NCBI RefSeq assembly: GCF_020252395.1
Contig: NZ_JADCDB010000004.1
Coordinates: 62,001 to 126,000, forward strand
DNA from: Aestuariivirga sp.
GTDB taxonomy: Bacteria > Pseudomonadota > Alphaproteobacteria > Rhizobiales > Aestuariivirgaceae
Length of the DNA: 64,000 nucleotides
Reading direction: 5' to 3'
Shown here: positions 1 through 64,000 of the stretch, piece by piece
How the letters are laid out: every line of letters begins with the position of its first letter
Numbering within the stretch: position 1 is the stretch's first letter
Notes under the pieces: model-generated
Seen by the model: the letters and a program-made list of their open reading frames with translations, nothing else
Told to the model about the DNA's origin: nothing
Databases searched by the model: none
Translations under genes and position numbers: made by a program

Positions 1-175
1 GGCGGGCGGCGACGAGGGCGGCGGCTCCTCGGCTTACGTTCCGGAAGACAAGACCAAGGACCTGCAGCTCAAGGCGGCGATCGACTTCCTCAACGGGGTG
101 AAGGTCGTGTCCAACGCCAAGCCCAAGGACGAGAAGCCGAAGGACGGCGCCACGCCGGACACCACCGCGAACTGA
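1..175 (+). CDS. C-terminal end of CtpA-type S41 processing peptidase (partial)
   Basis: Only the last 57 residues are in the window; the gene starts upstream of base 1. The tail carries a YVPEDKTKDLQLKAAIDFL-type motif followed by a lysine/aspartate-rich, low-complexity end, which matches the C-terminus of carboxy-terminal processing peptidases (tail-specific S41 proteases exported to the periplasm). The catalytic Ser/Lys region lies outside the window, so the family call rests on the tail motif and on the downstream order (divergent polysaccharide deacetylase, then rppH), which is common in Rhizobiales. A hairpin with a T-run follows the stop at once. Confidence 0.6.
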   Translation, partial: AGGDEGGGSSAYVPEDKTKDLQLKAAIDFLNGVKVVSNAKPKDEKPKDGATPDTTAN

Positions 176-198
176 ACCTCAGCGTTACCGGTCGAAGA

Positions 199-226
199 TA
201 CCCGGCCCAGCGCCGGGTATTTTGTT
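199..226 (+). terminator. Rho-independent terminator after the S41 peptidase
   Basis: A perfect 8-bp stem (TACCCGGC with GCCGGGTA), a 5-base loop and a TTTTGTT tail lie 24 bases after the peptidase stop. It separates that transcript from the deacetylase gene. Confidence 0.8.
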
Positions 227-332
227 GTCACTTGGCGGCGGTTTCATCAACTTTCTGATCAGGATTAACAGGTCGTTAACGGTGCTGACCCGAAAGTCGG
301 TGGCAACCGAATCATGCTTAACGAACAGAATC

Positions 333-1565
333 ATGTCCCGTAACGAGATGCGCCAGCCGCTGAAGCGGCTCAGCCCCGCGCAGCGCCTGTGGCGCCGGTG
401 CCCGCCCGCGCTGGTGATGATGTCTGGCGTTGTGGCGCTGGGCTTCGCGAGCGCCGGCCTATGGCTTTCCCGCCCGCCCCCACCGGGAACCGGCGAACCT
501 GTGGTCGTGGCCGCGATCCCGGAACAGGCCGAGATCATCACCTCCTCCATCACCCCTGCCGACGACGCGGAGGCCGACGCCCGGGATCAAGGCCCCGCTG
601 ACCCCATCGACCCGAACGCCATCGAGATTATCGGCGGCGAGCAGATAGACGATGCCGGACAGATGCCCGCCGCCCAAGTGGAGGACATTGCCCCGGAGGA
701 CGCCATGGCGCCGGAAAAGCACGAGGCAATGATCGTCGTGCCGCCGCACCGGCCACTGAAGAAGGCGCCGGTCGAAGCGGTGACGGAAAAGACGGACCAG
801 GGTCCATTGCCGCGCATCGCTTCGGGTGGCAAGACGCCCTTCGACGTCTATTCGCAGGTGATGCCGCTCTCTGTCGTCCATTCCGACTGGCCGAAGATCA
901 CGCTTGTGCTGGGCGGCATGGGAATCAACGCACGGCTGACGAAGAAGGCGGTCGAGCTGCTGCCGGGCGACGTGACGCTGGGCTTCGCCCCCTATGGCGA
1001 AAACCTCCAGTCCCAGGTCAATGCCGCGCGCGCCGGGGGACACGAAATCCTGCTGCAGGTGCCCATGGAGCCGGTGGGCTACCCGGGCGCCAACCCCGGA
1101 CCCAGCACGCTGCTGACCGATGCGAAGCCCGAGCAGAATCTTGCCGCGCTCAAATGGCTGATGAGCCGTTTTGCCGGCTATTCCGGCATCACCAACTACA
1201 TGGGCGCCCGGCTGCTGGTGACCGAGGATGCCCTGCGGCCGGTAATGAAGGAAGTGAAGGCCCGCGGCCTCGTCTATCTTGAGGACGGCAGCGTGAGCAT
1301 GACGCTGTCATCGAAACTTGGACAGGAGCTGCGCCTGCCGGTCCAGCGCGCCAGGCTGGTGATCGATGCCGAGCCCACATCGGCGGCCATCAAGGCAGCC
1401 CTGGCGAAGCTCGAGCAGGAGGCCGCCGAGAACGGTTCGGCGATCGCCACCGGGTCGGGCCTCGACGTCACCATTGAAACCGTCGCCGAATGGGCCAAGA
1501 CCTTGCAGCAGAAGGGCATACTTCTGGTGCCGGTGAGCGCCGCCTACAAGGGACGAGCGACCTGA
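333..1565 (+). CDS. Divergent polysaccharide deacetylase family protein
   Basis: A 410-residue protein with a basic N-terminus, one hydrophobic segment at about residues 25-47 (signal anchor), a Pro/Glu/Asp-rich linker to about residue 180 and a C-terminal NodB-like barrel of the divergent deacetylase family (Pfam Polysacc_deac_2). Visible family motifs are [10 protein letters not shown] at the barrel start, [12 protein letters not shown], and [11 protein letters not shown] near the end. Other members often have an Asp in the first motif; here it is Gly-Gly, so catalysis by the classical metal mechanism is doubtful. The start is uncertain: ATG 333 lacks a clear ribosome site, ATG 348 would shorten it by five residues, and the frame stays open to 222. 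Its stop overlaps the rppH start by one base (TGATG), so the two are probably co-translated. A periplasmic role in wall or septum glycan metabolism is inference. Confidence 0.8.
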
Positions 1566-2062
1566 TGGCAAAGCGCGGCGAGATCGCCGCCTACCGCCCC
1601 TGCGTCGGCGTCATGCTGATCAACAAGGCGGGTCTCGTGTGGATCGGCCGCCGCTTCGACAAGCAGAATGACGAGGGCAAGGGCCACTGGTGGCAGATGC
1701 CGCAGGGCGGCATCGACAAGGGCGAAGACGTGCGCGCCGCCGCGCGCCGCGAACTGGCCGAGGAAACCGCTGTCACTTCCGCCGAGATCATCGCCGAGTC
1801 CGCCCACTGGTACACCTATGACCTGCCGGAGCACCTGATCGGCAAATCCTGGAACGGCAAGTATCGCGGCCAGACCCAGAAATGGCTGGTCCTGCGCTTC
1901 ATCGGGGACGACTCTGAAATCGATCTGGCCCCGCCCGGCCACAGCCAGGAATTCGACCGGTGGCGCTGGGCCCGCATGGATGAGCTGTTGGAGCTGATCG
2001 TGCCCTTCAAGCGGCCCGTCTATGAGCAGGTGCTGAAGGAATTCAGGCACCTCGGCGCGTGA
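1565..2062 (+). CDS. rppH: RNA pyrophosphohydrolase (Nudix)
   Basis: A 165-residue Nudix hydrolase. The Nudix box is complete ([20 protein letters not shown], with REL and EE positions intact), and the flanking WWQMPQGG and EFDRWRWA motifs are those of RppH/IalA. RppH removes pyrophosphate from 5'-triphosphate mRNA ends and so triggers RNase E decay in the cytoplasm. The length is normal for the family. The start codon overlaps the stop of the deacetylase by one base, which argues for translational coupling; deacetylase next to rppH is a recurrent alphaproteobacterial pair. Confidence 0.93.
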
Positions 2063-2099
2063 GGTTGCCCTTGCGGCGGAACCCTTCTAAAGCCAGCCC

Positions 2100-2279
2100 A
2101 TGTCCACCGCCCAGATTGTCCAGATCCTCACCACACTCGCCGGCATCGCGCTGGCGGTGGCCGTGTTACTGTTCAGGACCCATGACATGCTGGTGAACGG
2201 GGTCATCGCCTTCGTGATCTTCGTGGCAGCGGGGATGGCGGCGGCGACCGCCCATGCGAAGCTCGCGCGGAAGGGCTGA
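2100..2279 (+). CDS. Small two-helix membrane protein (59 aa)
   Basis: An intact 59-residue frame begins with MSTAQIVQIL and ends KLARKG. It has two hydrophobic segments, about residues 6-25 and 32-50, separated by a short RTHDMLVNG loop, and a basic C-terminal end, so a hairpin in the inner membrane is predicted. It lies 37 bases after rppH and six bases before the HAD gene on the same strand, and fills the gap almost exactly, which supports a real gene in an operon. I do not recognise the family and assign no function. No strong ribosome site is visible before the ATG. Confidence 0.55.
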   Translation: MSTAQIVQILTTLAGIALAVAVLLFRTHDMLVNGVIAFVIFVAAGMAAATAHAKLARKG

Positions 2280-2285
2280 CCCCGC

Positions 2286-2948
2286 GTGGCGCATCTCATC
2301 TTCGATTGCGATGGTGTGCTCGTCGATTCCGAGCCTTTGTCGATGCGTGTGGATGTTGCGATTCTCGCTGAGAACGGCGTCGTCATGAGCGAGGCGGAAG
2401 CGCATCGGCGCTTCGTCGGGAAAACCTTTGCGGCGATGCTGGAGGAGATGCGCCGGGAGTTCGGTGCGGCCTTCCCCGCCGATGCCTCCACCCAAAAGGA
2501 CCTGCGGCTCCTGAAGCTCTACGAAACCGACCTGCGCGCCGTCGACGGTGTCGAGCAGGCACTGGAAGCCCTCGGGCCGCAGCGCTTCAGTGTCGCCTCG
2601 AACTCTCCATTGGAGCGAGTCGATACTGCGCTGCGCATCACTGGCCTCAGCCGTTTCTTCGGCAACCGCATCACCACCTTCGAACACGTCGCGCGCGGCA
2701 AGCCGGAGCCTGACGTGTTCGTCGAGGCCGCCCGCCGCGCGGGCTACGCGCCGGAGAATTGCATCGTGGTGGAAGACTCGGTGACGGGTGTTACGGCGGC
2801 GCACCGGGCGGGCTGCCAGGTGCTGGGCTTCACCGGCACCCACCCGCACCCCGAGGAGCAGGCGCAGAAGCTGCTCGCCGCCGGCGCCCGCACCGCTTTC
2901 GCAAAGATGGCCGAGCTGCCGCAACTGGTGGCCGAAAGAATACTTTGA
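2286..2948 (+). CDS. HAD-superfamily phosphatase (beta-PGM/Gph-like)
   Basis: A 220-residue haloacid-dehalogenase hydrolase. The four HAD motifs are present: DCDGVLVDSE near the N-terminus (nucleophile Asp and acid/base Asp), SNSPLERVD (motif II Ser), the Lys of KPEPDVF, and VVEDSVTGV (motif IV acids). A helical cap follows motif I, as in phosphoglucomutase-like and phosphoglycolate phosphatases, so a small phosphorylated sugar or acid is the likely substrate, acting in the cytoplasm; the sequence does not decide which one. Translation starts at GTG 2286, just after the stop of the small membrane protein. It ends about 230 bases before the helicase gene. Confidence 0.85.
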   Translation: MAHLIFDCDGVLVDSEPLSMRVDVAILAENGVVMSEAEAHRRFVGKTFAAMLEEMRREFGAAFPADASTQKDLRLLKLYETDLRAVDGVEQALEALGPQRFSVASNSPLERVDTALRITGLSRFFGNRITTFEHVARGKPEPDVFVEAARRAGYAPENCIVVEDSVTGVTAAHRAGCQVLGFTGTHPHPEEQAQKLLAAGARTAFAKMAELPQLVAERIL

Positions 2949-3182
2949 CATCGCACCGCAACACGCCCATATGGATCGGGTCGCTCGAGGCCGATAGGAA
3001 TACGTGAGGCGCAGCCAAGCTGCAGCCGTTCTGGCCCAACAGCAAGCGACACTCCCGAACATACCTTTCACGTGGGTAGGTTTCAGCGCCCGCCCGGCCT
3101 GGATCAGATTCCCTGATCCTCGCACTTCGGACATGGCTTGCGCTGCCCACTCATGCTCCGAAGACCGAAAGAAGAAATACAA

Positions 3183-4589
3183 GTGACCAGTTTTACCGAC
3201 CTCAACCTCTCCGAACCCCTGCTCCGCGCGCTTGCCGCCGAGGGTTACGAGAAGCCAACCCCCATCCAGGCCCAGTCGATCCCCAGCCTGCTCGCAGGCA
3301 AGGATCTGCTCGGCATCGCCCAGACCGGCACCGGCAAGACGGCTGCCTTCGCGCTGCCGATCCTGCAGAAACTGGCCGCTCACCCCGAGCGCGCTGCGCG
3401 CGGCGCCTGCCGGGCGCTGATCCTCTCTCCCACGCGTGAGCTCGCCGCCCAGATCGGCGAGAGCTTCCGTGTCTATGGCAAGTTCCTGAAAGTGTCGCGC
3501 GCCGTCGTCTTCGGCGGCGTGTCGCTGAACAAGCAGATCGACATCCTCAGGGGCGGCGTCGACATCGTGGTGGCCACGCCCGGCCGCCTCGTGGACCTGA
3601 TCGAGCGCAAGGCGCTGACACTGGCCAAGGTCGAGATCTTCGTCCTTGACGAAGTCGACCAGATGCTCGACCTGGGCTTCATCCATGCCATCCGCAAGAT
3701 CACGGGCATGCTGCCGGCCCAGCGCCAGAACCTGTTTTTCTCGGCCACCATGCCGAAGGAGATCGCGGGCCTTGCCGACAAGCTGCTCACCGACCCGGTG
3801 CGCGTCGAGGTGGCGCCTGTCGCCACCACCGCCGAGCGTGTCAACCAGTCGGTCATCCATGTCGACCCCGCCAACAAGGCCAAGCTTCTGGCGGAGCTGC
3901 TCAAGGACAACAACATGACCCGCACGCTGGTGTTCACCCGCACCAAGCACGGCGCCGACAAGGTGATGAAGCATCTCTCCAGCGCGGGCTTCACCGCCGC
4001 CGCCATTCACGGCAACAAGAGCCAGAACAACCGCGAGCGTGCGCTGGCGGGCTTTAAGGCTGGCAAGGTGCTGGTGCTGGTGGCAACCGACATCGCCGCG
4101 CGCGGCATCGACGTCGATGGCGTGTCCCACGTGGTGAACTACGATCTGCCGCATGTGCCGGAATCCTACGTCCACCGCATCGGCCGCACGGCGCGCGCCG
4201 GGGCCGATGGTTCGGCCATCGCCTTCTGCACGCCGGAGGACCGTGGCCTGCTGCGCGACATTGAGAAGACCATCCGCGCCCAGGTGCCGGTGGTGGAACA
4301 CGCGCTCGGCCTCAGGGGCGTTCAGCAGCTTGCCCCGACCTTCGGCTGGAACCCGGTGAAGGACAAGCCGCAGGGCGGAAAGCCCCACACCAGAGGCCAG
4401 AAGCCCAACCGCAACCACGGCGGCGCCCAAGGCCAGAAGCAGAGCAGCGGCAAGCCGCAGGGCCAGAAGCCGCAGGGTGCGAAGCCTCATCAGCCGAAGC
4501 ACGACGGCGGCAGCACTGGCGGCTCCCAGGCCCCGAAGCGCAGCGGCGGCAGCAATTGGATGACCGAACTCGGCAAGCGCCAGGCCTGA
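3183..4589 (+). CDS. DEAD-box RNA helicase (RhlE-like) with DEVD box
   Basis: A 468-residue helicase with all core motifs in order: Q motif ([11 protein letters not shown]), Walker A ([11 protein letters not shown]), [16 protein letters not shown], the Walker B box, SAT, and [10 protein letters not shown]. The Walker B box reads DEVD instead of DEAD, which keeps the catalytic acids. The core ends near residue 390 and is followed by a basic tail of about 80 residues rich in Gly, Gln, Lys and Pro, typical of RhlE-type proteins that bind structured RNA during ribosome assembly or cold adaptation. GTG 3183 is chosen because AGAAGAA precedes it and the family N-terminus begins here; a TTG at 3138 in the same frame is less likely. 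Confidence 0.9.
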
Positions 4590-4923
4590 ACACCGTATAC
4601 GGATCAATTTCGGTGAATAGCCCACTGGAGATGGCGGGCTTCTTGGTATGGCTAAGCTGATCCACTCTCGGGTGGCCGAACGCGAAGCAACATGAACTGA
4701 AAGAGCCCGTGGACTCTTCCACGAGCCTCCAAGAGGCAGGCTTGGGATTATTGTCAACAACGCGCTGGAGGAGACTGCATTCAACCGGGCGCGGGACTGC
4801 CGCAATGCGGCGGCTCTGCGGAAGGCGGGCTGGGCTTATCCTCATCATATGGCAATGCGCTTCGGATCACGTTCTTCGGCGGAAGTTCCGGGCTCCGGAA
4901 GAGCGCCAGACGGCCGCTGCCCG
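4590..4923. other. Gene-poor stretch after the helicase
   Basis: About 330 bases after the helicase stop in which I see no convincing gene, terminator or repeat. Open frames here lack recognisable protein character. It leads into two gene remnants and is probably decayed sequence. Confidence 0.4.
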
Positions 4924-5136
4924 CTACGGCATCGTGATCCCGCTACAGCCGCCCTGGTTGCGTTCCAGGGTCTGGCGGTTGGCGGTGGAGAGAGATGAAT
5001 TGAACACCGTGGCTTCGGAGACGGCGCCGATCCGAAACACGGCTGAGGACGTGCCGAAGCTGGAGAAGTTCGGACCGGTGGTGACGCCGTCCAGCGCACC
5101 CACCACGGTATTGCCAGTGGCCGACACCAGGGTGAC
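4924..5136 (-). pseudogene. C-terminal remnant of a lectin-like (LamG/concanavalin-type) protein
   Basis: On the minus strand about 70 residues read as the end of a concanavalin-A-like surface or phage-type protein: a FRIG strand, then the closing motif ATVFNSSLSTANRQTLERNQ and GI, followed by a TAG stop. In that family this motif (VFN..LS..DRQ..E.NQ) ends the jelly-roll domain. Upstream of about 5136 the frame runs into sequence belonging to a groEL remnant on the other strand, so the gene is truncated at a sharp junction. The family assignment rests on this motif only. Confidence 0.5.
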
Positions 5137-5355
5137 GATACGCAGAACGAAGAGTACTGCGACGTGGTGCCCAAGGGCATCATCGACCCGGCCAAGGCCG
5201 TGCGCATCGCCCTTCAGGACCCGGCCTCGGTCACCCCGCTCTTCATCACCACGGAAGCGATGATCGCCGGGAAGCCCAAGGACAAGCCCACAGGCGCCAT
5301 GAGCGGCGGCATGGGAGGCATGGACTTCCAAGAAGTCCTGTCAGCTTCAGGCTGA
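5134..5355 (+). pseudogene. C-terminal remnant of chaperonin GroEL
   Basis: Starting near 5134 the plus strand reads the last part of GroEL: an EEYC.DVV segment, [30 protein letters not shown] and the GGMGGMDF tail, followed by seven extra residues and TGA. These correspond to the conserved C-terminal 65 or so residues of the 60-kDa chaperonin; everything upstream is missing. The frame is open and well preserved apart from substitutions such as PLF where GroEL has GLL. It has no start codon of its own in the right place. A terminator-like hairpin follows, as after intact groESL operons. I read this as the 3' scar of a deleted groEL copy. Confidence 0.8.
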
Positions 5356-5363
5356 AACGAATG

Positions 5364-5392
5364 AACCCCGGGTGAAATCCCAGGGTTTTGTC
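5364..5392 (+). terminator. Terminator retained after the groEL remnant
   Basis: AACCCCGGG pairs with CCCAGGGTT (one mismatch) around a 6-base loop, followed by a T-rich tail (TTTTGTCTTT). It sits nine bases after the remnant stop, the expected place for the groESL terminator. Confidence 0.65.
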
Positions 5393-5465
5393 TTTCGCCG
5401 CGGTGCGCCCCCCGCCCGTCACGCTTGCATTTCTCAAGTCGGCGGACTAAAGACAGCGCTGGTCA

Positions 5466-5542
5466 GCGCCCGTAGCTCAGCTGGATAGAGCACCAGACTA
5501 CGAATCTGGGGGTCATGGGTTCGAATCCTGTCGGGCGCGCCA
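5466..5542 (+). tRNA. tRNA-Arg (anticodon ACG)
   Basis: A full cloverleaf can be folded: acceptor GCGCCCG with CGGGCGC, D arm with AGCTCAGCTGGATAGAGC, anticodon stem CCAGA/TCTGG with loop CTACGAA (anticodon ACG at 5500-5502, to be read as ICG), T arm with GGTTCGAATCC, discriminator G and encoded CCA. The A34 anticodon fits the essential arginine tRNA modified by TadA. It stands alone, between the groEL remnant and a manC gene. Confidence 0.95.
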
Positions 5543-5864
5543 TTTTCTTCAAATGTATCAATATTTTACGAAGCAGCTCCTTGCGCCAGAAACTGCCACC
5601 CCCGGCCTGGTCGCGCCCGTGTCGCGTTTTGGCGTTCGGCATCGGTTCCCCGGCATTCAACCGAATTCTACAGACGGTAGACCAGCAAGCGCTATGCGCG
5701 GTCGTGTCCCCGGGCGTGGTGTAGGTTCTGGAGGTGGGTGTGACCTGCCAATGAACTTTCATCCAGCAGCTTTTAGAGCCTTGGCCACCCGCGCGACGGC
5801 GGCGAAGAGCCAACCAGAGCATGACAGTTGACATTTGCCGCGATCATGGCGCAGGGAACTCAGC
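5543..5864. other. Gene-poor stretch between tRNA-Arg and manC
   Basis: About 320 bases with no convincing gene. A leftover piece of an integrated element at the tRNA 3' end is possible, but I find no second copy of the tRNA end in the window to mark an attachment site. Confidence 0.35.
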
Positions 5865-7307
5865 GTGATTGACGGAAGGTTGCCGGTGATCGTTCCAGTA
5901 TTGTTGTGCGGCGGCAGCGGCACCAGGCTCTGGCCGTTGTCGCGGCAGGCCTTTCCGAAGCAGTTCGTGGCGCTTCTGGGCGAGGAAACCCTGTTCCAGG
6001 CCGCGGCCCTTCGGTTGTCCGGACCCGGCTTCGCACCGGCCCTGGTGGTGAGCGGCGAGCCCTTGCGCTTTATCGCCGCCCGGCAGCTGCGGGAGATCGG
6101 CCATGCCGCCCAGGCGATCCTGGTGGAGCCGGAGCCGCGCAACACGGCACCCGCCGTTCTCGCCGCGGCGCTATACCTGATCGAACAGGGCGGGGACGCC
6201 ATGATGCTGGTGGCTCCATCGGACCACGCAATTCCCGAAACGCCCCGCTTCCGCGCGGCGGTGATGGCGGCGCTGCCCGCCGCGGAGGCCGGCACGATCG
6301 TGACCTTCGGCATCCGGCCGGACAGGCCGGAAACCGGCTACGGCTATCTCAGGCTGGCGCCCGGCGGCGATGCCTCGGCCTCGGCCCCGCAGCCGCTTGC
6401 CAGTTTCGTGGAGAAGCCGGACGCCACCGCAGCTGCGGCCATGCTGGCGTCCGGCGATTGCCTGTGGAATGCCGGGATCTTTCTGTTCCGCGCCTCGGCC
6501 ATCGTGGCGGCCTTCGCGGCGCATGCCCCGGCCATGCTGGCGCCGGCCCGCGCGGCGGTGAAAGAGGCGCGGCGCGACAGCGGTTTCGTGACCCTCGCCG
6601 CCGGGCCATGGTCGGCGCTGCCATCGATTTCCCTCGATTACGCGATCATGGAGCAGGCCGCCAACCTGGTGGTGATGCCTTATGACGGCCGCTGGTCGGA
6701 CCTCGGCTCCTGGACCGCCGTGTGGCAGGAGAGCGAGGCCGACGAGCGTGGCAATGTGCTCTCGGGCCCGGCGCTGGCCATGGATTGCGAGCGGAGCCTG
6801 CTCCGCTCCGAGGCGGACAGCGTGCAACTGGTGGCGATCGGGGTCAGCGACATCGTGGCGGTGGCCATGCCGGATGCGGTGCTGGTGGCGCACAGTTCCG
6901 CCGCCCAGCGGGTGAAGGAGGTGGCCCAGGCGCTCGGCCAGCGTGGCGCCCGGCAGGCAGCCGCCTTTCCGCATGACCGGCGGCCCTGGGGGTGGTTCGA
7001 AAGCCTGAGCAACGGCCCGCGCTATCACGTGAAGCGCATCGGCGTCGACCCCGGCGGCGCGCTGTCGCTGCAGTCGCACAAGCACCGCGCCGAACACTGG
7101 ATCGTCGTGCAGGGCGTGGCCAAAGTCACCGTGGGAGAGAAGGTCGATGTGTTGACCGAAAACCAGTCGGTCTATATCCCTCTGGGCGCCGTCCACCGGC
7201 TGGAAAACCCCGGAACCGAACCCCTGGTAATTATCGAAGTGCAGACGGGAAGTTATTTCGGCGGGGACGACATCGTGCGGTATGAGGATGTGTATGGGAG
7301 GGGGTAA
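5865..7307 (+). CDS. manC: Mannose-1-phosphate guanylyltransferase / mannose-6-phosphate isomerase (type II)
   Basis: A 480-residue bifunctional enzyme. The N-terminal nucleotidyltransferase has the signature LCGGSGTRLWPLSRQ with KQF just after, and the FVEKP motif near residue 180. The C-terminal cupin is a type II phosphomannose isomerase with QSHKHRAEHWIVVQG and a GGDDIVRYEDVYGR end. It makes GDP-mannose from mannose-6-phosphate via mannose-1-phosphate for exopolysaccharide or LPS. GTG 5865 is chosen since AGGGAA precedes it; a TTG at 5835 would add ten residues. A glycosyltransferase follows, suggesting a surface polysaccharide locus that has lost other members. Confidence 0.9.
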   Translation: MIDGRLPVIVPVLLCGGSGTRLWPLSRQAFPKQFVALLGEETLFQAAALRLSGPGFAPALVVSGEPLRFIAARQLREIGHAAQAILVEPEPRNTAPAVLAAALYLIEQGGDAMMLVAPSDHAIPETPRFRAAVMAALPAAEAGTIVTFGIRPDRPETGYGYLRLAPGGDASASAPQPLASFVEKPDATAAAAMLASGDCLWNAGIFLFRASAIVAAFAAHAPAMLAPARAAVKEARRDSGFVTLAAGPWSALPSISLDYAIMEQAANLVVMPYDGRWSDLGSWTAVWQESEADERGNVLSGPALAMDCERSLLRSEADSVQLVAIGVSDIVAVAMPDAVLVAHSSAAQRVKEVAQALGQRGARQAAAFPHDRRPWGWFESLSNGPRYHVKRIGVDPGGALSLQSHKHRAEHWIVVQGVAKVTVGEKVDVLTENQSVYIPLGAVHRLENPGTEPLVIIEVQTGSYFGGDDIVRYEDVYGRG

Positions 7308-7411
7308 GTCTTGAGCGGGTTTATCTTGATTGTGGCAAACTTACGGCTGTTCAACTGGACCTTAGTCTCAGGAGTTTTGCACCCTAAGGCTTCAGCACCA
7401 GCCTCCACACT

Positions 7412-8473
7412 ATGCCGGAACTGAAATCCCGTGGTGCTTACGAAACCGGCTTGTCGCATGTAGCTCGGATTCTGATGCCCTCGATCTCCACAGGCGTACT
7501 ACGGACGAACCCGTTCGTCACGGTTATTGTACCTGTCTTCAACGTTGAACAGTATGTCGGCGCGTGCCTTCGAAGCATTCTAGCTCAAGATTATCCAAAT
7601 TTTGAACTGTTGATTATTGACGACGGGTCCGCGGATGGCTCTCGAGCAATCTGCGAAGATTACGCAGAATACGACAAGAGAATAAAGGTCTTCTCTAAAC
7701 GAAATGGTGGCCTGGGCAGCGCTCGCAATTTCGGTCTTGAGCGAGCAAGTGGTGATTTGATTTGTTTCGTCGATAGCGATGATCGAGTCACTACCGATTT
7801 TGTTTCATCTTTCCTGGAGCGGATTCTGGATGGTCACGACATCGCCGTGAGCGATTACGCGTCGGTTCTTCCCGATGGACGCATTCTCAACACCAACCTT
7901 ATTGCTCTATACGATGGAGAGCGAGACCCCGTCACTCACCTAATGTTGTCCGACAATGAGTGCAACGCATGGAACAAGATGTATAGACGGAAGGTATTCG
8001 ACAACGAAAAACTTCGCTTTGGCTCCGGTTGGTTTGAGGACTTCGCCTGCATCCCTGCGATCATTGGGTCTTCCGATTCCGTTGGATTCACAAACCGAGT
8101 CACCTACCAATATGTCCAACGGGAGGGATCTATAATTTCATCGATCAAGATAACGCCACTAAGGGCCCTCGATATCATTGATGCAGCAAAGCGACTAATG
8201 CAACTGGAGCCGGTCTTCAAACCGAGGCACTGGCATACTTACTATCAATGGAAACTGGTATTGCACGTCCTGTATTTCCGATGGGCTGACCTCGCTTCAG
8301 TCAAAGACCCAGATACGCGGCGCAAGGCTAGAACGGAACTCTCCACATTTGTGAATGACAACATCCCGCTTTGGTTCATGACGGAATTTGTAAAAGAACG
8401 GCTCAATACTGGGTCTCTCATCAGAAGGCTTAGGGAGAGAAAGTTTGTCTTTGATGTGAGGGGTAGCGCGTGA
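7412..8473 (+). CDS. Family 2 glycosyltransferase
   Basis: A 353-residue GT-A fold glycosyltransferase. The N-terminal nucleotide-binding half shows VTVIVPVFNVEQYVGACLRS, then LLIIDDGSADGS and the CFVDSDDRV segment (DXD-like metal site). The C-terminal half is less conserved and has no clear membrane segments, so it is a cytoplasmic or peripheral enzyme that adds a sugar to a polysaccharide precursor. The first ATG is taken; ATG 7474 is an alternative, since the family usually starts within 10-15 residues of the VIVPV strand. By eye the gene is much richer in A and T and in rare third-position A/T codons than its neighbours, a sign of transfer. It follows manC, which could supply GDP-mannose. 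Confidence 0.88.
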   Translation: MPELKSRGAYETGLSHVARILMPSISTGVLRTNPFVTVIVPVFNVEQYVGACLRSILAQDYPNFELLIIDDGSADGSRAICEDYAEYDKRIKVFSKRNGGLGSARNFGLERASGDLICFVDSDDRVTTDFVSSFLERILDGHDIAVSDYASVLPDGRILNTNLIALYDGERDPVTHLMLSDNECNAWNKMYRRKVFDNEKLRFGSGWFEDFACIPAIIGSSDSVGFTNRVTYQYVQREGSIISSIKITPLRALDIIDAAKRLMQLEPVFKPRHWHTYYQWKLVLHVLYFRWADLASVKDPDTRRKARTELSTFVNDNIPLWFMTEFVKERLNTGSLIRRLRERKFVFDVRGSA

Positions 8474-8765
8474 TGATTTTCGACTGCTATCGGCCTCTGC
8501 GGAGCTTGTGATCGAATCCCTCACGCTCTTCGTTGTGGATAATTCTACGTTCCGTAATGGTCGCTATTCAGCGCGTTAGTGACGCTGACCTGCTGACCTG
8601 CAAAATCGAAAACTTCAAGCGCCTCGATCAGAGGCGCAAATCAGTGACTTGGGAATTGTTCACGGGGGACTTGTTGCTGTAATGCTCCGCTACCACAGAT
8701 CAGCGATGAATCTCTGATTGTACAGGAACAGTAATCACCTGACAGTTGCCGCTCGCTGACGCGGG
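8474..8765. other. AT-richer intergenic stretch, nothing recognised
   Basis: About 290 bases between the glycosyltransferase and a transposase stub. No gene, repeat or inverted repeat typical of an insertion-sequence end could be recognised. Base composition resembles the glycosyltransferase, so it may be part of the same transferred piece. Confidence 0.35.
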
Positions 8766-9055
8766 TCAGGCGGCGATGTGGTCTTGGCGGTTTCTGGGCT
8801 CCGCTGTCTCCTTCTGTTTCGGTTGGGGGTTGGGCCGGCCGGCGATGAAGTCGTTCTGTGGCGTCCTGCCGTTTATACCGCGGCCCTGGTGGGGACGTTT
8901 CGTGTTGTAGCCGGCGAGGTAGTCGTCGAGGACCGCCTGCATCTCGCCGATAGTCTCGAACCAGGTGCGCCGCCCCTCGACCCGGAAGTGCTCGTCGAGC
9001 AGGGTGCGGTGGAAGCGTTCGGCCATGCCGTTGGACTGCGGTCGCTGGACACTAT
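8766..9055 (-). pseudogene. Transposase C-terminal remnant (integrase-core, IS481/IS3-like)
   Basis: About 95 residues on the minus strand match the end of a DDE integrase-core transposase: RPQSNGMAERFHRTLLDEHF (around the catalytic Glu), then a DDYLAGYNTKRPHQGRG motif and a short charged tail. The catalytic Asp residues and the helix-turn-helix half are missing, and the frame upstream of about 9055 reads unrelated residues, so this is a truncated stub. It abuts the 3' end of the ABC permease gene with only 124 bases between. Neither IS end is recognisable. Confidence 0.75.
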
Positions 9056-9179
9056 CGTTTTCCGAGAGCAGCGCGCGCTGAGCCGGGTCACGCCTGGAGC
9101 ACGCCGCAGGTACGGGATCGACCCTCCACACAGGCAGACCGGCCGGGCCGCCGGCGGCTTCCGCCCGTCGATCGCGGCA

Positions 9180-11134
9180 TCACGCCATGCCGAGCAGGCG
9201 CTTGCGCTGCATCGCCCAGGCGCCGATCAACCGGTCCGCCGTGATGCCGATGAAGGCGATGCCGAGGCCGGCGAGAAGGCCGCGGCCCGTGTCGGCCCCC
9301 GGCAGCGCCTTGTAGATTTCCTGGCCAAGATCGCGCGAGCCGATAAGCGCGGTGATGGCCACCATGGCCAGCGCCATCATGATGGTCTGGTTGATGCCCA
9401 GCAGGATTTCCGGGAAGGCGATGGGAAGCTCCACCTTGCGCAGGCGCTGCCACTTGGTGGCGCCCGAGGCGACGGCGGCCTCTGTGGTGGCGGCCGGCAC
9501 GCGCAGCAGGCCAAGATAGGTGAAGCGGATGGCCGGCACCGTCGCATAGGCCAGCATGGCGATGACATTGGAGACATCGCTGGTCTGGAACAGCATGATG
9601 ACGGGGATCAGGTAGATGAAGCTCGGGAAGGTCTGCAGCGTGTCGCAGACGCCGCGCGTGACACGCGCGGCACGCGGGCTGTGCGCCGCCCAGATGCCGA
9701 TGGGAATGCCGATCAGCACACAGAGGATGGTGGCGCCGGTGACGAGATAGATCGTCAGCATCAGGGGCTCCCAGAAACCCGCGAGCATCATGAAGCCGAA
9801 GAGGCAGACAGGCAGCAGCGCCAGCCGCCAGCCCGAGAAGTGATAGCCGATGGCGGCGAGCACGCCGAGCATCACCGGCCAGGGCAGCCAGAGATAGAAA
9901 TTGCGGAGCGGCAGCATGAGCCAGACGGTGAGCCAATCACGCAGCGGTTTGATGTAGGGGAAGAGCTCCTTCGACACCCAGCGTACGGCGCTGTTGATGG
10001 GGCCGCCATAGGAGAGCGTCAACTCCTTGGGCAGCACGGCGAAGGCGTGGAAAAAACCTGCCGCGGCGCCGGAGGCCGCCAGGAGCAGCAGGAAAAGCGA
10101 GATGTGCGGATGGCGGACGATGAAGCCGGTCTTGGGCGCCGAATGCTCCGGCACCTTGCGCATATAGGCCTGGGTGAGCCGGTCGAGCACGATGGCGATA
10201 AGGGTGATGGCGACACCCTGCTCCACCGCCTTGCCGATCTGCAGCTGCTGCAGCGAGAACAGGAGCTTCTGCCCCAGCCCCGAGGCCCCGACGAGCGAGG
10301 CGATGACCACCATGGCCAGCGTCTGCATGACCACCTGGTTAAGGCCCAGCATCAGCGTCTTTTCGGCCGCCGGGATTTCAACCTTCCACAACAGCTGGCG
10401 CGGCGTGCAGCCGGCCATGCGGCCCGCCTCGATCACGTCCTGCGGCACGGTGCGGAGCCCCAGGATGGTGCAGCGGGCCATGGGCGGCAAGGCGAAGCCG
10501 AAGGTCGCCAGCATGGCCGGCACCTGGCCGAAACCGAAGAGAATGACGACGGGTCCGAGATAGGCCATGTGCGGGGTGGCCTGCATCACGTCGAACACCG
10601 AATTGAGCACGCGCTCGACGCGCGCATTGCGCGTGGCCCACAGGCCGAGAGCGAGCCCGAGCGCCGCGGCGAGCGGCACGGTGACAAGCACGATGGAGAG
10701 CGTCTGCATCGCGTCCTGCCACAGGCCGAAGATGGCGAGGTAGAAGGCCGAGAGGCCACAAAAGATGGCAAGCCGGCGGCCCCCCGCCCAGTGGCCGAGA
10801 ATGGCCGTGCCGCCGACGATGGCGACCCAGGGGAGCGGCGGCAGGTTCAGTGCCGGAAAGCCGCGGAACAAGAGGGCCTCGGAAAGCCATAACGGCCAAG
10901 ACAGAAGCCATGACAAGGCACGTGTCACCGGCTTCGCCGCCGCAGAGAACCACACGAAGGCCTGTGTCACCCAGTCACGGAAGGGGATGGCCCATTCGGC
11001 GGGCCAGCGCTGCAGCGGCGGCCAGATCCAGGCCGCGGCGGCGCCGAGGAGGATGATCGCGACCACAACCGTGGCCAGCGGCAGCCGCGGCGCGGGTGCG
11101 AACTGCGGTGCGGCCAGGGCTTGACCGCCGCCGT

Positions 11135-11138
<4 letters not shown>
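9180..11138 (-). CDS. Double-length ABC permease, glycine betaine/TMAO type
   Basis: A 652-residue inner-membrane protein with about 12 hydrophobic segments in two halves. Each half ends in an OpuAB/ProW-type permease domain with its own coupling loop: EAGRMAGCTPRQLLWKVEIP in the first and EAAVASGATKWQRLRKVELP in the second. So one gene supplies both subunits of the pore. Family members import quaternary amines (glycine betaine, choline, proline betaine) or TMAO. It is the last gene of a minus-strand operon; its start overlaps the ATPase stop by four bases. The double-length form and the neighbours resemble TmoW of marine Roseobacter TMAO transporters, which I state from memory of the family and have not aligned. 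Confidence 0.88.
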
Positions 11139-12160
<1,022 letters not shown>

Positions 12161-12236
12161 GATCGGCCGGTCCGAAGTGTGCCTGTGAAGACGCAGGGCA
12201 CATGCGCGCCCCGCGTCCCCCCGATTGAGGTGAACG

Positions 12237-13175
12237 TCACTGCAGCCAGGACTTGACCGTATCCTGGTTGGTCTCGATCCACTTCTTGGCGGCTTCTTCG
12301 GGCGTCAGGCCATCGACGTCCACCAGCGCGGCGGCAGCGGCGATCTGCGGGTTGGTGAAGCTCACCTTCTTCAGGATGGCGGCGGCCTTGGGCCACTTCT
12401 GGTCAAGCTCCTTGGAGCCAACTTTCTTCAAGTAGCCGCTGGCTGGCGCACCGCAGTCATAGACGGCGTCCGGGTTCTGGCCCCACTTCGGGTCGGTGAG
12501 GCAGGCGGGTTCGTATTTCGGGAACTCGACAAACTGGCCATCGAACTTCGCCTCGATGAAGTTGGGCGTCCAGTTAAAGAGCACAATCGGCTCCTTGCGG
12601 TCATAGGCCGCCTGGAGTTCGGCCCACAGGGTTGCGGCCTGGCCGACGGGCACTTCCTGGAAGTTCATCTTCAGCGCCTGGATGCGCTCCGAATAATGCT
12701 TGCCCCAGTCGGCCGGCGGACCCACGAAGCGGCCCTTGGAACCGGTGTCGGCAGTGGCAAGCTTGGCTGCGCAGGCATCGAGCGCCTTCCAGTCCGGCAG
12801 ACCCGGACACATCTCGTTCATGTAGGAAGGATACCACCAGTCCTCGCGGGTGACAGCCTGGTGCGCGCCGTAATCGACCGCGCCCGACTTCAGCGACTTG
12901 TCGAAGGACTCCGCCATCGAGCCTTCCCAGACCTCGACCTGGAAGTCCATGTCGCCGGCCGCGATGGCGGTGAACTGCAACTGCGTGTCCGACGGCTTGT
13001 ATTCGACCTTGTCGCCCACCGACTCGAGCACCTGACCGATGACGTTGGAGAGCACCACCTGACTCGTCCAGTTGTTGGTCACGATCTTGATCGGATCGCC
13101 CGAATCCTCCGCGAAAGCGCTGCCGGACATGAGGCCCAGGGCTCCGAAAAGAGCGATCATCCTGACATATTTCAT
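12237..13175 (-). CDS. Periplasmic binding protein, glycine betaine/TMAO type (TmoX-like)
   Basis: A 312-residue exported binding protein of the OpuAC family. A signal peptide ends at AFA/ED near residue 22, and the mature protein starts with the family strand IKIVTNNW. Trp-containing motifs (VEVWEG, REDWWYP, FNWTP) are of the kind that build aromatic cages around trimethylammonium groups. Three Cys occur in the second lobe. ATG 13175 is chosen because GGAGG stands seven bases upstream; the open frame extends further but that part does not look like protein. First gene of the transporter operon, divergent from a TorR-like regulator. Whether the ligand is TMAO, betaine or choline cannot be read from sequence alone; TMAO is favoured by the Tor-type sensor next door. 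Confidence 0.85.
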   Translation of the reverse strand: MKYVRMIALFGALGLMSGSAFAEDSGDPIKIVTNNWTSQVVLSNVIGQVLESVGDKVEYKPSDTQLQFTAIAAGDMDFQVEVWEGSMAESFDKSLKSGAVDYGAHQAVTREDWWYPSYMNEMCPGLPDWKALDACAAKLATADTGSKGRFVGPPADWGKHYSERIQALKMNFQEVPVGQAATLWAELQAAYDRKEPIVLFNWTPNFIEAKFDGQFVEFPKYEPACLTDPKWGQNPDAVYDCGAPASGYLKKVGSKELDQKWPKAAAILKKVSFTNPQIAAAAALVDVDGLTPEEAAKKWIETNQDTVKSWLQ

Positions 13176-13263
13176 GCGTTCCTCCGTTAGTGTTCCGCCG
13201 GCAGTTCTCAGTTGCCGGCGCTGCGCTTCACTGTCATGCGCCGGACAGGACCATATCGGCGGG

Positions 13264-13324
13264 CTGTGAAGCCGTTGGTGGAAGTTGGTGAAAGCTGTGG
13301 CGGGACTTGTGAAATCTTGTAAAG
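13264..13324 (+). promoter_or_regulatory. 10-bp-phased direct repeats before the TorR-like gene (putative tor boxes)
   Basis: Between the divergent binding-protein and regulator genes a TTGGTGAAA/TTGTGAAA-like motif recurs every ten bases: GTTGGTGGAA (13274), GTTGGTGAAA (13284), ACTTGTGAAA (13305), TCTTGTAAAG (13315), with weaker copies at 13264 and 13294. Decameric direct repeats on one helix face are how TorR and other OmpR-family regulators bind. The sequence differs from the E. coli tor box, so site identity is inference from layout. Confidence 0.5.
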
Positions 13325-13332
13325 ACAGTTCC

Positions 13333-14049
13333 ATGAAGCCCTCCCCAGCCCATATCCTGATCGTCGAGGACGATCCGGTGACGCGCGCCAAGCTCGCAGC
13401 CTATTTCAAAACCGAGGGCTACCGCGTTAGCGAGGCGGAAGACGGCGAGGCGATGCGCGATATCCTGGCCGCCGACCCCGCCGACCTGCTGATGATCGAC
13501 ATCCAGCTTCCTGGCGAGGACGGGCTCAAGCTGACGCGGGAACTGCGCGCCCAGTCCGACGTGGGCATCATCCTCGTCACCGGACGGAGCGATGCGGTGG
13601 ACCGCATCGTGGGCCTTGAGATCGGTGCGGACGACTATGTGACCAAGCCTTTCGAGCAGCGCGAACTGCTGGCGCGGGCGAAGAACCTGCTGCGCCGGGT
13701 GCGTGGCGGCGGCGGCGCGGGCGCCGCGCCAAAGAAGCGGCAATTCCAAGGCTGGGTCTTCGACCTCGTCAGCCGTACGCTGAGCAGCGCCGAGGGCAAG
13801 TTCGTCGATCTGACGCGCGCCGAGTTCAAGGCGCTGGCGCTGCTCACAGCACATACCGGCCAGGTGCTGTCACGCGACCGCCTGCTGCACGAGATCGCCC
13901 ACCGCGACTGGGACCCGTCCGACCGCACTGTCGACGTGGTGATCCGCCGCCTGCGCAAGAAGCTGGGTGACGACGCGAGCCATCCGCGCCTGATCGTCAC
14001 GTCACATGGAGAGGGCTATCTCTTCGCGGTTCCGCTCGACCGGGCTTAG
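13333..14049 (+). CDS. OmpR-family response regulator, TorR-like
   Basis: A 238-residue two-component regulator. The receiver domain (residues 7-120) has the acidic pair at 13-14, phospho-acceptor Asp56 in LLMIDIQLPG, the Thr/Ser region in ILVTGRSD and the Lys of YVTKPF. The winged-helix output domain (about 140-235) has the family strand VDLTRAEFKAL and recognition segment RTVDVVIRRLRKKLG. ATG 13333 fits the family N-terminus. It faces a TMAO/betaine-type transporter operon across 157 bases of phased repeats and is convergent with a TorS-like kinase, so that kinase is its probable partner. The TorR-like label comes mainly from context. Confidence 0.85.
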   Translation: MKPSPAHILIVEDDPVTRAKLAAYFKTEGYRVSEAEDGEAMRDILAADPADLLMIDIQLPGEDGLKLTRELRAQSDVGIILVTGRSDAVDRIVGLEIGADDYVTKPFEQRELLARAKNLLRRVRGGGGAGAAPKKRQFQGWVFDLVSRTLSSAEGKFVDLTRAEFKALALLTAHTGQVLSRDRLLHEIAHRDWDPSDRTVDVVIRRLRKKLGDDASHPRLIVTSHGEGYLFAVPLDRA

Positions 14050-14057
14050 GGCATCGT

Positions 14058-14099
14058 GCAAGCAAGTGGACTTACTTGCGACGCGAAAGATGCTCCAGT
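14058..14099 (-). repeat. 42-bp dispersed intergenic repeat, copy 1
   Basis: Read on the minus strand this begins ACTGGAGCATCTTTCGCG, followed by a GCAAGT...ACTTGC inverted repeat. A second copy, identical over the first 17-base core and similar over the rest, lies at 28892-28933 on the plus strand. Here it occupies the gap between convergent torR- and torS-like genes and its hairpin may also end transcription. Confidence 0.75.
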
Positions 14100-14118
14100 T
14101 TCACAAGCTGACAAAACT

Positions 14119-17067
14119 TCACGCCCTCACGTGCGAATGCACCTGAGGGCGCGTTGCGCCAGGCCCGTCCTCCACCGCGGCGAGGCGCCGGTCCGCGTCC
14201 GCCAGTGTTGCCGCTATGAGATCGCCGAGGGCGCCCACCGGCTGACGGCAGTCGCCGGTGTCACCACGCTTCGCCGCCATCTCGATAGCGGCGAAGAGCC
14301 GCTGCAGCCCGATGAAGTCTGCAGCCGACGCGGCGCTGAACCCCGCATGCGCAACCGTCGCGATCCGCGCGGCATCGCCGGATGCGAGTGCAAGCTGCAG
14401 CTCCGCCAGCCGTTCCGGAAGCGTCTTTGCGGCGATCGCCACGATGCGGCGCATCTGCTCAGGCCCCATCGATGCAAGATCGGCTTGCCAGGCGGCATCG
14501 TCGATCGCGGATGCTGCCGGAGACGCGCCCATTGCGCGCGCAATCGCGGCGGCCAGCGCCTCCGGCGCCAGCGGCTTCGCCACATAGGAATCCATGCCCG
14601 AGGCGAGATAGGTTTCCACCTCCTGGGCGAAGACATGCGCCGACATGGCGATGAAGCGGACGGGCGATGGCGCCAGCGCCTCGCGGATGAGGCAAGCCGC
14701 CGACAGGCCATCGAGGCCGGGGAGGCTGATGTCCATCAGCACGATGTCAGGTTTCAGTTCTTGCGCCAGCGCGAGGGCCTCGTAGCCATCGCGCGCCACG
14801 CGGCAGGAGTGCCCCAGCGCGGCCATGAAATGCACTGCCACCTCGCGCGTTGCCTCGTCATCCTCGACGACGAGAATCGAGTGGCTTGCAGCCGGCATCA
14901 AGGCGCCTTCACGCGCGGCGGTGGCGGCCGGCGCGCTGGCCTCGTCGAGCACCAGCGCCAAGGTGAAGGTGCTGCCCTGCCCCGGCCCGGATTCGACTTC
15001 GAGCGTCCCGCCCACTGCCTGCGCCAGCCCGCGCGAAATCGACAGGCCGAGACCCGTGCCGCCATAGCGGCGGGTGATCGAACTGTCGGTCTGGGTGAAG
15101 GACTCGAAAATGCTCTGGCGCTTCGCCTCGGGGATGCCGATCCCCGTGTCGGTGACGGAGATGGCAATCTGCTTGCGCCTCTCGCCGGCGGGACTGGCCG
15201 TAGCGCGGAGGCCAACCTTTCCGCTCGGCGTGAACTTGATGGCATTGCTGACAAGGTTGAACAGGATCTGCCGGATCTTCCCGGCATCGCCCTCGAACCA
15301 CGCCGCAACCCCCGGCCCCATCGCAAGCTCGAGCGACAGCCCCTTTTCCTCCGCCGAAGGCCGCATCAGCGAGACGATGCCGGCGAGCGTCTCGTCGAGC
15401 CGGAAAACCACCAGGTCGACGGTGATCTTGCCCGACTCGATCTTGGAATAATCGAGGATGCTGTTGAGGATGCCGAGCAACGCCTCGCCGGAGGCGGAGG
15501 CCGTTGCCAGGCGGTGCGCCTGCTCGGGGCAGGCCGGTCCGTCCTGCAGCAGGCGCAGCATGCCGAGCATGCCGGTCATCGGAGTCCGGATCTCGTGGCT
15601 CATGGTGGCGAGGAATTCGGACTTCGCGCGGCTGGCGCGCTCGGCGGCTTCGCGCGCCGCAGCATGGCTCTTCACCTCATGTTCGAGCTGCGCGGTGCGT
15701 TCGGCCACCAGCTCGCGCAGCTCCTCCCGGTGGCGGCGCAGCTCCTCATTGGTGCGCTCGCGCTCGGCCTCCAGCGCGCTGCGCTGACGCGACACATCGC
15801 GGAAGGCGGTGACGGCCCCGGCGAGGTCCTTCAACTCATGGGTTCCACCCTGCGTCACCTCGACGGCCAGATCGCCGATGGTGAGCCGCCGCATCGCCTG
15901 CGCCAGCTCCTGCAGCCGGCGCACCACGCCACGTTCCACATAGAGCCACACGATCAGCCCCGAGATCAGCACGGCAATCGCCGTGGTGGCGAGCAGCGCG
16001 AGGAGACCCGCCGACACGGCGCGGCCGGCCTGCGCCGAAGCGGCGAGCGCAAAACTGCGCGCATTGCTCACCACGGCCTGCGCCACATTGGTGAGCTTGC
16101 CCGAGAGCAGGCGGTTGCTCTCGGCCACCTGGTCCAGCTCCTCGCCAATGGCGATCAAGCGCAGCCGGTCCTCGAACAGGCTGGAATCGACCTTCATCTC
16201 GCCCACCGCAGAGCGCAGGGCCAGGAGCTGTTCCTCCGCCTGGGACCGCCGGATGGGATCGTCGATGCCGGACACGCGGCGCTTGACGATGCGCAGATTG
16301 GCGGCAAACTCGCCCGACAGCGCCAGCACCTCGTCACGCGTCGCCGCGCGCGACAGGCGGTTGGTCAGCAGTGCCAGCTGCGAGGCGCGCAGGCGCAGTT
16401 CCCACATGCGGTCGAGAAGGTAGATGTCCTGCTCGATCAGCCGGTCGAGCGCGTCATAGGCCAGAGCGCGCATGCCTTCGCCGTCGATGAGGCCATAGAG
16501 ACCCGCCACCACGGCGGAAGCGCCGGCCGAGGCATTCGACACCAGCGTCTCGGAGAGGTCGACGAGGTTGGTCGCGGCGGACAGCGTGCCCTCCGCCCGC
16601 CGGTCAAAGCTGCGCATAAGCTGCAGCCTGGCCGTCACCAGCCGGTTCTGCTCGCCCAGGTTTGCAATGAGGGTTTCGGCATTGCTCGAAAGCTGGCTCA
16701 ACAGCGGATAGTCGAGCTTCGAGAGGGCCGCATCGGCCAAATGGCGGCGGATGTTGGCGGCCAGCGCATTGACCTCCGCGGCATGCCGCGCCCGCGCCGC
16801 CTCGCCGGAAGAGGCGGCCAGCGACTGGCCTGCGGCGAGAATACGGGTGGTGGCATCGCCCGTCGCCTGGGCGACAGCAACCGCCGGCAGCGCTTCCCCG
16901 GTGATGCGTGACTGTGCCTTGGACACGTCACGCAGGATCAACCAGCCGGCCACGCCCGACGACAGCGACAGCGCCGCGATGCCGAGGAAGGCGGCGAACA
17001 GCCGCCCGCCGATGCCAAGCCGCGAAAACAGTTTGTCCCTCCCTGCCCGGGCCTTGCCAGCCGCCAT
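14119..17067 (-). CDS. TorS-like hybrid sensor histidine kinase
   Basis: A 982-residue inner-membrane kinase. Order: first membrane helix (about residues 20-45), a long helical periplasmic sensor (about 45-330), second helix, HAMP, a coiled coil rich in Glu/Arg, the dimerisation domain with FLATMSHEIRTPM (His491), the ATPase domain with NAIKFTPSG, DTGIGIPE and GGTGLGLSIS, a receiver with Asp779 in VLMDISLPG, and a C-terminal HPt domain with VAHAGFSAA (His907). This His-Asp-His chain and the helical sensor are those of TorS, which detects TMAO together with TorT. ATG 17067 has GGAGGG eight bases upstream; the frame is open to 17202. It is divergent from the torT-like gene and convergent with the regulator, which completes the relay. 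Confidence 0.9.
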   Translation of the reverse strand: MAAGKARAGRDKLFSRLGIGGRLFAAFLGIAALSLSSGVAGWLILRDVSKAQSRITGEALPAVAVAQATGDATTRILAAGQSLAASSGEAARARHAAEVNALAANIRRHLADAALSKLDYPLLSQLSSNAETLIANLGEQNRLVTARLQLMRSFDRRAEGTLSAATNLVDLSETLVSNASAGASAVVAGLYGLIDGEGMRALAYDALDRLIEQDIYLLDRMWELRLRASQLALLTNRLSRAATRDEVLALSGEFAANLRIVKRRVSGIDDPIRRSQAEEQLLALRSAVGEMKVDSSLFEDRLRLIAIGEELDQVAESNRLLSGKLTNVAQAVVSNARSFALAASAQAGRAVSAGLLALLATTAIAVLISGLIVWLYVERGVVRRLQELAQAMRRLTIGDLAVEVTQGGTHELKDLAGAVTAFRDVSRQRSALEAERERTNEELRRHREELRELVAERTAQLEHEVKSHAAAREAAERASRAKSEFLATMSHEIRTPMTGMLGMLRLLQDGPACPEQAHRLATASASGEALLGILNSILDYSKIESGKITVDLVVFRLDETLAGIVSLMRPSAEEKGLSLELAMGPGVAAWFEGDAGKIRQILFNLVSNAIKFTPSGKVGLRATASPAGERRKQIAISVTDTGIGIPEAKRQSIFESFTQTDSSITRRYGGTGLGLSISRGLAQAVGGTLEVESGPGQGSTFTLALVLDEASAPAATAAREGALMPAASHSILVVEDDEATREVAVHFMAALGHSCRVARDGYEALALAQELKPDIVLMDISLPGLDGLSAACLIREALAPSPVRFIAMSAHVFAQEVETYLASGMDSYVAKPLAPEALAAAIARAMGASPAASAIDDAAWQADLASMGPEQMRRIVAIAAKTLPERLAELQLALASGDAARIATVAHAGFSAASAADFIGLQRLFAAIEMAAKRGDTGDCRQPVGALGDLIAATLADADRRLAAVEDGPGATRPQVHSHVRA

Positions 17068-17137
17068 GAGGCTTGCCCTCCGGCCGGAACCCGCTAGCTT
17101 CAGGATACAGCGTAAGCTGTTTTCAGGAACCCGCCAA

Positions 17138-18184
17138 ATGAGATCGCTCCTCGCTGCCCTCGCCCTGCTCGCCCTCGCGGGCGCCTGCCGCGCGGCGGAC
17201 ACATGGGCGCTGGAGCGCTGGACACCGCCCTTCGACTATCGCGGCACGCCCTCGGAGATCGCTTACCAGCCACTGGAGAAGGCCCGGAAGCGCTGGCGCA
17301 TCTGCGCCTCCTATCCGCATCTCAAAGATTCCTACTGGCTCTCCGTCAACTATGGCATGGTGCGCCACGCCCGTAAGCTCGGCATCGCACTCGAGATCGT
17401 CGAGGCCGGCGGCTATCCGAACCTTGACAAGCAGAAGGCGCAGATCGCTGGCTGCGCCAAGTCGGCCGATGCTCTGATCGTCGGCGCCGTATCCTATGAC
17501 GGACTGACACCACTCCTGGTGACGCTGTCGAAGCGCATGCCGGTCATCGCAGCGGTGAACGACATCGACAGCGCCGGCGTCGTCGCCAAGTCCGGCGTGT
17601 CCTGGATCAGCATGGGCGAGGCCATCGGGCACTATTTTGCAGCCCTTCATCCGAAGGGCTCGGCCAAGGTACGGGTCGCGTGGTTTCCGGGGCCCAAAGG
17701 CGCGGGCTGGGTGGGCTTCGTCGAAGAGGGCTTTCAGCGCGGCATTGCCGGAAGTTCGGCCGAAATCGTATCGGTCAAATGGGGCGACACCGGTTTCGAA
17801 GATCAGCTGCTGCTGCTCGAGGACCTGCTGGAACAGCACCCCGACGTCGACTACATCATCGGTAGCGCCGTGACGGCGGATGCGGCGGTGAGCCTGCTGC
17901 GCGCCAAGAACCTGACCGGCCGTATCGGCGTGCTGGCCGATTACTTCACCCATGGCACTTACCGCGCCATCAAGCGTGGCAAGGTCATCGCCGCTCCGAC
18001 GGACTTGCCCGTCGTGCAAGGCGAACTCGCCATCGACCAAGCCGTCCGCGCTCTTGAAGGCACGCTGGCGGTTTCTCATGCGGGGCCGGCCATCCGCATC
18101 ATCGACGGCAATAACATCAACGCCACCGACATCAACGACAGCCTGGCGCCTGCATCCTTCAAGCCAACCTTCAAGGTGGAATAG
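17138..18184 (+). CDS. TorT-like periplasmic ligand-binding protein
   Basis: A 348-residue exported protein with a clear signal peptide (MRSLLAALALLALAGACRA) and a type 1 periplasmic-binding fold of the LacI/RbsB kind: YWLSVNYGM at the start, VGAVSYDGL and AVNDIDSAGV in the first lobe, VAWFPGPKGAGW linking to the second, DYIIGSAVTADAAV near the end. The WERWTPPFDY-like N-terminus and overall length resemble TorT, which binds TMAO and the sensor domain of TorS. The Cys near the signal cleavage site could be lipidated but lacks a perfect lipobox. ATG 17138 has AGGAA upstream. It shares a 70-base divergent promoter region with the kinase gene, as torT and torS do in enterobacteria. Confidence 0.85.
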   Translation: MRSLLAALALLALAGACRAADTWALERWTPPFDYRGTPSEIAYQPLEKARKRWRICASYPHLKDSYWLSVNYGMVRHARKLGIALEIVEAGGYPNLDKQKAQIAGCAKSADALIVGAVSYDGLTPLLVTLSKRMPVIAAVNDIDSAGVVAKSGVSWISMGEAIGHYFAALHPKGSAKVRVAWFPGPKGAGWVGFVEEGFQRGIAGSSAEIVSVKWGDTGFEDQLLLLEDLLEQHPDVDYIIGSAVTADAAVSLLRAKNLTGRIGVLADYFTHGTYRAIKRGKVIAAPTDLPVVQGELAIDQAVRALEGTLAVSHAGPAIRIIDGNNINATDINDSLAPASFKPTFKVE

Positions 18185-18341
18185 GACGCAATCGCGACGC
18201 CGGACCGGCGTAGTCTGCCCGGACCGCCGCCGTTTCCGCAGCAAAGCGAATCCGCTGGACAATCGCCATCCACCGCTTGGGCAGTAATGTGGCTTTCACG
18301 GATCTTCGCAATGAAACTCTCCTTTCACCAGGCGGAACACA

Positions 18342-18443
18342 ATGAGCGATGATTTTTTCCGCAACCGCAATGCCGAGGCGGGATTCGCCACGCGCGCCAT
18401 TCGCCTCGGCCGGCGCGGTGCTGCTTTCGGCGGCCGCATATGA
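18342..18443 (+). pseudogene. N-terminal remnant of a trans-sulfuration-type PLP enzyme
   Basis: A 33-residue frame with AGGCGGAA upstream starts MSDDFFRNR and contains GFATRAIRLG, which resembles the conserved N-terminus of methionine gamma-lyase and cystathionine synthase/lyase proteins (GF.TRAIH.G). After about 23 residues it reads into low-complexity Gly/Arg and stops 20 bases before the ureD stop. So it appears to be the 5' stub of a gene lost during a deletion. The match is short and the call is tentative. Confidence 0.35.
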
Positions 18444-18462
18444 GCATGATCCGGCCCGCTCT

Positions 18463-19398
18463 TCAGCGCCAGAGGAATTCCGCGGGCAGGGTTTTCCCCC
18501 GCGCCTCCTCGCGCACGATCCGCCAGAAGCGCCGCACCTCGCGGCGCACGTCGTAGCTTTCAACGCCGGCGGCGCGCAGCACCAGTCCCGCTCCATTAGG
18601 CAGGCGGCTGACGCCGGAAATGGCGCGCGGCGCGTCTGTTGCGAAATTCGTCCCGCAGCGCGCCTTGATGCGCGCCGCCGTCTCGGGCGGGGTGAGGCAC
18701 ATGATGCTGGCGAAGGCATCGAAGCCCTTCATCACCGCCGCATGTTCCACCGTCACGTCGCCCTGCTCGATCAGGAGCTTCTCGGCGAAGAGCTTGCGCC
18801 CGCCCGGGCGGCGCACCGACACCGCCATGGACAGCAGGTCAAGGCCGAAGCGCTCATCCGCGTGGTGATGCTTGCGGCCCGTCATCAGCATCTCGCCATA
18901 GAGCAGCGTCGCGCCCTCGGCGATGACGATGTCGGTCTGGTTGATGAAGCGTGAGCCGCGATAGGGAATGGTGAAGTCCGGCAGATATTCGAGATAGGTG
19001 TTGGGCGCCAGCGTCACCGTTTGGTGCTGCGAGGCGTAATTGGCGTCCATCTGGTGGATGCGGTTGGCGCTCTGCGTGTTGACCTGCGCGCAGGCGCCCT
19101 CTTCGAGATAAATGTCGATCTTGTAGCGGTCACCCTGCAGAATGCCGCCGCCCACCGAGATGATGGCGCAGATCGGCAGGTCCGGCATGGCCTCGTCCCA
19201 GTAGAGCGCCTGCTGCACGAGGAGCGGCGCCACACGGTAGAGGTCATGCAGCACCGAGCGGCCGTGGCGCACCGAGAAGCCCAGCCTCAGCTCGCCGGTC
19301 TTGCCGGGAGCAGCCGCCCGCATCTGCGCAGGCTCGGTCTGGAAGCTGCGCAGTTCCTTCGCACCGTCAAGCTGGCGGAGCCGCTCGTGAAGAGCCAT
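18463..19398 (-). CDS. ureD: Urease accessory protein UreD
   Basis: A 311-residue UreD/UreH protein. Family motifs are GELRLGFSVRHGRSVL near residue 35, ISVGGGILQGD, YEYLPDFTIPYRG (seen here as EYLPDFTIPYRGSRF) and GEMLMTGRKH. UreD docks on apo-urease and, with UreF and UreG, forms the channel complex through which nickel reaches the active site in the cytoplasm. It is the last gene of the minus-strand urease operon, three bases after the ureG stop. The C-terminus ends close to a decayed PLP-enzyme stub, which marks the edge of the operon. Confidence 0.93.
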   Translation of the reverse strand: MALHERLRQLDGAKELRSFQTEPAQMRAAAPGKTGELRLGFSVRHGRSVLHDLYRVAPLLVQQALYWDEAMPDLPICAIISVGGGILQGDRYKIDIYLEEGACAQVNTQSANRIHQMDANYASQHQTVTLAPNTYLEYLPDFTIPYRGSRFINQTDIVIAEGATLLYGEMLMTGRKHHHADERFGLDLLSMAVSVRRPGGRKLFAEKLLIEQGDVTVEHAAVMKGFDAFASIMCLTPPETAARIKARCGTNFATDAPRAISGVSRLPNGAGLVLRAAGVESYDVRREVRRFWRIVREEARGKTLPAEFLWR

Positions 19399-19401
19399 CG
19401 T

Positions 19402-20049
19402 CTATCCTGCAGTCTTGGCAAGCGGCGCGGGCTTTACGTCGAAGAGCGCCATGTCCATGACGAGTGCAATCAGCTGATCGATCCCCTCTCCCGTCTTGCA
19501 GTTGGTGAAGATGAAGGGCTTCTTACCCCGCATCAGCTTCGAGTCGCGGTCCATCACCTCGAGGCTGGCGCCGACATAGGGGGCCAGATCCTTCTTGTTG
19601 ATGACCAAAATGTCCGACTGGCAGACACCCGCCCCGTTCTTGCGCGGGATCTTGTCGCCGGCGGCGACGTCGATCACGTAGATGTAGAAGTCCGCCAGCG
19701 CCGGGCTGAAGGTGAGGGTGAGATTGTCGCCGCCCGACTCGATCAGGATCACGTCGCTGTCCGGGTACTTCTCCTCCATCTCCTCGACAGCCGCGATGTT
19801 CATCGAAGGATCTTCGCGCACCGCGGTGTGCGGGCAGGCGCCCGTCTCGACGCCCACGATCTTCTCCTCGACGAGGATGCCCTTCAGGGTGCGGCGCACC
19901 TGCTTTGCATCCTCGGTGGTGACGACGTCATTGGTGATGATCAGCGGCTTTATCCCCATGTCGATAAGGCGCGGGGTGATGGTCTCGATGACCGCCGTCT
20001 TGCCCGATCCGACCGGGCCGCCAATGCCGATGCGCGTGATTTTCTTCAT
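19402..20049 (-). CDS. ureG: Urease accessory GTPase UreG
   Basis: A 215-residue SIMIBI GTPase. The P-loop GPVGSGKTA is at residues 11-19; the nickel-binding CPH motif is in [15 protein letters not shown]; the G4-like [11 protein letters not shown] is near residue 155. UreG delivers nickel to urease on GTP hydrolysis with UreE as donor and UreF/UreD as partners. Its length is typical. It lies 21 bases after ureF and three bases before ureD on the same strand. Confidence 0.96.
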
Positions 20050-20070
20050 ATATGCCTCCTCTCCCGGCGC

Positions 20071-20799
20071 TCAGTTCATGAACAGCCGGACATGGGTTGT
20101 GGTGTGATGCGCGACGAGAACGTCGAAGACGGGCGCGAATGTGCTCATTTCGTCGAGCGTGAGATCGCGGATCGCCTCGTATTCGGCCTGCGTATGCTGC
20201 AGCACGCCGAACAGAGTGCGCTGGGTGTCGAGGTGGTCGATGCGCATCAGCCGCAGCGCAGCGCCGAGGATCATCGAGGCGACGCCATATTGGTGGACGA
20301 CGAAGGCCTCCGCCTCGTCCGCGCCGAGCTGGGCGAAGGCAATGGCCTGGCCGACCGGGTAGCAGCCGGGAGTGTCCTCCGCGCGGATGCCGGCGAGCCA
20401 GCGTTCGAGCATCGGGAAGCTGCTGATCTTGAGCGCGAGTTCGGCAAATTTCTTGCCCATGCGCGACGTCATCATCTGCTGTTCCTCGCCCACCCGGCGG
20501 CAGGCGAGTTCACTGTCGGCGGCGAGCACAGTATCGTAATCACCGGCTACCGCCGCCCGGTGGGCGTGGAGCAGCGCAACGCCATCCATGCGCGAGGCCT
20601 GACGCATGGCCACCGCCACGAAGTCGCGCAGCGACGCGGGATCCGTGACGACCTGCGTCTGCAACGCGGACTCGAGGCCGTTGGAGAAGGCAAAGGATCC
20701 GATGGGCAGCGTCGAATCCGCGAACTGCATCAGCCGCGCGAGATGCACCATCTCGCGTGCGGCGCGTTGCCCTTCGGGTTTTGCTTTTGCGCGGGGCAT
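20071..20799 (-). CDS. ureF: Urease accessory protein UreF
   Basis: A 242-residue all-helical UreF. The family motif LMQFADSTLPIGSFAFSNGLE is close to the N-terminus (residues 22-42), and the HQYGVASMILGAALRLMRI segment near the end of the fold is also diagnostic. UreF bridges UreD and UreG in the activation complex. The first ATG gives a 16-residue basic lead before the fold, and an internal Met just before the fold (REMVHLARL) is an alternative start. Eight bases separate it from the ureE stop. Confidence 0.93.
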   Translation of the reverse strand: MPRAKAKPEGQRAAREMVHLARLMQFADSTLPIGSFAFSNGLESALQTQVVTDPASLRDFVAVAMRQASRMDGVALLHAHRAAVAGDYDTVLAADSELACRRVGEEQQMMTSRMGKKFAELALKISSFPMLERWLAGIRAEDTPGCYPVGQAIAFAQLGADEAEAFVVHQYGVASMILGAALRLMRIDHLDTQRTLFGVLQHTQAEYEAIRDLTLDEMSTFAPVFDVLVAHHTTTHVRLFMN

Positions 20800-20807
20800 C
20801 AGGCGCC

Positions 20808-21398
20808 CTAACCACGGGACCGTGTGAGTTCATAGATCGCAGCGTCACCATGATGATGGTGCGGCGTCGCATCGGCCCCGGCAAAGAGCAGGCGCATCTC
20901 CTTGGCTGTCAGCAGGCCGGCGATCTCCTCGCCCGGCACAAAGCGCGAAGTGATGTGCTCGAAGGCATGGGTGCGCATGACGGAAGACATGACCTTGCGG
21001 TCGACCGACAGCGGCACGTAGACCGTGGCGCCCTTGATGACGGCCGGCCAGTGCTGGTTGCCCAGGCCGTGGCCCAGTTCGAAGCAGATGCGCAGAATCT
21101 CGGCGGGCGGCAGGCTCTCGATCTTCCCGAGCTCAATCACCAGCACCTCCTTCAGTGGGATGCGTGCGACGACGATGTGGTTGCGGGCCGCGTCAAAGTA
21201 GAGCACGTCGCCGTCATGAAGGTGCTCGCTGCGGGGCAGCGAGATCGCCAGTTCGATGCCGCCCTCGCTCGCCTTGCGCAAACGGCTCTTCGGCGCCTCC
21301 CACTGCTCCAGCACGAGGGGGTCGACAGTTCCGATCTTGGCGCGCTCCTGCCAGGCGGCATCTTGCAAATTGCCGAGCTTGCTTTCAACGATGATCAT
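20808..21398 (-). CDS. ureE: Urease nickel metallochaperone UreE
   Basis: A 196-residue UreE with the peptide-binding N-terminal domain (KSRLRKASEGGIELAISLPR), the metal-binding domain containing the ELGHGLGNQHWPA His motif, and a C-terminal tail with four consecutive histidines (PHHHHGD) that can hold extra nickel. ATG 21398 is chosen because AGGAGG stands just upstream; the open frame continues far upstream in ureC antisense-phase sequence and is not coding there. UreE hands nickel to UreG. It is separated from ureC by 122 bases, the largest gap in the operon. Confidence 0.94.
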   Translation of the reverse strand: MIIVESKLGNLQDAAWQERAKIGTVDPLVLEQWEAPKSRLRKASEGGIELAISLPRSEHLHDGDVLYFDAARNHIVVARIPLKEVLVIELGKIESLPPAEILRICFELGHGLGNQHWPAVIKGATVYVPLSVDRKVMSSVMRTHAFEHITSRFVPGEEIAGLLTAKEMRLLFAGADATPHHHHGDAAIYELTRSRG

Positions 21399-21520
21399 AA
21401 AACCTCCTGGCAAGACGGAAACGGAATACGGCACTTCCGGCAGAAGGGAGATTTCCCTTCGCCCCACGGCGCGCGCCATCCTCCGGCGCGGGGACGGACC
21501 GCCGCCACCGGCTGTGGGGA

Positions 21521-23239
21521 TCAGCTGAAGAAATAGAGCTGCGTGAGCGGCACATGGGTCGCCGGCTCGACGGTGGCGTGCTTGCCGTTGACGGTGACCG
21601 CGAAAGTCTCCGGGTTCACTTCGATAACCGGCAGGCAGTCGTTGCGCACCATGCTGTCCTTGGTGATGGTGCGGGTGCCATAAACCGGAACGACCTTCGA
21701 CTTCAGTCCATAGCGGCCGGCGATGCCGTCTTGCATGGCAGCGTGCGATGTAAAGGTCACGCGCGTCTTCGGGATCACCGAATTGAGGCCGCCGAACATC
21801 GGGCGATAGGTGACCGGCTGAGGCGTGGGCAGCGAGGCGTTGGGATCTCCCATCAGCGACCAGGAGATCATGCCGCCCTTGATCACCATCTTGGGCTTGG
21901 CGCCGAAGAAGGCAGGCTCCCAGAGCACCAGGTCGGCCATCTTGCCGACTTCGACCGAGCCAATCACATGGGCAACGCCCTGCGCGATGGCGGGGTTGAT
22001 CGTCACCTTGGAGACGAAGCGCAGGACGCGCTGATTGTCGTTGCCCGACGTATCGCCCGCATAGGCGCCTGTGCGCTCCTTCATCAGATGCGCGGTCTGG
22101 ATGGTGCGCATCCAGTTCTCGCCGACGCGGCCCATGGCCTGGCTGTCGCTCGACAGGATGGAGATGGCGCCCATGTCGTGGAGCACGTTTTCCGCCGCGA
22201 TGGTTTCGGCGCGCACGCGGCTTTCGGCGAAGGCGACGTCGGTCGGGATCTTGGGGCTGAGATTGTGACAGATCATCGTCATGTCGAACAATTCGGCCTG
22301 GGAGTTGATGCCGTAGGGCAGGGTCGGGTTGGTCGAGCTCGGGATGACGTTCGACAGGCCCGCCACGCGGATGATGTCCGGGGCATGGCCACCCCCGGCG
22401 CCCTCCGTGTGGTAGGTGTGGATGGTGCGGCCCTCGAAGGCGGCGATGGTGTTCTCGACGAAGCCCGACTCGTTCAGCGTGTCGGTGTGGATGCAAACCT
22501 GCACGTCTTGCTGGTCCGCCACCGTCAGGGCATTGCGGATCGCCGCCGGGGTGCTGCCCCAGTCTTCATGGATCTTGAAACCCATGGCGCCGGCGCGGAT
22601 CTGCTCTTCGAGCGGAACAGGAGCGGAGCCATTGCCCTTGCCCAGCACGCCGGCATTCACCGGCCATGAGTCGAAGGCACTCAACATCATTTCGATGTTC
22701 CACGTGCCGGACGTGATCGTCGTGCCGTTAGTACCGTCCGAGGGACCGATGCCGCCGCCGAACAGCGTGGTAACGCCATTGCTCAGCGCGGCCTCCGCCT
22801 GCTGGGGCGAAATGAAGTGAACGTGCGCATCGATACCGCCGGCGGTGAGGATCAGATGCTCGCCGGAGATCGCGTCGGTGCCCGGTCCAAGCGCCAGGCC
22901 GCGGGTCACGCCCGGCATGACCGCCGGGTTGCCAGCCTTGCCGATGCCACAGATCAGGCCGTTCTTGATGCCGACGTCGGCCTTGATGACGCCCAGCACG
23001 CCGTCGAGGATGGTGACGCTCGTGATCACCAGGTCCGGCGCGCCGGCAGCGCTGGTCAGTTCGTTGTCGAAGCCCATGCCGTCACGCAGCGTCTTGCCGC
23101 CGCCGTACACGGCCTCTTCGCCATAGACCCGGAGGTCCCTCTCGATTTCGATGAAGAGATTTGTGTCACCGAGACGAACCTTGTCGCCCGCCGTCGGACC
23201 GAAGAGATCGGCGTATTGCCTTCTTGATATCTTAGCCAT
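21521..23239 (-). CDS. ureC: Urease alpha (catalytic) subunit UreC
   Basis: A 572-residue amidohydrolase. The nickel ligands and catalytic residues are in place: HVHFISP, the carbamylated Lys in [16 protein letters not shown], the [15 protein letters not shown] segment, the flap Cys-His in MICHNLSP and the Asp in [12 protein letters not shown]. It hydrolyses urea to ammonia and carbamate in the cytoplasm as part of the UreABC trimer. The length matches the family. It follows ureB by 35 bases. Nothing suggests inactivation. Confidence 0.97.
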
Positions 23240-23274
23240 CTCAAAGCTCCCTTGAATGATGGTGAGGCGGTGGC

Positions 23275-23685
23275 TTAGGGCTTGTTCTTAAATCCGTACC
23301 GGCCCAACCGCTCCAACGCGTCTGCGAGGCGGGGGCGATAGTCGTCGTTACTCCCGTCACCCACCCAGCCATTGACCAGGCCGTTAAAGCCAAGAACCCG
23401 CTGCTTGCCCCGATAGGGAACAAGGCTGACTTCCTTTTCGTCGCCCGGTTCGAAGCGGATGGCGGTGCTGGCAGGGATGTTGAGGCGCTTGCCGAAGGCC
23501 TGGCCCCGGTCAAATTCGAGGTCGGCATTGGTTTCGAAGAAGTGGTAGTGAGAGCCCACCTGGATCGGCCGGTCCCCGGTATTGCGCACCTTGATCGCGG
23601 TCACCGGATAGCCGGCATTGATCTCGATGTCGCCGGCGGCGAGAAGCAATCCTCCAACCGGGATCGTGTTCTGGTCTTGCGCCAT
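23275..23685 (-). CDS. ureB: Urease beta subunit UreB
   Basis: A 136-residue UreB with [19 protein letters not shown] near the start, the [11 protein letters not shown] motif and a [14 protein letters not shown] segment. It packs against UreC in the urease trimer. ATG 23685 is selected because GGAGAG stands just upstream and the family N-terminus begins here; an ATG at 23709, overlapping the ureA stop, would add eight residues that contain this ribosome site. Length is slightly above the usual 101-136 range owing to the C-terminal extension with [16 protein letters not shown]. Confidence 0.95.
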
Positions 23686-23705
23686 TGCGGCCTCTCCTTT
23701 CGGGA

Positions 23706-24008
23706 TCACTTGACGGGTTCGTGAACGGTGACGAGCCGGCTGCCGTCGGTGAACACGGCCTCCACCTGCACGTAAGGGATCATCTCGACGACGCCGTCCA
23801 TGACATCATCGCGGGTGATGACCTTGCCGGCCAGTTCCATGACCTGCTCCAGCGTCTTGCCGGCGCGTGCGCCTTCGAGTGCCGCCACGGAGATGAGCGA
23901 CACCGTCTCCGGATGATTGAGCTTCAGCCCCTGGTCCTTCCGGCGCTGGGCCACCTGGGCCATCATATAGATAAGAAGCTTGTCGATCTCGCGTGGCGTG
24001 AAATGCAT
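23706..24008 (-). CDS. ureA: Urease gamma subunit UreA
   Basis: A 100-residue Ure[21 protein letters not shown] start, [22 protein letters not shown], and the [19 protein letters not shown] end are all canonical. First gene of the operon ureA-B-C-E-F-G-D, all on the minus strand, with ureB starting 20 bases downstream. GGAGACC lies upstream of the ATG. There is no urea transporter or regulator next to it; the promoter should lie in the 600 bases upstream, where I see no clear -35/-10 or sigma-54 site. Confidence 0.97.
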
Positions 24009-24607
24009 GTGCCGGTCTCCTGACTGCTATGGGGCGGCGATTGCGGCCTCACATCAGCGCCGCCGTCCTTGCGGCACCTCTTGTCTTCAACTCGAAATAA
24101 AGCTTCGAATTCCGCCCGAGTAAAGCGTTATTGCCCAATTGCCGCACCTCGAAAACGCGCAAGATGTGTGTAAGGATGGGGCGATCTCAGCCCAGCCATC
24201 AGATCCAGCCGGCCGCAATGGCCATGCATGCGAGTGCCCCTCAGACCCGCGTGGCCTGGCCCGAATTGCGGACGAGCAGCTCCACCGGAGTGGGGGGTCC
24301 GGCGGCGGCACGTATCCGTCCTGGAGCCAGCCAAGAACGGTGGTAGCGATGCGCACGCCGAAATCCGCGATGCCGCGTCCGGCCGATGCTAGGGTGGGAG
24401 AGGCCCGAGCCGGCACAGTGGACGCTGCCAGGGCGCATTTCGCAACGCGGGCAAGGGTGGAGGCCCCGCTCATGCCTGGGCTCCTTGCCATAAGAGGGGC
24501 AACCCCTGATATCGGCCACACCGGGCGCCGTTTCCAGTCCCTTTCGCATCGCAAGAGTGTGATGGGAGGTGACGCGACATGGCCGGGAAAACCTGCAATA
24601 TGGCGAG
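24009..24607. other. Divergent gap between urease operon and msrQ-like gene
   Basis: Nearly 600 bases without a firm gene. It must hold the promoters for ureA (minus) and the MsrQ-like gene (plus). One minus-strand frame, 24087-24473, starts at an ATG with AAGGAG seven bases upstream and encodes 128 residues (MSGASTLARVAKCALA at the start, IATTVLGWLQDGYVPPPDPP in the middle). Its second half has no protein character, so I leave it as a weak candidate and not a gene call. Confidence 0.35.
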
Positions 24608-25468
24608 ATGTCTCCGATCACCGACCGCGCCGGACGATTCTCGTGGCTGAAGACCCTGTGCCTGATGCTGCTTGTGGCCCCGGCCGCCTGGCTGGCTTGG
24701 CGCGCCCTGAACCATGATCTCGGCCCCCGCGCAATGACAGAGGCGCTGCACGTCACCGGACGTTGGGCGGTGCGCTTCCTGCTGGCGGCACTGGCGGTGA
24801 CGCCGCTGCAGCGGCTGTTCCGCTGGAACAGGCTGGCGCTGATCCGGCGCATGCTGGGTGTTGGCGCCTTCACCTGGGCGTCGGGGCATCTGCTCCTCTA
24901 TATCGCCAGCCAGGGCTATGACCTGCCGCATGTCGCGAGCGAGATCGTCCACCGCTACTACCTCGCCATCGGTTTCGCGGCGCTGGCGGGGCTGGCGCTG
25001 CTCGCAGCGACATCGACAGATGGCATGATCGCGCGCCTGGGACCTTGGTGGAAGCGCCTGCACCGCGCGGTTTATATTTTGACGGCCCTCGCCATCGTGC
25101 ATTTCTTCATGCAGTCGAAGCTCGATGCCAGCGAGGCAACGCTGATGGCGGGATTGTTCCTGGCCCTGATGATCTATCGGCTGACCTTCCGCCTTCGCCT
25201 GCCGGTGAACGCCGCCATGCTGGCGGGCGTGGCCGTGGCCGCCGCCGCCGCAACCGCACTGGTCGAATTCGCCTGGTACGGGCTCGCCACCGGCGCCAAT
25301 CCGTGGCGCGTGCTCGCAGCCAATCTCCATGCCACTCAGGGCCTGCGCCCGGCGGTGGACGTGCTGCTGCTGGCCCTGGGCCTTGGCCTCTGCGCCGAGA
25401 TATACCGGCGGCGCAATGCGCAGTCTCCGGCTGCCGGCCTCCCGCCGCGGCTTTCGCGCGGCGCATGA
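24608..25468 (+). CDS. MsrQ/YedZ-like haem-binding membrane protein
   Basis: A 286-residue protein with six or more hydrophobic segments and the ferric-reductase-like pattern of MsrQ: RWAVRFLLAALAVTPLQRL, RRMLGVGAFTWASGHLLLY and WWKRLHRAVYILTALAIVHF, whose His residues would bind haem b. MsrQ passes electrons to the periplasmic molybdo-enzyme MsrP, which repairs methionine sulfoxide. No msrP gene is adjacent, and the C-terminal 70 residues are longer than usual, so the partner is unknown. ATG 24608 fits the family start, although a GTG at 24569 with GGAGG-like sequence upstream is possible. It is convergent with the dehydrogenase gene, nine bases apart. Confidence 0.8.
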   Translation: MSPITDRAGRFSWLKTLCLMLLVAPAAWLAWRALNHDLGPRAMTEALHVTGRWAVRFLLAALAVTPLQRLFRWNRLALIRRMLGVGAFTWASGHLLLYIASQGYDLPHVASEIVHRYYLAIGFAALAGLALLAATSTDGMIARLGPWWKRLHRAVYILTALAIVHFFMQSKLDASEATLMAGLFLALMIYRLTFRLRLPVNAAMLAGVAVAAAAATALVEFAWYGLATGANPWRVLAANLHATQGLRPAVDVLLLALGLGLCAEIYRRRNAQSPAAGLPPRLSRGA

Positions 25469-25477
25469 GAAGGCGCG

Positions 25478-27895
25478 TCAGAGCTTGACGCGCATCGCCT
25501 TGCTTTCCGGATCATAGGGCGAGGCGGGAATGACCCGCGCCTTGCGCGCCTGCCCGGCCACGTGAACCGTCAGTTCGGTGCCAGGCTTGGCGGCGTCACG
25601 ATCCACCAGCGCCATGGCGAGGCTTTTCTTCACCGTGTGGCCATAGCCGCCCGAGGTCACGTAGCCCACGCGCTTGTCACCAAGCCAGACAGGCTCATAG
25701 CCCGAAGCGTCGGCGTCGGTGGCATCGACTTCCAGCGTCACCAGCAGCGTTCTTGCACCCTCCTCGCGCTCCCTCGACGCCGCGCCCTTTCCCACGAAGT
25801 CCGGCTTGCCGAAGGCGATGAAGCGGTCCATTCCAGTCATGCCCGGCGTATAGCTCTGGCGGAACTCGGCCGACCAAATGCCGAAGCTCTTCTCCAGCCG
25901 CATCGACAGCAGGGCGTTGTAACCATATTCGACGACGCCGAGGTCCTTGCCGACCTCGAGCAGGGTCTTGCGCAACCGCGCATGTTCCACCGACGGGCAG
26001 TTGATCTCATAGCCGAGTTCGCCCACGACCGAGAGGCGGCCCACCCGCGTGCGGTGCAGACCGGCATCTAACGTCCTGCACCCAAGGAAGGGCAGCGCCT
26101 TCGAGGAGATGTCATCGCTCGTCAGCCGCTGCAGCAACGCATGCGAATTGGGGCCGGACAGCGAGAAGCCGGTAACGGTGTCGGAAATGTCCTTCACCTC
26201 GGCGCCTTCGATCAGATGATCCTCGAACCAGCGCATGTGCCACTGGCGGAGATAGTAGGAGCCCATGATCCACCACGAGCCATCGCCCCAGTTGAACACG
26301 GTGAGATCGCCCTTAAGGCGGCCGTCATGGCCCAGCATGGGCGCAAGGCGCGCGCGGCCCGGACCGGGAAGCTTGCAGGCCAGCAGCCGGTCGAGCCAGG
26401 CCTCGGCCTTGGGCCCCGCCACCTCGTAGCGCGAGAAGCCGGAGATATCGAGCACGCCCACGCCCTCGCGCACCTTGCGGCATTCCTCGCCCACGATGTC
26501 AAAAGCATTGGAGCGCTTGAGCGTCGGCTTCTCCTCGAAGCCCTTGGGCGCGAAATAGAGCGGCACCTCGAGGCCCCAGGAGCAGCCCCAGCGCGCGCCT
26601 GCCTCTGTCATGTCCTGGTAGGCGCCCGCGGTCTTCAGCGGCCGGCCCGCCCAAAGCTGCTCATTGGGATAGGACATGACGAAGCGGCGGGAATAGAACT
26701 GCCCCGTCGTCTGGCGGATGTATTCGCGGTTCTCGGTGAAGGCGCCATAGCGCGCAATGTCCATGCCATAGATGTCGGCTTGCGGTTCGCCCTCGACCAT
26801 CCATTCCGCCAGCGACTTGCCAACACCGCCGCCCTGCAGGAAGCCTGCCATCACGCCGCAGGCCGTCCAGTAGTTCTTCAGTCCCCGGACGGGTCCGACC
26901 AGCGGGTTGCCATCGGGCGAGAAGGTGAAGGCGCCGTTGACCCAGCGCTTGATGCCGGTGCGGTTCATAACGGGATAGCGCTTGTAGACGAAGGCGAGCT
27001 CGTCCGAGATGCGGTCGATGTCCTCCTGGATCAGATCGAAGCCATAGTCCCAGGGCGCGCCATCCATGTTCCAGTGCTTGTAGTTCCGCTCATAGATGCC
27101 GATGAGCAGGCCCTTCCCTTCCTGGCGCACATAGGTGAATCCCTCGAGATCGATCATCATGGGTATCTCGCGGTCCATGGCCTGGATCTCGGGGATCGAC
27201 TCGGTGATGAAATAGTGATGCTCCATCGGGCTGAGAGGCAGTTCGATGCCCGCCATGCGGCCCACTTGCTTGGCCCACAACCCGCCGGCATTAACCACAT
27301 GCCCGGCGGTGATGGTGCCCTTCTCGGTCACGATGGTCCAGCTGCCGTCTGCCTTCGGGTGCAATTCCAGCACGCGGTTGTGCTCCAACACCGTCGCCCC
27401 GCGCATGCGCGCCGCCCTGGCATAGGCGTGCACCACGCCCGAAGGGTCGATGTAGCCTTCGCGCTCGGCATAGAGCGCGCCCAGCACATCGCCCGTCTCG
27501 AAGATCGGGCAGGCTGCGCGCACTTCATCGGGTCCTGCAAGCCGGACGTCCTCGATACCCATGGTCTGGAACACGCGGTAGGAAGCCTGCAGCCATTCCC
27601 AGCGCTCAGGCGCCGACGCCACCGAATAGCCGCCCGTCATGTGCATGCCCACACTCTGGCCAGACTCCTTCTCGATCTCCGAGAGCAGGTCGATGGTATA
27701 GGCCTGCAGTGCCGCGATATTCGGATCTGCATTGAGCGCATGAAAGCCGCCGGCCGCATGCCAGCTCGAACCGGCGGTGAGCACCGAGCGTTCGAGCAGG
27801 ACCGTGTCGTTCCACCCGAACTTGGCGAGGTGATAGAGCACGGATGCGCCGACGACGCCGCCACCGATCACGGCCACCCTGTAATGCGACTTCAT
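25478..27895 (-). CDS. Dimethylglycine/sarcosine dehydrogenase-type FAD enzyme
   Basis: An 805-residue two-domain flavoenzyme. The N-terminal D-amino-acid-oxidase domain begins VAVIGGGVVGASVLYHLAK (FAD dinucleotide site) and carries SSWHAAGGFHAL, the region in which dimethylglycine dehydrogenase binds FAD covalently through His. The C-terminal half is an aminomethyltransferase (GcvT-like) domain with GLEVPLYFAPKG, VLDISGFSRYEV and GELGYEINCP, which binds folate and takes up the released C1 unit. It demethylates an N-methylated glycine-type substrate. ATG 27895 has GGAGA upstream. It stands alone, 10 kb from a betaine/TMAO-type transporter, which fits methylamine or betaine catabolism but does not prove a link. 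Confidence 0.88.
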   Translation of the reverse strand: MKSHYRVAVIGGGVVGASVLYHLAKFGWNDTVLLERSVLTAGSSWHAAGGFHALNADPNIAALQAYTIDLLSEIEKESGQSVGMHMTGGYSVASAPERWEWLQASYRVFQTMGIEDVRLAGPDEVRAACPIFETGDVLGALYAEREGYIDPSGVVHAYARAARMRGATVLEHNRVLELHPKADGSWTIVTEKGTITAGHVVNAGGLWAKQVGRMAGIELPLSPMEHHYFITESIPEIQAMDREIPMMIDLEGFTYVRQEGKGLLIGIYERNYKHWNMDGAPWDYGFDLIQEDIDRISDELAFVYKRYPVMNRTGIKRWVNGAFTFSPDGNPLVGPVRGLKNYWTACGVMAGFLQGGGVGKSLAEWMVEGEPQADIYGMDIARYGAFTENREYIRQTTGQFYSRRFVMSYPNEQLWAGRPLKTAGAYQDMTEAGARWGCSWGLEVPLYFAPKGFEEKPTLKRSNAFDIVGEECRKVREGVGVLDISGFSRYEVAGPKAEAWLDRLLACKLPGPGRARLAPMLGHDGRLKGDLTVFNWGDGSWWIMGSYYLRQWHMRWFEDHLIEGAEVKDISDTVTGFSLSGPNSHALLQRLTSDDISSKALPFLGCRTLDAGLHRTRVGRLSVVGELGYEINCPSVEHARLRKTLLEVGKDLGVVEYGYNALLSMRLEKSFGIWSAEFRQSYTPGMTGMDRFIAFGKPDFVGKGAASREREEGARTLLVTLEVDATDADASGYEPVWLGDKRVGYVTSGGYGHTVKKSLAMALVDRDAAKPGTELTVHVAGQARKARVIPASPYDPESKAMRVKL

Positions 27896-28114
27896 GGAAA
27901 ATCTCCGACCCAAGAAACCCCGATGCGAAAAAGGCTAGTCGAGCCTCCCCGGGCTGTCCAGCGAGGCAAACCGGGCGCGGCGGGATCGCCGTCGCGCTGG
28001 AGCATGTCTTTATCGGCCAGGCGGTTCCACCTCGTCGGAACATGCGCTGGGAGCGTGTCTGGATAACCCCGGCTTTGTTGTACTTGTGCATTGGGCTCGG
28101 GGTGACGTTCTGTG

Positions 28115-28662
28115 TCATGTTACGGCTTTGGCCAGTTTGCGGAGGTTGTGGGCGGTGCGGATCAGGCTCCATCCGGCTCCAACGTTGTTCTGCCCCCTGA
28201 AGAGGAACTGCCGGAAGCCCCAGGCCTGTTTGATTTGACCGAAGACGGGGTCGAACACCTGCTTTCGAAGCCTCAGCGCGACGGCCGACCGGCCTTCCGG
28301 ATCTTCTTGGCCATCGCGGCCATGAGCGGTTTGGCTGTCAGTCTGCGATGTCCGGCGGCGTGTGGCTGGCCGTGCTGGCGTTGCCCGCGCTCCTGCATCC
28401 CGGAGGAAGGCCCCGCTCCGTCAGAGTCCGGATCGCTTGGATTCCGAGGCGATTCGGCCTCAAGTTCAGACTTGGCGGCGCGGATACCCTCCAGCCGGTG
28501 CTGCTTGTTAGCCATCCAGGACGGCGTCTCGTCACCGCGCTGCTGTGCGCCATGTTCAGCGTCCTCCGCCGCATCGGCTGTCTCCGCCGCCGCCAGCCAT
28601 GCCGCAACCTCCGCGGCAAGCTTCGGCTCCGCCGTCTCTATCCGGCCACAGCTCTCCCGCAA
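28115..28662 (-). pseudogene. Transposase remnant (IS1182/IS5-like), frameshifted and internally deleted
   Basis: The minus strand carries two pieces of one DDE transposase in different frames. The middle piece (28273-28662) is an Ala/Glu-rich linker with LAAEVAAWLAAAETADAAED and KQHRLEGIRAAK; the C-terminal piece (28115-28290) reads FDPVFGQIKQAWGFRQF, then a FRGQNNV segment and SLIRTAHNLRKLA before TGA. In related transposases about 100 residues with the catalytic acids lie between these pieces and are missing here. It is not functional. I see no clear terminal inverted repeats. Confidence 0.8.
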
Positions 28663-29089
28663 GCCCGCGCCAGCCTTTGCTCGGAATATATGCTACGGCT
28701 GTATCCATACAGCAAAAGCGCAAACATTATCACAGCATGATAGGGCGGCTTGCCGCGCTCCTCCTCGCAGCACCTCAGGACCAGCGACAGGTCCAGAGCT
28801 TCGCGAAACGTATCGCGAGCAAATGCACCCTAGCGCAACGGGCGATCAAGTGCACTGCACTCGAGGGCGTAAAGTTGCCCCAGCTCTTGACGCTGGAGCA
28901 TCTTTCGCGCTGCAAGTGATTCGACTTACTTGAACGGTGCTCTCGCCCGCCAAGCGGAGACTGGCGGGAGAATCGCGTCAGACCATCGAACACGCACGGC
29001 ACCTTGATGGCCCATTTGAAGACGCTCGGCATCTGGCGGAAGGTGGCGACGAAGCAAGACTTGGAGCACCTGAACGGCAGTAGCCCTCC
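28663..29089. other. Gene-poor stretch holding one dispersed repeat
   Basis: About 430 bases between the transposase remnant and the HupE/UreJ gene. Apart from the 42-bp repeat at 28892-28933 I see no gene. Since all genes to the right run leftward into it, a terminator is expected, and the repeat hairpin may serve. Confidence 0.4.
28892..28933 (+). repeat. 42-bp dispersed intergenic repeat, copy 2
   Basis: Starts GCTGGAGCATCTTTCGCG and continues GCAAGT...ACTTACTTG. About 34 of 42 positions match copy 1 (14058-14099, opposite strand), with 17 consecutive identical bases. Both copies are intergenic near gene 3' ends, as expected for a REP-like or mobile palindromic element. Confidence 0.75.
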
Positions 29090-30079
29090 TCAGACGATGA
29101 ATGCGCCAAGGCGGGTCAGGAGCCAGAAGATTGCGGCCGCGCCGATGCTGTAAGCCATAGCCGTCCGCAAGGGCAAAAGCGGAAGCCGGGTCATGGCTAA
29201 GGCGGCCCGGTAAAGGACGACAATGGCTGCCACAAACACCAGCTGCCCCGCCTCTACTCCCAGGTTGAAGGTGAAGAGCGCCAAGGGCACGTCTCCTTGC
29301 GGCAGCCCAATCTCCTTCAGCGCGCCCGCGAAGCCGAAGCCATGCAGCAGGCCGAAGCTGAAGGCGACGGCCCAGGGATAGGCTTCCGACAATCGCCGCT
29401 CCCCCGGCTTCATCAGCAGAAGCTCGCGCGCGACGAAGGCGATGGAGAGTGCGATCACAGCCTCGACCGGGGCCTGCGGGAGGGAGAGATAGCCCAGAGC
29501 TGCGCCGGTGAGGGTGATGCTGTGGGCGAGCGTGAAGGCGGTGATGGTTTTCACCAGCATCCACGGATCGCGGATGAGCAGCATAAGAGCCAGCACGAAC
29601 AGAAGGTGGTCGATGCCACCCAGTATGTGTTCCACGCCGAGCATGAAATAGGTGCGCGCGACCTCAAGCACGGTCTGCGCGCCCTTGAGCATCAGAGAAG
29701 GCTGTTCCGGCGTCAGGCGATCCACCTGGACCGAGCCATCGGCCCAGGAGATGCGGGCGAGGACGTCCGTCAGCGTGCTGCGCAGTCCATCGATAGTGAT
29801 CGTCTGACCCTTGAGCCCGCCGTCACACGAGACCTTCCAGCGCTCGAAATAGGACACATTCTCAATGACGCCCACGGGCGCCGTGATGTTGCGGCACGTG
29901 TCGGGCATGCGGAGATAGAGGCCGAGGCGGCGGTCGCCCGCGGCGGGCACCTTCCACAACACGGAGAACTGCCCGGGCGTCCCTTCGGAGAGTTCGAGAT
30001 AGGCGGGGCGAAGCTCATGTGCAGCAACGGGCCGGACCAGCGCGAGGATGATCAGCAGCAGGGTGGCCGGCCTGGTCAC
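29090..30079 (-). CDS. HupE/UreJ family membrane protein
   Basis: A 329-residue protein: signal peptide ending at VAAHE (near residue 21), a periplasmic beta-rich domain of about 150 residues, then six or seven membrane helices with the HupE/UreJ motifs MLGVEHILGGIDHLLFVLAL, FTLAHSITL and FGLLHGFGFAG, whose His/Asp residues are thought to handle nickel or cobalt. The large extracytoplasmic domain distinguishes this group from short HupE. The GTG start at 30079 overlaps the parvulin stop (GTGA), so they are translationally coupled. Last gene of an operon with two DUF3604 proteins and a parvulin; a link to the urease operon 5 kb away is not supported by gene order. Confidence 0.82.
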   Translation of the reverse strand: MTRPATLLLIILALVRPVAAHELRPAYLELSEGTPGQFSVLWKVPAAGDRRLGLYLRMPDTCRNITAPVGVIENVSYFERWKVSCDGGLKGQTITIDGLRSTLTDVLARISWADGSVQVDRLTPEQPSLMLKGAQTVLEVARTYFMLGVEHILGGIDHLLFVLALMLLIRDPWMLVKTITAFTLAHSITLTGAALGYLSLPQAPVEAVIALSIAFVARELLLMKPGERRLSEAYPWAVAFSFGLLHGFGFAGALKEIGLPQGDVPLALFTFNLGVEAGQLVFVAAIVVLYRAALAMTRLPLLPLRTAMAYSIGAAAIFWLLTRLGAFIV

Positions 30080-30930
30080 TGCGCGGCTCCGGCGGGCGGG
30101 GCGAAGGGCGCGACCGTCACCTTGTAGCGCTTCAGGAGCTCGTCCAGCTTCTGGCGGGCAATGGCTTCGCGCCGGTCGTTCAACCATTCGCGCTCAACCT
30201 GCGGGCGGATCTCGGCAAGTGCCGGAACGCGCCCTGCTTCCTGTCCGGTCACCTTCACGAGATGCAGCCCGAAGCCTGAACCGATAGGGCCCTGCCAGTG
30301 ACCCGGCGCCAAGGTCACGACGGCCGCTGCGAAGTCATCGCCAAAGAGCTGCGCGATGCCCTGCCGGTTAGTGAGGGGCATTGAAGGCGGAAGCAGCGTG
30401 GGATCGCCTGCGCTGGTGGCGAAGGACGCATCCTTCTTCAGCGAGCCGAGGATGGCCGCGGCATCCGCCTGTGCAGCCGCACCGCGTTTCTGCGCATCGA
30501 GATAGACCTGCTCGAAGGCGACGCGCGGGGGTTCCTGGAACTTGTCTGGGTGGGCGGCGAGATAGGCGGTGAGATCGGCGCCGGTGGCGGGCATTGCCTC
30601 GGCCTGCGCATCGTTCAGGAACTCCATCTTCATGCGCAGGCGGCGGCGGATGACGGTGTCGTCCTTGTCGATGCCGAGACGCATCGCCTCGCGCACGTAG
30701 ATCTCCTCCTTGACGTAATCGTCGATCAGGCCCTTCAGCTCATCCGCGGTGGCCGGACGCTGCCATGTGCGGGCGAAGATCGAGGCCATCTGCTCGATCT
30801 TCGCCGGGGTGACGACGATCGCCTCCTCCGGCTCCACCCTTCCCCCGAGAAGGCCATGGGCCGCGAAGATCAGACATGCCAGACACAGGAAGTGGACCAG
30901 CGGTTCGCGGATCAGCCGCCCGGTCATCAC
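30076..30930 (-). CDS. Parvulin-type peptidyl-prolyl isomerase (PpiC/SurA-like)
   Basis: A 284-residue protein anchored by one N-terminal helix (about residues 10-30), then a SurA-like helical arm (LIDDYVKEEIYVREAMRLGI) and a C-terminal parvulin-type domain with ATSAGDPTLLP and GPIGSGFGLHLVKV. It would act in the periplasm as a chaperone or prolyl isomerase. Several parvulin active-site positions are weakly conserved, so chaperone activity may dominate. Its start overlaps the stop of the upstream DUF3604 gene by four bases and its stop overlaps the HupE/UreJ start. A role in folding the two exported DUF3604 proteins is inference. Confidence 0.82.
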   Translation of the reverse strand: MMTGRLIREPLVHFLCLACLIFAAHGLLGGRVEPEEAIVVTPAKIEQMASIFARTWQRPATADELKGLIDDYVKEEIYVREAMRLGIDKDDTVIRRRLRMKMEFLNDAQAEAMPATGADLTAYLAAHPDKFQEPPRVAFEQVYLDAQKRGAAAQADAAAILGSLKKDASFATSAGDPTLLPPSMPLTNRQGIAQLFGDDFAAAVVTLAPGHWQGPIGSGFGLHLVKVTGQEAGRVPALAEIRPQVEREWLNDRREAIARQKLDELLKRYKVTVAPFAPPAGAAQ

Positions 30931-32843
30931 TCGCCCTTGGGCGTGTACCAGATGGGGGAGGTATAGGCGCGTTCCTGCGTGGTCATCGGCACATCGTCGC
31001 TCATCTTCACCTTGAAGCGGAGCGCGTCATAGGCCGTCCAGCGCGGTGTAGGGATCTCGATGACCTTCGCATAATAGAAGGCCGCCAGCTTCGGGTCGAA
31101 TTCGGGGTCGGTCCATACGGTGATGAGCTCCGGGGCGCCGATGGTGTTCTTCCAGGTGGCGCGCCCGATGTCCACAGTGTTGCCGACGGGCGGCAGCTTG
31201 CCATCGGCGCCGGGCGTGCGGCCGTCGCTCCACGCCACGTCATAGACCTTTTCATGGGTCTCGCCCTTGGCGTCGCGCCAGCCCTTGACGATCTGGATGC
31301 GATCGAGATTGCCGCCGATCGGATCCTTCATGGCGGCGGCGAGGAAGGTCGGCGCCTTGCCGGCGGGCGCATCCGGCATGTCGCCGCCCATGGGCACGCC
31401 CTTCTGATAACCGGCGGTGGCGGGCATGCGCGTTTCGGCGTCTTCAGCCGTGAAGCCGAAGCCGCCGAAGAAGCGCACCGTCATGCGGGTGCCGGTGGTG
31501 GCATAGGTTTCCTTGCGCTTCATGGCGTCGAAGATCGCCTCGCGCGTGTTTTCTGTGGCCCAGACGACGGCCAGTCCGCTTGCCGCCTGCTGCCAGCCAT
31601 AGACGTTGAACTTGGGGTCGGGTGCGGCGATCACCACATGCTCCCAGCGGTGCGGTTCGGGCTCCACGCCCGAGTGCTTGCCGAAGAAATTGTCTTCCTC
31701 GGAGGTCGAAAGCGAGGTGTGCGAGTCGGTGCTGCCCACGAAGCCGAACTTGTAGGGGTTGACGCCCAGCGAGGCATCGAGCTTAAGGCCCGTCTTCAGG
31801 GCCTCGCGGGCATATTCGTATTTCAGCATGTCCTTGGTCTTGACCTCGGTGCCGTTGAGGTTGGACCGGTCCCAGATCTCGTAGCCCGCGAACTCGTCGT
31901 TCGGCGAGAGATAGGGGTGGGACTCGCCGTCGCCCTTGATCTGCGTGATCTCGATCAGCGGCTCGTACTGGATGCGGCGGGCGGCGAGTTCCTTGGTCAG
32001 CGGCTTGCCGTCGAAGCTCTCGACCGTGAACATGCGCCCGTTGCTCAGGTTGCCATTGTGCGGAATGGCCAGCACCTCCGAGCCCGTCTCCTTTTCGAAC
32101 TTCTCCATGTAGGTCCACAGGTCTTCCGGGTTCTTGCTGTCGAACTGGGAGAAGGGCAGCGTCTGGTTGGCAACGCTCGAATCACCGCGGAACAGCACGT
32201 TGCGGTGCAGGTTATAGCCGCCGATTGCCGTCCATTCGAAGCCGATCATGGCGGTGAAGAGGCCAGGCGTGTTGTACCTGTCGGCAAGGGCCGTATAGGC
32301 CTGCCAGGCATTGCGCACCGCCTTCGGATTGTCGATCGGCGGCTTGTCGCCCGACAACGAGCCGACGATCTGCATGGCGGTGGCGAAGATCGTGTCGAAA
32401 TTGCCGCTGGTGAGCGCGGCGTACCATTCGCGGCCCTTCGCGGTCGACAGAATCTCCGGGTCGCCCGCGAGGAGTTGCGGCATCAGCCCGTACATCTCGG
32501 CGTGGTCCGAGATTACCAGGAAGTCGAGCGGGCGGGCGAGCTTGGCGCGCAGGCCCCCGGTGGAGAGCACCTCTTCACCGCGGGCGAAGCGGTAGGCCTC
32601 CTCCTGCCCCAGCCGGTTCAGCGTTCCGGCATCGACGGACACGTCGGTGTGGAGATGCGTGTCGCCGAACAGGGGCCGCGTCGGGTAGCTGCGCCCGGCA
32701 TAGGGCGAGAACTGAGGCTTGATCACGGCCGTGACGTTGGGTTTTGTGATCGCCTCGTGATTGTCAGCCTCCTGGGCGGCGGCGGCGGACACGCTGACGC
32801 TGGTTGCCAGCGCAGTTGTCAACAGAAAGACGGCAAGCTTCAT
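30927..32843 (-). CDS. Exported DUF3604 protein (second of a tandem pair)
   Basis: A 638-residue protein with a signal peptide cleaved near AAAQE (residue 24). The mature part is DUF3604, a PHP-like metal-dependent fold: LFGDTHLHTDVSVDAG, LVISDHAEMYG, AIPHNGNLSNGRMF and GSTDSHTSLST hold the metal-ligand His and Asp residues. The C-terminal PIWYTPKGE end matches its neighbour. It is about 60 percent alike by eye to the upstream paralogue (32881-34806), so the pair arose by duplication. Substrate unknown; the fold suggests a hydrolase, possibly of phosphoesters. Its stop overlaps the parvulin start. Confidence 0.85.
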   Translation of the reverse strand: MKLAVFLLTTALATSVSVSAAAAQEADNHEAITKPNVTAVIKPQFSPYAGRSYPTRPLFGDTHLHTDVSVDAGTLNRLGQEEAYRFARGEEVLSTGGLRAKLARPLDFLVISDHAEMYGLMPQLLAGDPEILSTAKGREWYAALTSGNFDTIFATAMQIVGSLSGDKPPIDNPKAVRNAWQAYTALADRYNTPGLFTAMIGFEWTAIGGYNLHRNVLFRGDSSVANQTLPFSQFDSKNPEDLWTYMEKFEKETGSEVLAIPHNGNLSNGRMFTVESFDGKPLTKELAARRIQYEPLIEITQIKGDGESHPYLSPNDEFAGYEIWDRSNLNGTEVKTKDMLKYEYAREALKTGLKLDASLGVNPYKFGFVGSTDSHTSLSTSEEDNFFGKHSGVEPEPHRWEHVVIAAPDPKFNVYGWQQAASGLAVVWATENTREAIFDAMKRKETYATTGTRMTVRFFGGFGFTAEDAETRMPATAGYQKGVPMGGDMPDAPAGKAPTFLAAAMKDPIGGNLDRIQIVKGWRDAKGETHEKVYDVAWSDGRTPGADGKLPPVGNTVDIGRATWKNTIGAPELITVWTDPEFDPKLAAFYYAKVIEIPTPRWTAYDALRFKVKMSDDVPMTTQERAYTSPIWYTPKGE

Positions 32844-32880
32844 GGTGTTCCCTCCTCGTCAGGGTTAGGCAAGTTCCTGG

Positions 32881-34806
32881 TCAAGGCGTATACCAGATGG
32901 GTGAAGTATAGGCTCGCTCCTGCACCGTCATCGGCACATTGTCGGCCATCTTGATTCCAAAGCGCTTCTGGTCATAGGCGGTCCAGCGCGGCGTCGGGAT
33001 CTCGATCACGCGGGCATAGTAGACGGCGCGCAGCTTCGGGTCGAAGTCCGGGTCTTTCCACACGGAGATGAGTTCCGGCGTGCCGATGGTGTTGGTCCAT
33101 GTCGCGTTTGCCACGTCGACGGTATTGCCGACGGGCGGCAGCTTGCCATCGGCCCCCGGCTTGCGGCGATCGGACCAGGCCACATCATGGACCTTTTCCT
33201 GCAGATTGCCGGATTGATCCACCCAGGCCTTGATGATCTGGATGCGGTCGAGGTTGCCGCTCATGGGATCCTTCATCGCGGCGACGAGGAAGCCGGGTGA
33301 TTTGCCGGCAGGCGCCGCTCTGAGATCGCCGCCCATCGGCACACCCTTGGCATAGCCAGCCTCCGCCGGCATGCGTGTCTGGGCGTCCGCGGGCTCGAAG
33401 TCCCAGCCGCCGAAGAAGCGCACCAGGATGCGGGGACCGGTGGTCGAATAGGCTTCCTTGCGCTTCAGCGCATCCCAGATCGCCTCGCGGGTGTTCTCCG
33501 TGGCCCACACGCCGGTATAGCCCGCGGCGGCCATCTGCCAGCCCTTGACGTTCACTTGAGGCGTCTTGATGACGTCATGCTCCCAGCGGTGAGGCGAGGG
33601 CTCGACGCCCGTGTGCTTGCCAAAGAAATTGTCCTCTTCCGCCGTCGTGAGGCCGGTGTGCGTGTCGGTGCCGCTGACGAAGCCGAACTTGAAGGGATTG
33701 ACGCCCAGTTCCGCCTCGAGCTTCAGGCCCTGCGCGAGCGCCAGCCTGGCATATTCATGTTCCAGCATGCCGGGCTCCTTGGGCACACCGGCAAGATTGG
33801 CCTGGTCCCACTTCTCGAAATTCGCGAACTCGTCGCTGGGCGAGAGCGAGGGGTGGGTTTCGCCGTCACCCTTGATCTGGGTGATCTCATACATCGGCTC
33901 CCAGCGCGCGCGGGTTTCCGCCCATTCGCGGGTCAGCGGATCGCCCTCGAAGGTCGAGAGCGCGAACATCTTGCCATTGGAGAGGTTGCCGTTGTGCGGG
34001 ATGGCCAGCAGCGAGCCGCCGGTCTTTTCTTCCCAGGCATTCATCCACTTCCACAGGTCTTCCGGGTTCTCACTGTCGAAGGTGGTCATCGGCAGCACTT
34101 CGTCCGCTTTGTCCTTGCCGTCCCTGTAGATGACGTTGCGGTGCAGGTTGTCGCCGCCTCCGGCGTTGCTGGTCCATTCGAAGCCGTTGAAGGCGGTGAA
34201 GCGCCCAGGCTCGTTGTATTTCTCCATGATGGCCGTATTCTTCTGCCAGATCGACATGGCCAGCTTCGGGTCCTTCACGGCATCGGGCAGCGTGCCGTTG
34301 GACTGCGCGGCGATCATCGCCGATGCGGCTTCCACACCGCGCCCCGCCGCCATAAGGTCATGCCAGCCGCGCAGGACTGGATCAGCCATGAGGGCGGGAT
34401 TGCCGTCACGGATTTCGAAGATGATGCCGGCACCGTCAGAATGGTCGGTGACAGCCACCCAGTCGAGCGGGCGGCTGAGCTTGACAGGTTCGCCCAGCGA
34501 GGAGGTGACCTGCTCCCCCCGGGCAAAGCGCAGCGCCTCCTCCGGCCCCAGTGTTGCGCCGAAGGCACCCGCGTCGGCGGACCAGCCGGTGTGGACATGC
34601 TGGTCGCCCCAGTAGACGCGCGTCGGATAATTGCGGTTCGCGTAGGGCGAGAAGCCGCGCTTGGGGAAGGCGTGTGCGGCAGCCTCGGGATTGAACAGGC
34701 CGATATCGTCTGAGGCCACAGGGTCCTGGGCCCAAGCGGCCGTGCTCACCGCAACACCCAGCAGACATGCGCTGAGCCACGAAAAGCTTCTGCAAGAAGG
34801 TCTCAT
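32881..34806 (-). CDS. Exported DUF3604 protein (first of a tandem pair)
   Basis: A 641-residue paralogue of the next gene: signal peptide ending AAWAQD (near residue 25), then VYWGDQHVHTGWSADAG, AVTDHSDGAG, IPHNGNLSNGKMF and GTDTHTGLTT at the same places. The metal-ligand pattern H.H / DH / H / D.H is conserved in both copies, so both are probably active. ATG 34806 is chosen from the signal peptide and the GGGAGAG ribosome site; the frame is open to 35046 without protein character. It heads a four-gene minus-strand operon: DUF3604, DUF3604, parvulin, HupE/UreJ. Upstream lies a truncated Crp/Fnr-like gene. Confidence 0.85.
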   Translation of the reverse strand: MRPSCRSFSWLSACLLGVAVSTAAWAQDPVASDDIGLFNPEAAAHAFPKRGFSPYANRNYPTRVYWGDQHVHTGWSADAGAFGATLGPEEALRFARGEQVTSSLGEPVKLSRPLDWVAVTDHSDGAGIIFEIRDGNPALMADPVLRGWHDLMAAGRGVEAASAMIAAQSNGTLPDAVKDPKLAMSIWQKNTAIMEKYNEPGRFTAFNGFEWTSNAGGGDNLHRNVIYRDGKDKADEVLPMTTFDSENPEDLWKWMNAWEEKTGGSLLAIPHNGNLSNGKMFALSTFEGDPLTREWAETRARWEPMYEITQIKGDGETHPSLSPSDEFANFEKWDQANLAGVPKEPGMLEHEYARLALAQGLKLEAELGVNPFKFGFVSGTDTHTGLTTAEEDNFFGKHTGVEPSPHRWEHDVIKTPQVNVKGWQMAAAGYTGVWATENTREAIWDALKRKEAYSTTGPRILVRFFGGWDFEPADAQTRMPAEAGYAKGVPMGGDLRAAPAGKSPGFLVAAMKDPMSGNLDRIQIIKAWVDQSGNLQEKVHDVAWSDRRKPGADGKLPPVGNTVDVANATWTNTIGTPELISVWKDPDFDPKLRAVYYARVIEIPTPRWTAYDQKRFGIKMADNVPMTVQERAYTSPIWYTP

Positions 34807-34930
34807 CACAGTTCTCTCCCAAGCGTGACCGGCGGAAAAGAGTATAGCCGCTTTCACGCAATCATTGTGCAAAATTACACAGTCCGGGGCATATTCCTGC
34901 GGTAGCCAGCAACCGGGGGACCCGGAGCGA

Positions 34931-35110
34931 AACTGACCAGAAGCGAAATCGAGAACGGCCAGCGCGCGCTTCGGAGCAAAGGCTGGCTCAGCCAATGCGA
35001 GGAACCGTTCCGCGAGGCCATTCTGGCCGAAAGCCAATGGTTTCATGTCGGGCAGGCCTATCCACTACCGGCGCAAACGCGGCTTTCTGAAAGACGATAC
35101 AACCCGCCAT
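34931..35110 (+). pseudogene. N-terminal remnant of a Crp/Fnr-type regulator
   Basis: A plus-strand frame without a proper start codon reads LTRSEIENGQRALRSKGWLS then EEPFREAILAESQWFHVGQA, the way many alphaproteobacterial Crp/Fnr regulators begin before their cyclic-nucleotide-binding barrel. After about 45 residues it changes to unrelated sequence and hits a stop. The effector domain and the DNA-binding helix are missing. It faces away from the DUF3604 operon and may once have regulated it. Confidence 0.45.
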
Positions 35111-35217
35111 CCAAGGGATAGGCAGTCGCCGCGCCCCGGCGAGCGGCAGCCGGGCATCGTTCAGATCAAGGCGTCGGATCGTCTGCATGGAACTTCGCGA
35201 AGATCATAGTGAAGACT

Positions 35218-35433
35218 CCAGCGCTCCACATAGCCGAGGATCGACTGACAGGTGCCCTCAACTTCGGATCGTACCAAGTCCTGCGGAAGGGTCCGGCCTT
35301 TCAGCGGCGGCGGTGTCAGGAGTGCCGAGAGTTCGGGCGCAGACATTCCGAGAAATCCCTGCTGCACGTTGCGGGCGTCGAGCCTGTGGTAGTGCGTTGC
35401 ATGCAGAGTGGCAGCCGTCGACGACGAGGAGCA
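35218..35433 (-). pseudogene. Remnant of malate synthase G (C-terminal part)
   Basis: On the minus strand about 70 residues read STAATLHATHYHRLDARNVQ, then a divergent stretch, then CQSILGYVERW. In malate synthase G the conserved segment TAATLHALHYH..NV is followed about 45 residues later by ELDNN.QGILGYVVRW, so order and spacing fit. The catalytic barrel and the end of the protein are missing on both sides. It is an old fragment with many substitutions. Confidence 0.5.
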
Positions 35434-35658
35434 TGCTGCTGGGCTGCGCTGCGTCGCAGCCGCTGTATGCTCGCCGCAGGGTGATGCCATCTGCGCCTTG
35501 TCGGTATCGGGTCTCGCCAATCGCCTGAGCGCGGCATGGGCCAGCGCCGCCGCGGGCCACGCCGCCGCCGGCGGGCGGGAATTGGCGCAGAAGACTGGCC
35601 TGAGTTGAACCGTCAAAGCGGGGCATCGTCCCGCGTCTGCAGCTGCAGCCGCTCTTCC
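35434..35658. other. Decayed stretch before the Lin0512 gene
   Basis: No convincing gene. Together with the two remnants to the left it makes an 850-base zone between the DUF3604 operon promoter and the 3' end of the acetamidase operon. No terminator was recognised. Confidence 0.35.
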
Positions 35659-36018
35659 TCATGCCAGACCGAGATGCGCCTCGAGATCGAGGCGCACGGC
35701 GACGCCCGCCGTGGCGATCACCGACACGCCGCCGCGCTCCTCGTCCGGAACGTCGAGCCCGCCCTTCACCACTTTCACAGTCACCTGCCCGTGCGGGAGG
35801 CTGGCGGCCACGGCGGCCTTGTCCACCTTGCCGGGTTGCTGCACACCGATGGTGACTTCGATCTGCATCGTCTTCGGTTCGACACCGAGGGTGCGCAGGA
35901 AGGGAAGAGACGAATGATGAATGCAGTCCTGAACCGCCCTGAGCGCGGCCTTGGTGTAGTCGCCGCCATGCATGTCGTTGCCATGGCCCATTTCGAGGAT
36001 GACGCGCTTCAGTGACAT
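35659..36018 (-). CDS. Lin0512-family protein, copy 2
   Basis: A 119-residue protein: VILEMGHGNDMHGGDYTKAA, then VTIGVQQPGKVDKAAVAASL, then VVKGGLDVPDE. These match the Lin0512 family of small alpha/beta proteins of unknown function. It is a paralogue of the gene just upstream (36018-36368), and its ATG overlaps that gene's TAA by one base (TAATG), so both are made together and could form a heteromer. Last gene of a minus-strand operon with an acetamidase-family protein, SDR and hydrolase. No catalytic role is known to me. Confidence 0.75.
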   Translation of the reverse strand: MSLKRVILEMGHGNDMHGGDYTKAALRAVQDCIHHSSLPFLRTLGVEPKTMQIEVTIGVQQPGKVDKAAVAASLPHGQVTVKVVKGGLDVPDEERGGVSVIATAGVAVRLDLEAHLGLA

Positions 36019-36368
36019 TACTTCTTCTCCGGAATATCAAGGTAGACGACGGCTGCGGCGTTTGCCATCAGCGTCAGGTTTGTGCCTTCGTCATTCATGA
36101 TCTCGAGACCACCCTCGACGACCTCGACGGCCGGCTTGCCATAGGGCAGCGCCGCTGCGACGGCGGCCTTGTCGACCAGGTGCGGCTTCGGAACGCCCAC
36201 CAGCACCTTGACGTGCATGTCATGCGGGCTGAGACCGACGGCATTGGCAATGGTGAGCGAGTTGTGCCAGAGCGCGTCTTTCAGCGCCCGGATGGCGGCT
36301 TTGGTGTAATCGGCCCCGGTGAGGTCCGTTCCCATGCCAAGTTCGACGATCATGCGTTTGAGAGCCAT
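36018..36368 (-). CDS. Lin0512-family protein, copy 1
   Basis: A 116-residue protein with MIVELGMGTDLTGADYTKAA, LVGVPKPHLVDKAAVAAALP and VVEGGLEIMND, the same pattern as its downstream partner: G.G.D..G.DYTKAA, GVP.P..VDK..VA..LP.G, VV.GGL. The conserved acid residues in G.D and the Lys in YTKAA suggest a shared ligand site. It lies 20 bases after the alpha/beta hydrolase gene. Two non-identical copies side by side point to a heteromeric complex, which is inference. Confidence 0.75.
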   Translation of the reverse strand: MALKRMIVELGMGTDLTGADYTKAAIRALKDALWHNSLTIANAVGLSPHDMHVKVLVGVPKPHLVDKAAVAAALPYGKPAVEVVEGGLEIMNDEGTNLTLMANAAAVVYLDIPEKK

Positions 36369-36388
36369 GTCTTCTCCGCTTGCACCAA

Positions 36389-37231
36389 CTATGTTGAGAG
36401 GAATGCCGAGACTTCGGCGTTGAAACGGCGGGGGTTTTCGAAGAACATGAAGTGACTTCCTCCTTCATGTTCTTCATAGATCGACGCCCTGGCGTTCGGA
36501 TTGACCGAGGCGATCCATTCTTGTGATTCAGCCGAAAAAATGCTCTTTCGGCCGCCGATGACCAGGGATGGCAGGCGCGTGTTGACGATCACGTCCCGCC
36601 AGTCGTTCAGGCAGTGATCGAACAGCAGGTCGGCGGCAGCGGCGCGCGGCATCTTCAGGTTCTCGCTGGCGATCCAGTTCAGGTCCGTCTCCGGGATGCC
36701 CGGCGTGAACATGCCTCTGAGGATCTCCTTGGCGCCCTCGACGGTCGATGTGGCGCGCACCGCATCGCAGAAGCCGGCCACTGACTGCACGTCAGGCAGG
36801 AGGCACCCAAACGACTTGCGCGCTTCAGCGTCCCATCCGGGCAGGGCGGCCACCATGGGCGCCTGATCGACGATGACCAGACGCCGCAACCTGTCCTCGC
36901 CAAAGAGATCGAGATAGCTCCAGATGACCGAGCTCCCCATGGAATGGCCGAGCACATCCACGCGATCAAGCCCAAGGGCGTCCATCGCCTCGCGAAGGTC
37001 CATCGCGAGGCGCTGGATGCGATGTCCGCAGGCGGCATCGGGGCTCTCGCCATGGCTGCGCATGTCGAGGGCGATCACACGTCTGCCCTGAGCAAGCTCC
37101 TCAATGTTCCGGCCGTACTCCGCAGCCGACTGCGACCAGCCGGGGATCATGAGGAGTGCGGGGCCGCTGCCGGCCTCCAGCGCGTTAAGCACCGTTCCGC
37201 CTGGAAGCGCGACCTGTCTGCTCTTTGCCAT
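36389..37231 (-). CDS. Alpha/beta hydrolase
   Basis: A 280-residue soluble hydrolase of the alpha/beta fold. The oxyanion strand LLMIPGWSQSAAEYG is near residue 30, the nucleophile elbow is GHSMGSSVIW, and the catalytic His is probably that of GGSHFMFFENP near the C-terminus, with an Asp in the usual place before it. No signal peptide. It could cleave an ester, lactone or carbon-carbon bond; the sequence does not say which. It sits 16 bases after the SDR gene in the acetamidase operon and so probably acts in the same pathway, under the sigma-54 activator upstream. Confidence 0.85.
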   Translation of the reverse strand: MAKSRQVALPGGTVLNALEAGSGPALLMIPGWSQSAAEYGRNIEELAQGRRVIALDMRSHGESPDAACGHRIQRLAMDLREAMDALGLDRVDVLGHSMGSSVIWSYLDLFGEDRLRRLVIVDQAPMVAALPGWDAEARKSFGCLLPDVQSVAGFCDAVRATSTVEGAKEILRGMFTPGIPETDLNWIASENLKMPRAAAADLLFDHCLNDWRDVIVNTRLPSLVIGGRKSIFSAESQEWIASVNPNARASIYEEHEGGSHFMFFENPRRFNAEVSAFLST

Positions 37232-37247
37232 ATCTGCTCCGCTGCTC

Positions 37248-38012
37248 CTAAAGCTGCACGCCCTTTGTCAGGGCGCCGTCGATCACCAGATTGGTTCCCA
37301 TGGTGAAGCTCGAGGCCGGGCTTGCGAGAAAGACAATGCCCTTGCCGATTTCCTCCGCCGTCGCCATGCGGCCCGTCGGGTTCAGCGAGAGAGCCTGCTT
37401 GAACAACTCCGGCATATTCTTTTCGATGAAATGCCAGATACCGTCCTTGAAGTAGACGTTGCCCGGCGACACCGAGTTTACCCGAATGAGCTTCGGCGCA
37501 AGCTTATGGGCAAGTCCATGCGCATAGTGGATCAGCGCCGCCTTGAAAGCCCCATAGGCAGGCGCCGTGAAGTCGATCTCGCGCCCCGATACCGATGACA
37601 CGATGACGATGGACGGCCACTTCGACGCCTCGAGATAGGGAAGTGCGGCATTCACCGTGCGCACCGTGTGCATCATGTCAATCTCGAATTCCGCGCGCCA
37701 GGACTCTTCCGTGTCCTCGGCGGCTGCCAATGCGGACACATTGGCAATGACGATATCGATGCCGCCAAGCACCTTCGCACTCTCATGCACCCAGCCCTCG
37801 AGTTCGGCCTTGTTGCCGACATCGATGGCTTGCCCGAACGATTTCACGTTCTTGCTCGCGAGGGCGGCGGCCGCATCCTTCACCTCGGCGGCGTTGCGGG
37901 CGCAGACTGAAACGTTGGAGCCTTCGTCTGCAAACATATCGGCGGCGCGCCGGCCGATGCCCTTGGTGCCGCCAGTCACAAGCACGTTCAGTCCCTTGAG
38001 GCCGAGATCCAT
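37248..38012 (-). CDS. Short-chain dehydrogenase/reductase
   Basis: A 254-residue classical SDR. The cofactor motif TGGTKGIG is at residues 14-21; the NAG-like motif is changed to IANVSA; the catalytic set Ser (SSVSG), Tyr and Lys (APAYGAFKAA) is complete; and the C-terminal GTNLVIDGALTKG is typical. It should oxidise a secondary alcohol or reduce a ketone with NAD(P). The acid after strand 2 is lacking (VCARN), which favours NADP. Second gene of the operon led by the acetamidase-family gene, 25 bases after it. In view of the aco-like genes across the regulator, a keto/hydroxy compound is a reasonable guess. Confidence 0.87.
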   Translation of the reverse strand: MDLGLKGLNVLVTGGTKGIGRRAADMFADEGSNVSVCARNAAEVKDAAAALASKNVKSFGQAIDVGNKAELEGWVHESAKVLGGIDIVIANVSALAAAEDTEESWRAEFEIDMMHTVRTVNAALPYLEASKWPSIVIVSSVSGREIDFTAPAYGAFKAALIHYAHGLAHKLAPKLIRVNSVSPGNVYFKDGIWHFIEKNMPELFKQALSLNPTGRMATAEEIGKGIVFLASPASSFTMGTNLVIDGALTKGVQL

Positions 38013-38037
38013 GTTTTCTCTCCCTGTTTTTGAGTTT

Positions 38038-39027
38038 CTATTGCCCGAGATATGTCTTCCTGATCGAGGCGCCGAGAGTGTATTTCGGGTCCACCATGTT
38101 GCCCACCCGCACGCGGCCCGCCTGGGTGAGCAGGAAATAGGCCTCGAGCTCGTCGAAGCCGTAATCCGCCGCCAGCCAGCGTGTCAGTTCGCGATAGGCA
38201 ATGCGGGCTGCATCCTCCATCGGCCGCGCGGAGCCAATGGTCATGATGAACTCCTCTGTCTCGAGCCGCGGCCATGCGATCCGCCAGTCCTTGATGAGGT
38301 CCACCTGGATCGTCGTGGTGGACGCCATCTCGACGGCCACGCCGCAGAGCTCGCCATCGCCCTGCCGGCCATGGCAGTCGCCGAGGTAGAGATAGGCATC
38401 CTTGTGCAGCACCGGGAAGTAGACGACCGCCCCCGGGGCCACATCCGGCAGGTCCATGTTGCCGCCCCAGTAGTCGGGTTGCAGCGAGAGAACCGCCTCG
38501 ATCAGCGGCGAGACGCCGAGGGTGCCAATGAACGGCTCATATGGCAGCGTGATGCGGTCATTGAACTTCACGCCCGCTTCCGTCACCTCATATTTCATCA
38601 CCCGCTCGGGGAGCGGCGGGTTCAGCATCGCCGTCTGGCCATTCGAGACGAGTCCGCCGAACTCGGGAATGAGAGCTGAGGTTCCGGCCGGCTGCGGTCC
38701 ACGTGGAACGATCGACTTGATCGAGACACAGAGCACATCGCCCGGCTCGGCGCCATCAACGGCAATAGGCCCGCATTGCGGGTTGACGAATGGAAAGTGC
38801 AACTTCTGGGAAGGCAAGTCATCCACGGTTCTGATCGCTCCAGCGAAGGCGTCCTCGGTCTCGGCGATGACAATGTCGCCGGGCCTGATCGCCATGACGG
38901 GCTTCGCGTAGGGCCCATAGACATAGTGATAGTCGCCCTGGACTGCCTTGTTCAGAAGGTGCGTCCTGCCCTCCACACCGCGGGCGACCGCCTTGCGTCC
39001 CATGTAGCTATTGGTCAGCCAACTCAT
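38038..39027 (-). CDS. Acetamidase/formamidase family protein
   Basis: A 329-residue FmdA/AmdA-family protein with GDIVIAETEDAFAGAI, NPQCGPIAVDGAEPGDVLCV, GGNMDLPDVAPGAVVYFPV and DCHGRQGDGELCG, the family's metal- and substrate-site segments. Members hydrolyse short amides to ammonia and acid in the cytoplasm; substrate here is open. ATG 39027 is used since it precedes the conserved fold; ATG 39042 is close by. It is the first gene of a five-gene minus-strand operon and has a -24/-12 promoter about 60-75 bases upstream. A second family member lies at 58438-59343. Confidence 0.85.
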   Translation of the reverse strand: MSWLTNSYMGRKAVARGVEGRTHLLNKAVQGDYHYVYGPYAKPVMAIRPGDIVIAETEDAFAGAIRTVDDLPSQKLHFPFVNPQCGPIAVDGAEPGDVLCVSIKSIVPRGPQPAGTSALIPEFGGLVSNGQTAMLNPPLPERVMKYEVTEAGVKFNDRITLPYEPFIGTLGVSPLIEAVLSLQPDYWGGNMDLPDVAPGAVVYFPVLHKDAYLYLGDCHGRQGDGELCGVAVEMASTTTIQVDLIKDWRIAWPRLETEEFIMTIGSARPMEDAARIAYRELTRWLAADYGFDELEAYFLLTQAGRVRVGNMVDPKYTLGASIRKTYLGQ

Positions 39028-39084
39028 ATTGCCAGTCCCCATTCTTGCAACTGCGAACGCACGGATGCGTACAGCCGCTACCCC

Positions 39085-39101
39085 ATGCAGGTCGTGTGCC
39101 A
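39085..39101 (-). promoter_or_regulatory. Sigma-54 promoter of the acetamidase-family operon
   Basis: On the minus strand TGGCACACGACCTGCAT: -24 TGGCAC and -12 CTGC with exactly ten bases between the GG and GC pairs. One mismatch (C for T) in the -12 element. The predicted start of transcription is about 48 bases before ATG 39027. It lies between this operon and the divergent sigma-54 activator gene. Confidence 0.65.
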
Positions 39102-39211
39102 CTGTGCAATGCGGCAGTTTTATTGCGCTGCGGAAGGAGGCTTCGGCGCGCTTGATGCTTGACACACGATTTTTTCGCGTTTGATGTCCGCTTCAGACAG
39201 AGGAGGCTGCG

Positions 39212-41158
39212 ATCTCATCCTCGCACACGGATCACATCAAGGAACTCATTCGCGCCGCGGAGGGCGGTCCGACTGAGCGAGATCCGCTTATTCTGGAATC
39301 ATGGCGGCGCTGCGTGGGCAATCACCGGCTTGACCCAACCGTGCTTCGGCCTGCTGTCATCGTTGAAGATCCCCGGCTTCGGGAGCATCGCGATGCGATG
39401 GAGGAACTCTTGCGCACCGCGCGCTTTGGCGTCGAGGCGCTCTACCGGCAAGTGGCAGGGCTCGGCTACGTCGTTCTCCTGAGTGACAATCAGGGCATCA
39501 CAGTCGATTACATCGGCGATCAAGCGACGACCGACTACCTTCGGGCGGCCGGCCTCTATATGGGTGCAGATTGGAACGAGGCGCGCGCCGGGACCAACGG
39601 CACGGGCACCTGCATCGCCACCGGAGAATCCCTCACCATTCACCAGAGTGACCATTTCGACGCCACGCATATTCCGTTGACCTGCACCGTGGCGCCGATC
39701 TTCGATCCCGTTGGCAATCTTTCCGCCGTGCTGGACATTTCGGCCCTGCGTTCACCACGCGAAAAGTCAAGCCAGTTCCTTGCCTTGCAAATGGTCAGGA
39801 ACTTCGCCCACCGCATCGAAACAGCCAGTTTCATCCGGTCCTGCTCGCGCAACTGGATCGTCAAGCTGACTGCCAACCAGGCGTTGGCGGAGGTCGACAC
39901 CGACTATGTGCTGGCGCTCGATTCATCAGGACGTATCGCGGGTTTCAATCACCATGCCCGCCAGCTTCTGGCGGAGGAGATGAAGACCGGCTGGCGAGAC
40001 GCCAAGCAGGCGCTTGGCCGGCCCATTTCTGACTTTCTGGACTGCGAGATCGACGGCCTTACCCGATTTGCCAGGCCGAACTCCATCGAACGCAACGTGA
40101 TGAGGCTCACAGGCTCGGGGCGGAGCTTGTTCATCCAGGTCGTGCCGCCGGCAACGATCCGCGTCCTGCCGGCGCCGGTCCAGCAGGAGGAGAGCAGGAT
40201 ACCAAAGGCCCTGAAGGCGGTGGCGGGCGAAGATCCCTCGATACAACGCAACCTTAATAAGCTTTCGCGCCTGCTCAATACCAACATAAGTGTCCTGGTG
40301 AGCGGCGAAACCGGGACGGGCAAGGAATACCTCGCCAAGGCGATCCATCAGTCCTGCGTCCGGGCCCAGGGACCCTTTGTTCCCGTCAATTGCGGCGCAC
40401 TGCCGGAAAACCTGATTGAGAGCGAACTCTTTGGCTATGAGGGCGGCTCGTTCACCGGCGCCCTGAGCAAGGGCAAGAAGGGCCTAATCCGCGAGGCGCA
40501 TGGCGGAACGCTGTTCCTCGATGAAATCGGCGACATGCCGCTCGGCTCGCAGACGCGGCTCCTCCGCGTGCTCGCCGAGCGGGAGGTGATGCCCATCGGC
40601 GGGACACGGCCCTATCCCGTTGACATGAGGGTCATTGCGGCGTCCCACCGGGACTTGCTCGGCATGGTGAAGAAGGGCTTGTTCCGCGAGGATTTGTATT
40701 TCCGCCTCAATGGCGTAACCATCACACTTCCGCCCCTGCGCGATCGTGTCGATTTGGCTTGGCTTGTTGCGCAATTGCTGGAGAGCCGCGCCTATCCCGA
40801 TGGATCGGCGCGCAGCCTGTCGTCCAAGGCGCTTGGCGTCCTGTCTTCCTATGGGTGGCCCGGCAATATCCGTGAACTCGTCAACGTCATCGATTTTGCA
40901 TGTGCGGTCGCCAGCGATCCGGAGATTGGGCTGGATGATCTGCCGGATCAGGTGTTCCGGCGCATCGACGGTGACGGCGAGGCCAGCGCTGCGGATGCGG
41001 CAAGGTCCAACAGCAAGCAAGCGGCGTCCTTGCGAGAAGATCTGCGCCGTACCGGCTGGAACATATCCGCCACCGCGCGCCTGCTGGGTGTCGATCGCAC
41101 GACGTTGCATCGCCGCATGCGGCGATTGGGGGTCACGCTGCCGCCGCGCAGCACGTAA
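39212..41158 (+). CDS. Sigma-54-dependent activator, AcoR type, apparent ATC start
   Basis: A 648-residue enhancer-binding protein. N-terminal signalling region (about 1-300) with LESWRRC at the start, a GAF-type domain with ARAGTNGTGTCIATG and a short PAS-like segment; central AAA+ domain with GETGTGKEYLAKAIH, a sigma-54 contact loop GSFTGA (usual GAFTGA), GTLFLDEIGDMP and the arginine fingers; C-terminal Fis-type helix-turn-helix (NISATARLLGVDRTTLHRRM). The conserved N-terminus begins before any ATG, GTG or TTG in frame; a TGA closes the frame at 39182. The only well-placed initiation site is ATC 39212, five bases after a perfect AGGAGG. If a standard start is required, GTG 39314 would remove 34 conserved residues. 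Confidence 0.85.
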   Translation: MSSSHTDHIKELIRAAEGGPTERDPLILESWRRCVGNHRLDPTVLRPAVIVEDPRLREHRDAMEELLRTARFGVEALYRQVAGLGYVVLLSDNQGITVDYIGDQATTDYLRAAGLYMGADWNEARAGTNGTGTCIATGESLTIHQSDHFDATHIPLTCTVAPIFDPVGNLSAVLDISALRSPREKSSQFLALQMVRNFAHRIETASFIRSCSRNWIVKLTANQALAEVDTDYVLALDSSGRIAGFNHHARQLLAEEMKTGWRDAKQALGRPISDFLDCEIDGLTRFARPNSIERNVMRLTGSGRSLFIQVVPPATIRVLPAPVQQEESRIPKALKAVAGEDPSIQRNLNKLSRLLNTNISVLVSGETGTGKEYLAKAIHQSCVRAQGPFVPVNCGALPENLIESELFGYEGGSFTGALSKGKKGLIREAHGGTLFLDEIGDMPLGSQTRLLRVLAEREVMPIGGTRPYPVDMRVIAASHRDLLGMVKKGLFREDLYFRLNGVTITLPPLRDRVDLAWLVAQLLESRAYPDGSARSLSSKALGVLSSYGWPGNIRELVNVIDFACAVASDPEIGLDDLPDQVFRRIDGDGEASAADAARSNSKQAASLREDLRRTGWNISATARLLGVDRTTLHRRMRRLGVTLPPRST

Positions 41159-41160
41159 TT

Positions 41161-41207
41161 CCACATGTGGCGTGTGTGGCGCCACAGGTGTTGCGCACAG
41201 CGCAACA
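41161..41207 (+). promoter_or_regulatory. Cluster of palindromes, putative activator binding sites
   Basis: Three perfect inverted repeats lie just after the regulator gene and about 100-140 bases before the sigma-54 promoter: CCACATGTGG (41161), TGTGGCGCCACA (41175) and TGTTGCGCACAGCGCAACA (41189-41207, 8-bp arms). The position suits enhancer sites for the AcoR-type activator. Confidence 0.55.
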
Positions 41208-41302
41208 GATCCATTGGTCCATCGGGTTTCTTTCGCATGCGCAAAATTCCATTGCTGCGCTGCTTTTCTTGAAAACCAGATGCGAGGGTCTCTAGCGCCG
41301 AT

Positions 41303-41318
41303 TGGCATCGTTATTGCA
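41303..41318 (+). promoter_or_regulatory. Sigma-54 promoter of the aco-like operon
   Basis: TTGGCATCGTTATTGCA contains the -24 TGGCA and -12 TTGC elements with ten bases between GG (41304-41305) and GC (41316-41317). Expected start of transcription near 41329, about 30 bases before the acoX-like ATG. Confidence 0.75.
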
Positions 41319-41358
41319 GATTGGGTTCCGAGAATATTTCAAGAAAACTTGGAAGAGC

Positions 41359-42408
41359 ATGGGAAGCGCCATCGGCATCATCGCCAATCCAGTCTCCGCG
41401 CGTGACATCCGCCGGGTGATCGCCAATGCGACTGCCTTGCAGATCACCGACCGCGCCAACATCGTGTTGCGCATCCTGTCCTGCGTGAAGGCCTGCGGCG
41501 TCGATCATGTCTGGATGATGCCGGAGAACGGCGGCATCCGGCACCATGTCCGCCGCGGCATCGACCGGGCGGAGAACCAGGGTCAGACGCATTTCCCCAG
41601 GGTCGAACATCTCGACTACAAGATTTCCGGCACGGTGGACGACACGCTGAAGGCGGCCCGCCTGATGAAAGAGAAGGGTGTGGCGGCCATTGTGGTGCTA
41701 GGTGGCGACGGCACGCACCGTGCGGTGGTCACCGCCTGCGGCGATGTTCCCATCGCCGGCGTCTCGACCGGCACCAACAACGCCTTCCCGGAGCATCGCG
41801 AGCCCACCATCACCGGGCTTGCCGTGGGCCTTGCGGTAACGGGCAAGGTGCCGGCCTCGCATGCCTATCTTCCCAACAAGAAGATCACGGTGCGCGTGAA
41901 CGGCCATGAGGAGATCGCGCTGGTGGACGTGGCGGTGGTGACCGAGCGATATATTGGCGCGCGCGCCCTGTGGCGCACCGAGACGTTCCGCGAGCTCTTC
42001 GTGACCTTCGCCGACCCCGAGGTGATCGGCATGTCGGCGATTGCCGGGCTGCTCAGCCCCGTCTCGCGGCTCGATGAGGGCGGGTTGCATGTGCGCCTCG
42101 CGCCCGAGGACGAGGCCAGCATCGTTCTCGATACGCCCATAGCGCCTGGTTACATGCGTGGCATCGGCATCCGCGACTATGCGCCGATGAAGCCCAACCA
42201 CAAATACCGTCCGTCGATTGCCGACGGCTCTATTGCGCTCGACGGCGAGCGCGAAGTCTCCTTCACGCGCGACGACGATGTGACGATCGAACTCGTGCCC
42301 AACGCCTTCAGGACCGTGAACGTCAGCGGCTGCATGCAATACGCCGCGCGCCACGGCCTGATGAGAATGAAGCCAGACCAGAAACTGAAGAGAGTGGGAG
42401 GACAATGA
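41359..42408 (+). CDS. acoX: AcoX-like protein (ATP-NAD kinase fold)
   Basis: A 349-residue protein of the NAD-kinase-like fold that accompanies acetoin dehydrogenase operons. It begins IGIIANPVSARDIRR and has the nucleotide motif VVLGGDGTHRAV and STGTNNAFPE, corresponding to the GGDG and NE/D motifs of NAD kinases. Its exact role in acetoin catabolism is not settled. ATG 41359 has GGAAG upstream and sits 30 bases after the predicted sigma-54 start site. Its stop overlaps the E1-alpha start by four bases. Confidence 0.85.
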   Translation: MGSAIGIIANPVSARDIRRVIANATALQITDRANIVLRILSCVKACGVDHVWMMPENGGIRHHVRRGIDRAENQGQTHFPRVEHLDYKISGTVDDTLKAARLMKEKGVAAIVVLGGDGTHRAVVTACGDVPIAGVSTGTNNAFPEHREPTITGLAVGLAVTGKVPASHAYLPNKKITVRVNGHEEIALVDVAVVTERYIGARALWRTETFRELFVTFADPEVIGMSAIAGLLSPVSRLDEGGLHVRLAPEDEASIVLDTPIAPGYMRGIGIRDYAPMKPNHKYRPSIADGSIALDGEREVSFTRDDDVTIELVPNAFRTVNVSGCMQYAARHGLMRMKPDQKLKRVGGQ

Positions 42409-43406
42409 TGACTGCTCCAAACAGCACGGCCGGGATATTCCCCCTGGATAAACCCGGACTTCTGCAAGCCTATCGCACCATGCGCACTATTCGCGAGTTC
42501 GAGGAGCGCCTGCACGCCGACTTCGCCAAGGGCGACATTCCGGGCTTCGTCCACCTCTATGCGGGCGAAGAGGCCGCCGGCACCGGCATCATGATGCACC
42601 TCGAGGACAAGGACCGCATCGCCTCCACCCACCGTGGCCATGGCCACTGCATCGCCAAGGGTGTGGACACCAGCGGCATGATGGCGGAGATCTACGGCAA
42701 GGTGTCGGGCTCCTGCCGCGGCAAGGGCGGTTCCATGCACATCGCCGACTTGTCCAAGGGCATGATGGGCGCCAACGGCATCCTCGGCGCCGGCGCGCCG
42801 CTGGTCTGCGGTGCTGCACTTGCCGCCAAGTACCGCGGCGATGGCGGTGTCGCCATTTCCTTCGTCGGGGACGGCGCCTCGAACCAGGGCACCTTCCTCG
42901 AGAGCCTCAACCTCGCCGCCGTGTGGAACCTTCCCGCCATCTTCGTGGTGGAGAACAACGGCTATGCCGAATCCACCTCGCGCGATTATGCGGTGGCGGT
43001 GGACAGCTTCGTCGACCGCGCCGCGGGCTTCGGCCTTCCCGGCGTCACGGTGGACGGCCTCGACTTCTTCGCCGTTTACGAGGCGGCGGGCGAAATCATC
43101 AAGCGGGCGCGCGAGGGCGGTGGACCCGCGCTGCTCGAATGCAAGATGATCCGCATGTATGGCCACTTCGAGGGCGACCAGCAGACCTACCGCGCCAAGG
43201 GCGAGCTTGACGACATCCGCGCCAACAAGGACTGCCTCAAGATGTTTACCCAGCGTGTGATGGAGGCTGGCGTGATTAGCCGGGGCGAACTCGATGCCAT
43301 CGACCGCGAAGTCGTGGCCGAGATTCAGGAAGCCTCCGCTTTCGCCAAAGCTGCACCGCTGCCCACCGCGGCGGACCTTACCACCGACGTCTATGTGAAC
43401 TACTGA
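42405..43406 (+). CDS. acoA: Acetoin-type dehydrogenase E1 alpha (TPP) subunit
   Basis: A 333-residue thiamine-diphosphate E1 alpha subunit. The ThDP motif runs from VGDGASNQG to ENN about 28 residues later (VVENNGYAES); the phosphorylation-loop-like HRGHGHCIAKG and the CRGKGGSMHIAD segment are typical of acetoin and 2-oxo-acid E1 chains. With the next gene it decarboxylates or cleaves a 2-keto substrate and passes the acyl group to lipoyl-E2. Its start overlaps the acoX stop; acoB follows 20 bases later. The aco name reflects operon content (AcoX and hydrolase-type E2); the true substrate could be another hydroxyketone. Confidence 0.88.
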   Translation: MMTAPNSTAGIFPLDKPGLLQAYRTMRTIREFEERLHADFAKGDIPGFVHLYAGEEAAGTGIMMHLEDKDRIASTHRGHGHCIAKGVDTSGMMAEIYGKVSGSCRGKGGSMHIADLSKGMMGANGILGAGAPLVCGAALAAKYRGDGGVAISFVGDGASNQGTFLESLNLAAVWNLPAIFVVENNGYAESTSRDYAVAVDSFVDRAAGFGLPGVTVDGLDFFAVYEAAGEIIKRAREGGGPALLECKMIRMYGHFEGDQQTYRAKGELDDIRANKDCLKMFTQRVMEAGVISRGELDAIDREVVAEIQEASAFAKAAPLPTAADLTTDVYVNY

Positions 43407-43426
43407 GCGCGAAGGAGAGACAGACA

Positions 43427-44434
43427 ATGGCACGCAAAATCAGCATGCGCCAGGCAATCAACGAGGCGCTCGACCAGGAAATGGCCCGCGACCCATCGGT
43501 GTTCGTGATGGGTGAAGACATCGTCGGCGGCGCCGGCGGCATGGGCGAAATCGACGCCTGGGGCGGCGTCCTCGGCGTCACCAAGGGGCTCAACGCCAAA
43601 TATCCGGGCCGGCTGCTCGATACGCCGCTGTCGGAGTCGGCCTATATCGGCGCCGCCGTGGGCGCCGCGGCCTGCGGCATGAGGCCCGTGGCGGAACTGA
43701 TGTTCCTTGACTTCATGGGCGTCTGCTTCGACCAGATCTTCAACCAGGCGGCCAAATTCCGCTACATGTTCGGCGGCAAGGCGGAAACACCCGTCGTCAT
43801 CCGCGCCATGGTGGGTGCGGGCTTCCGTGCGGCCGCCCAGCACAGCCAGATGCTCACCCCGCTGTTCGTGCACATCCCCGGTCTCAAGGTGGTGTGCCCG
43901 TCCAACGCCTATGACGCCAAGGGCCTGCTGATCCAGTCGATCCGCGACAATGACCCGGTGATCTTCTGCGAGCACAAGAATCTCTATGGCGCGGAAGCCG
44001 ACGTGCCGGCCGAGTCCTACGCCATCCCCTTCGGCGAGGCGAATGTGGTGCGTGACGGCAAGCATGCCACCATCGTGACCTATGGCATGATGGTCCAGCG
44101 CGCCATGGACGCGGCGGCCGCACTCGCCAAACAGGGCGTCGAGTGCGAGGTCATCGACCTGCGCACGCTCTCGCCCATCGACTGGGATACGGTGATCGAC
44201 TCCGCCGAGCGCACCGGCCACGTGATCTGCGTGGATGAGGCGCATCCGCGCTGCTCCATCGCGGCGGACGTCTCCGCCATGGTCACCCAGGAGTGCTTCA
44301 AGGCCCTGAAGGGCCCGATCCAGATGGTCACCGCGCCGCACACGCCGGTGCCCTTCTCGCCGGTGCTGGAAGACCTCTACATCCCCTCGGCCGAAGCCAT
44401 CGCCAAGGCGGTGAAGAAGTCGATGGCGCATTGA
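43427..44434 (+). CDS. acoB: Acetoin-type dehydrogenase E1 beta subunit
   Basis: A 335-residue E1 beta subunit: MRQAINEALDQEM start, VMGEDIVGGAGGM, the LLDTPLSESAYIGAAVGAA active-site helix region, and the transketolase C-domain DLRTLSPIDWDTV with GHVICVDEAHP. It forms the alpha2beta2 E1 with the upstream gene. GAAGGAGAG precedes the ATG. It lies between acoA and the E2 gene, spacing 20 and 28 bases. Nothing is missing from the fold. Confidence 0.9.
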   Translation: MARKISMRQAINEALDQEMARDPSVFVMGEDIVGGAGGMGEIDAWGGVLGVTKGLNAKYPGRLLDTPLSESAYIGAAVGAAACGMRPVAELMFLDFMGVCFDQIFNQAAKFRYMFGGKAETPVVIRAMVGAGFRAAAQHSQMLTPLFVHIPGLKVVCPSNAYDAKGLLIQSIRDNDPVIFCEHKNLYGAEADVPAESYAIPFGEANVVRDGKHATIVTYGMMVQRAMDAAAALAKQGVECEVIDLRTLSPIDWDTVIDSAERTGHVICVDEAHPRCSIAADVSAMVTQECFKALKGPIQMVTAPHTPVPFSPVLEDLYIPSAEAIAKAVKKSMAH

Positions 44435-44462
44435 ACGTGATTGATTGTTTGAGGACAGAGAA

Positions 44463-45578
44463 ATGAGTGACCAGCGCATTGTGCCGATCGTCATGCCCAA
44501 GTGGGGCCTCTCCATGAAGGAGGGAAAGGTGACGGGCTGGCTCCTCGAGGACGGCTCCCGGATCAATCCGGGAGACGCCATCCTCGAGGTCGAGACGGAC
44601 AAGATCGCGGGTGCGGTCGAGGCGCATGAAAGCGGCGTCCTGCGCCGGCGGGTCGGAGAGCCGGATACCGTCTATCCAGTGAAGTCGCTCTTGGGCGTCA
44701 TCGCCGACCCGTCGGTGCCGGAGGAGGAGATCGACGCCTATGTCTCGTCCTTCGTCACGCCCTCGGCGGACGAGGACGAGGCGGAGCAGGGCCCGAAATA
44801 CGAGTATGCCGAAACCTCCTCTGGCAAACTCCGCTATGCCAAGCGCGGTTCGGGAGATGAAACGGCGATCCTCATCCATGGCTTTGGCGGCGACCTCGAC
44901 AACTGGCTGTTCAACATCGACGCCCTCGGTGAATCGGCCACCGTTTACGCCCTTGACCTGCCGGGTCACGGCCAGTCGGCAAAGTCTCTCGACAAGCCCG
45001 GCCTTGGCGCGCTGGCCGATGCTGTCGCGAGCTTCATGACGACAGTCGGGATCGACAGCGCCCATCTGGTCGGACACTCCATGGGCGGGGCTATTGCCAT
45101 GCACATGGCGGCCAGCGACCCCGGCAAGGTGGACTCGCTCACCCTCATCTGCTCGGCTGGTTTGGGCCGCGAGATCGGCTCCTATGTCGACAGTTACCTC
45201 GCCGCCCAGGGCCGCAAGGACCTGAAGCCGGTGCTTGAGCAGCTCTTCGCCGACAAGAGCCTCGTCAGCCGCCAGCTCGTTGATGACGTGCTGAAATACA
45301 AGCGGCTCGATGGCGTCGAGCCCCTGCTGAAGGACCTCGCCGCAGCGCTCTTCGCCGGCCAGACCCAGCAGGACCAGCCGGGCGCCAGGCTCGCGGCGGG
45401 CAAAGCCCCGCCGGCGCTTGTCATCTGGGGCAAGCAGGACGAGATCATCCCGCATTCCCACGCCCAGAACCTGCCTGGCGCCAAGGTCGCCGTCTTCGAC
45501 GGCGCCGGCCACATGGTCTTCATGGAAAAGGCCAGCGATGTGAATGCGCTGATCAAGGCTCACATCGCTGGCTCGTAG
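44463..45578 (+). CDS. acoC: Lipoyl-domain alpha/beta hydrolase E2 (AcoC-like)
   Basis: A 371-residue E2 of the acetoin dehydrogenase kind. Residues 7-80 are a lipoyl domain (MPKWGLSMKEGKV, lipoyl Lys47 in VETDKIAG). Unlike pyruvate E2 it lacks an acetyltransferase CAT domain; instead, from about residue 125, it is an alpha/beta hydrolase with AILIHGFGGDLDNW, nucleophile elbow VGHSMGGAIAMH and the closing His in GAGHMVFMEK. No peripheral-subunit-binding domain is visible. Such an E2 is the mark of AcoC. No E3 (dihydrolipoamide dehydrogenase) gene follows, so E3 must come from elsewhere. ATG 44463 is chosen over 44445 because GGACAGAG precedes it. Confidence 0.88.
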   Translation: MSDQRIVPIVMPKWGLSMKEGKVTGWLLEDGSRINPGDAILEVETDKIAGAVEAHESGVLRRRVGEPDTVYPVKSLLGVIADPSVPEEEIDAYVSSFVTPSADEDEAEQGPKYEYAETSSGKLRYAKRGSGDETAILIHGFGGDLDNWLFNIDALGESATVYALDLPGHGQSAKSLDKPGLGALADAVASFMTTVGIDSAHLVGHSMGGAIAMHMAASDPGKVDSLTLICSAGLGREIGSYVDSYLAAQGRKDLKPVLEQLFADKSLVSRQLVDDVLKYKRLDGVEPLLKDLAAALFAGQTQQDQPGARLAAGKAPPALVIWGKQDEIIPHSHAQNLPGAKVAVFDGAGHMVFMEKASDVNALIKAHIAGS

Positions 45579-45653
45579 CCGATACCTTCGCAAGCCGCTG
45601 AAGCGGCCACAGAAAGGAGGAGCGCAGATCACGGAAGTTTGAGACGTTCCGCG

Positions 45654-45692
45654 AGGCGCCGTAGCGGCATGATGCCCTGGCGGCGCCTGTTT
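45654..45692 (+). terminator. Hairpin between the E2 gene and the ABC importer genes
   Basis: AGGCGCCG (45654-45661) pairs perfectly with CGGCGCCT (45681-45688); the loop holds a smaller GGCAT/ATGCC hairpin; GTTTG follows. It may be an attenuator or partial terminator that lowers or separates expression of the importer. Confidence 0.45.
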
Positions 45693-45733
45693 GATCGACA
45701 GCAGAGATAAAATCCATATGGGAGAAAACACCT

Positions 45734-47263
45734 ATGTTCTCGATACCGAAAAACGCCGTTTACCGGAGAATCAACCGCAGAAAGTTCCTTGAATTGGGCG
45801 GCGGCGCCGCCACTGCTCTCGGTGCTGGCGGCCTGACCCTTGGTCTCGGCTCCACCATCACCCGCTCCAAGGTTCAGGCCGCGTCGACCGACGATGCGAA
45901 GTGGAAGCAATATGCCGGTTCGAAGCTTGTCTTCATGTCGGAGAATACCCCTCCGTCCTTCGCGATCCGCGACAATATCAAGGCCTTTACCGATAAAACC
46001 GGCATCGAAGTCACAATTCTCACCGACGACCTTCCGGTGGTGCAGCAAAAGGTCGGCATCGACCTGCGCGGCGGCAAAGCGGACTACGTGCTGAACTATG
46101 TGCAGGACAAGCCGATCGGTTCGCCCTTCGCGGATTTCTACGCTGACCTCACGCCGATGTTCGGCGACGAAACCCTGCCGCAGGACCCGGAAGGTTATGG
46201 TGACGACGCCTGGTTCACAAACTTCCTTTCCGCTTGCGGCCGCTTCTACCAGAAGGGCAAGATCATCGCTCTTCCCTATGACGCGGCAATCGCCTGTACC
46301 TTCTACCGTCAGGATCTCTTCGAGGCGAACAGCAAGGACTTCGAAGCCGAGTACGGATACAGGCTGGAGTTCAACAAGGATTCGACATGGCAGAACGTGA
46401 TCGACATGGCCACCTTCTTCAAGAAGGCCAAGGAGTCCGGCAAGGATGTCCCCTATGGCTATGCCCAGCATCAGGGCTCCTTCGCGTGGACCACGCAGCT
46501 TGACATCCAGCGCTTCCTCTTCGCCAATGGCCGCTGGATGGACTGGAATATCGACGACGTCTATGGCTCGAAAGAACCGGGCAAGACGAACTGGGGCGAT
46601 GAGCAGTCTGTGTTCATGCTGCAGAAGTTCAAGGCACTGGCGGATGTCTGCCATCCGGACAACCTTGCCAACGGCACGCTTGAGCTCAACACCGTCTACC
46701 AGTCCGGCAATATCGCGATGCAGACGCAGTATCACGAATTTGCGGCCTCGATCGAGGACGAGTCCAAGTCGCGTGCGGCCGGCGGCAAGACCGCCTACGC
46801 GCCCTGCCCGAAGGGCGATCCGAAGTGGATCAAGAACGGCGGCGAGCCGGTGAACGGCACGAATTGCGGCATCGGCGGCATCGGCATCAACGGCAATGCT
46901 TCCGACGACCTCAAGCGCGCGGCCTACATCTTTGCAATCTGGTCGGTGTCCCAGGACAACCAGTACAACGTGCTCAAGGGCCTCGGCGGCACGCCGACAC
47001 GCAAGTCCGTGCTTGAACGCGAAGACGTCAAGAAGGCCGCGCAGCGTCCGACCACCATGCCGAACGCGCTGACCTTCGACGCCGTCTACAACTTCGGCAT
47101 CAAGGATCCGAACTTCGTACTCGGCCCGAAGATCCCCAACGCCAACGAGTATCACTCGATCCTCGCGGGCGAGGTTCAGAAGTGCCTGTCGAACGAGCTG
47201 TCTCCCGAAGAGGCCGCGAAGTCGATCCAGACCCAGCTCGACGAGCTGAACGGCGCGGGCTAA
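45734..47263 (+). CDS. Exported solute-binding protein of a sugar-type ABC importer (Tat signal)
   Basis: A 509-residue family 1 extracellular binding protein. The N-terminus NRRKFLELGGGAATALGAGG is a twin-arginine signal, so it is exported folded. The mature part has the two-lobe pattern of maltose/glycerol-3-phosphate-type proteins with YVLNYVQDKPIG, ALPYDAAIACTFYRQDLFEA and a Trp-rich middle (RWMDWNIDDVYG). It is longer than most (usual 420-450). GGGAGAA precedes the ATG. The importer genes follow directly and the aco-like enzymes lie just upstream, so it probably brings in their substrate or its precursor; ligand unknown. Confidence 0.85.
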   Translation: MFSIPKNAVYRRINRRKFLELGGGAATALGAGGLTLGLGSTITRSKVQAASTDDAKWKQYAGSKLVFMSENTPPSFAIRDNIKAFTDKTGIEVTILTDDLPVVQQKVGIDLRGGKADYVLNYVQDKPIGSPFADFYADLTPMFGDETLPQDPEGYGDDAWFTNFLSACGRFYQKGKIIALPYDAAIACTFYRQDLFEANSKDFEAEYGYRLEFNKDSTWQNVIDMATFFKKAKESGKDVPYGYAQHQGSFAWTTQLDIQRFLFANGRWMDWNIDDVYGSKEPGKTNWGDEQSVFMLQKFKALADVCHPDNLANGTLELNTVYQSGNIAMQTQYHEFAASIEDESKSRAAGGKTAYAPCPKGDPKWIKNGGEPVNGTNCGIGGIGINGNASDDLKRAAYIFAIWSVSQDNQYNVLKGLGGTPTRKSVLEREDVKKAAQRPTTMPNALTFDAVYNFGIKDPNFVLGPKIPNANEYHSILAGEVQKCLSNELSPEEAAKSIQTQLDELNGAG

Positions 47264-47336
47264 TCGCTCCGCTACACATTGACCGGCGGCGGCAATCTGC
47301 CGCCGGTGCAAATCCCCTCAACCATCGAGCGAGCCG

Positions 47337-48356
47337 ATGACAGACGCATCCATGCCAAATCGAGGCGGGGCGGCCCGGAAGACTTCGGGCGGCAGCCGAA
47401 ACATGGACCTTTTCCGTGTCCGCCAGTTTCCGGACAGCGTGGAGTCGCGTCCGGTTCCCATGTCCGTCACGGAACCGGCCTCTCTCAATAAGCCGCGCTC
47501 GAAGAGCTTCTACTTCTGGCTCATGGCGCCTGCCATCCTGGTTCTGGCGTTCATATCGATCTATCCGTTCTTCTGGATGATCTACATGAGTCTCCACGAC
47601 GTTGACATCGGCCACGTCGAGTGGAACAACTTCGCCAATTTCATCAAGCTGCCGTCCGACACACGCTTCCTCATGGGGTGGGTTTTGCTCGCTCAGTACA
47701 GCGCCATGTGTCTGACGCTGCAGATCGTCATTGGCGTGTTCCTGGCGCTGGCCCTCAACGGAACACGGCTTGAGAAGATTCTTGTCACGACGCTGTTGAT
47801 GCCAATGATGATGGCGCCTCTGGTCGCCGGCATGGTGTGGTATTTCCTCTATAACGGAACGTTCGGCTGGTATCACTGGCTGCTGCAGAGCCTTGGGATC
47901 CTCGGGCCGAAGTCGATCCTCGCCAGCTCGAATACGGCGATGATCGGTCTCGTGCTTGTCGACGTTTGGCAATGGACGCCGCTCATTACGCTCATCACCC
48001 TTGCCGGCCTGAAGCGCGTTCCGCAGGATCAGCTTGAAGCCAACATGGTCGACGGGGCTTCTCCGTTCCGGAACTTCGTTTCCGTTACGCTGCCGAATCT
48101 CTATCCGGTGTTGCTGATCGCGATCATGCTCCGGTTCATGGATAATTTCCGCTTCATCGACTCGATTCTCGTGCTCACCGGCGGCGGCCCCGGCAATGCG
48201 ACCAAGATCCTGCCCGTCTACCTCTTCGAGGTGTCGTTCAAGTTCTTCAAGCTGGGCCGTGGCGCCGCGATCGCACTGATCCTTCTCGTTGTCACCATCA
48301 TTCTCGGAAAACTCCTGGTGCGTGTGTTCGACCGCCAGCAGCCAAGCAAGGTGTAA
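47337..48356 (+). CDS. ABC permease, MalF type
   Basis: A 339-residue inner-membrane protein with six helices after an N-terminal cytoplasmic region of about 60 residues. The coupling loop is EANMVDGASPFRNFVSVTLP, and LVLTGGGPGNATKILPVYLFE is the usual MalF-type segment. The first ATG gives an unusually long polar N-terminus; internal ATGs (for example at the MDLFRV or MSVTEP segments) are possible starts. Three bases separate its stop from the next permease, which forms the other half of the pore. Confidence 0.88.
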   Translation: MTDASMPNRGGAARKTSGGSRNMDLFRVRQFPDSVESRPVPMSVTEPASLNKPRSKSFYFWLMAPAILVLAFISIYPFFWMIYMSLHDVDIGHVEWNNFANFIKLPSDTRFLMGWVLLAQYSAMCLTLQIVIGVFLALALNGTRLEKILVTTLLMPMMMAPLVAGMVWYFLYNGTFGWYHWLLQSLGILGPKSILASSNTAMIGLVLVDVWQWTPLITLITLAGLKRVPQDQLEANMVDGASPFRNFVSVTLPNLYPVLLIAIMLRFMDNFRFIDSILVLTGGGPGNATKILPVYLFEVSFKFFKLGRGAAIALILLVVTIILGKLLVRVFDRQQPSKV

Positions 48357-48359
48357 GCA

Positions 48360-49238
48360 ATGGCGTCCCGCGAAGTCATTCAGTACGAAACGCCGTTGTC
48401 GAGGGCGTTCAGGTGGTTCTCCGCCGTCTTCCTCGCCTTCTATGTGGTGTGGACGGTGCTGCCGCTGTTCATCATGTTTATGTCGTCCTTCAAGGACCTG
48501 CTCGAGGCGTTTAAACTTCCGGCGGTGGGAGACTGGGCAGGGGTCACCGTGTTTTTTGAATTCACGCCGACAACCAAGCACTACTATGAGCTCTTCGCCC
48601 GTCTTGGCTTCACAACCTACCTGTTCAATTCGCTCGTCGCGGCGGGCGGGTCCGCGGTGGTGTCGGTCATCCTGGGGTCGATGTGCGCCTATTCGCTGTC
48701 GCGCATCGATTTCAAGGGCAAGGGCGATCTCTTCTTCTGGATAATCTCGACCCGCATGGCGCCAGTCGTCGCAGTCATGGTTCCTCTCTACTGGATATTC
48801 CGGCAGTTGGACCTTGTCGGGACGCTTCCGGGCCTCATTCTCGCATACACGACCTTCAACCTCCCCTTCGCCATCTGGATATTGAAGGGCTTCTTCGACA
48901 ATGTGCCCTACGCCATCGAGGAGGCGCAGATGATCGATGGCGCAACCAGGTTCCAGGCGCTTCGTGCGATCCTGCCACTGGTTGCACCGGGCATTGGCGC
49001 TTTCGTCGTGCTGTGCATACTCTTTGCGTGGAATGACTACCTGTTCGCCGCCATCATCGGTTCGGGTGGCGCCAAGACCTTGCCGGCCGCGACGCGCGAA
49101 TTGGTGCAGCCCCAGAACATCCAGTGGGGGCAGATCATGGCGGCCGGCGTCGTCACGACGCTGCCGATGATGTTCCTCGGCCTCGTCATCCGTAAGTATC
49201 TCGTCACGGGCCTCACCATGGGCGCGGTCAAGGAATAG
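48360..49238 (+). CDS. ABC permease, MalG type
   Basis: A 292-residue inner-membrane protein with six helices and the MalG-type coupling loop EEAQMIDGATRFQALRAILP. The N-terminal FSAVFLAFYVVWTVLPLFI helix and the final VTGLTMGAVKE are typical of the family. It pairs with the upstream permease and the downstream ATPase. The start follows the previous stop by three bases. Confidence 0.9.
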   Translation: MASREVIQYETPLSRAFRWFSAVFLAFYVVWTVLPLFIMFMSSFKDLLEAFKLPAVGDWAGVTVFFEFTPTTKHYYELFARLGFTTYLFNSLVAAGGSAVVSVILGSMCAYSLSRIDFKGKGDLFFWIISTRMAPVVAVMVPLYWIFRQLDLVGTLPGLILAYTTFNLPFAIWILKGFFDNVPYAIEEAQMIDGATRFQALRAILPLVAPGIGAFVVLCILFAWNDYLFAAIIGSGGAKTLPAATRELVQPQNIQWGQIMAAGVVTTLPMMFLGLVIRKYLVTGLTMGAVKE

Positions 49239-49250
49239 CAGGAGCTCGCA

Positions 49251-50345
49251 ATGGCAAAGGTGTCATTCAGGAACGTGTGGAAGAAATACGGCGACATGCC
49301 CGCCGTCAAGGATCTCAACATCGAGTGTCCGGACGGATCGTTCCTGTCGGTTCTCGGTCCGTCAGGATGCGGCAAATCATCGACGATGCGCATGGTTGCG
49401 GGCCTTGAGCATATCACGTCCGGGCAGATCCTGTTCGACGAGCGCCCGATCAACGGCCTGGCTCCCAAGGATCGGGACGTGGCCATGGTGTTCGAGAACT
49501 ATGCGCTTTATCCGCACAAGAGCGTTTACGAAAACATGGCGAACCCCCTGAAGTTACGGGGGCAGGATGCTTCGGTTATCAAGGAGCGGGTAACGGCTGC
49601 CGCCAAGCTCCTCGAGATCAATCATCTTCTTGAACGCCGTCCACAGGAATTGTCCGGCGGTCAGAAGCAGCGCGTTGCCATTGGGCGCGCCATCGTGCGG
49701 GAGCCGAATCTGTTTTTGTTCGACGAGCCGATCGCCCATCTTGACGCCAAGCTGCGCGCTCACATGCGTGGCGAAATCAAGCATCTGCAGCGCACGCTGG
49801 GAACGACGATGATCTACGTGACCCACGATCAGCTCGAAGCCATGTCGATGGCGGACACGATCGCTGTCATGCATGATGGGGAGTTGCAGCAACTCGGCAC
49901 GCCGCGGGAAGTTTACAATCATCCGGTAAATGCCTGGGTGGCCGGTTTTGTCGGCGAACCGGCGATGAACTTCGTTGACGTCGGGGTGGAGGACCGCGCC
50001 GGACGCGCGCACTTCATTCACCAGAATTTCGCAGTTCCCGTCACCGAGGAACAGCAGCGCCGGCTCTCCGATGGCTCGCGCGGGAGCGCATTGCGCATGG
50101 GCGTGCGGCCGGACGCTCTTTCGATTTCGATGACGAAGCCATCGGACAGTTGCATTACGGGCAAGATCTTCGTGACCGAGCTGCTTGGCGGAGACATGAT
50201 TGTCGATGTCGATCTGGACGATTGCCGCATCCGGGTAAAGACCTCCACCGAGTTTTCGGGCGAAGAAGGTCAGACTTGCTACATGACGGTCAACACGAAC
50301 AAGTGGCATGCGTTCTCGAAGGAGAACGGCAAGGCATTCTTCTAG
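49251..50345 (+). CDS. ABC ATPase, MalK/UgpC type
   Basis: A 364-residue ATPase with Walker A LGPSGCGKSSTMRM, Q-loop AMVFENYALYPHKSVYENMA (Gln of the usual VFQ replaced by Glu), signature LSGGQKQRV, Walker B LFLFDEPIAHLDAKL and the His of VTHDQLEAMS, followed by a C-terminal TOBE regulatory domain (from about residue 235). The VFE form of the Q-loop occurs in UgpC/MalK-type proteins. It energises the two permeases upstream. CAGGAG precedes the ATG. Fourth gene of the importer set, 14 bases before the AhpD-like gene. Confidence 0.9.
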   Translation: MAKVSFRNVWKKYGDMPAVKDLNIECPDGSFLSVLGPSGCGKSSTMRMVAGLEHITSGQILFDERPINGLAPKDRDVAMVFENYALYPHKSVYENMANPLKLRGQDASVIKERVTAAAKLLEINHLLERRPQELSGGQKQRVAIGRAIVREPNLFLFDEPIAHLDAKLRAHMRGEIKHLQRTLGTTMIYVTHDQLEAMSMADTIAVMHDGELQQLGTPREVYNHPVNAWVAGFVGEPAMNFVDVGVEDRAGRAHFIHQNFAVPVTEEQQRRLSDGSRGSALRMGVRPDALSISMTKPSDSCITGKIFVTELLGGDMIVDVDLDDCRIRVKTSTEFSGEEGQTCYMTVNTNKWHAFSKENGKAFF

Positions 50346-50359
50346 GCAAGGAGCACGTC

Positions 50360-50695
50360 ATGGCTGACGCAAAGGAAAAACTCGAGGCAGTCAATAGCCG
50401 CCTCATGGGGCTGTTCAAAGCCGAGAAGCAGACGATGATGGCCTTCAACAGCCTCGCCGTGGCGGCCACGAGACCCGGAAAGATCTCCGCCGCGCTGAAG
50501 GAATTGACGGCGGTGGCCATTGCCGTCGCAAAGGGTTGCGAGGACTGCATCATTTATCATGCGTCCGCGGCCAGGAAGCACGGCGCCTCGCGCGAAGAGT
50601 TGATTGAGATGCTTGCGGTTTCGGTTGAGATGTCGGGAGGACCTGGTGCTGTCTATGCCGCAAAGGCGCTGGAGGCATTTGACCAGTTGACATGA
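50360..50695 (+). CDS. AhpD-like / carboxymuconolactone decarboxylase family protein
   Basis: A 111-residue helical protein with the AhpD-type redox motif CEDCIIYH (CXXC plus His four residues on) and the GASREELIEMLAVSVEMSGGP segment of the CMD family. Members act as peroxidase partners or decarboxylases; the CXXC form reduces disulfide or lipoyl groups in some proteins (AhpD is re-reduced by lipoyl-E2). That makes its place after a lipoyl-E2 operon suggestive. CAAGGAG precedes ATG 50360. Last gene of the right-hand operon; transposase remnants follow. Confidence 0.85.
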   Translation: MADAKEKLEAVNSRLMGLFKAEKQTMMAFNSLAVAATRPGKISAALKELTAVAIAVAKGCEDCIIYHASAARKHGASREELIEMLAVSVEMSGGPGAVYAAKALEAFDQLT

Positions 50696-50714
50696 TTGTT
50701 TGATGTTCGCTCGT

Positions 50715-50972
50715 TCAGTCGCGCCCTTCGGCCGCGGGCAAGGGATATGGGCTTCCCGCGCTGGCCCGGCCGTTCAAGCGTTCCTCCCGTCGAGGGTCAG
50801 AGGGCCATGACGAACTGATTGCTGAAACCGGCAGATGAACCTTGAGCTTGGCGAAGGCCATTTCGATGGGATTGAGGTCGGGGCTGTATGGGGGCAGGAA
50901 CACGAGCCGGGCGCCACATGCCTTGATGGCTGCTTCAGCGCGGGCAGTCTTGTGACTGGAGAGATTATCCAT
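50715..50972 (-). pseudogene. IS630-type transposase remnant
   Basis: The minus strand reads MDNLSSHKTARAEAAIKACG then LVFLPPYSPDLNPIEMAFAK, the diagnostic C-terminal part of IS630-family transposases (second and third catalytic acids). After LKVHL it loses similarity, probably through a frameshift, and the N-terminal half is absent. It is a stub 20 bases from the AhpD-like gene. Confidence 0.85.
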
Positions 50973-51147
50973 CGGTTGTGAACAATTCCCAAGCCGTTGA
51001 TTTCGGACTTTGATCGCATCGCTTGAAGTCTTCGATTCTGCAGGAAAGCGGGGCGTCGATCGTGGTTTCCTTGCAAGTTTATTCTGCGATTCACTGAGGT
51101 CGCGATGCGTGATTCACTCTGCCGGCAGATCGGCGGAGGATTGGGCG

Positions 51148-51231
51148 ATGAAGCCACGTGAGCGGCGCGGGACGGGCGAGATGGACTTGTTCCGGTCACG
51201 CCTCGGCCAGATCATCAACATTGAACCATGA
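51148..51231 (+). pseudogene. N-terminal stub of an IS5-type transposase
   Basis: A 27-residue frame MKPRERRGTGEMDLFRSRLG ends after QIINIEP. IS5-family transposases begin in this manner (..TGE.D.FR.RLDQIIN). GCGGAGGA precedes the ATG. The rest of the element is missing. The short repeat of GATTCACT (around 51090 and 51112) just upstream may be a relic of the IS end. Confidence 0.5.
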
Positions 51232-51298
51232 GTTCGATCGAGCGGTCGAAGAAAGCCAAGGCCGAGGGCCACCGCGCCGCCGGGCAGGGTTGAGCCAG

Positions 51299-51737
51299 TT
51301 ACCGGCCTGACGGAAGCTCAGCCTCCGCCTTGGTGAGCAGCCGCCAGCCGGCCACGGCAAAAATCAGTTCGATCACCGTATAGGCCACCAGAAGCGGGTG
51401 CGGCCAGCCGTCCACCAGAATGCTGAGGATGCGGCCAGCCGTCCACCAGAATGCTGAGGATGCGGCCCAGCGCCAGCCCAACCATGAACACAACGAGGCT
51501 CCAAAGGGCCGGAATACGCAAGCCCGGCATGAAGGCGCCTGCGGCCCAGAAGCAGGCAAGCGCCAGGTAGAGACCCATGACCGCACGGAAAACATGGCGG
51601 ATGTTGACCGCCGAGGCATCGATGCCGAACAGCCACCCGAGGCTCCGCCCGGGGGACAGACCGTAGGACAGGGCAATCGGGGTGAGCCCGAGGGCGGTCA
51701 CCAGCAGGAACAGACTCTGGGCGCGGCCTTTCTGCAA
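51299..51737 (-). pseudogene. DUF4345 membrane protein gene broken by a 31-bp tandem duplication
   Basis: Two minus-strand frames make one protein of about 135 residues. The first (from TTG 51737) reads four-helix DUF4345 sequence: VNIRHVFRAVMGLYLALACF, then LGLALGRILSILVDGWPHP. After the duplicated 31 bases the reading shifts; the second frame (ending at 51299) starts again at the same VDGWPHP and continues LLVAYTVIELIFAVAGWRLL. Removing one repeat unit restores one uninterrupted frame. The protein would span the inner membrane four times; its function is unknown. The start codon (TTG, GAAGAGG seven bases upstream) is tentative. Confidence 0.8.
51399..51460. repeat. Perfect 31-bp tandem duplication
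   Basis: Bases 51399-51429 and 51430-51460 are identical, starting TGCGGCCAGCCGTCCACCAG. Since 31 is not a multiple of three, it shifts the DUF4345 frame. The absence of any differences between units suggests a recent event or an assembly artefact. Confidence 0.95.
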
Positions 51738-51884
51738 CTTGCAGCCTCTTCACCGAACGGTTTCTCGGACCTTTCAGAACGCAAGACTGTAACGATGGAC
51801 CCTTGCCAGCAACCTCTTTGCAAAGCTGCTCCGCACAAGGAAAATGAGCGGGGCGCGCCGGCGCATGAGCTTAGGCCCGCGGCG

Positions 51885-53318
51885 TCACGTTCCGATCCAC
51901 GCCACGGCCAGCACCGCGCCGCAGGTGGGGCGCAGCAGGCGCGTGGCCTCCTCGATGTGGCTGCCGGAGGTGGCCACGTCATCGACGAGCAGCGCCGGAC
52001 CGGAGATCGTCTCCGTCAGCGACATGCGCGCCCGGCGGACATTGTTCTTCGGGTGCGAACTGCCACCACCACGCGGCAGGCTGAGGCAGGACAGCACCGG
52101 CAGCCCGGTGAGCGAGCCCAGCGACCGGGCGATCTCGAGCGACAGGCAACTGTCACCGGCGCTGTTGCCGCAGGGCACGGGAACGATGAACTTGAACGCC
52201 GACAGGCCGACGAAATGATTGATTTCGCCAGCCATGCGCGATGCCACGGCGTGGCTCAGTTCCAGCGGAACATTCTGCTTCAGGGCCTTGAGCGCGGCGA
52301 TCTGATAGGTGCGGATCGGCAGCCGCCAGCTTTCGAAGGTGAGATAGCTGATGCCGTTTCTTTCGCGCAGCGCGCGCCGCCGCACCAGCGTGTCGAGGAG
52401 GAAGCGCATCGATGGCTCCTCGAAACCGTGAACTTCCTGGTGGGTGGGCTTGAAACGGCGGCTCAGCGTCTCCGCGCGCCGGCTGATGGCGGTGACGTCG
52501 CGAGCCGAGAAGTAGACGAAGTACTGCTTCGTATCCATCGGGCTGAAGGGCGTGGCATTGACCACGAAGACCTGCATGCCGCCATCCGGATGCGGCCGGA
52601 TCACCTCATAGGGCGGCGGCGAAATGCCGGTGTCGAGCGCCTTGCGGAACAGAAACGACGCGGCATCGCCCGACTGCAGCCCGATGTCGCCCACGCGTTG
52701 GCCGACGAGATCGGCCACCTTGCGGCCAACGGTTTCGGCAAGCGATGCGCTGATGGCGAGAATCTTCAGCCGGTCATCGACAAGCCCCACCAGGTTGGGC
52801 GATATCTCCACGCTGGCGGCCACCTCGGCCAGGGTGGCGACGGCGGACACATGCTCGCTGTCATCGTCGAGAGCCGCGAAATGCGGATCGAGCTTCTCCC
52901 GGCTCAGCTGCGCCGCCTCCCTTACCGCCCTGAGCCGCGCCTCGGAAAGCCGCTTCACGCCGGACGTGCCGAGAATGATGAGCGAGGTCGTGTGCCTCCC
53001 GGTCACCGAAACCGGCGCCCGCACGAACAGGGTGCAATTCGAAATCCCCAGCGATGCGGCGAAGTTCCGGTAGAACCGCTCGGTCCCGGCGGCATATTTC
53101 ACCACGAACTGATCGCGCTCATAGGGGGCTTTTTCGAGATCGAATTCGAAGACCCGGAAGCGGTAATCGATGCCATAGCTGGCGAGGAGACGGGTCCGCC
53201 CCTCTCGGTGATAAGTGAGGATTGCCGCCTGCCCACCGCAGATTCCGGCCGCCGTCGCGCAGATACGCTCGAGAATGACAAGCGCGCTCTCTTCCGGTTC
53301 GACATCCTCCAGCTTCAT
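51885..53318 (-). CDS. GAF-PAS-phosphoribosyltransferase fusion protein
   Basis: A 477-residue protein joining sensor and PRTase modules. Residues about 15-160 look like a GAF domain; about 180-290 like a PAS domain (ISPNLVGLVDDRLKILAISA, then a VNATPFSPMD strand); the C-terminal part (about 370-477) is a type I phosphoribosyltransferase ending with the PRPP loop ALLVDDVATSGSHIEEATRL near residue 443. The PRTase resembles ComF-type proteins. No kinase, cyclase or DNA-binding domain is seen. ATG 53318 is chosen at the start of conserved character; a TTG at 53381 is possible. No operon partner: folD and neighbours to the right are a separate unit. Function unknown; a ligand-gated PRTase is inference. 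Confidence 0.75.
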   Translation of the reverse strand: MKLEDVEPEESALVILERICATAAGICGGQAAILTYHREGRTRLLASYGIDYRFRVFEFDLEKAPYERDQFVVKYAAGTERFYRNFAASLGISNCTLFVRAPVSVTGRHTTSLIILGTSGVKRLSEARLRAVREAAQLSREKLDPHFAALDDDSEHVSAVATLAEVAASVEISPNLVGLVDDRLKILAISASLAETVGRKVADLVGQRVGDIGLQSGDAASFLFRKALDTGISPPPYEVIRPHPDGGMQVFVVNATPFSPMDTKQYFVYFSARDVTAISRRAETLSRRFKPTHQEVHGFEEPSMRFLLDTLVRRRALRERNGISYLTFESWRLPIRTYQIAALKALKQNVPLELSHAVASRMAGEINHFVGLSAFKFIVPVPCGNSAGDSCLSLEIARSLGSLTGLPVLSCLSLPRGGGSSHPKNNVRRARMSLTETISGPALLVDDVATSGSHIEEATRLLRPTCGAVLAVAWIGT

Positions 53319-53506
53319 TGTCGGCACTTTCCCCGAACCATTATGGGATTGATTACAATCAAAGGCTTCGCGTTGACGCAAGGCGCGATTATGGCGGGTG
53401 ACGAAAAATCATGCAACGGCGCCGACAAGGGGCGGCAACCCGGCGCGCTGCCCGGAAGATGGTCATTTGCAACCCTCCTCCCCCGGTCTGGGAAAGGCGG
53501 TGCGGG

Positions 53507-54385
53507 CTACATCGCGGGCTGTTCGATGCCCCTGGCGGCGCAGGCGGCCTTGACGGTGTTGTAGAGCAGGCAAGCGATGGTCATGGGACCCACGCCGCCC
53601 GGCACCGGGGTGATGGCGCCCGCCACCTTTTCGCAGGAAGCATAGTCGCAGTCGCCCACGAGCTTGCCCTTGCCGTCGCGCTCGATACGGTTGATGCCCA
53701 CGTCGATCACCGTGGCGCCCGGCTTGAGCCAGTCGCCCTTCACCATCTCCGGCCGGCCCACGGCGGCGATGACGAGGTCGGCGCGCCGCACCACGGCGGG
53801 CAGGTCACTGGTCTTCGAATGCGCGATGGTGACGGTGCAGTTCTCGGCCAGCAGCAGTTGCGCCACCGGCTTGCCGACGATGTTGGAGCGGCCGATGATG
53901 ACGGCCTCGATCCCGTCGAGCTTGCCCAGCACGTCCTTGGCCAGCATCACGGAGCCCACCGGCGTGCAGGGCACGAGCGCGTCCTGGCCGGTCGACAGCT
54001 TGCCGACATTGACCACATGGAAGCCGTCGACATCCTTCGCCGACGAGATAGCGGCCAGCACCTTCATCGTGTCGATGTGCCTGGGCAGCGGCAACTGGAC
54101 GAGGATGCCGTGGACGGCGGGGTCGTTGTTGAGCTTGTCGACCAAGGCAAGCAGGTCCTTTTCAGGCGTCCCGGCCGGGAGCTTGTGTTCCCAGGAGTTC
54201 ATGCCGGCCTCGACCGTCTGCTTGGCCTTGTTGGCCACATAGACCTTGGAGGCCGGGTCCTCGCCCACCAGCACAACGGCAAGGCCGGGGGTGAAGCCAT
54301 GCCTGGACTTCAGGCTGTCCACAGCCTTGGCGATGCGCCCCCTGAGGCCTTCCGCGAAGGCCTTGCCGTCAATAACTTTCGCCAT
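53507..54385 (-). CDS. folD: Methylenetetrahydrofolate dehydrogenase / cyclohydrolase
   Basis: A 292-residue FolD. Catalytic Lys is in [40 protein letters not shown] (NADP site) and [17 protein letters not shown] are canonical. It interconverts 5,10-methylene-THF and 10-formyl-THF in the cytoplasm. ATG 54385 starts the family fold and has GGAAGGAAA upstream; the open frame extends to 54427 across the end of the DUF167 gene. Third gene of a minus-strand trio YggT, DUF167, folD. C1 units released by the dimethylglycine-type enzyme at 25.5-27.9 kb would enter here. Confidence 0.95.
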
Positions 54386-54387
54386 AT

Positions 54388-54714
54388 TCAATTTTCCTTC
54401 CCTGCATTCACTTTCCTGGCAATCCATGCCTCAAGTTCTGCAGGATTTCCAGTGACCAGAATTGTCTTGTTGCGCTCGGTTTCGCCCGAAACCAGTTCGA
54501 ACGCCGACTTCGGCATCCGGCAGGCCTTGGCGAGGGTCTCGATAACCGCCTTGTTGGCACGCCCATTGTCCGGCACCGCCGTGACCTTCACGGCCAGCGA
54601 CACCGTGCCGTCAGAGGTTACATGGAGGCCCGAAACCTCGTCCCGCGAGGATTTGGGCGTAACGCGCAGGCTGAGAAGCAGCCCGCCCTTGCCGGGGCGG
54701 AGCGGCGAGTTCAC
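54388..54714 (-). CDS. DUF167 (YggU) family protein
   Basis: A 108-residue DUF167 protein: [20 protein letters not shown] at the start, [21 protein letters not shown] (conserved P..G.AN..) and [19 protein letters not shown]. The fold is a small alpha/beta domain of unknown function, widely paired with YggT. Its start overlaps the yggT-like stop by four bases and folD begins three bases after its stop, so the three are probably one transcript. Confidence 0.9.
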
Positions 54715-55004
54715 GGCGTGAACACACTCATAAACAACTCCGGGATGAACCTCTGGAGGAACAGAATACCCAAGAGCACGATCACCGGAGAAACATCAAG
54801 CCCCCCCAAATCGGGCAAAATCCGCCGGATGGGCCTGAATACTGGCTCTGTGAGCCTGTCAAGCACGTGACCGAATTGCCGGACATAAGGATTCGAGCGG
54901 TTGACGATCCCAAAGGCGACGAGCCAACTCATGACGACCATAGCAATGATGACGTAAATATAGAGCTGAAGGATCGTCATGATCAGCCACAGAATGGAAC
55001 TCAT
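54711..55004 (-). CDS. YggT family membrane protein
   Basis: A 97-residue protein with two hydrophobic segments (about 5-27 and 70-90) flanking the conserved YggT loop SNPYVRQFGHVLDRLTEPVF and RRILPDLGGLDVSPV. YggT proteins have been linked to cell-envelope and potassium or osmotic functions, without a firm mechanism. ATG 55004 fits the family start and has GAGG upstream; a GTG at 55022 is an alternative. It heads the YggT-DUF167-folD unit. Confidence 0.9.
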   Translation of the reverse strand: MSSILWLIMTILQLYIYVIIAMVVMSWLVAFGIVNRSNPYVRQFGHVLDRLTEPVFRPIRRILPDLGGLDVSPVIVLLGILFLQRFIPELFMSVFTP

Positions 55005-55125
55005 CGGAAACAGCCTCTTCACCTAGTGTTGTTCAGATGTAGGCGCAGGGCCGCCTCCAAGCAAGCTTGACGCTGCCGCGGCTGCGGACTAGAACCCGCT
55101 CCGCCTGTGGACACAGCCTTGAAAA

Positions 55126-55201
55126 GGGGCGGTAGCTCAGTTGGGAGAGCGCGGCGTTCGCAATGCCGAGGTCAGGGGTTCGATCCCCCTTCGCTCCACC
55201 A
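55126..55201 (+). tRNA. tRNA-Ala (anticodon CGC)
   Basis: Full cloverleaf: acceptor GGGGCGG with TCGCTCC including the G3-U70 wobble that identifies alanine tRNAs, D arm GCTCAGTTGGGAGAGC, anticodon stem CGGCG/TGCCG with loop TTCGCAA (anticodon CGC at 55159-55161), T arm AGGGG-TTCGATC-CCCCT, discriminator A and encoded CCA. Confidence 0.95.
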
Positions 55202-55348
55202 GGCACTGCCCTGAAATCGGTTTGCAGCCGTTCCGTACCGGTTGGCCTGTGACAGCGGGAAGAGGGCATCGCGCGCGCCGGTGGCATCGCTTGCGGCGCC
55301 AGCAACCGTGCGCCAGATGCAGATACCCGCGCAGCTCTCCGCCCTCGG

Positions 55349-55784
55349 ATGCCGATGACCGTGAGGTCCGGTTTCGCCGGACATGCAGTCCCCGGCGGCC
55401 GCCGGAAGCTCGGCAACGATCGCGGCTTCCTGTCCGAGACCTGGCAGCGCGAGCGCTTTGCGGCGGCCAGGATGGTGGACATGGGCTGGGTGCAGGAAAA
55501 CCACTCCTATTCGGCCGACCATTTCGTGCTCAAAAGTTTGCATCTGAAGTGCGCGCCTGGTTTCGGCGGGTTTCGCGCATGGATTTCTGACGCTCGAACC
55601 CGGCGTGCAGGTGCTCTACAAGGCATCGGCGCCCTATGCGCCCGGCTGCGAGCGCAGTATCGCCTGGAACGACCCGGCGCTGGCCATCGACTGGCCGCTG
55701 CCGCTGGGCCAGCAGCCGCGCCTCTCCGGCAAGGATGCGGCAGCACCCGTCCTTGCCGCAGTCGCGGCCGGCCTCCGTTTCTGA
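55349..55784 (+). pseudogene. rfbC: dTDP-4-dehydrorhamnose 3,5-epimerase remnant, deleted and frameshifted
   Basis: Two frames carry parts of RfbC. The first (to about 55545) reads NDRGFLSETWQRERFAAARM and WVQENHSYSADHFVLKSLH, the N-terminal third. It then jumps to the last third in another frame: GFAHGFLTLEPGVQVLYKAS, SIAWNDPALAIDWPLP and a GLRF end before TGA. The middle of the cupin, including the catalytic His region (GLHFQ and following), is missing. So a deletion fused both ends out of frame. Intact RfbC makes dTDP-4-keto-L-rhamnose. An rfbD stub follows, so a rhamnose operon once stood next to this tRNA. Confidence 0.85.
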
Positions 55785-55860
55785 GCCCGGCGATGGTTGC
55801 GAGAGCCCGCATCGCCGCCTTGTTTGCCAGGCAGCCGTACTGCCGGGGCCTTGCGGCCTG

Positions 55861-55995
55861 ATGCGCCTGCTGGTCACGGGACGCTCCGGACAGCTCGCCA
55901 TGGCCCTGGCGGAGCAGGCAGCGGCGCGCGGCGGTTTCGACCTGCTGGCCCTGGGCCGGCCTGAGTTCGACCTTGCCGCCCGGGGGCCGTCCAAG
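55861..55995 (+). pseudogene. rfbD: dTDP-4-dehydrorhamnose reductase remnant (N-terminus)
   Basis: The frame from ATG 55861 begins MRLLVTGRSGQLAMALAEQA and continues to FDLAARG, matching the Rossmann start of RfbD (MR.LVTG..GQL...L). About 42 residues remain; then the reading becomes unrelated and runs into the 3' end of the patatin-like gene on the other strand. It followed rfbC in the lost operon. Confidence 0.75.
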
Positions 55996-56044
55996 ATGCG
56001 CATCCGCGTGGCGCATGACCGCCGTGACGGTGGAGGCCTGAAAC

Positions 56045-57235
56045 TCAGCGGTTGTAGTCCGGCGGTTCCTTGTCCCAGGCGGCGGGCGTCTGGCCCATCT
56101 GATAGCCGCGATCGTAGAGCGCCCTCATGTAGGGGCTGTCGAACTCGCTCTTCGCCTTCATGGTGAAGTCCGCCGGGATCGAGGTGAGGTTGAAAACCAC
56201 GCCGTCCTTCTGGGACTGCGCATACATGCGGTAGGCGTCGCCGATCGACTGGTTCTTGATCAGCGTCGAGATCGAGCGCGCGGCGATCGCCAGCGTCTTG
56301 GTCTCGGTCTTTTCCGCCTGCGGCGCGAAAGAGCCATTCATAATGATGTAGAGGCTGCGCTTGCGCGGGAAGTTCAGCGCCTTGTCCACCTCCTTCAGCG
56401 AATTCTGCGCCGAAACGAGGAAGGCCTGCGTGGTGGTGCCGCCGTCGACGTGAAGCTCTTCGTAAAGCTTTCCGTCGGCCGTCACCTTGATGAGCTGCGG
56501 CGGGAACACGCCGGGAATGGCCGCACTCGCCACCAGCACGCTGCGGAACAGCTGCAGCCGGTCCGGATTGCCACTCGCCGCGATCGCCGTCATGTCCCAC
56601 ACCACGGGGCGCTGGGCATCGAGATTGGTGGTGCCCACGAGCAGGCGGCGGCCCTTGCCGTGCTCGATGGCGATCTTGTCGAGCAGGTCCAGCGTCACGT
56701 ATTTCGCCACCAGCGCCTTGAGCGGACTGTTGTCGGTCATCGACGAGCCGAAGACGCCGCTGATGGCGCCCTTTTTCTTCATCACGTCCTTGTCGTCGAT
56801 GGTGGTGTAGATTTCTTTCAGCTTGCCGTCATAGGCGGAGCCGAGAAAGGCATAGGGTGCGGACAGCGCGCCGGTGCTGATGCCGGTGACCACCTCGAAC
56901 TTCGGCCGGGTGCCGGCTTTAGTCCAGCCATTGAGAATGCCGGCCCCGAAGGCGCCATCACCGCCGCCGCCGGAAATCGCCAGATAATAGGCATGATCGA
57001 GCGGAATCGAGGGATCAGCTTTGTGCGCCACCTTCAATTCGGCGAGACGCTCCGCCGAGGCCTCGTTCAGCTTCTTTAACTCGGCATCGCCCCAGTAGCG
57101 GATGCCCTTGTAGCCGACGGGCGTCGCATAGGAATTGACTGGCGCATCGTCGAGGCGGGGAACACTGGTTCCGCAGGCAGTGAGCGTGAGCAGCAGCGCA
57201 GCGGCGAAGAGCAATCTCAAAGACCGGGTGATCAT
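56045..57235 (-). CDS. Patatin-like phospholipase lipoprotein
   Basis: A 396-residue protein with a lipoprotein signal (LLLTLTAC lipobox, Cys near residue 17). The patatin domain follows: SGGGGDGAFGAGIL oxyanion motif, nucleophile elbow GISTG (Ser), and the catalytic Asp in HVDGGTT. It would be anchored on the periplasmic side of a membrane and cleave acyl chains from lipids. ATG 57235 has GAGGG six bases upstream; the frame is open to 57265. The C-terminal 130 residues (KNQSIGDAYRMYAQSQKDGV) have no motif I recognise. It stands alone. Confidence 0.85.
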   Translation of the reverse strand: MITRSLRLLFAAALLLTLTACGTSVPRLDDAPVNSYATPVGYKGIRYWGDAELKKLNEASAERLAELKVAHKADPSIPLDHAYYLAISGGGGDGAFGAGILNGWTKAGTRPKFEVVTGISTGALSAPYAFLGSAYDGKLKEIYTTIDDKDVMKKKGAISGVFGSSMTDNSPLKALVAKYVTLDLLDKIAIEHGKGRRLLVGTTNLDAQRPVVWDMTAIAASGNPDRLQLFRSVLVASAAIPGVFPPQLIKVTADGKLYEELHVDGGTTTQAFLVSAQNSLKEVDKALNFPRKRSLYIIMNGSFAPQAEKTETKTLAIAARSISTLIKNQSIGDAYRMYAQSQKDGVVFNLTSIPADFTMKAKSEFDSPYMRALYDRGYQMGQTPAAWDKEPPDYNR

Positions 57236-57521
57236 GATCTGGCCCTCTGTTGGAAGAGCTGTCACTTGTCAACCGGCAAATGACAGCGCCCGCACCGGCG
57301 CGCCGTATGGCGGAAAGGCGGGTCACAGCGGCTCGCTCGAGGTTTCATCGAGACCAATTTTCGGCTGAAGAGCGTTGGCGGCAGGCTTCGCGCCACGCCG
57401 CCCGGCTGCTTTTCCCGCTCCGCAAAGCCGCCGATTGCATGGGCGGGCAAGCTGCCCTATCATCAGGATTGGGTACCGAGGCCGCCCAACGACAAAAAAG
57501 AGGCGGCCCGACAGGGATGAG

Positions 57522-58400
57522 ATGGCACAAGATCAGGAAGAGGCCGGCGGCTTGGCTTCCGTGAAGCCTGACTTTCTCTCCGGCGAAGAGGCCGGGGCCG
57601 GCGGCGGTTTTCTGCCGCCGCTCGAGATCACCGTCGACGTTCCCGAATTCCGTTATACCAAGCTCAGCAGGATCGTGGCCGAGCACGTGCTGCCCCAGCT
57701 GGTGGCGCTGCATGCGCCGCCCGAAGGCGAAGCGCCGGCCATTCCGCTGCGCACCGCCGAGATCGCCCAGCTGGCGCAGCTGCTGCTCGGCCCCGAGAAT
57801 GACGACGCCGCCAATTTCGTACTGAAGCTGAAGGACGGCGGCGTGTCGCTCGACGATCTCCATGCCGAACTGCTGGAGCCCGCGGCCCGCCTGCTCGGCG
57901 AATTGTGGACCGACGACAAGGCTGATTTCCTAGACGTGACCATCGGCATGTCCAGGCTGCAGCGGCTGGTCCATGTGTTCGAGGGGCTGGGCCAGTTCCC
58001 GGATTACGACGAAAAGCGCCGCGTGCTGCTGGCCGCCGCACCGGGCGAGCAGCACAGCCTGGGCAGCACCATCGTGCAGAAGTTCCTGCGCGCAGGCGGC
58101 TGGCATGTGTGGAGTTGCCACACCCGCCAGATCGGCGAGCCCGCCGAGATCGTGGCGAAGGAGTGGTTCGGTGTCGTCGGTTTCTCGGTCGGCTCCGACG
58201 TGCATGTGCCCTCGCTGAAGGAGGCGATCGCACACGTGCGGGAACGCTCGCTCAACCCGAGGATCGGCATCATGATCGGCGGCTCCGCCGTGGCCCGCCA
58301 CCCGGAACTGGTGGACGAAGTGGGGGCCGACGGCACGGCGGCCAATGGGCCCGCCGCGGTGATCCTCGCCAAGAAGCTGCTGGCCGGGGCACTCGTCTGA
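57522..58400 (+). CDS. B12-binding domain protein, possible regulator
   Basis: A 292-residue soluble protein. Residues about 90-150 form a helical region like the cap of methionine-synthase-type B12 domains (LHAELLEPAARLLGELWTDD), and 165-290 a Rossmann-like cobalamin domain (VLLAAAPGEQHSLGSTIVQ, GVVGFSVGSDVHVPSLKE). The B12-ligand motif DXHXXG appears as EQHSLG, keeping the His. Proteins with this layout and no enzyme domain act as light or cobalamin sensors in alphaproteobacteria (PpaA/AerR kind). ATG 57522 has AGGGATGAG upstream. No photosynthesis genes are in the window. A second acetamidase-family gene follows 37 bases later. Confidence 0.75.
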   Translation: MAQDQEEAGGLASVKPDFLSGEEAGAGGGFLPPLEITVDVPEFRYTKLSRIVAEHVLPQLVALHAPPEGEAPAIPLRTAEIAQLAQLLLGPENDDAANFVLKLKDGGVSLDDLHAELLEPAARLLGELWTDDKADFLDVTIGMSRLQRLVHVFEGLGQFPDYDEKRRVLLAAAPGEQHSLGSTIVQKFLRAGGWHVWSCHTRQIGEPAEIVAKEWFGVVGFSVGSDVHVPSLKEAIAHVRERSLNPRIGIMIGGSAVARHPELVDEVGADGTAANGPAAVILAKKLLAGALV

Positions 58401-58437
58401 GCTTGCATCGGCCGCGCGATGCGGCATGCTTTCCGCT

Positions 58438-59343
58438 ATGACCACGCGCCGCTTCACACCCACGGCACTCCACAACACGCTGGGCAGCCACCCGCCGGCC
58501 CTCGCCATTGCCAGCGGCGACACGGTGATCGCCGCCACCGCCGACGCCCATGGCTTCGACCGGCACGGCGGCAAGATCGCCGAAAAACCGAACCCGATGA
58601 CCGGACCCTTCTTCATCGAGGGTGCGGAACCCGGTGATGCGCTGCTGATCGCGATCCGCGACATCGCCATGACGCGCGGCACGGGCTGGACCTTCGATGT
58701 GCTGAGCCCGAACGTGGTGGACCCCGCGGCGGTGCTGCGCTTGCGCGAGCGGCGCAAGGTGGACTGGCTGATCGATGCGGAGAAGGGTCAAGCCCGCTTG
58801 GCGGAGCCGCCGCCGGCGCTCGCCAACTGGTCCGTCGCAGTGGAGCCGATGATCGGCTGCCTCGGCGTTGCGCCCGATCTCGGGCAGGCGATCTCGACCG
58901 CCACCAGCGGGCGCCATGGCGGCAACATGGATTACCGCGGCTTCAAGGCCGGGGTCGAAGTTATGTTCCCCGTCGCCGTACCAGGTGCGCTGTTCTTCCT
59001 GGGCGACGTGCATGCCCAGCAATGCGACGGCGAGATCGTGGGCACCGGCATTGAGACGGCGGCGGAAGTGACCTTCACCGCGCGCGTGCTGAAGGGCCAG
59101 AAGATCGGCTGGCCGCGCGGCCTGAACGAGGCTGAGATCTTCACCATCGGCAACGCGAGGCCGCTGGACCAGGCGCTGCAGCACGCCACAACCGAGATGC
59201 TCGACTGGCTGATGGCGGATTACGGGCTCGACGAAGTGGCGGCGAGCCATGTGATGGGGCAGTGCGTGAGATATGACGTAGCGAATGTGTTCAACCCGGC
59301 CTATTCGGTGGCGTGCCGCGTGGCGCGGGCAGTGCTGCCGTAA
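58438..59343 (+). CDS. Acetamidase/formamidase family protein (second copy)
   Basis: A 301-residue FmdA/AmdA-family protein: PALAIASGDTVIAATADAHG, GPFFIEGAEPGDALLIAI, GGNMDYRGFKAGVEVMFPV and DVHAQQCDGEIVGTG. Compared with the 38-39 kb copy it is shorter in the middle and lacks the long N-terminal region, so it is a distant paralogue and not a recent duplicate. ATG 58438 is used; ATG 58426 adds four residues. It lies downstream of the B12-binding gene on the same strand and ends at a strong hairpin. Substrate unknown. Confidence 0.8.
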   Translation: MTTRRFTPTALHNTLGSHPPALAIASGDTVIAATADAHGFDRHGGKIAEKPNPMTGPFFIEGAEPGDALLIAIRDIAMTRGTGWTFDVLSPNVVDPAAVLRLRERRKVDWLIDAEKGQARLAEPPPALANWSVAVEPMIGCLGVAPDLGQAISTATSGRHGGNMDYRGFKAGVEVMFPVAVPGALFFLGDVHAQQCDGEIVGTGIETAAEVTFTARVLKGQKIGWPRGLNEAEIFTIGNARPLDQALQHATTEMLDWLMADYGLDEVAASHVMGQCVRYDVANVFNPAYSVACRVARAVLP

Positions 59344-59346
59344 ATC

Positions 59347-59369
59347 ATGGCCGGGACGCGCCCGGCCAT
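59347..59369 (+). terminator. Strong hairpin after the acetamidase-family gene
   Basis: ATGGCCGGG and CCCGGCCAT pair perfectly (9 bp) around a 5-base loop, three bases after the stop. No T-run follows, so it may end the transcript weakly or protect its 3' end. It lies between convergent genes. Confidence 0.5.
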
Positions 59370-59447
59370 CCATTGCCCGGCGGAAAGGGATACACGGGAC
59401 AAGCCCGCGTATGATGAAATTCGGAGATTCGCCGCAGCGAGCCGCGC

Positions 59448-61034
59448 TCACCCCGCCGCGCTCATCAGCCCCTTCAGCGTCTCCAGCGTATCCGCCTCGT
59501 TGGCCGGCTTGTCCCATCTGATGCGGGACACGCGGGGAAAGCGCATGGCGATGCCCGACTTGTGGCGGGTGGACGGCTGGATCGCGTCGAAGGCGATCTC
59601 GAGCACCAGCTTGGGCGTCACCGAGCGCACGGGGCCGAAGCGGTCGATGGTGTTCTGGCGCACGAAACGGTCGAGCTGAACCAACTCTTCATCCGTGAAG
59701 CCGGAATAGGCCTTGCCGACGGGGACCAGCACCGCCTGCCCGTCCTTCTCCGTCCAGGCGCCGAAAGTGTAGTCCGAATAGAAGGAGGAGCGCTTGCCCG
59801 AACCCTTCTGCGCGTAAAGCAGCACGCAGTCGGCGGTGAGTGCGGCGCGCTTCCACTTGTACCAGTGGCCCTTGGGGCGGCCGGCGAGATAGGGGCTCGT
59901 GCGGCGCTTCAGCATCAGGCCCTCGATGCCCTCCTCGCGGGTGGCCTCCCAGCGCGACTTGAGTTCCTCCTTGCTGGCAAAGCTCAGGACTTCGGAGAGA
60001 TCGCTGTGGGCGGGGCCGAACTGGCGGCGCCATTTCTCAAGGCGCCCGCGCCGGTCCGTGAAGGGAAGGCCGCGCAAATCCTCGCCGCCGATTTCGAGCG
60101 CATCGTAGAAGCGGACGTGAACGGGATATTTCGTGAGCATGGCGCGCGTCACAGTCTTGCGGTTGAGGCGCTGCTGCAGGTCGGAGAAAGGCGCCACCTC
60201 GCCGTTCCGCACCACCAGCAGCTCGCCGTCGAGCACGGCGTCGAATTTGAATTGGTCCACGAGTTCGGGGAAGCTCTGCCCGATGTCATCGCCGGTGCGC
60301 GAGAACAGCCGCGTGGCGCCGCCCTTGGCCGCGACCTGGATGCGGATGCCATCCCACTTCCATTCGGCGGCGAAGTCATCGAGGTTCATCGCCTGCCAGT
60401 CCGCCTCCTCCAGCGGGTGCGCCAGCATCAAGGGGCGGAAGATGGGCGTGGCGGCGAGCGGCGGGCGCCCGGCCTTCTGCTCCAGCCAGGCAAAGAGCTC
60501 CGTATACGGAGGAGCGACGCCGTGCCACAGCTCCTCGATGTCATCCACCGATTTGCCGAAGGCATCGGCCACCGCCTGCTTGGCGAGCCGGGCCGAGACG
60601 CCCACGCGCGGGGCGCCGCCGAGGAACTTGAGCAGTGCCCAGCGGCCCGTGGCATCCAGCCGGTCGAGCCATTGCGTGAGGAGCGCCGCGTGCCCGCCCC
60701 TGCCCGCCTTCGACAAGGCCGCGACGATCTCGGACAGGCGCGGCGCATCGCCCCCGGCCTCCGTCACCGGCCAGATGAGCGCCACCGTCTCCGCCGTGTC
60801 GCCCACGTCGTCGCGCGACATGCGGAAAAGTTCGGGGTCGAAACGGCTCGCGCCAATCTCGGTCAGCACGCGGCGCAGCGGGAAGGAGATGGGAAGGCCG
60901 TTGGTGAGCGCGGCAAGCGCATAGCCGCGGTCCGGATCGGGCGTCGCGAGGAAGTAATTGCGCATCAGCATCAGCTTGGCATTGCGCGCCGGTGTGTAGG
61001 TGAGGCGGTCGAGGAGCTGCGAGAAGGCCTTCAT
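59448..61034 (-). CDS. LigC-type ATP-dependent DNA ligase
   Basis: A 528-residue ATP-dependent ligase of the type grouped with an MBL exonuclease and Lhr helicase. An N-terminal DNA-binding domain (about 1-190) precedes the adenylation domain with the lysine nucleophile in EWKWDGIRIQ (KWDG), DAVLDGELLV, EEGIEGLMLKR and HWYKWKR, then an OB domain (SDYTFGAWTEK). It seals nicks in a DNA-repair pathway in the cytoplasm. Its start overlaps the exonuclease stop by four bases. No Lhr-type helicase gene follows; the next gene on the left is convergent. Confidence 0.9.
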   Translation of the reverse strand: MKAFSQLLDRLTYTPARNAKLMLMRNYFLATPDPDRGYALAALTNGLPISFPLRRVLTEIGASRFDPELFRMSRDDVGDTAETVALIWPVTEAGGDAPRLSEIVAALSKAGRGGHAALLTQWLDRLDATGRWALLKFLGGAPRVGVSARLAKQAVADAFGKSVDDIEELWHGVAPPYTELFAWLEQKAGRPPLAATPIFRPLMLAHPLEEADWQAMNLDDFAAEWKWDGIRIQVAAKGGATRLFSRTGDDIGQSFPELVDQFKFDAVLDGELLVVRNGEVAPFSDLQQRLNRKTVTRAMLTKYPVHVRFYDALEIGGEDLRGLPFTDRRGRLEKWRRQFGPAHSDLSEVLSFASKEELKSRWEATREEGIEGLMLKRRTSPYLAGRPKGHWYKWKRAALTADCVLLYAQKGSGKRSSFYSDYTFGAWTEKDGQAVLVPVGKAYSGFTDEELVQLDRFVRQNTIDRFGPVRSVTPKLVLEIAFDAIQPSTRHKSGIAMRFPRVSRIRWDKPANEADTLETLKGLMSAAG

Positions 61035-62035
61035 TCGGCATCATCCTCGCGGCCAACAAGGCGCAGCGCGCGCGCCACGATCTGGCGCTTGGACAGCTCA
61101 TGCACCAGCGCCTCCTCGCGGCCATGGGTGACCCAGACCTCACGCGCGCCCGTCCCGGTGACGGTGCGGATCAGCTCCGGCCAGTCGCAATGGTCCGAGA
61201 TGATGAGGGGAAGTTCGACTCCGCGCTGGCGCACGCGGCCCCTGATGCGCATCCAGCCCGAGGCGAAACCGCTGAGCGGATCGGCGAAGCGGCGCGACCA
61301 GCGGTCGCCCAGTGCGGAAGGCGGCGACAGCACGATCTCGCCCGCGAGCTTGCCGGGCGCATCGGCCGCATTCGGCACGTCGCCGAGATCGATGCCGCGC
61401 GAGACGTAATAGTCCGTCATGGAACGCAGCGCGCCGTGAAGCCAGATGGGGCGGTCATAGCCCGCCTGCCGGATAAGCTTGATCAGGCGCTGGCACTTGC
61501 CCAGCCCATAGACTCCGATCTGGTGCGTGCGCTCGGGGAAGTCAGCGAGCGAGGCGAGCAGCTTCTGCACTTCCGCCCAATCGGGCTCATGGCGGTAGAC
61601 GGGAAGGCCGAAGGTGGCCTCGGTGACGAAGAGATCGCAGGGCACGAGTTCGAAGGGATCGCAGGTCGGGTCGGCGCGGCGCTTGTAGTCGCCCGAAATC
61701 ACGGCGCGCTGGCCCCGGTAGTCGATGACGATCTGCGCCGAGCCCAGGATGTGGCCGGCGGGGACGAGCGTCACGGTGACGTCCTTCACGGTCAAGGGCT
61801 CGCCATAGGCCAGCGCCTGCGCCTGGCCGAGCTCGCCCAGGCGCAGGCGCATGATGGCGAGCGTCTCGGCCGTGGCCAGCACCGCGGCGTGGCCCGCGCG
61901 CGCATGGTCGGAATGGCCATGGGTGATGACGGCGCGCGGCGCCGGCCCCGCAGGATCGATGAAGAAATCGCCGGGCGCGCAATAGAGGCCCGAGGGGCCG
62001 GGCCGGAGCCAGCTTTCGAAGGGAGGGGACGCCAT
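61031..62035 (-). CDS. Ligase-associated MBL-fold DNA exonuclease
   Basis: A 334-residue metallo-beta-lactamase/beta-CASP nuclease. Metal motifs are THGHSDHARAGH, PAGHILGSAQ, ISGDYKRRADP and a late ISDHCDWPEL; the order matches the SNM1-like exonucleases linked to LigC. It would trim DNA ends before sealing. It is first in the exonuclease-ligase pair; the start ATG 62035 has TGGCGTC before it and no strong ribosome site. Confidence 0.9.
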   Translation of the reverse strand: MASPPFESWLRPGPSGLYCAPGDFFIDPAGPAPRAVITHGHSDHARAGHAAVLATAETLAIMRLRLGELGQAQALAYGEPLTVKDVTVTLVPAGHILGSAQIVIDYRGQRAVISGDYKRRADPTCDPFELVPCDLFVTEATFGLPVYRHEPDWAEVQKLLASLADFPERTHQIGVYGLGKCQRLIKLIRQAGYDRPIWLHGALRSMTDYYVSRGIDLGDVPNAADAPGKLAGEIVLSPPSALGDRWSRRFADPLSGFASGWMRIRGRVRQRGVELPLIISDHCDWPELIRTVTGTGAREVWVTHGREEALVHELSKRQIVARALRLVGREDDAE

Positions 62036-62093
62036 GACGCCGCAGTGTCACGTGGCGCGGGATATTTCGCAATGGGAAGGGCCAAATGAAACC

Positions 62094-62117
62094 GGGGGGC
62101 CCCGTCAGGGACCCCCC
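62094..62117 (-). terminator. GC-rich hairpin between the amidotransferase and exonuclease genes
   Basis: GGGGGG (62094-62099) pairs with CCCCCC (62112-62117), extended by a further CCC/GGG pair around a small loop. On the minus strand TTTCATTT follows, so it may end the transporter-amidotransferase transcript. Confidence 0.45.
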
Positions 62118-62290
62118 GCAGAAAAGGGTATCCGGGTACGCAGTACATGATCCCGGATCGCCGTGGCGCAAGTCCCACCCGGTCCCCGCTCGCCATATGC
62201 GGATCATGGGCCAATGCCGTTTCCAAACAGTTTCGAGTTTGCGAAGAAAGGCTTAACGGGCGCGGACGGGCGTTCCAGCCCGGCACAGCC

Positions 62291-62971
62291 TCAGGCAAGC
62301 CAGCAGTCGAGGAAGCGGGAGAGCCAGTCCTTCACCGGCGCATCATGCAGCAGATTGCCTTCGAGATGTGCTGCCGCATTTTGCGCATTTGGCAGCACGA
62401 AACGGTGCGCACCCGTGACACCCCAGCGGTGCATGGTGAGCCTGGTCACCTCCGGGTGGAACTGGAGGCCATAGGCCCTGCCGTTGAAGCGGAAGGCCTG
62501 GTTTTCGAAGATCTGCCCCGTGGCAAGCCTCACGGCATCCTTCGGCAGGGTGAGGCCTTCGCGGTGCCAGTGATAGACCTTCTGCGGCCAGGGGCCGTGG
62601 GCGCTCCCCTCCTCTGTCGGGATCAGGTCGTAGTAGCCGATCTCCACCAGGCCATCTGCATGAGGCCCGACGCTGCCGCCCAGATGTTTCGACAGCATCT
62701 GCGCGCCGAGGCAGATGCCGAGGAACGGCTTCTGCTCCTTCAGCGCCACGCCGATCCAGTCGATCTCGCGGGCAATCCAGTCATCGCTGTCATTGGCGCT
62801 CATCGGGCCGCCGAGGATCACCGCCCCGGCGTGGTGCTTCAGGGTTTCGGGCAGCGGGTCGCCGAGGGAATGGCGGCGGATGTCGAGGCGGTAACCCTTC
62901 TCCTGCAGCATGCGGCCGATGCGGCCCGGCATCGAGGCCTCGGTGTGGAGCAGGATGAGGACGTCAGGCAT
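62291..62971 (-). CDS. Class I glutamine amidotransferase-like protein
   Basis: A 226-residue stand-alone GATase1 domain: the nucleophile Cys is in LGICLGAQML, the His/Glu pair in GLQFHPEVT, and GGPMSANDSDDW is the oxyanion strand. Such proteins are often annotated as GMP-synthase-like amidotransferases, but no synthetase domain is present. The substrate is unknown. ATG 62971 fits the family start; it follows the stop of the EamA transporter gene by four bases, so the two form an operon. Confidence 0.85.
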   Translation of the reverse strand: MPDVLILLHTEASMPGRIGRMLQEKGYRLDIRRHSLGDPLPETLKHHAGAVILGGPMSANDSDDWIAREIDWIGVALKEQKPFLGICLGAQMLSKHLGGSVGPHADGLVEIGYYDLIPTEEGSAHGPWPQKVYHWHREGLTLPKDAVRLATGQIFENQAFRFNGRAYGLQFHPEVTRLTMHRWGVTGAHRFVLPNAQNAAAHLEGNLLHDAPVKDWLSRFLDCWLA

Positions 62972-62975
62972 CGCG

Positions 62976-63869
62976 CTAAAGCTCCGCCGGAGCGGGCGCG
63001 CCCTGCCGGGTGCGGCCTTCCAGCAGGATGATGGCAAGTCCCGAGGCCATGATCAGCGCCATGCCGGCAATGGCCAGCCAGTTGGGGAACTGCCCGAAGA
63101 CCAGGATGCCGGATAGGCCGGCCCAGATCATCACCGAATAGCTGAAGGGCGCCACCACGCGCGCCGGCGTGCGGCTGTAGGCCATGAAGACGAAGGAGTG
63201 CCCGCACATGAGGAAGAAGCCGGCGATGAACATCAGCCAGGCATGGCGGAATGTGGGCGCGACCTGCGTCTCGAACAGCAGCGACAGGGCGAGGCCGCCG
63301 AGCATGACAATCAGCAGGGTGGAGAAGGTGACGGCCAGCGCCGGCGTGCGCGGCGGCACCTTGCGCGAGAGGATGTCGCGGCCCGCAACGCCCACCGCGG
63401 TGAGGAAGCCGAAGACCGCGAAGGGCGAGGCCGCGACGCCGCCGGGCTGCGCCACCAGCAGGGCGCCGGTGACGCCGAAGCCGATCAGCAGAAGGCGGAG
63501 CCCGCCGACCTTCTCGCCGAAGAGGAGCCACATGCCGAGCAGCACGGCGAGCGGCGAGATCTGGGTGATGGCGGTGAGATCGGCGATCGGCATGTGGGCA
63601 AGCGCCGTGATGAAGCACAGGATGGCGAGGAGCTCGCTCGACGACCGCAGCACGACCCAGGGGTTGAAGGCCTTGGGCAGGTGGCGGATCAGCCCCATGA
63701 ACCAGATCGCCGGCAGGCACCAGATGATGGCCGCGATGCCGCGCATGACGAGGACCTGGAAGGGCGGCGCATCGGCCAGCGCCAGCTTCATGCAGGTGTC
63801 ATTGGCGACGAAGCCGCCGGTGGCCAGGATGATGGCGGCAATGCCGCGGAGGTTCTGGGAAATGGCCAT
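62976..63869 (-). CDS. EamA/DMT-family transporter
   Basis: A 297-residue inner-membrane protein with ten hydrophobic segments in two EamA repeats: FVANDTCMKLALADAPPFQV, ALAHMPIADLTAITQISPL and the second-repeat SFVFMAYSRTPARVVAPFSY. DMT transporters export metabolites or amino acids; the substrate is open. ATG 63869 starts the first helix; the frame is open to 63956. It is the first gene of a two-gene unit with the amidotransferase and its promoter lies in the last 130 bases of the window. Confidence 0.85.
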   Translation of the reverse strand: MAISQNLRGIAAIILATGGFVANDTCMKLALADAPPFQVLVMRGIAAIIWCLPAIWFMGLIRHLPKAFNPWVVLRSSSELLAILCFITALAHMPIADLTAITQISPLAVLLGMWLLFGEKVGGLRLLLIGFGVTGALLVAQPGGVAASPFAVFGFLTAVGVAGRDILSRKVPPRTPALAVTFSTLLIVMLGGLALSLLFETQVAPTFRHAWLMFIAGFFLMCGHSFVFMAYSRTPARVVAPFSYSVMIWAGLSGILVFGQFPNWLAIAGMALIMASGLAIILLEGRTRQGAPAPAEL

Positions 63870-64000
63870 ACGGTCCGGACAGGCGTTTGAGTGATTCGGC
63901 GTAAGATAGAACAGAACGGCGGCGCGGGGCGCCGCATTTTCCGCAAACCGGCCCATCGGATGGATCAGATCGTCTTATATTAGGTAAATAGTCCTTGACA

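Follow-up and report, generated by a model that had tools for sequence, protein, structure and literature searches.

A candidate sigma-54 regulon joining amidase-family, Lin0512 and acetoin-dehydrogenase-type genes with an ABC importer in Aestuariivirga

Profile searches of the translated window, the whole stretch of 64,000 nucleotides (64 kb) from Aestuariivirga sp. that was analysed, confirmed all 15 genes named by the first-pass annotation at positions 35659-50695, and with them its description of an AcoR-type activator gene lying between two operons. The left operon, on the minus strand, encodes an FmdA/AmdA-family amidase (38038..39042; PF03069, 109 bits; closest PDB entry 5ubu, 413.6 bits), an SDR oxidoreductase (37248..38012; PF13561, 146.7 bits), an alpha/beta hydrolase (36389..37231; PF00561, 74.4 bits) and two Lin0512-family proteins, lin1 (36018..36368; PF09585, 112.9 bits) and lin2 (35659..36018; PF09585, 111.9 bits; TIGR02058, 67.5 bits). 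The start of the amidase gene, fmdA, was set at ATG 39042 and not at the listed GTG 39165, because the latter would fall upstream of the left promoter. The activator gene (39212..41158, plus strand) encodes GAF, sigma-54 AAA+ and Fis HTH domains (PF01590, PF00158 and PF02954, respectively); its reading frame extends upstream of the listed GTG, with a GGAGG upstream of the ATC at 39212, which is probably the start codon. The right operon, on the plus strand, opens as acetoin dehydrogenase operons do, with the NAD-kinase-like acoX (41359..42408; PF01513, 56 bits; 58% identical to a gene annotated as acetoin catabolism protein X), the E1 alpha (42405..43406; PF00676, 342.9 bits) and E1 beta (43427..44434; NF006667, 337 bits, cut-off 321) of a ThDP dehydrogenase, and an E2 that fuses a lipoyl domain to an alpha/beta hydrolase (44463..45578; NF011457, 457.7 bits, cut-off 307). 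A MalFGK-type importer sits between E2 and the last gene, and consists of a solute-binding protein (SBP; 45734..47263; PF13416, 56 bits), two permeases (47337..48356 and 48360..49238; PF00528, 65.7 and 59.4 bits, respectively) and a MalK/UgpC-type ATPase (49251..50345). The operon ends with an AhpD-core/carboxymuconolactone decarboxylase family protein (50360..50695; TIGR00778, 52.9 bits, cut-off 27.8).

With E2 and E1 beta above the cut-offs of their models and E1 alpha recognised by PF00676, the complex belongs to the acetoin-dehydrogenase type, and the three-domain activator together with a -24/-12 element before acoX agrees with an AcoR regulon. Both Lin0512 proteins exceeded their cut-offs (PF09585 and TIGR02058), and the last gene of the right operon carries the AhpD core domain. 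Against the meso-2,3-butanediol dehydrogenase model NF052558 the SDR scored 138.5 bits, under the cut-off of 270 and lower than with several general SDR models; the amidase scored 82.5 bits with the FmdA formamidase equivalog NF045496 (curated cut-off 500) and belongs only to the wider FmdA_AmdA family PF03069; and the importer ATPase fell below the UgpC sn-glycerol-3-phosphate model NF008653 (422.2 bits, cut-off 432). Acetoin clusters often, though not universally, carry E3 or an aldehyde dehydrogenase; neither is found among the 15 genes of 35659-50695.

The prediction of a -24/-12 promoter before each operon was borne out. With at most one mismatch, TGGCAC-N5-TTGCW matches the 64 kb only twice, at 39101-39086 on the minus strand (TGGCACACGACCTGCA, 39086..39101) and at 41303-41318 on the plus strand (TGGCATCGTTATTGCA, 41303..41318), the elements ending about 40 bases from the first gene (44 bases from the first codon of fmdA and 41 from that of acoX). 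The number of matches alone is not above chance, since 23 were observed in the 64 kb against 33.6 expected when two mismatches were allowed; when GG and GC were required, the two elements were among five window sites scoring at least 9/10. Both elements are kept in homologous loci: the left one reads TGGCAC-N5-NTGC in five of five genomes, and in three further genomes it occurs twice as TGGCAT-N5-ATGC (8/10) and is once absent at 8/10, so that the C or T form stands at the homologous place in seven of eight genomes. On the right, sites of at least 9/10 precede nine of ten aco loci and both of two additional loci. The palindrome TGTTGCG-N5-CGCAACA (41189..41207, plus strand), a probable AcoR enhancer site, is the single perfect match in the 64 kb, and recurs with at most one mismatch in seven of ten acoX upstream regions and in two of two more. 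Against a single regulon, six of six sequences lacked it at three mismatches in the region separating acoR from fmdA (or lin1), and three more lacked it at two mismatches on the fmdA-acoR side. The earlier proposal of one regulator over both operons has the paired -24/-12 elements in its favour, but the palindrome was found on the right side only; joint regulation is therefore likely, though unproven. The lin1-SBP gaps of two other loci (L213 and L221) lack a -24/-12 element at 8/10, and upstream of SBP none was found at 9/10 in eight of nine other scanned loci with an acetoin-type E1, the ninth (L216) having one.

Linkage of the two sides was followed in other genomes, with presence counts resting on tblastn maps; longest-ORF neighbour maps were set aside because antisense frames distort them. 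The linked set, whole or in pieces, was detected in eight genomes of the host lineage, with left and right genes on one contig in G000, G006, G019 and G693, split over two contigs in G011, G714 and G716, and in pieces in G699. The set is present in four of 25 genomes of the genus, a sample found by Lin0512, and one locus (L273) keeps the rest of the set without the alpha/beta hydrolase. In an Alsobacter-like MAG (L203), E2-E1b-E1a-acoX-ahpD-acoR on one strand stand against SBP-P1-P2-ATP-fmdA-SDR on the other (74% identity for both fmdA and SDR), with -24/-12 elements before the importer (10/10) and ahpD (9/10) and a Lin0512 pair about 5 kb past E2 on the same contig. In the two MAGs with L213 and L221, E1b-E1a-acoX-ahpD-lin2-lin1 face the SBP gene of the importer, and fmdA-SDR lie behind transaldolase-like, lipoyl and hydrolase genes (domains from L270). 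In these two loci and in G001, the Lin0512 pair is the only left-side component accompanying right-side genes; in G001, acoR-acoXABC adjoins the pair without importer, fmdA or SDR, which speaks against one regulon. An FmdA orthologue adjoins acoX in two of 26 order genomes, the window's own and G693, and lies apart from it in the other 24, and in the class sample no Lin0512 locus out of 29 adjoins acoX or fmdA. The first-pass annotation, which had described a single linked set and proposed a co-occurrence search for Lin0512 pairs, FmdA and acoXABC, is accordingly sustained in part: elsewhere the parts are mostly separate, but genes of the two sides remain associated in rearranged loci, and the link, though rare, is genuine where it occurs.

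FmdA neighbourhoods were drawn from clusters made with a codon-usage gene caller, each named from one representative; the caller overlooks some genes, for example at L205, L210 and L216. FmdA orthologues lie in amide-transport loci in 15 of 25 cases and in nitrile-hydratase loci in five, and an orthologue of the window's SDR is nearby in 14, a pairing that recurs in many Hyphomicrobiales. A general FmdA-E1 link was dropped because E1 beta occurs within 8 kb in only two of the 25 loci, one from the same genus and one with another kind of E1. Of 385 class genomes, 29 (the window's own among them) have Lin0512; a tandem pair is visible in 26 of these, and E1 beta lies within 8 kb in one of the 29 loci. 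At two further loci of the genus (L016 and L020) no aco genes accompany the pair. As the pairs are widespread and have no common neighbours, Lin0512 was discarded as a core part.

In the genome contigs searched, the importer family comprised 59 loci of SBP, of which 21 contain an acetoin-type E1, 25 an FGGY kinase (accompanied in 15 by another E1) and none both. Where the sequence extends at least 6 kb upstream and 7 kb downstream of SBP (29 loci), a ThDP E1 is present in 21 (7 acetoin-type, 14 PDH-type), and the remaining eight have the kinase alone (7) or neither (1). The E1 tree requires four changes of the importer label (bootstrap 3-4; two forced by starred branches) and the SBP tree three changes of the partner label (two forced), which suggests that importer and acetoin-type E1 came together more than once, with no direction implied. 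In the E1 tree the nearest relatives of the window's E1 come from importer-free acoXABC loci rather than from the other group of importer-linked E1. Among importer genomes with an acetoin-type E1, six of 17 (G703, G705, G706, G708, G709 and G711) have no FmdA at 54% identity or more. The binding protein had no PDB sequence match at 0.001 and a single distant match (31%) in the plasmid collection.

Three known systems share parts of the locus. With AcoR-acoXABC acetoin operons, represented by annotated plasmids of Chelatococcus, Paracoccus, Azospirillum and Caballeronia and by five importer-free order loci (L145-L149), it has in common the regulator type, acoX, E1 alpha/beta and the lipoyl-hydrolase E2; an AhpD-like gene also occurs in L148 and in Paracoccus, where the AhpD-family-annotated gene stands beside acoABC and butanediol dehydrogenase. 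The scan of L145-L149 gave a -24/-12 element in four of five and the palindrome (at most two mismatches) in three of five. Unlike these operons, the window has an importer between E2 and ahpD and adds a second sigma-54 operon (amidase, SDR, hydrolase, Lin0512 pair), whereas E3, aldehyde dehydrogenase and any gene passing NF052558 are missing. Short-chain amide uptake/FmdA operons that also carry UrtA-like and ANTAR-domain genes (15 of the loci L124-L144) contain an orthologous FmdA (62-69%) and often the SDR orthologue, but a five-gene urea/amide-type transporter and no aco genes, in place of the window's MalFGK-type importer and AcoR. Finally, FGGY-kinase loci carry an orthologous importer (SBP 73% identical in Rhodobium orientis L193 and 85% in Taklimakanibacter lacteus L172), but have kinase, VOC, class II aldolase, HAD and RpiR genes where the window has the acetoin-type E1, with a PDH-type E1 in many and a transaldolase-like gene in some.

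Judged from gene families and context, there is about an even chance that the locus is one sigma-54 regulon serving a compound that is imported and probably polyhydroxylated. Uptake would be through the MalFGK-type importer, an intermediate with amide and hydroxyl groups may be the substrate of the amidase and SDR, and E1 with the lipoyl-hydrolase E2 would cleave the resulting alpha-hydroxyketone or diketone to acyl-CoA and aldehyde, as acetoin-type E1/E2 do in known acetoin chemistry; we infer the order trim, oxidise, cleave. E3 would be supplied from elsewhere, and the Lin0512 pair and AhpD-like protein would be accessory. AcoR and sigma-54 would switch on the right operon through the palindrome at 41189, and AcoR probably also the left one through its -24/-12 element. 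A single pathway is favoured by the -24/-12 elements before both operons, which homologous loci retain, by the survival of much of the set in rearranged loci and by the recurrence of the importer with a ThDP E1; that some relatives keep much of the set in other gene orders suggests a degradation pathway not yet described. Counting against it are the FmdA orthologues that lie apart from acoX, the six importer genomes without such an FmdA and the affinity of the window's E1 to importer-free loci. In an open-access literature search (titles and abstract beginnings) no account of a comparable combination of genes was found. Methylerythritol and 1-deoxyketoses were also considered as substrates but dropped; the literature search gave nothing relevant on them.

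Alternatively, an acetoin/2,3-butanediol operon may have gained an importer and a separate amide-nitrogen module, the parts being co-regulated or mere neighbours with no common substrate. This composite origin is a real possibility, though less likely than a single regulon: the E1 genes share 75-85% identity with their counterparts in importer-free loci, such as that of Paracoccus, and 92 and 96% with those of G001, and the amide-related contexts of FmdA, the palindrome-free left side and the missing hydrolase of L273 point the same way, whereas L203, with the parts together in a different order and -24/-12 elements before both arms, and the conserved left element argue against it. Plain acetoin/butanediol catabolism, with the SDR as butanediol dehydrogenase and importer and amidase incidental, is unlikely; E2 exceeds the cut-off of the acetoin-dehydrogenase model, the acoX-E1 genes and the palindrome have similar counterparts in importer-free aco loci and the SDR has a score with NF052558, albeit below the cut-off, but the importer family recurs with acetoin-type E1 and elsewhere accompanies FGGY kinase, often with PDH-type E1, SDR orthologues accompany FmdA, and the cluster has no aldehyde dehydrogenase or E3. 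That the genes are neighbours without common function and the left -24/-12 match is due to chance is highly improbable given the conserved position of that element and the related gene set in other orders, even though three of the five best window sites lie elsewhere and none of the 29 class loci links a Lin0512 pair to aco genes or fmdA.

A variant of the single-pathway reading, held tentatively and at somewhat less than an even chance, is that one compound imported by the same importer is handled by two routes, with the amidase/SDR pair and a two-chain Lin0512 protein in the pathway. One route would use FGGY kinase and aldolase, often together with a PDH-type complex, and the other the acetoin-type ThDP/lipoyl complex without phosphorylation. 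Acetoin-type complexes are usually taken as acetoin enzymes; their recurrent pairing with this importer implies that some may act on a different compound, one taken up from outside. The binding protein would offer a direct handle on the compound, and hence on what the amidase, the SDR and perhaps also the two Lin0512 proteins do. If Lin0512 belongs to this pathway, it gains a metabolic setting; an open-access literature search by family name found no paper on it, and the title of PDB entry 3c8l (Nostoc Npun_R1471), which shares family and fold with lin2, also gives the function as unknown. This entry is the best PDB match (TM 0.82, 38% identity) of the lin2 AlphaFold model (pLDDT 90), and lin2 retains the GxGxDxHG motif, in which lin1 has T for H.

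All fifteen genes named in the first-pass annotation are present at 35659-50695. The right operon runs from acoX through E1 alpha, E1 beta and E2 to a solute-binding protein, two permeases, an ATPase and an AhpD-like protein, while the left operon, on the opposite strand, comprises an FmdA-family amidase, an SDR, a hydrolase, lin1 and lin2. The E2, a fusion of a lipoyl domain and a hydrolase, scored 457.7 bits against the acetoin-dehydrogenase E2 model and so cleared its cut-off of 307; for the SDR, the score with the meso-2,3-butanediol dehydrogenase model was 138.5 bits, below the cut-off of 270. The FmdA-like protein, whose nearest solved structure is 5ubu, fell far under the cut-off of the formamidase equivalog model (82.5, cut-off 500) and is therefore assigned to family level only. 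In all tandem Lin0512 pairs read (35659-36368 in the window, and L051-L079), the histidine of GxGxDxHG is missing from the first protein, and the second carries either H or Y at this position; the three lone genes read keep the H. This pattern fits a predicted asymmetric two-chain protein. The predicted structure of lin2 (pLDDT 90) matches 3c8l, with weak matches to FtsZ and chorismate mutase. G+C content across the importer genes (46001-50000) is 0.59-0.60, against 0.61-0.64 in flanking windows, and could reflect a later arrival. A second FmdA-family gene lies at 58426-59343, after a B12-binding-domain gene (57522-58400).

The -24/-12 promoters proposed for the two operons proved to be the sole matches to TGGCAC-N5-TTGCW at one mismatch in 64 kb, one upstream of each operon. 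At two mismatches 23 sites were found against a mean of 33.6 expected, no more than chance, and the promoter case thus depends on this pair of sites, on where they lie and on how well they are kept. At the homologous place in the left gap (between fmdA and acoR), five genomes carry TGGCAC-N5-NTGC; of three further genomes, two have a TGGCAT form (8/10 positions) and the third no site at 8/10. The right-side element scores at least 9/10 in nine of the ten loci of the first set and in both added loci. A palindrome, TGTTGCG-N5-CGCAACA, is located at 41189-41207, 95 bases before the right element; nothing else in the window matches this pattern without a mismatch (at three mismatches, 31 matches versus 16.6 expected). 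Upstream of acoX it is found with at most one mismatch in 7/10 loci and both added ones. Six left gaps, among them the gap of G001 between acoR and lin1, yielded no copy at up to three mismatches, and three further gaps none at up to two. The idea of one regulator serving two operons is therefore supported by the element before each, but not by the AcoR-like palindrome, which was not found in the left gaps. AcoR control of the left operon, as inferred, is nevertheless likely, because of the same element, the adjoining regulator and a similar layout in L203, a locus titled Alsobacter soli (MAG). Before the importer, such an element was seen neither in L213 and L221 nor in eight of the nine further importer loci that have acetoin-type E1.

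The two-operon set is real, rare and kept where present. Within the lineage it occupies one contig in G000, G006, G019 and G693, the contig of the last ending before ahpD, and is split across two contigs in G011 (seemingly one and the same as G715, the genome of L166), G714 (without the hydrolase) and G716. G699 holds it as rearranged pieces with no E1 seen, and in G001 acoR-acoXABC adjoins the Lin pair only. Lin0512 occurs in 6/25 genus genomes, including the window's own, and the set in four of those six. In G699 (L278), the gene after acoR, at the usual place of acoX, encodes a MalK-like ATPase (46%). The joint occurrence of the two sides, although rare, recurs in other gene orders. L203 has E2-E1b-E1a-acoX-ahpD-acoR facing the importer (binding protein, permeases, ATPase), fmdA and SDR, the last two 74% identical to the window proteins and followed by a 47% hydrolase, with elements of 10/10 on the importer-fmdA-SDR arm and 9/10 on the ahpD-acoX arm; its contig also bears a Lin pair about 5 kb beyond E2, and its binding-protein frame has two stops inside the signal-peptide part. 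L213 and L221 show E1-acoX-ahpD-lin2-lin1 facing the importer, each contig ending inside the binding-protein gene, and other contigs of these genomes (L270, L271) carry fmdA-SDR behind genes for a transaldolase-like protein, a lipoyl protein and a hydrolase (domains read in L270).

Orthologues of the binding protein occur in 8/297 order genomes and at 59 loci of genome_contigs, the latter scanned by two short peptide patterns and therefore limited to close relatives. At partner thresholds of 40% (45% for PDH-type), the 59 loci comprise 21 with acetoin-type E1/E2, 25 with an FGGY kinase (accompanied in 15 by PDH-type E1), one with PDH-type E1 alone and 12 with none, two of which (L173 and L214) have long flanks. 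Acetoin-type E1 and kinase never share a locus (0/59), an exclusion that holds per locus and not per genome, as G628 has a kinase locus and acoXABC elsewhere. Where both flanks are long enough (29 loci), the partners are kinase plus PDH-type E1 (14), kinase (7), acetoin-type E1 (7) and none (1); a PDH-type E1 past the flank would escape this count. FmdA of at least 54% identity is present in 15/29 importer genomes (11/17 with acetoin-type E1, 3/8 with kinase and 1/4 others, G699), which gives no more than a hint of amidase-importer co-occurrence, since kinship confounds the counts. A flavin monooxygenase of about 600 aa with a SnoaL-like N-terminus (domains read in L170) lies near the importer in seven loci (L170, L182, L183, L185, L201, L209 and L220). 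On a Chelatococcus daeguensis plasmid (L224:2207-7453), acoR-acoXABC has a LacI-linked sugar-type importer of another family beside acoR.

For the binding proteins, a tree of 60 rows built by a quick method requires three changes of the partner label, of which starred branches force two; the window's group sits inside a starred set of 16 that includes six kinase loci. The E1 tree has 28 rows, of which 18 are importer-linked and 10 were selected from the importer-free loci found; here importer linkage requires four changes (bootstrap 3-4, two of them forced). On the best tree, the rows with importer fall in three places, namely nine with L211 nearby, L203/L213/L221, and the window's group, which includes G001 and joins G628 (95/92), both without importer at the locus. 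These trees suggest that one importer family met acetoin-type E1 more than once; they do not discriminate between gain and loss of the linkage.

The simplest reading covering all conserved parts is that the importer would take up the substrate as the first step, and that amide cleavage by the FmdA-family protein and alcohol oxidation by the SDR would supply alpha-hydroxyketone cleavage, both substrate and step order being putative. What the data show directly is the gene content, the promoter elements and a linkage that recurs. The kinase alternative at importer loci suggests that the substrate may be polyhydroxylated and sugar-like. The gene set is a variant of the acetoin regulon; in agreement with the first-pass annotation, no published description of such a set was found in the literature searched.

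Elsewhere the parts occur separately. FmdA orthologues of at least 62% identity are found in 26/297 order genomes, the next matches reaching only 40%, and acoX in 10/297; in G628 and G482 the two lie on separate contigs. The 25 FmdA neighbourhoods read, the window's own left out, contain a urea/amide-type ABC transporter (15), nitrile hydratase genes (5) or neither (5), with a nitrilase-like gene in nine, an SDR orthologue in 14 and acoX in one (G693). UrtA-like and ANTAR-domain genes stand beside FmdA in most loci of the first two types. Lin0512 occurs in 29/385 class genomes, and its linkage to aco genes or fmdA did not hold in this sample, with 0/29 loci outside the window's own genome, some on short contigs. 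In L123, L134, L135, L137 and L138, the FmdA orthologue lies near nitrile hydratase and UrtA-like genes (ANTAR genes in four of these five), which suggests that this amidase may act on what the nitrile hydratase produces. The window's own genome (L282:6346-10839, 832 aa) and L129 (11274-15804, 819 aa) each encode a fused E1 alpha-beta protein, the two being 73% identical. Behind it come genes for a very short lipoyl protein, a hydrolase and a regulator-like protein; the L129 locus lies past the FmdA orthologue and ahead of an FGGY-like kinase.

The acoR reading frame seems to begin at ATC (at 39212, in the stretch 39200-39214 of the window), as in L018, L165, L015, L273 and L277, or at ATT in L017 and L278. 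This codon aligns with ATG in six other acoR genes and GTG in two (L120 and L227 do not align here), and the purine-rich ribosome site before it is kept (GGAGG in the window). From the upstream stop to the place that corresponds to position 39314, the window, L018 and L015 contain no ATG, GTG or TTG; in L273 an ATG also lies two codons before the proposed start, and in L017 a TTG lies one codon after it. Such a start, conserved and non-canonical, could, if real, act as a throttle on the regulator.
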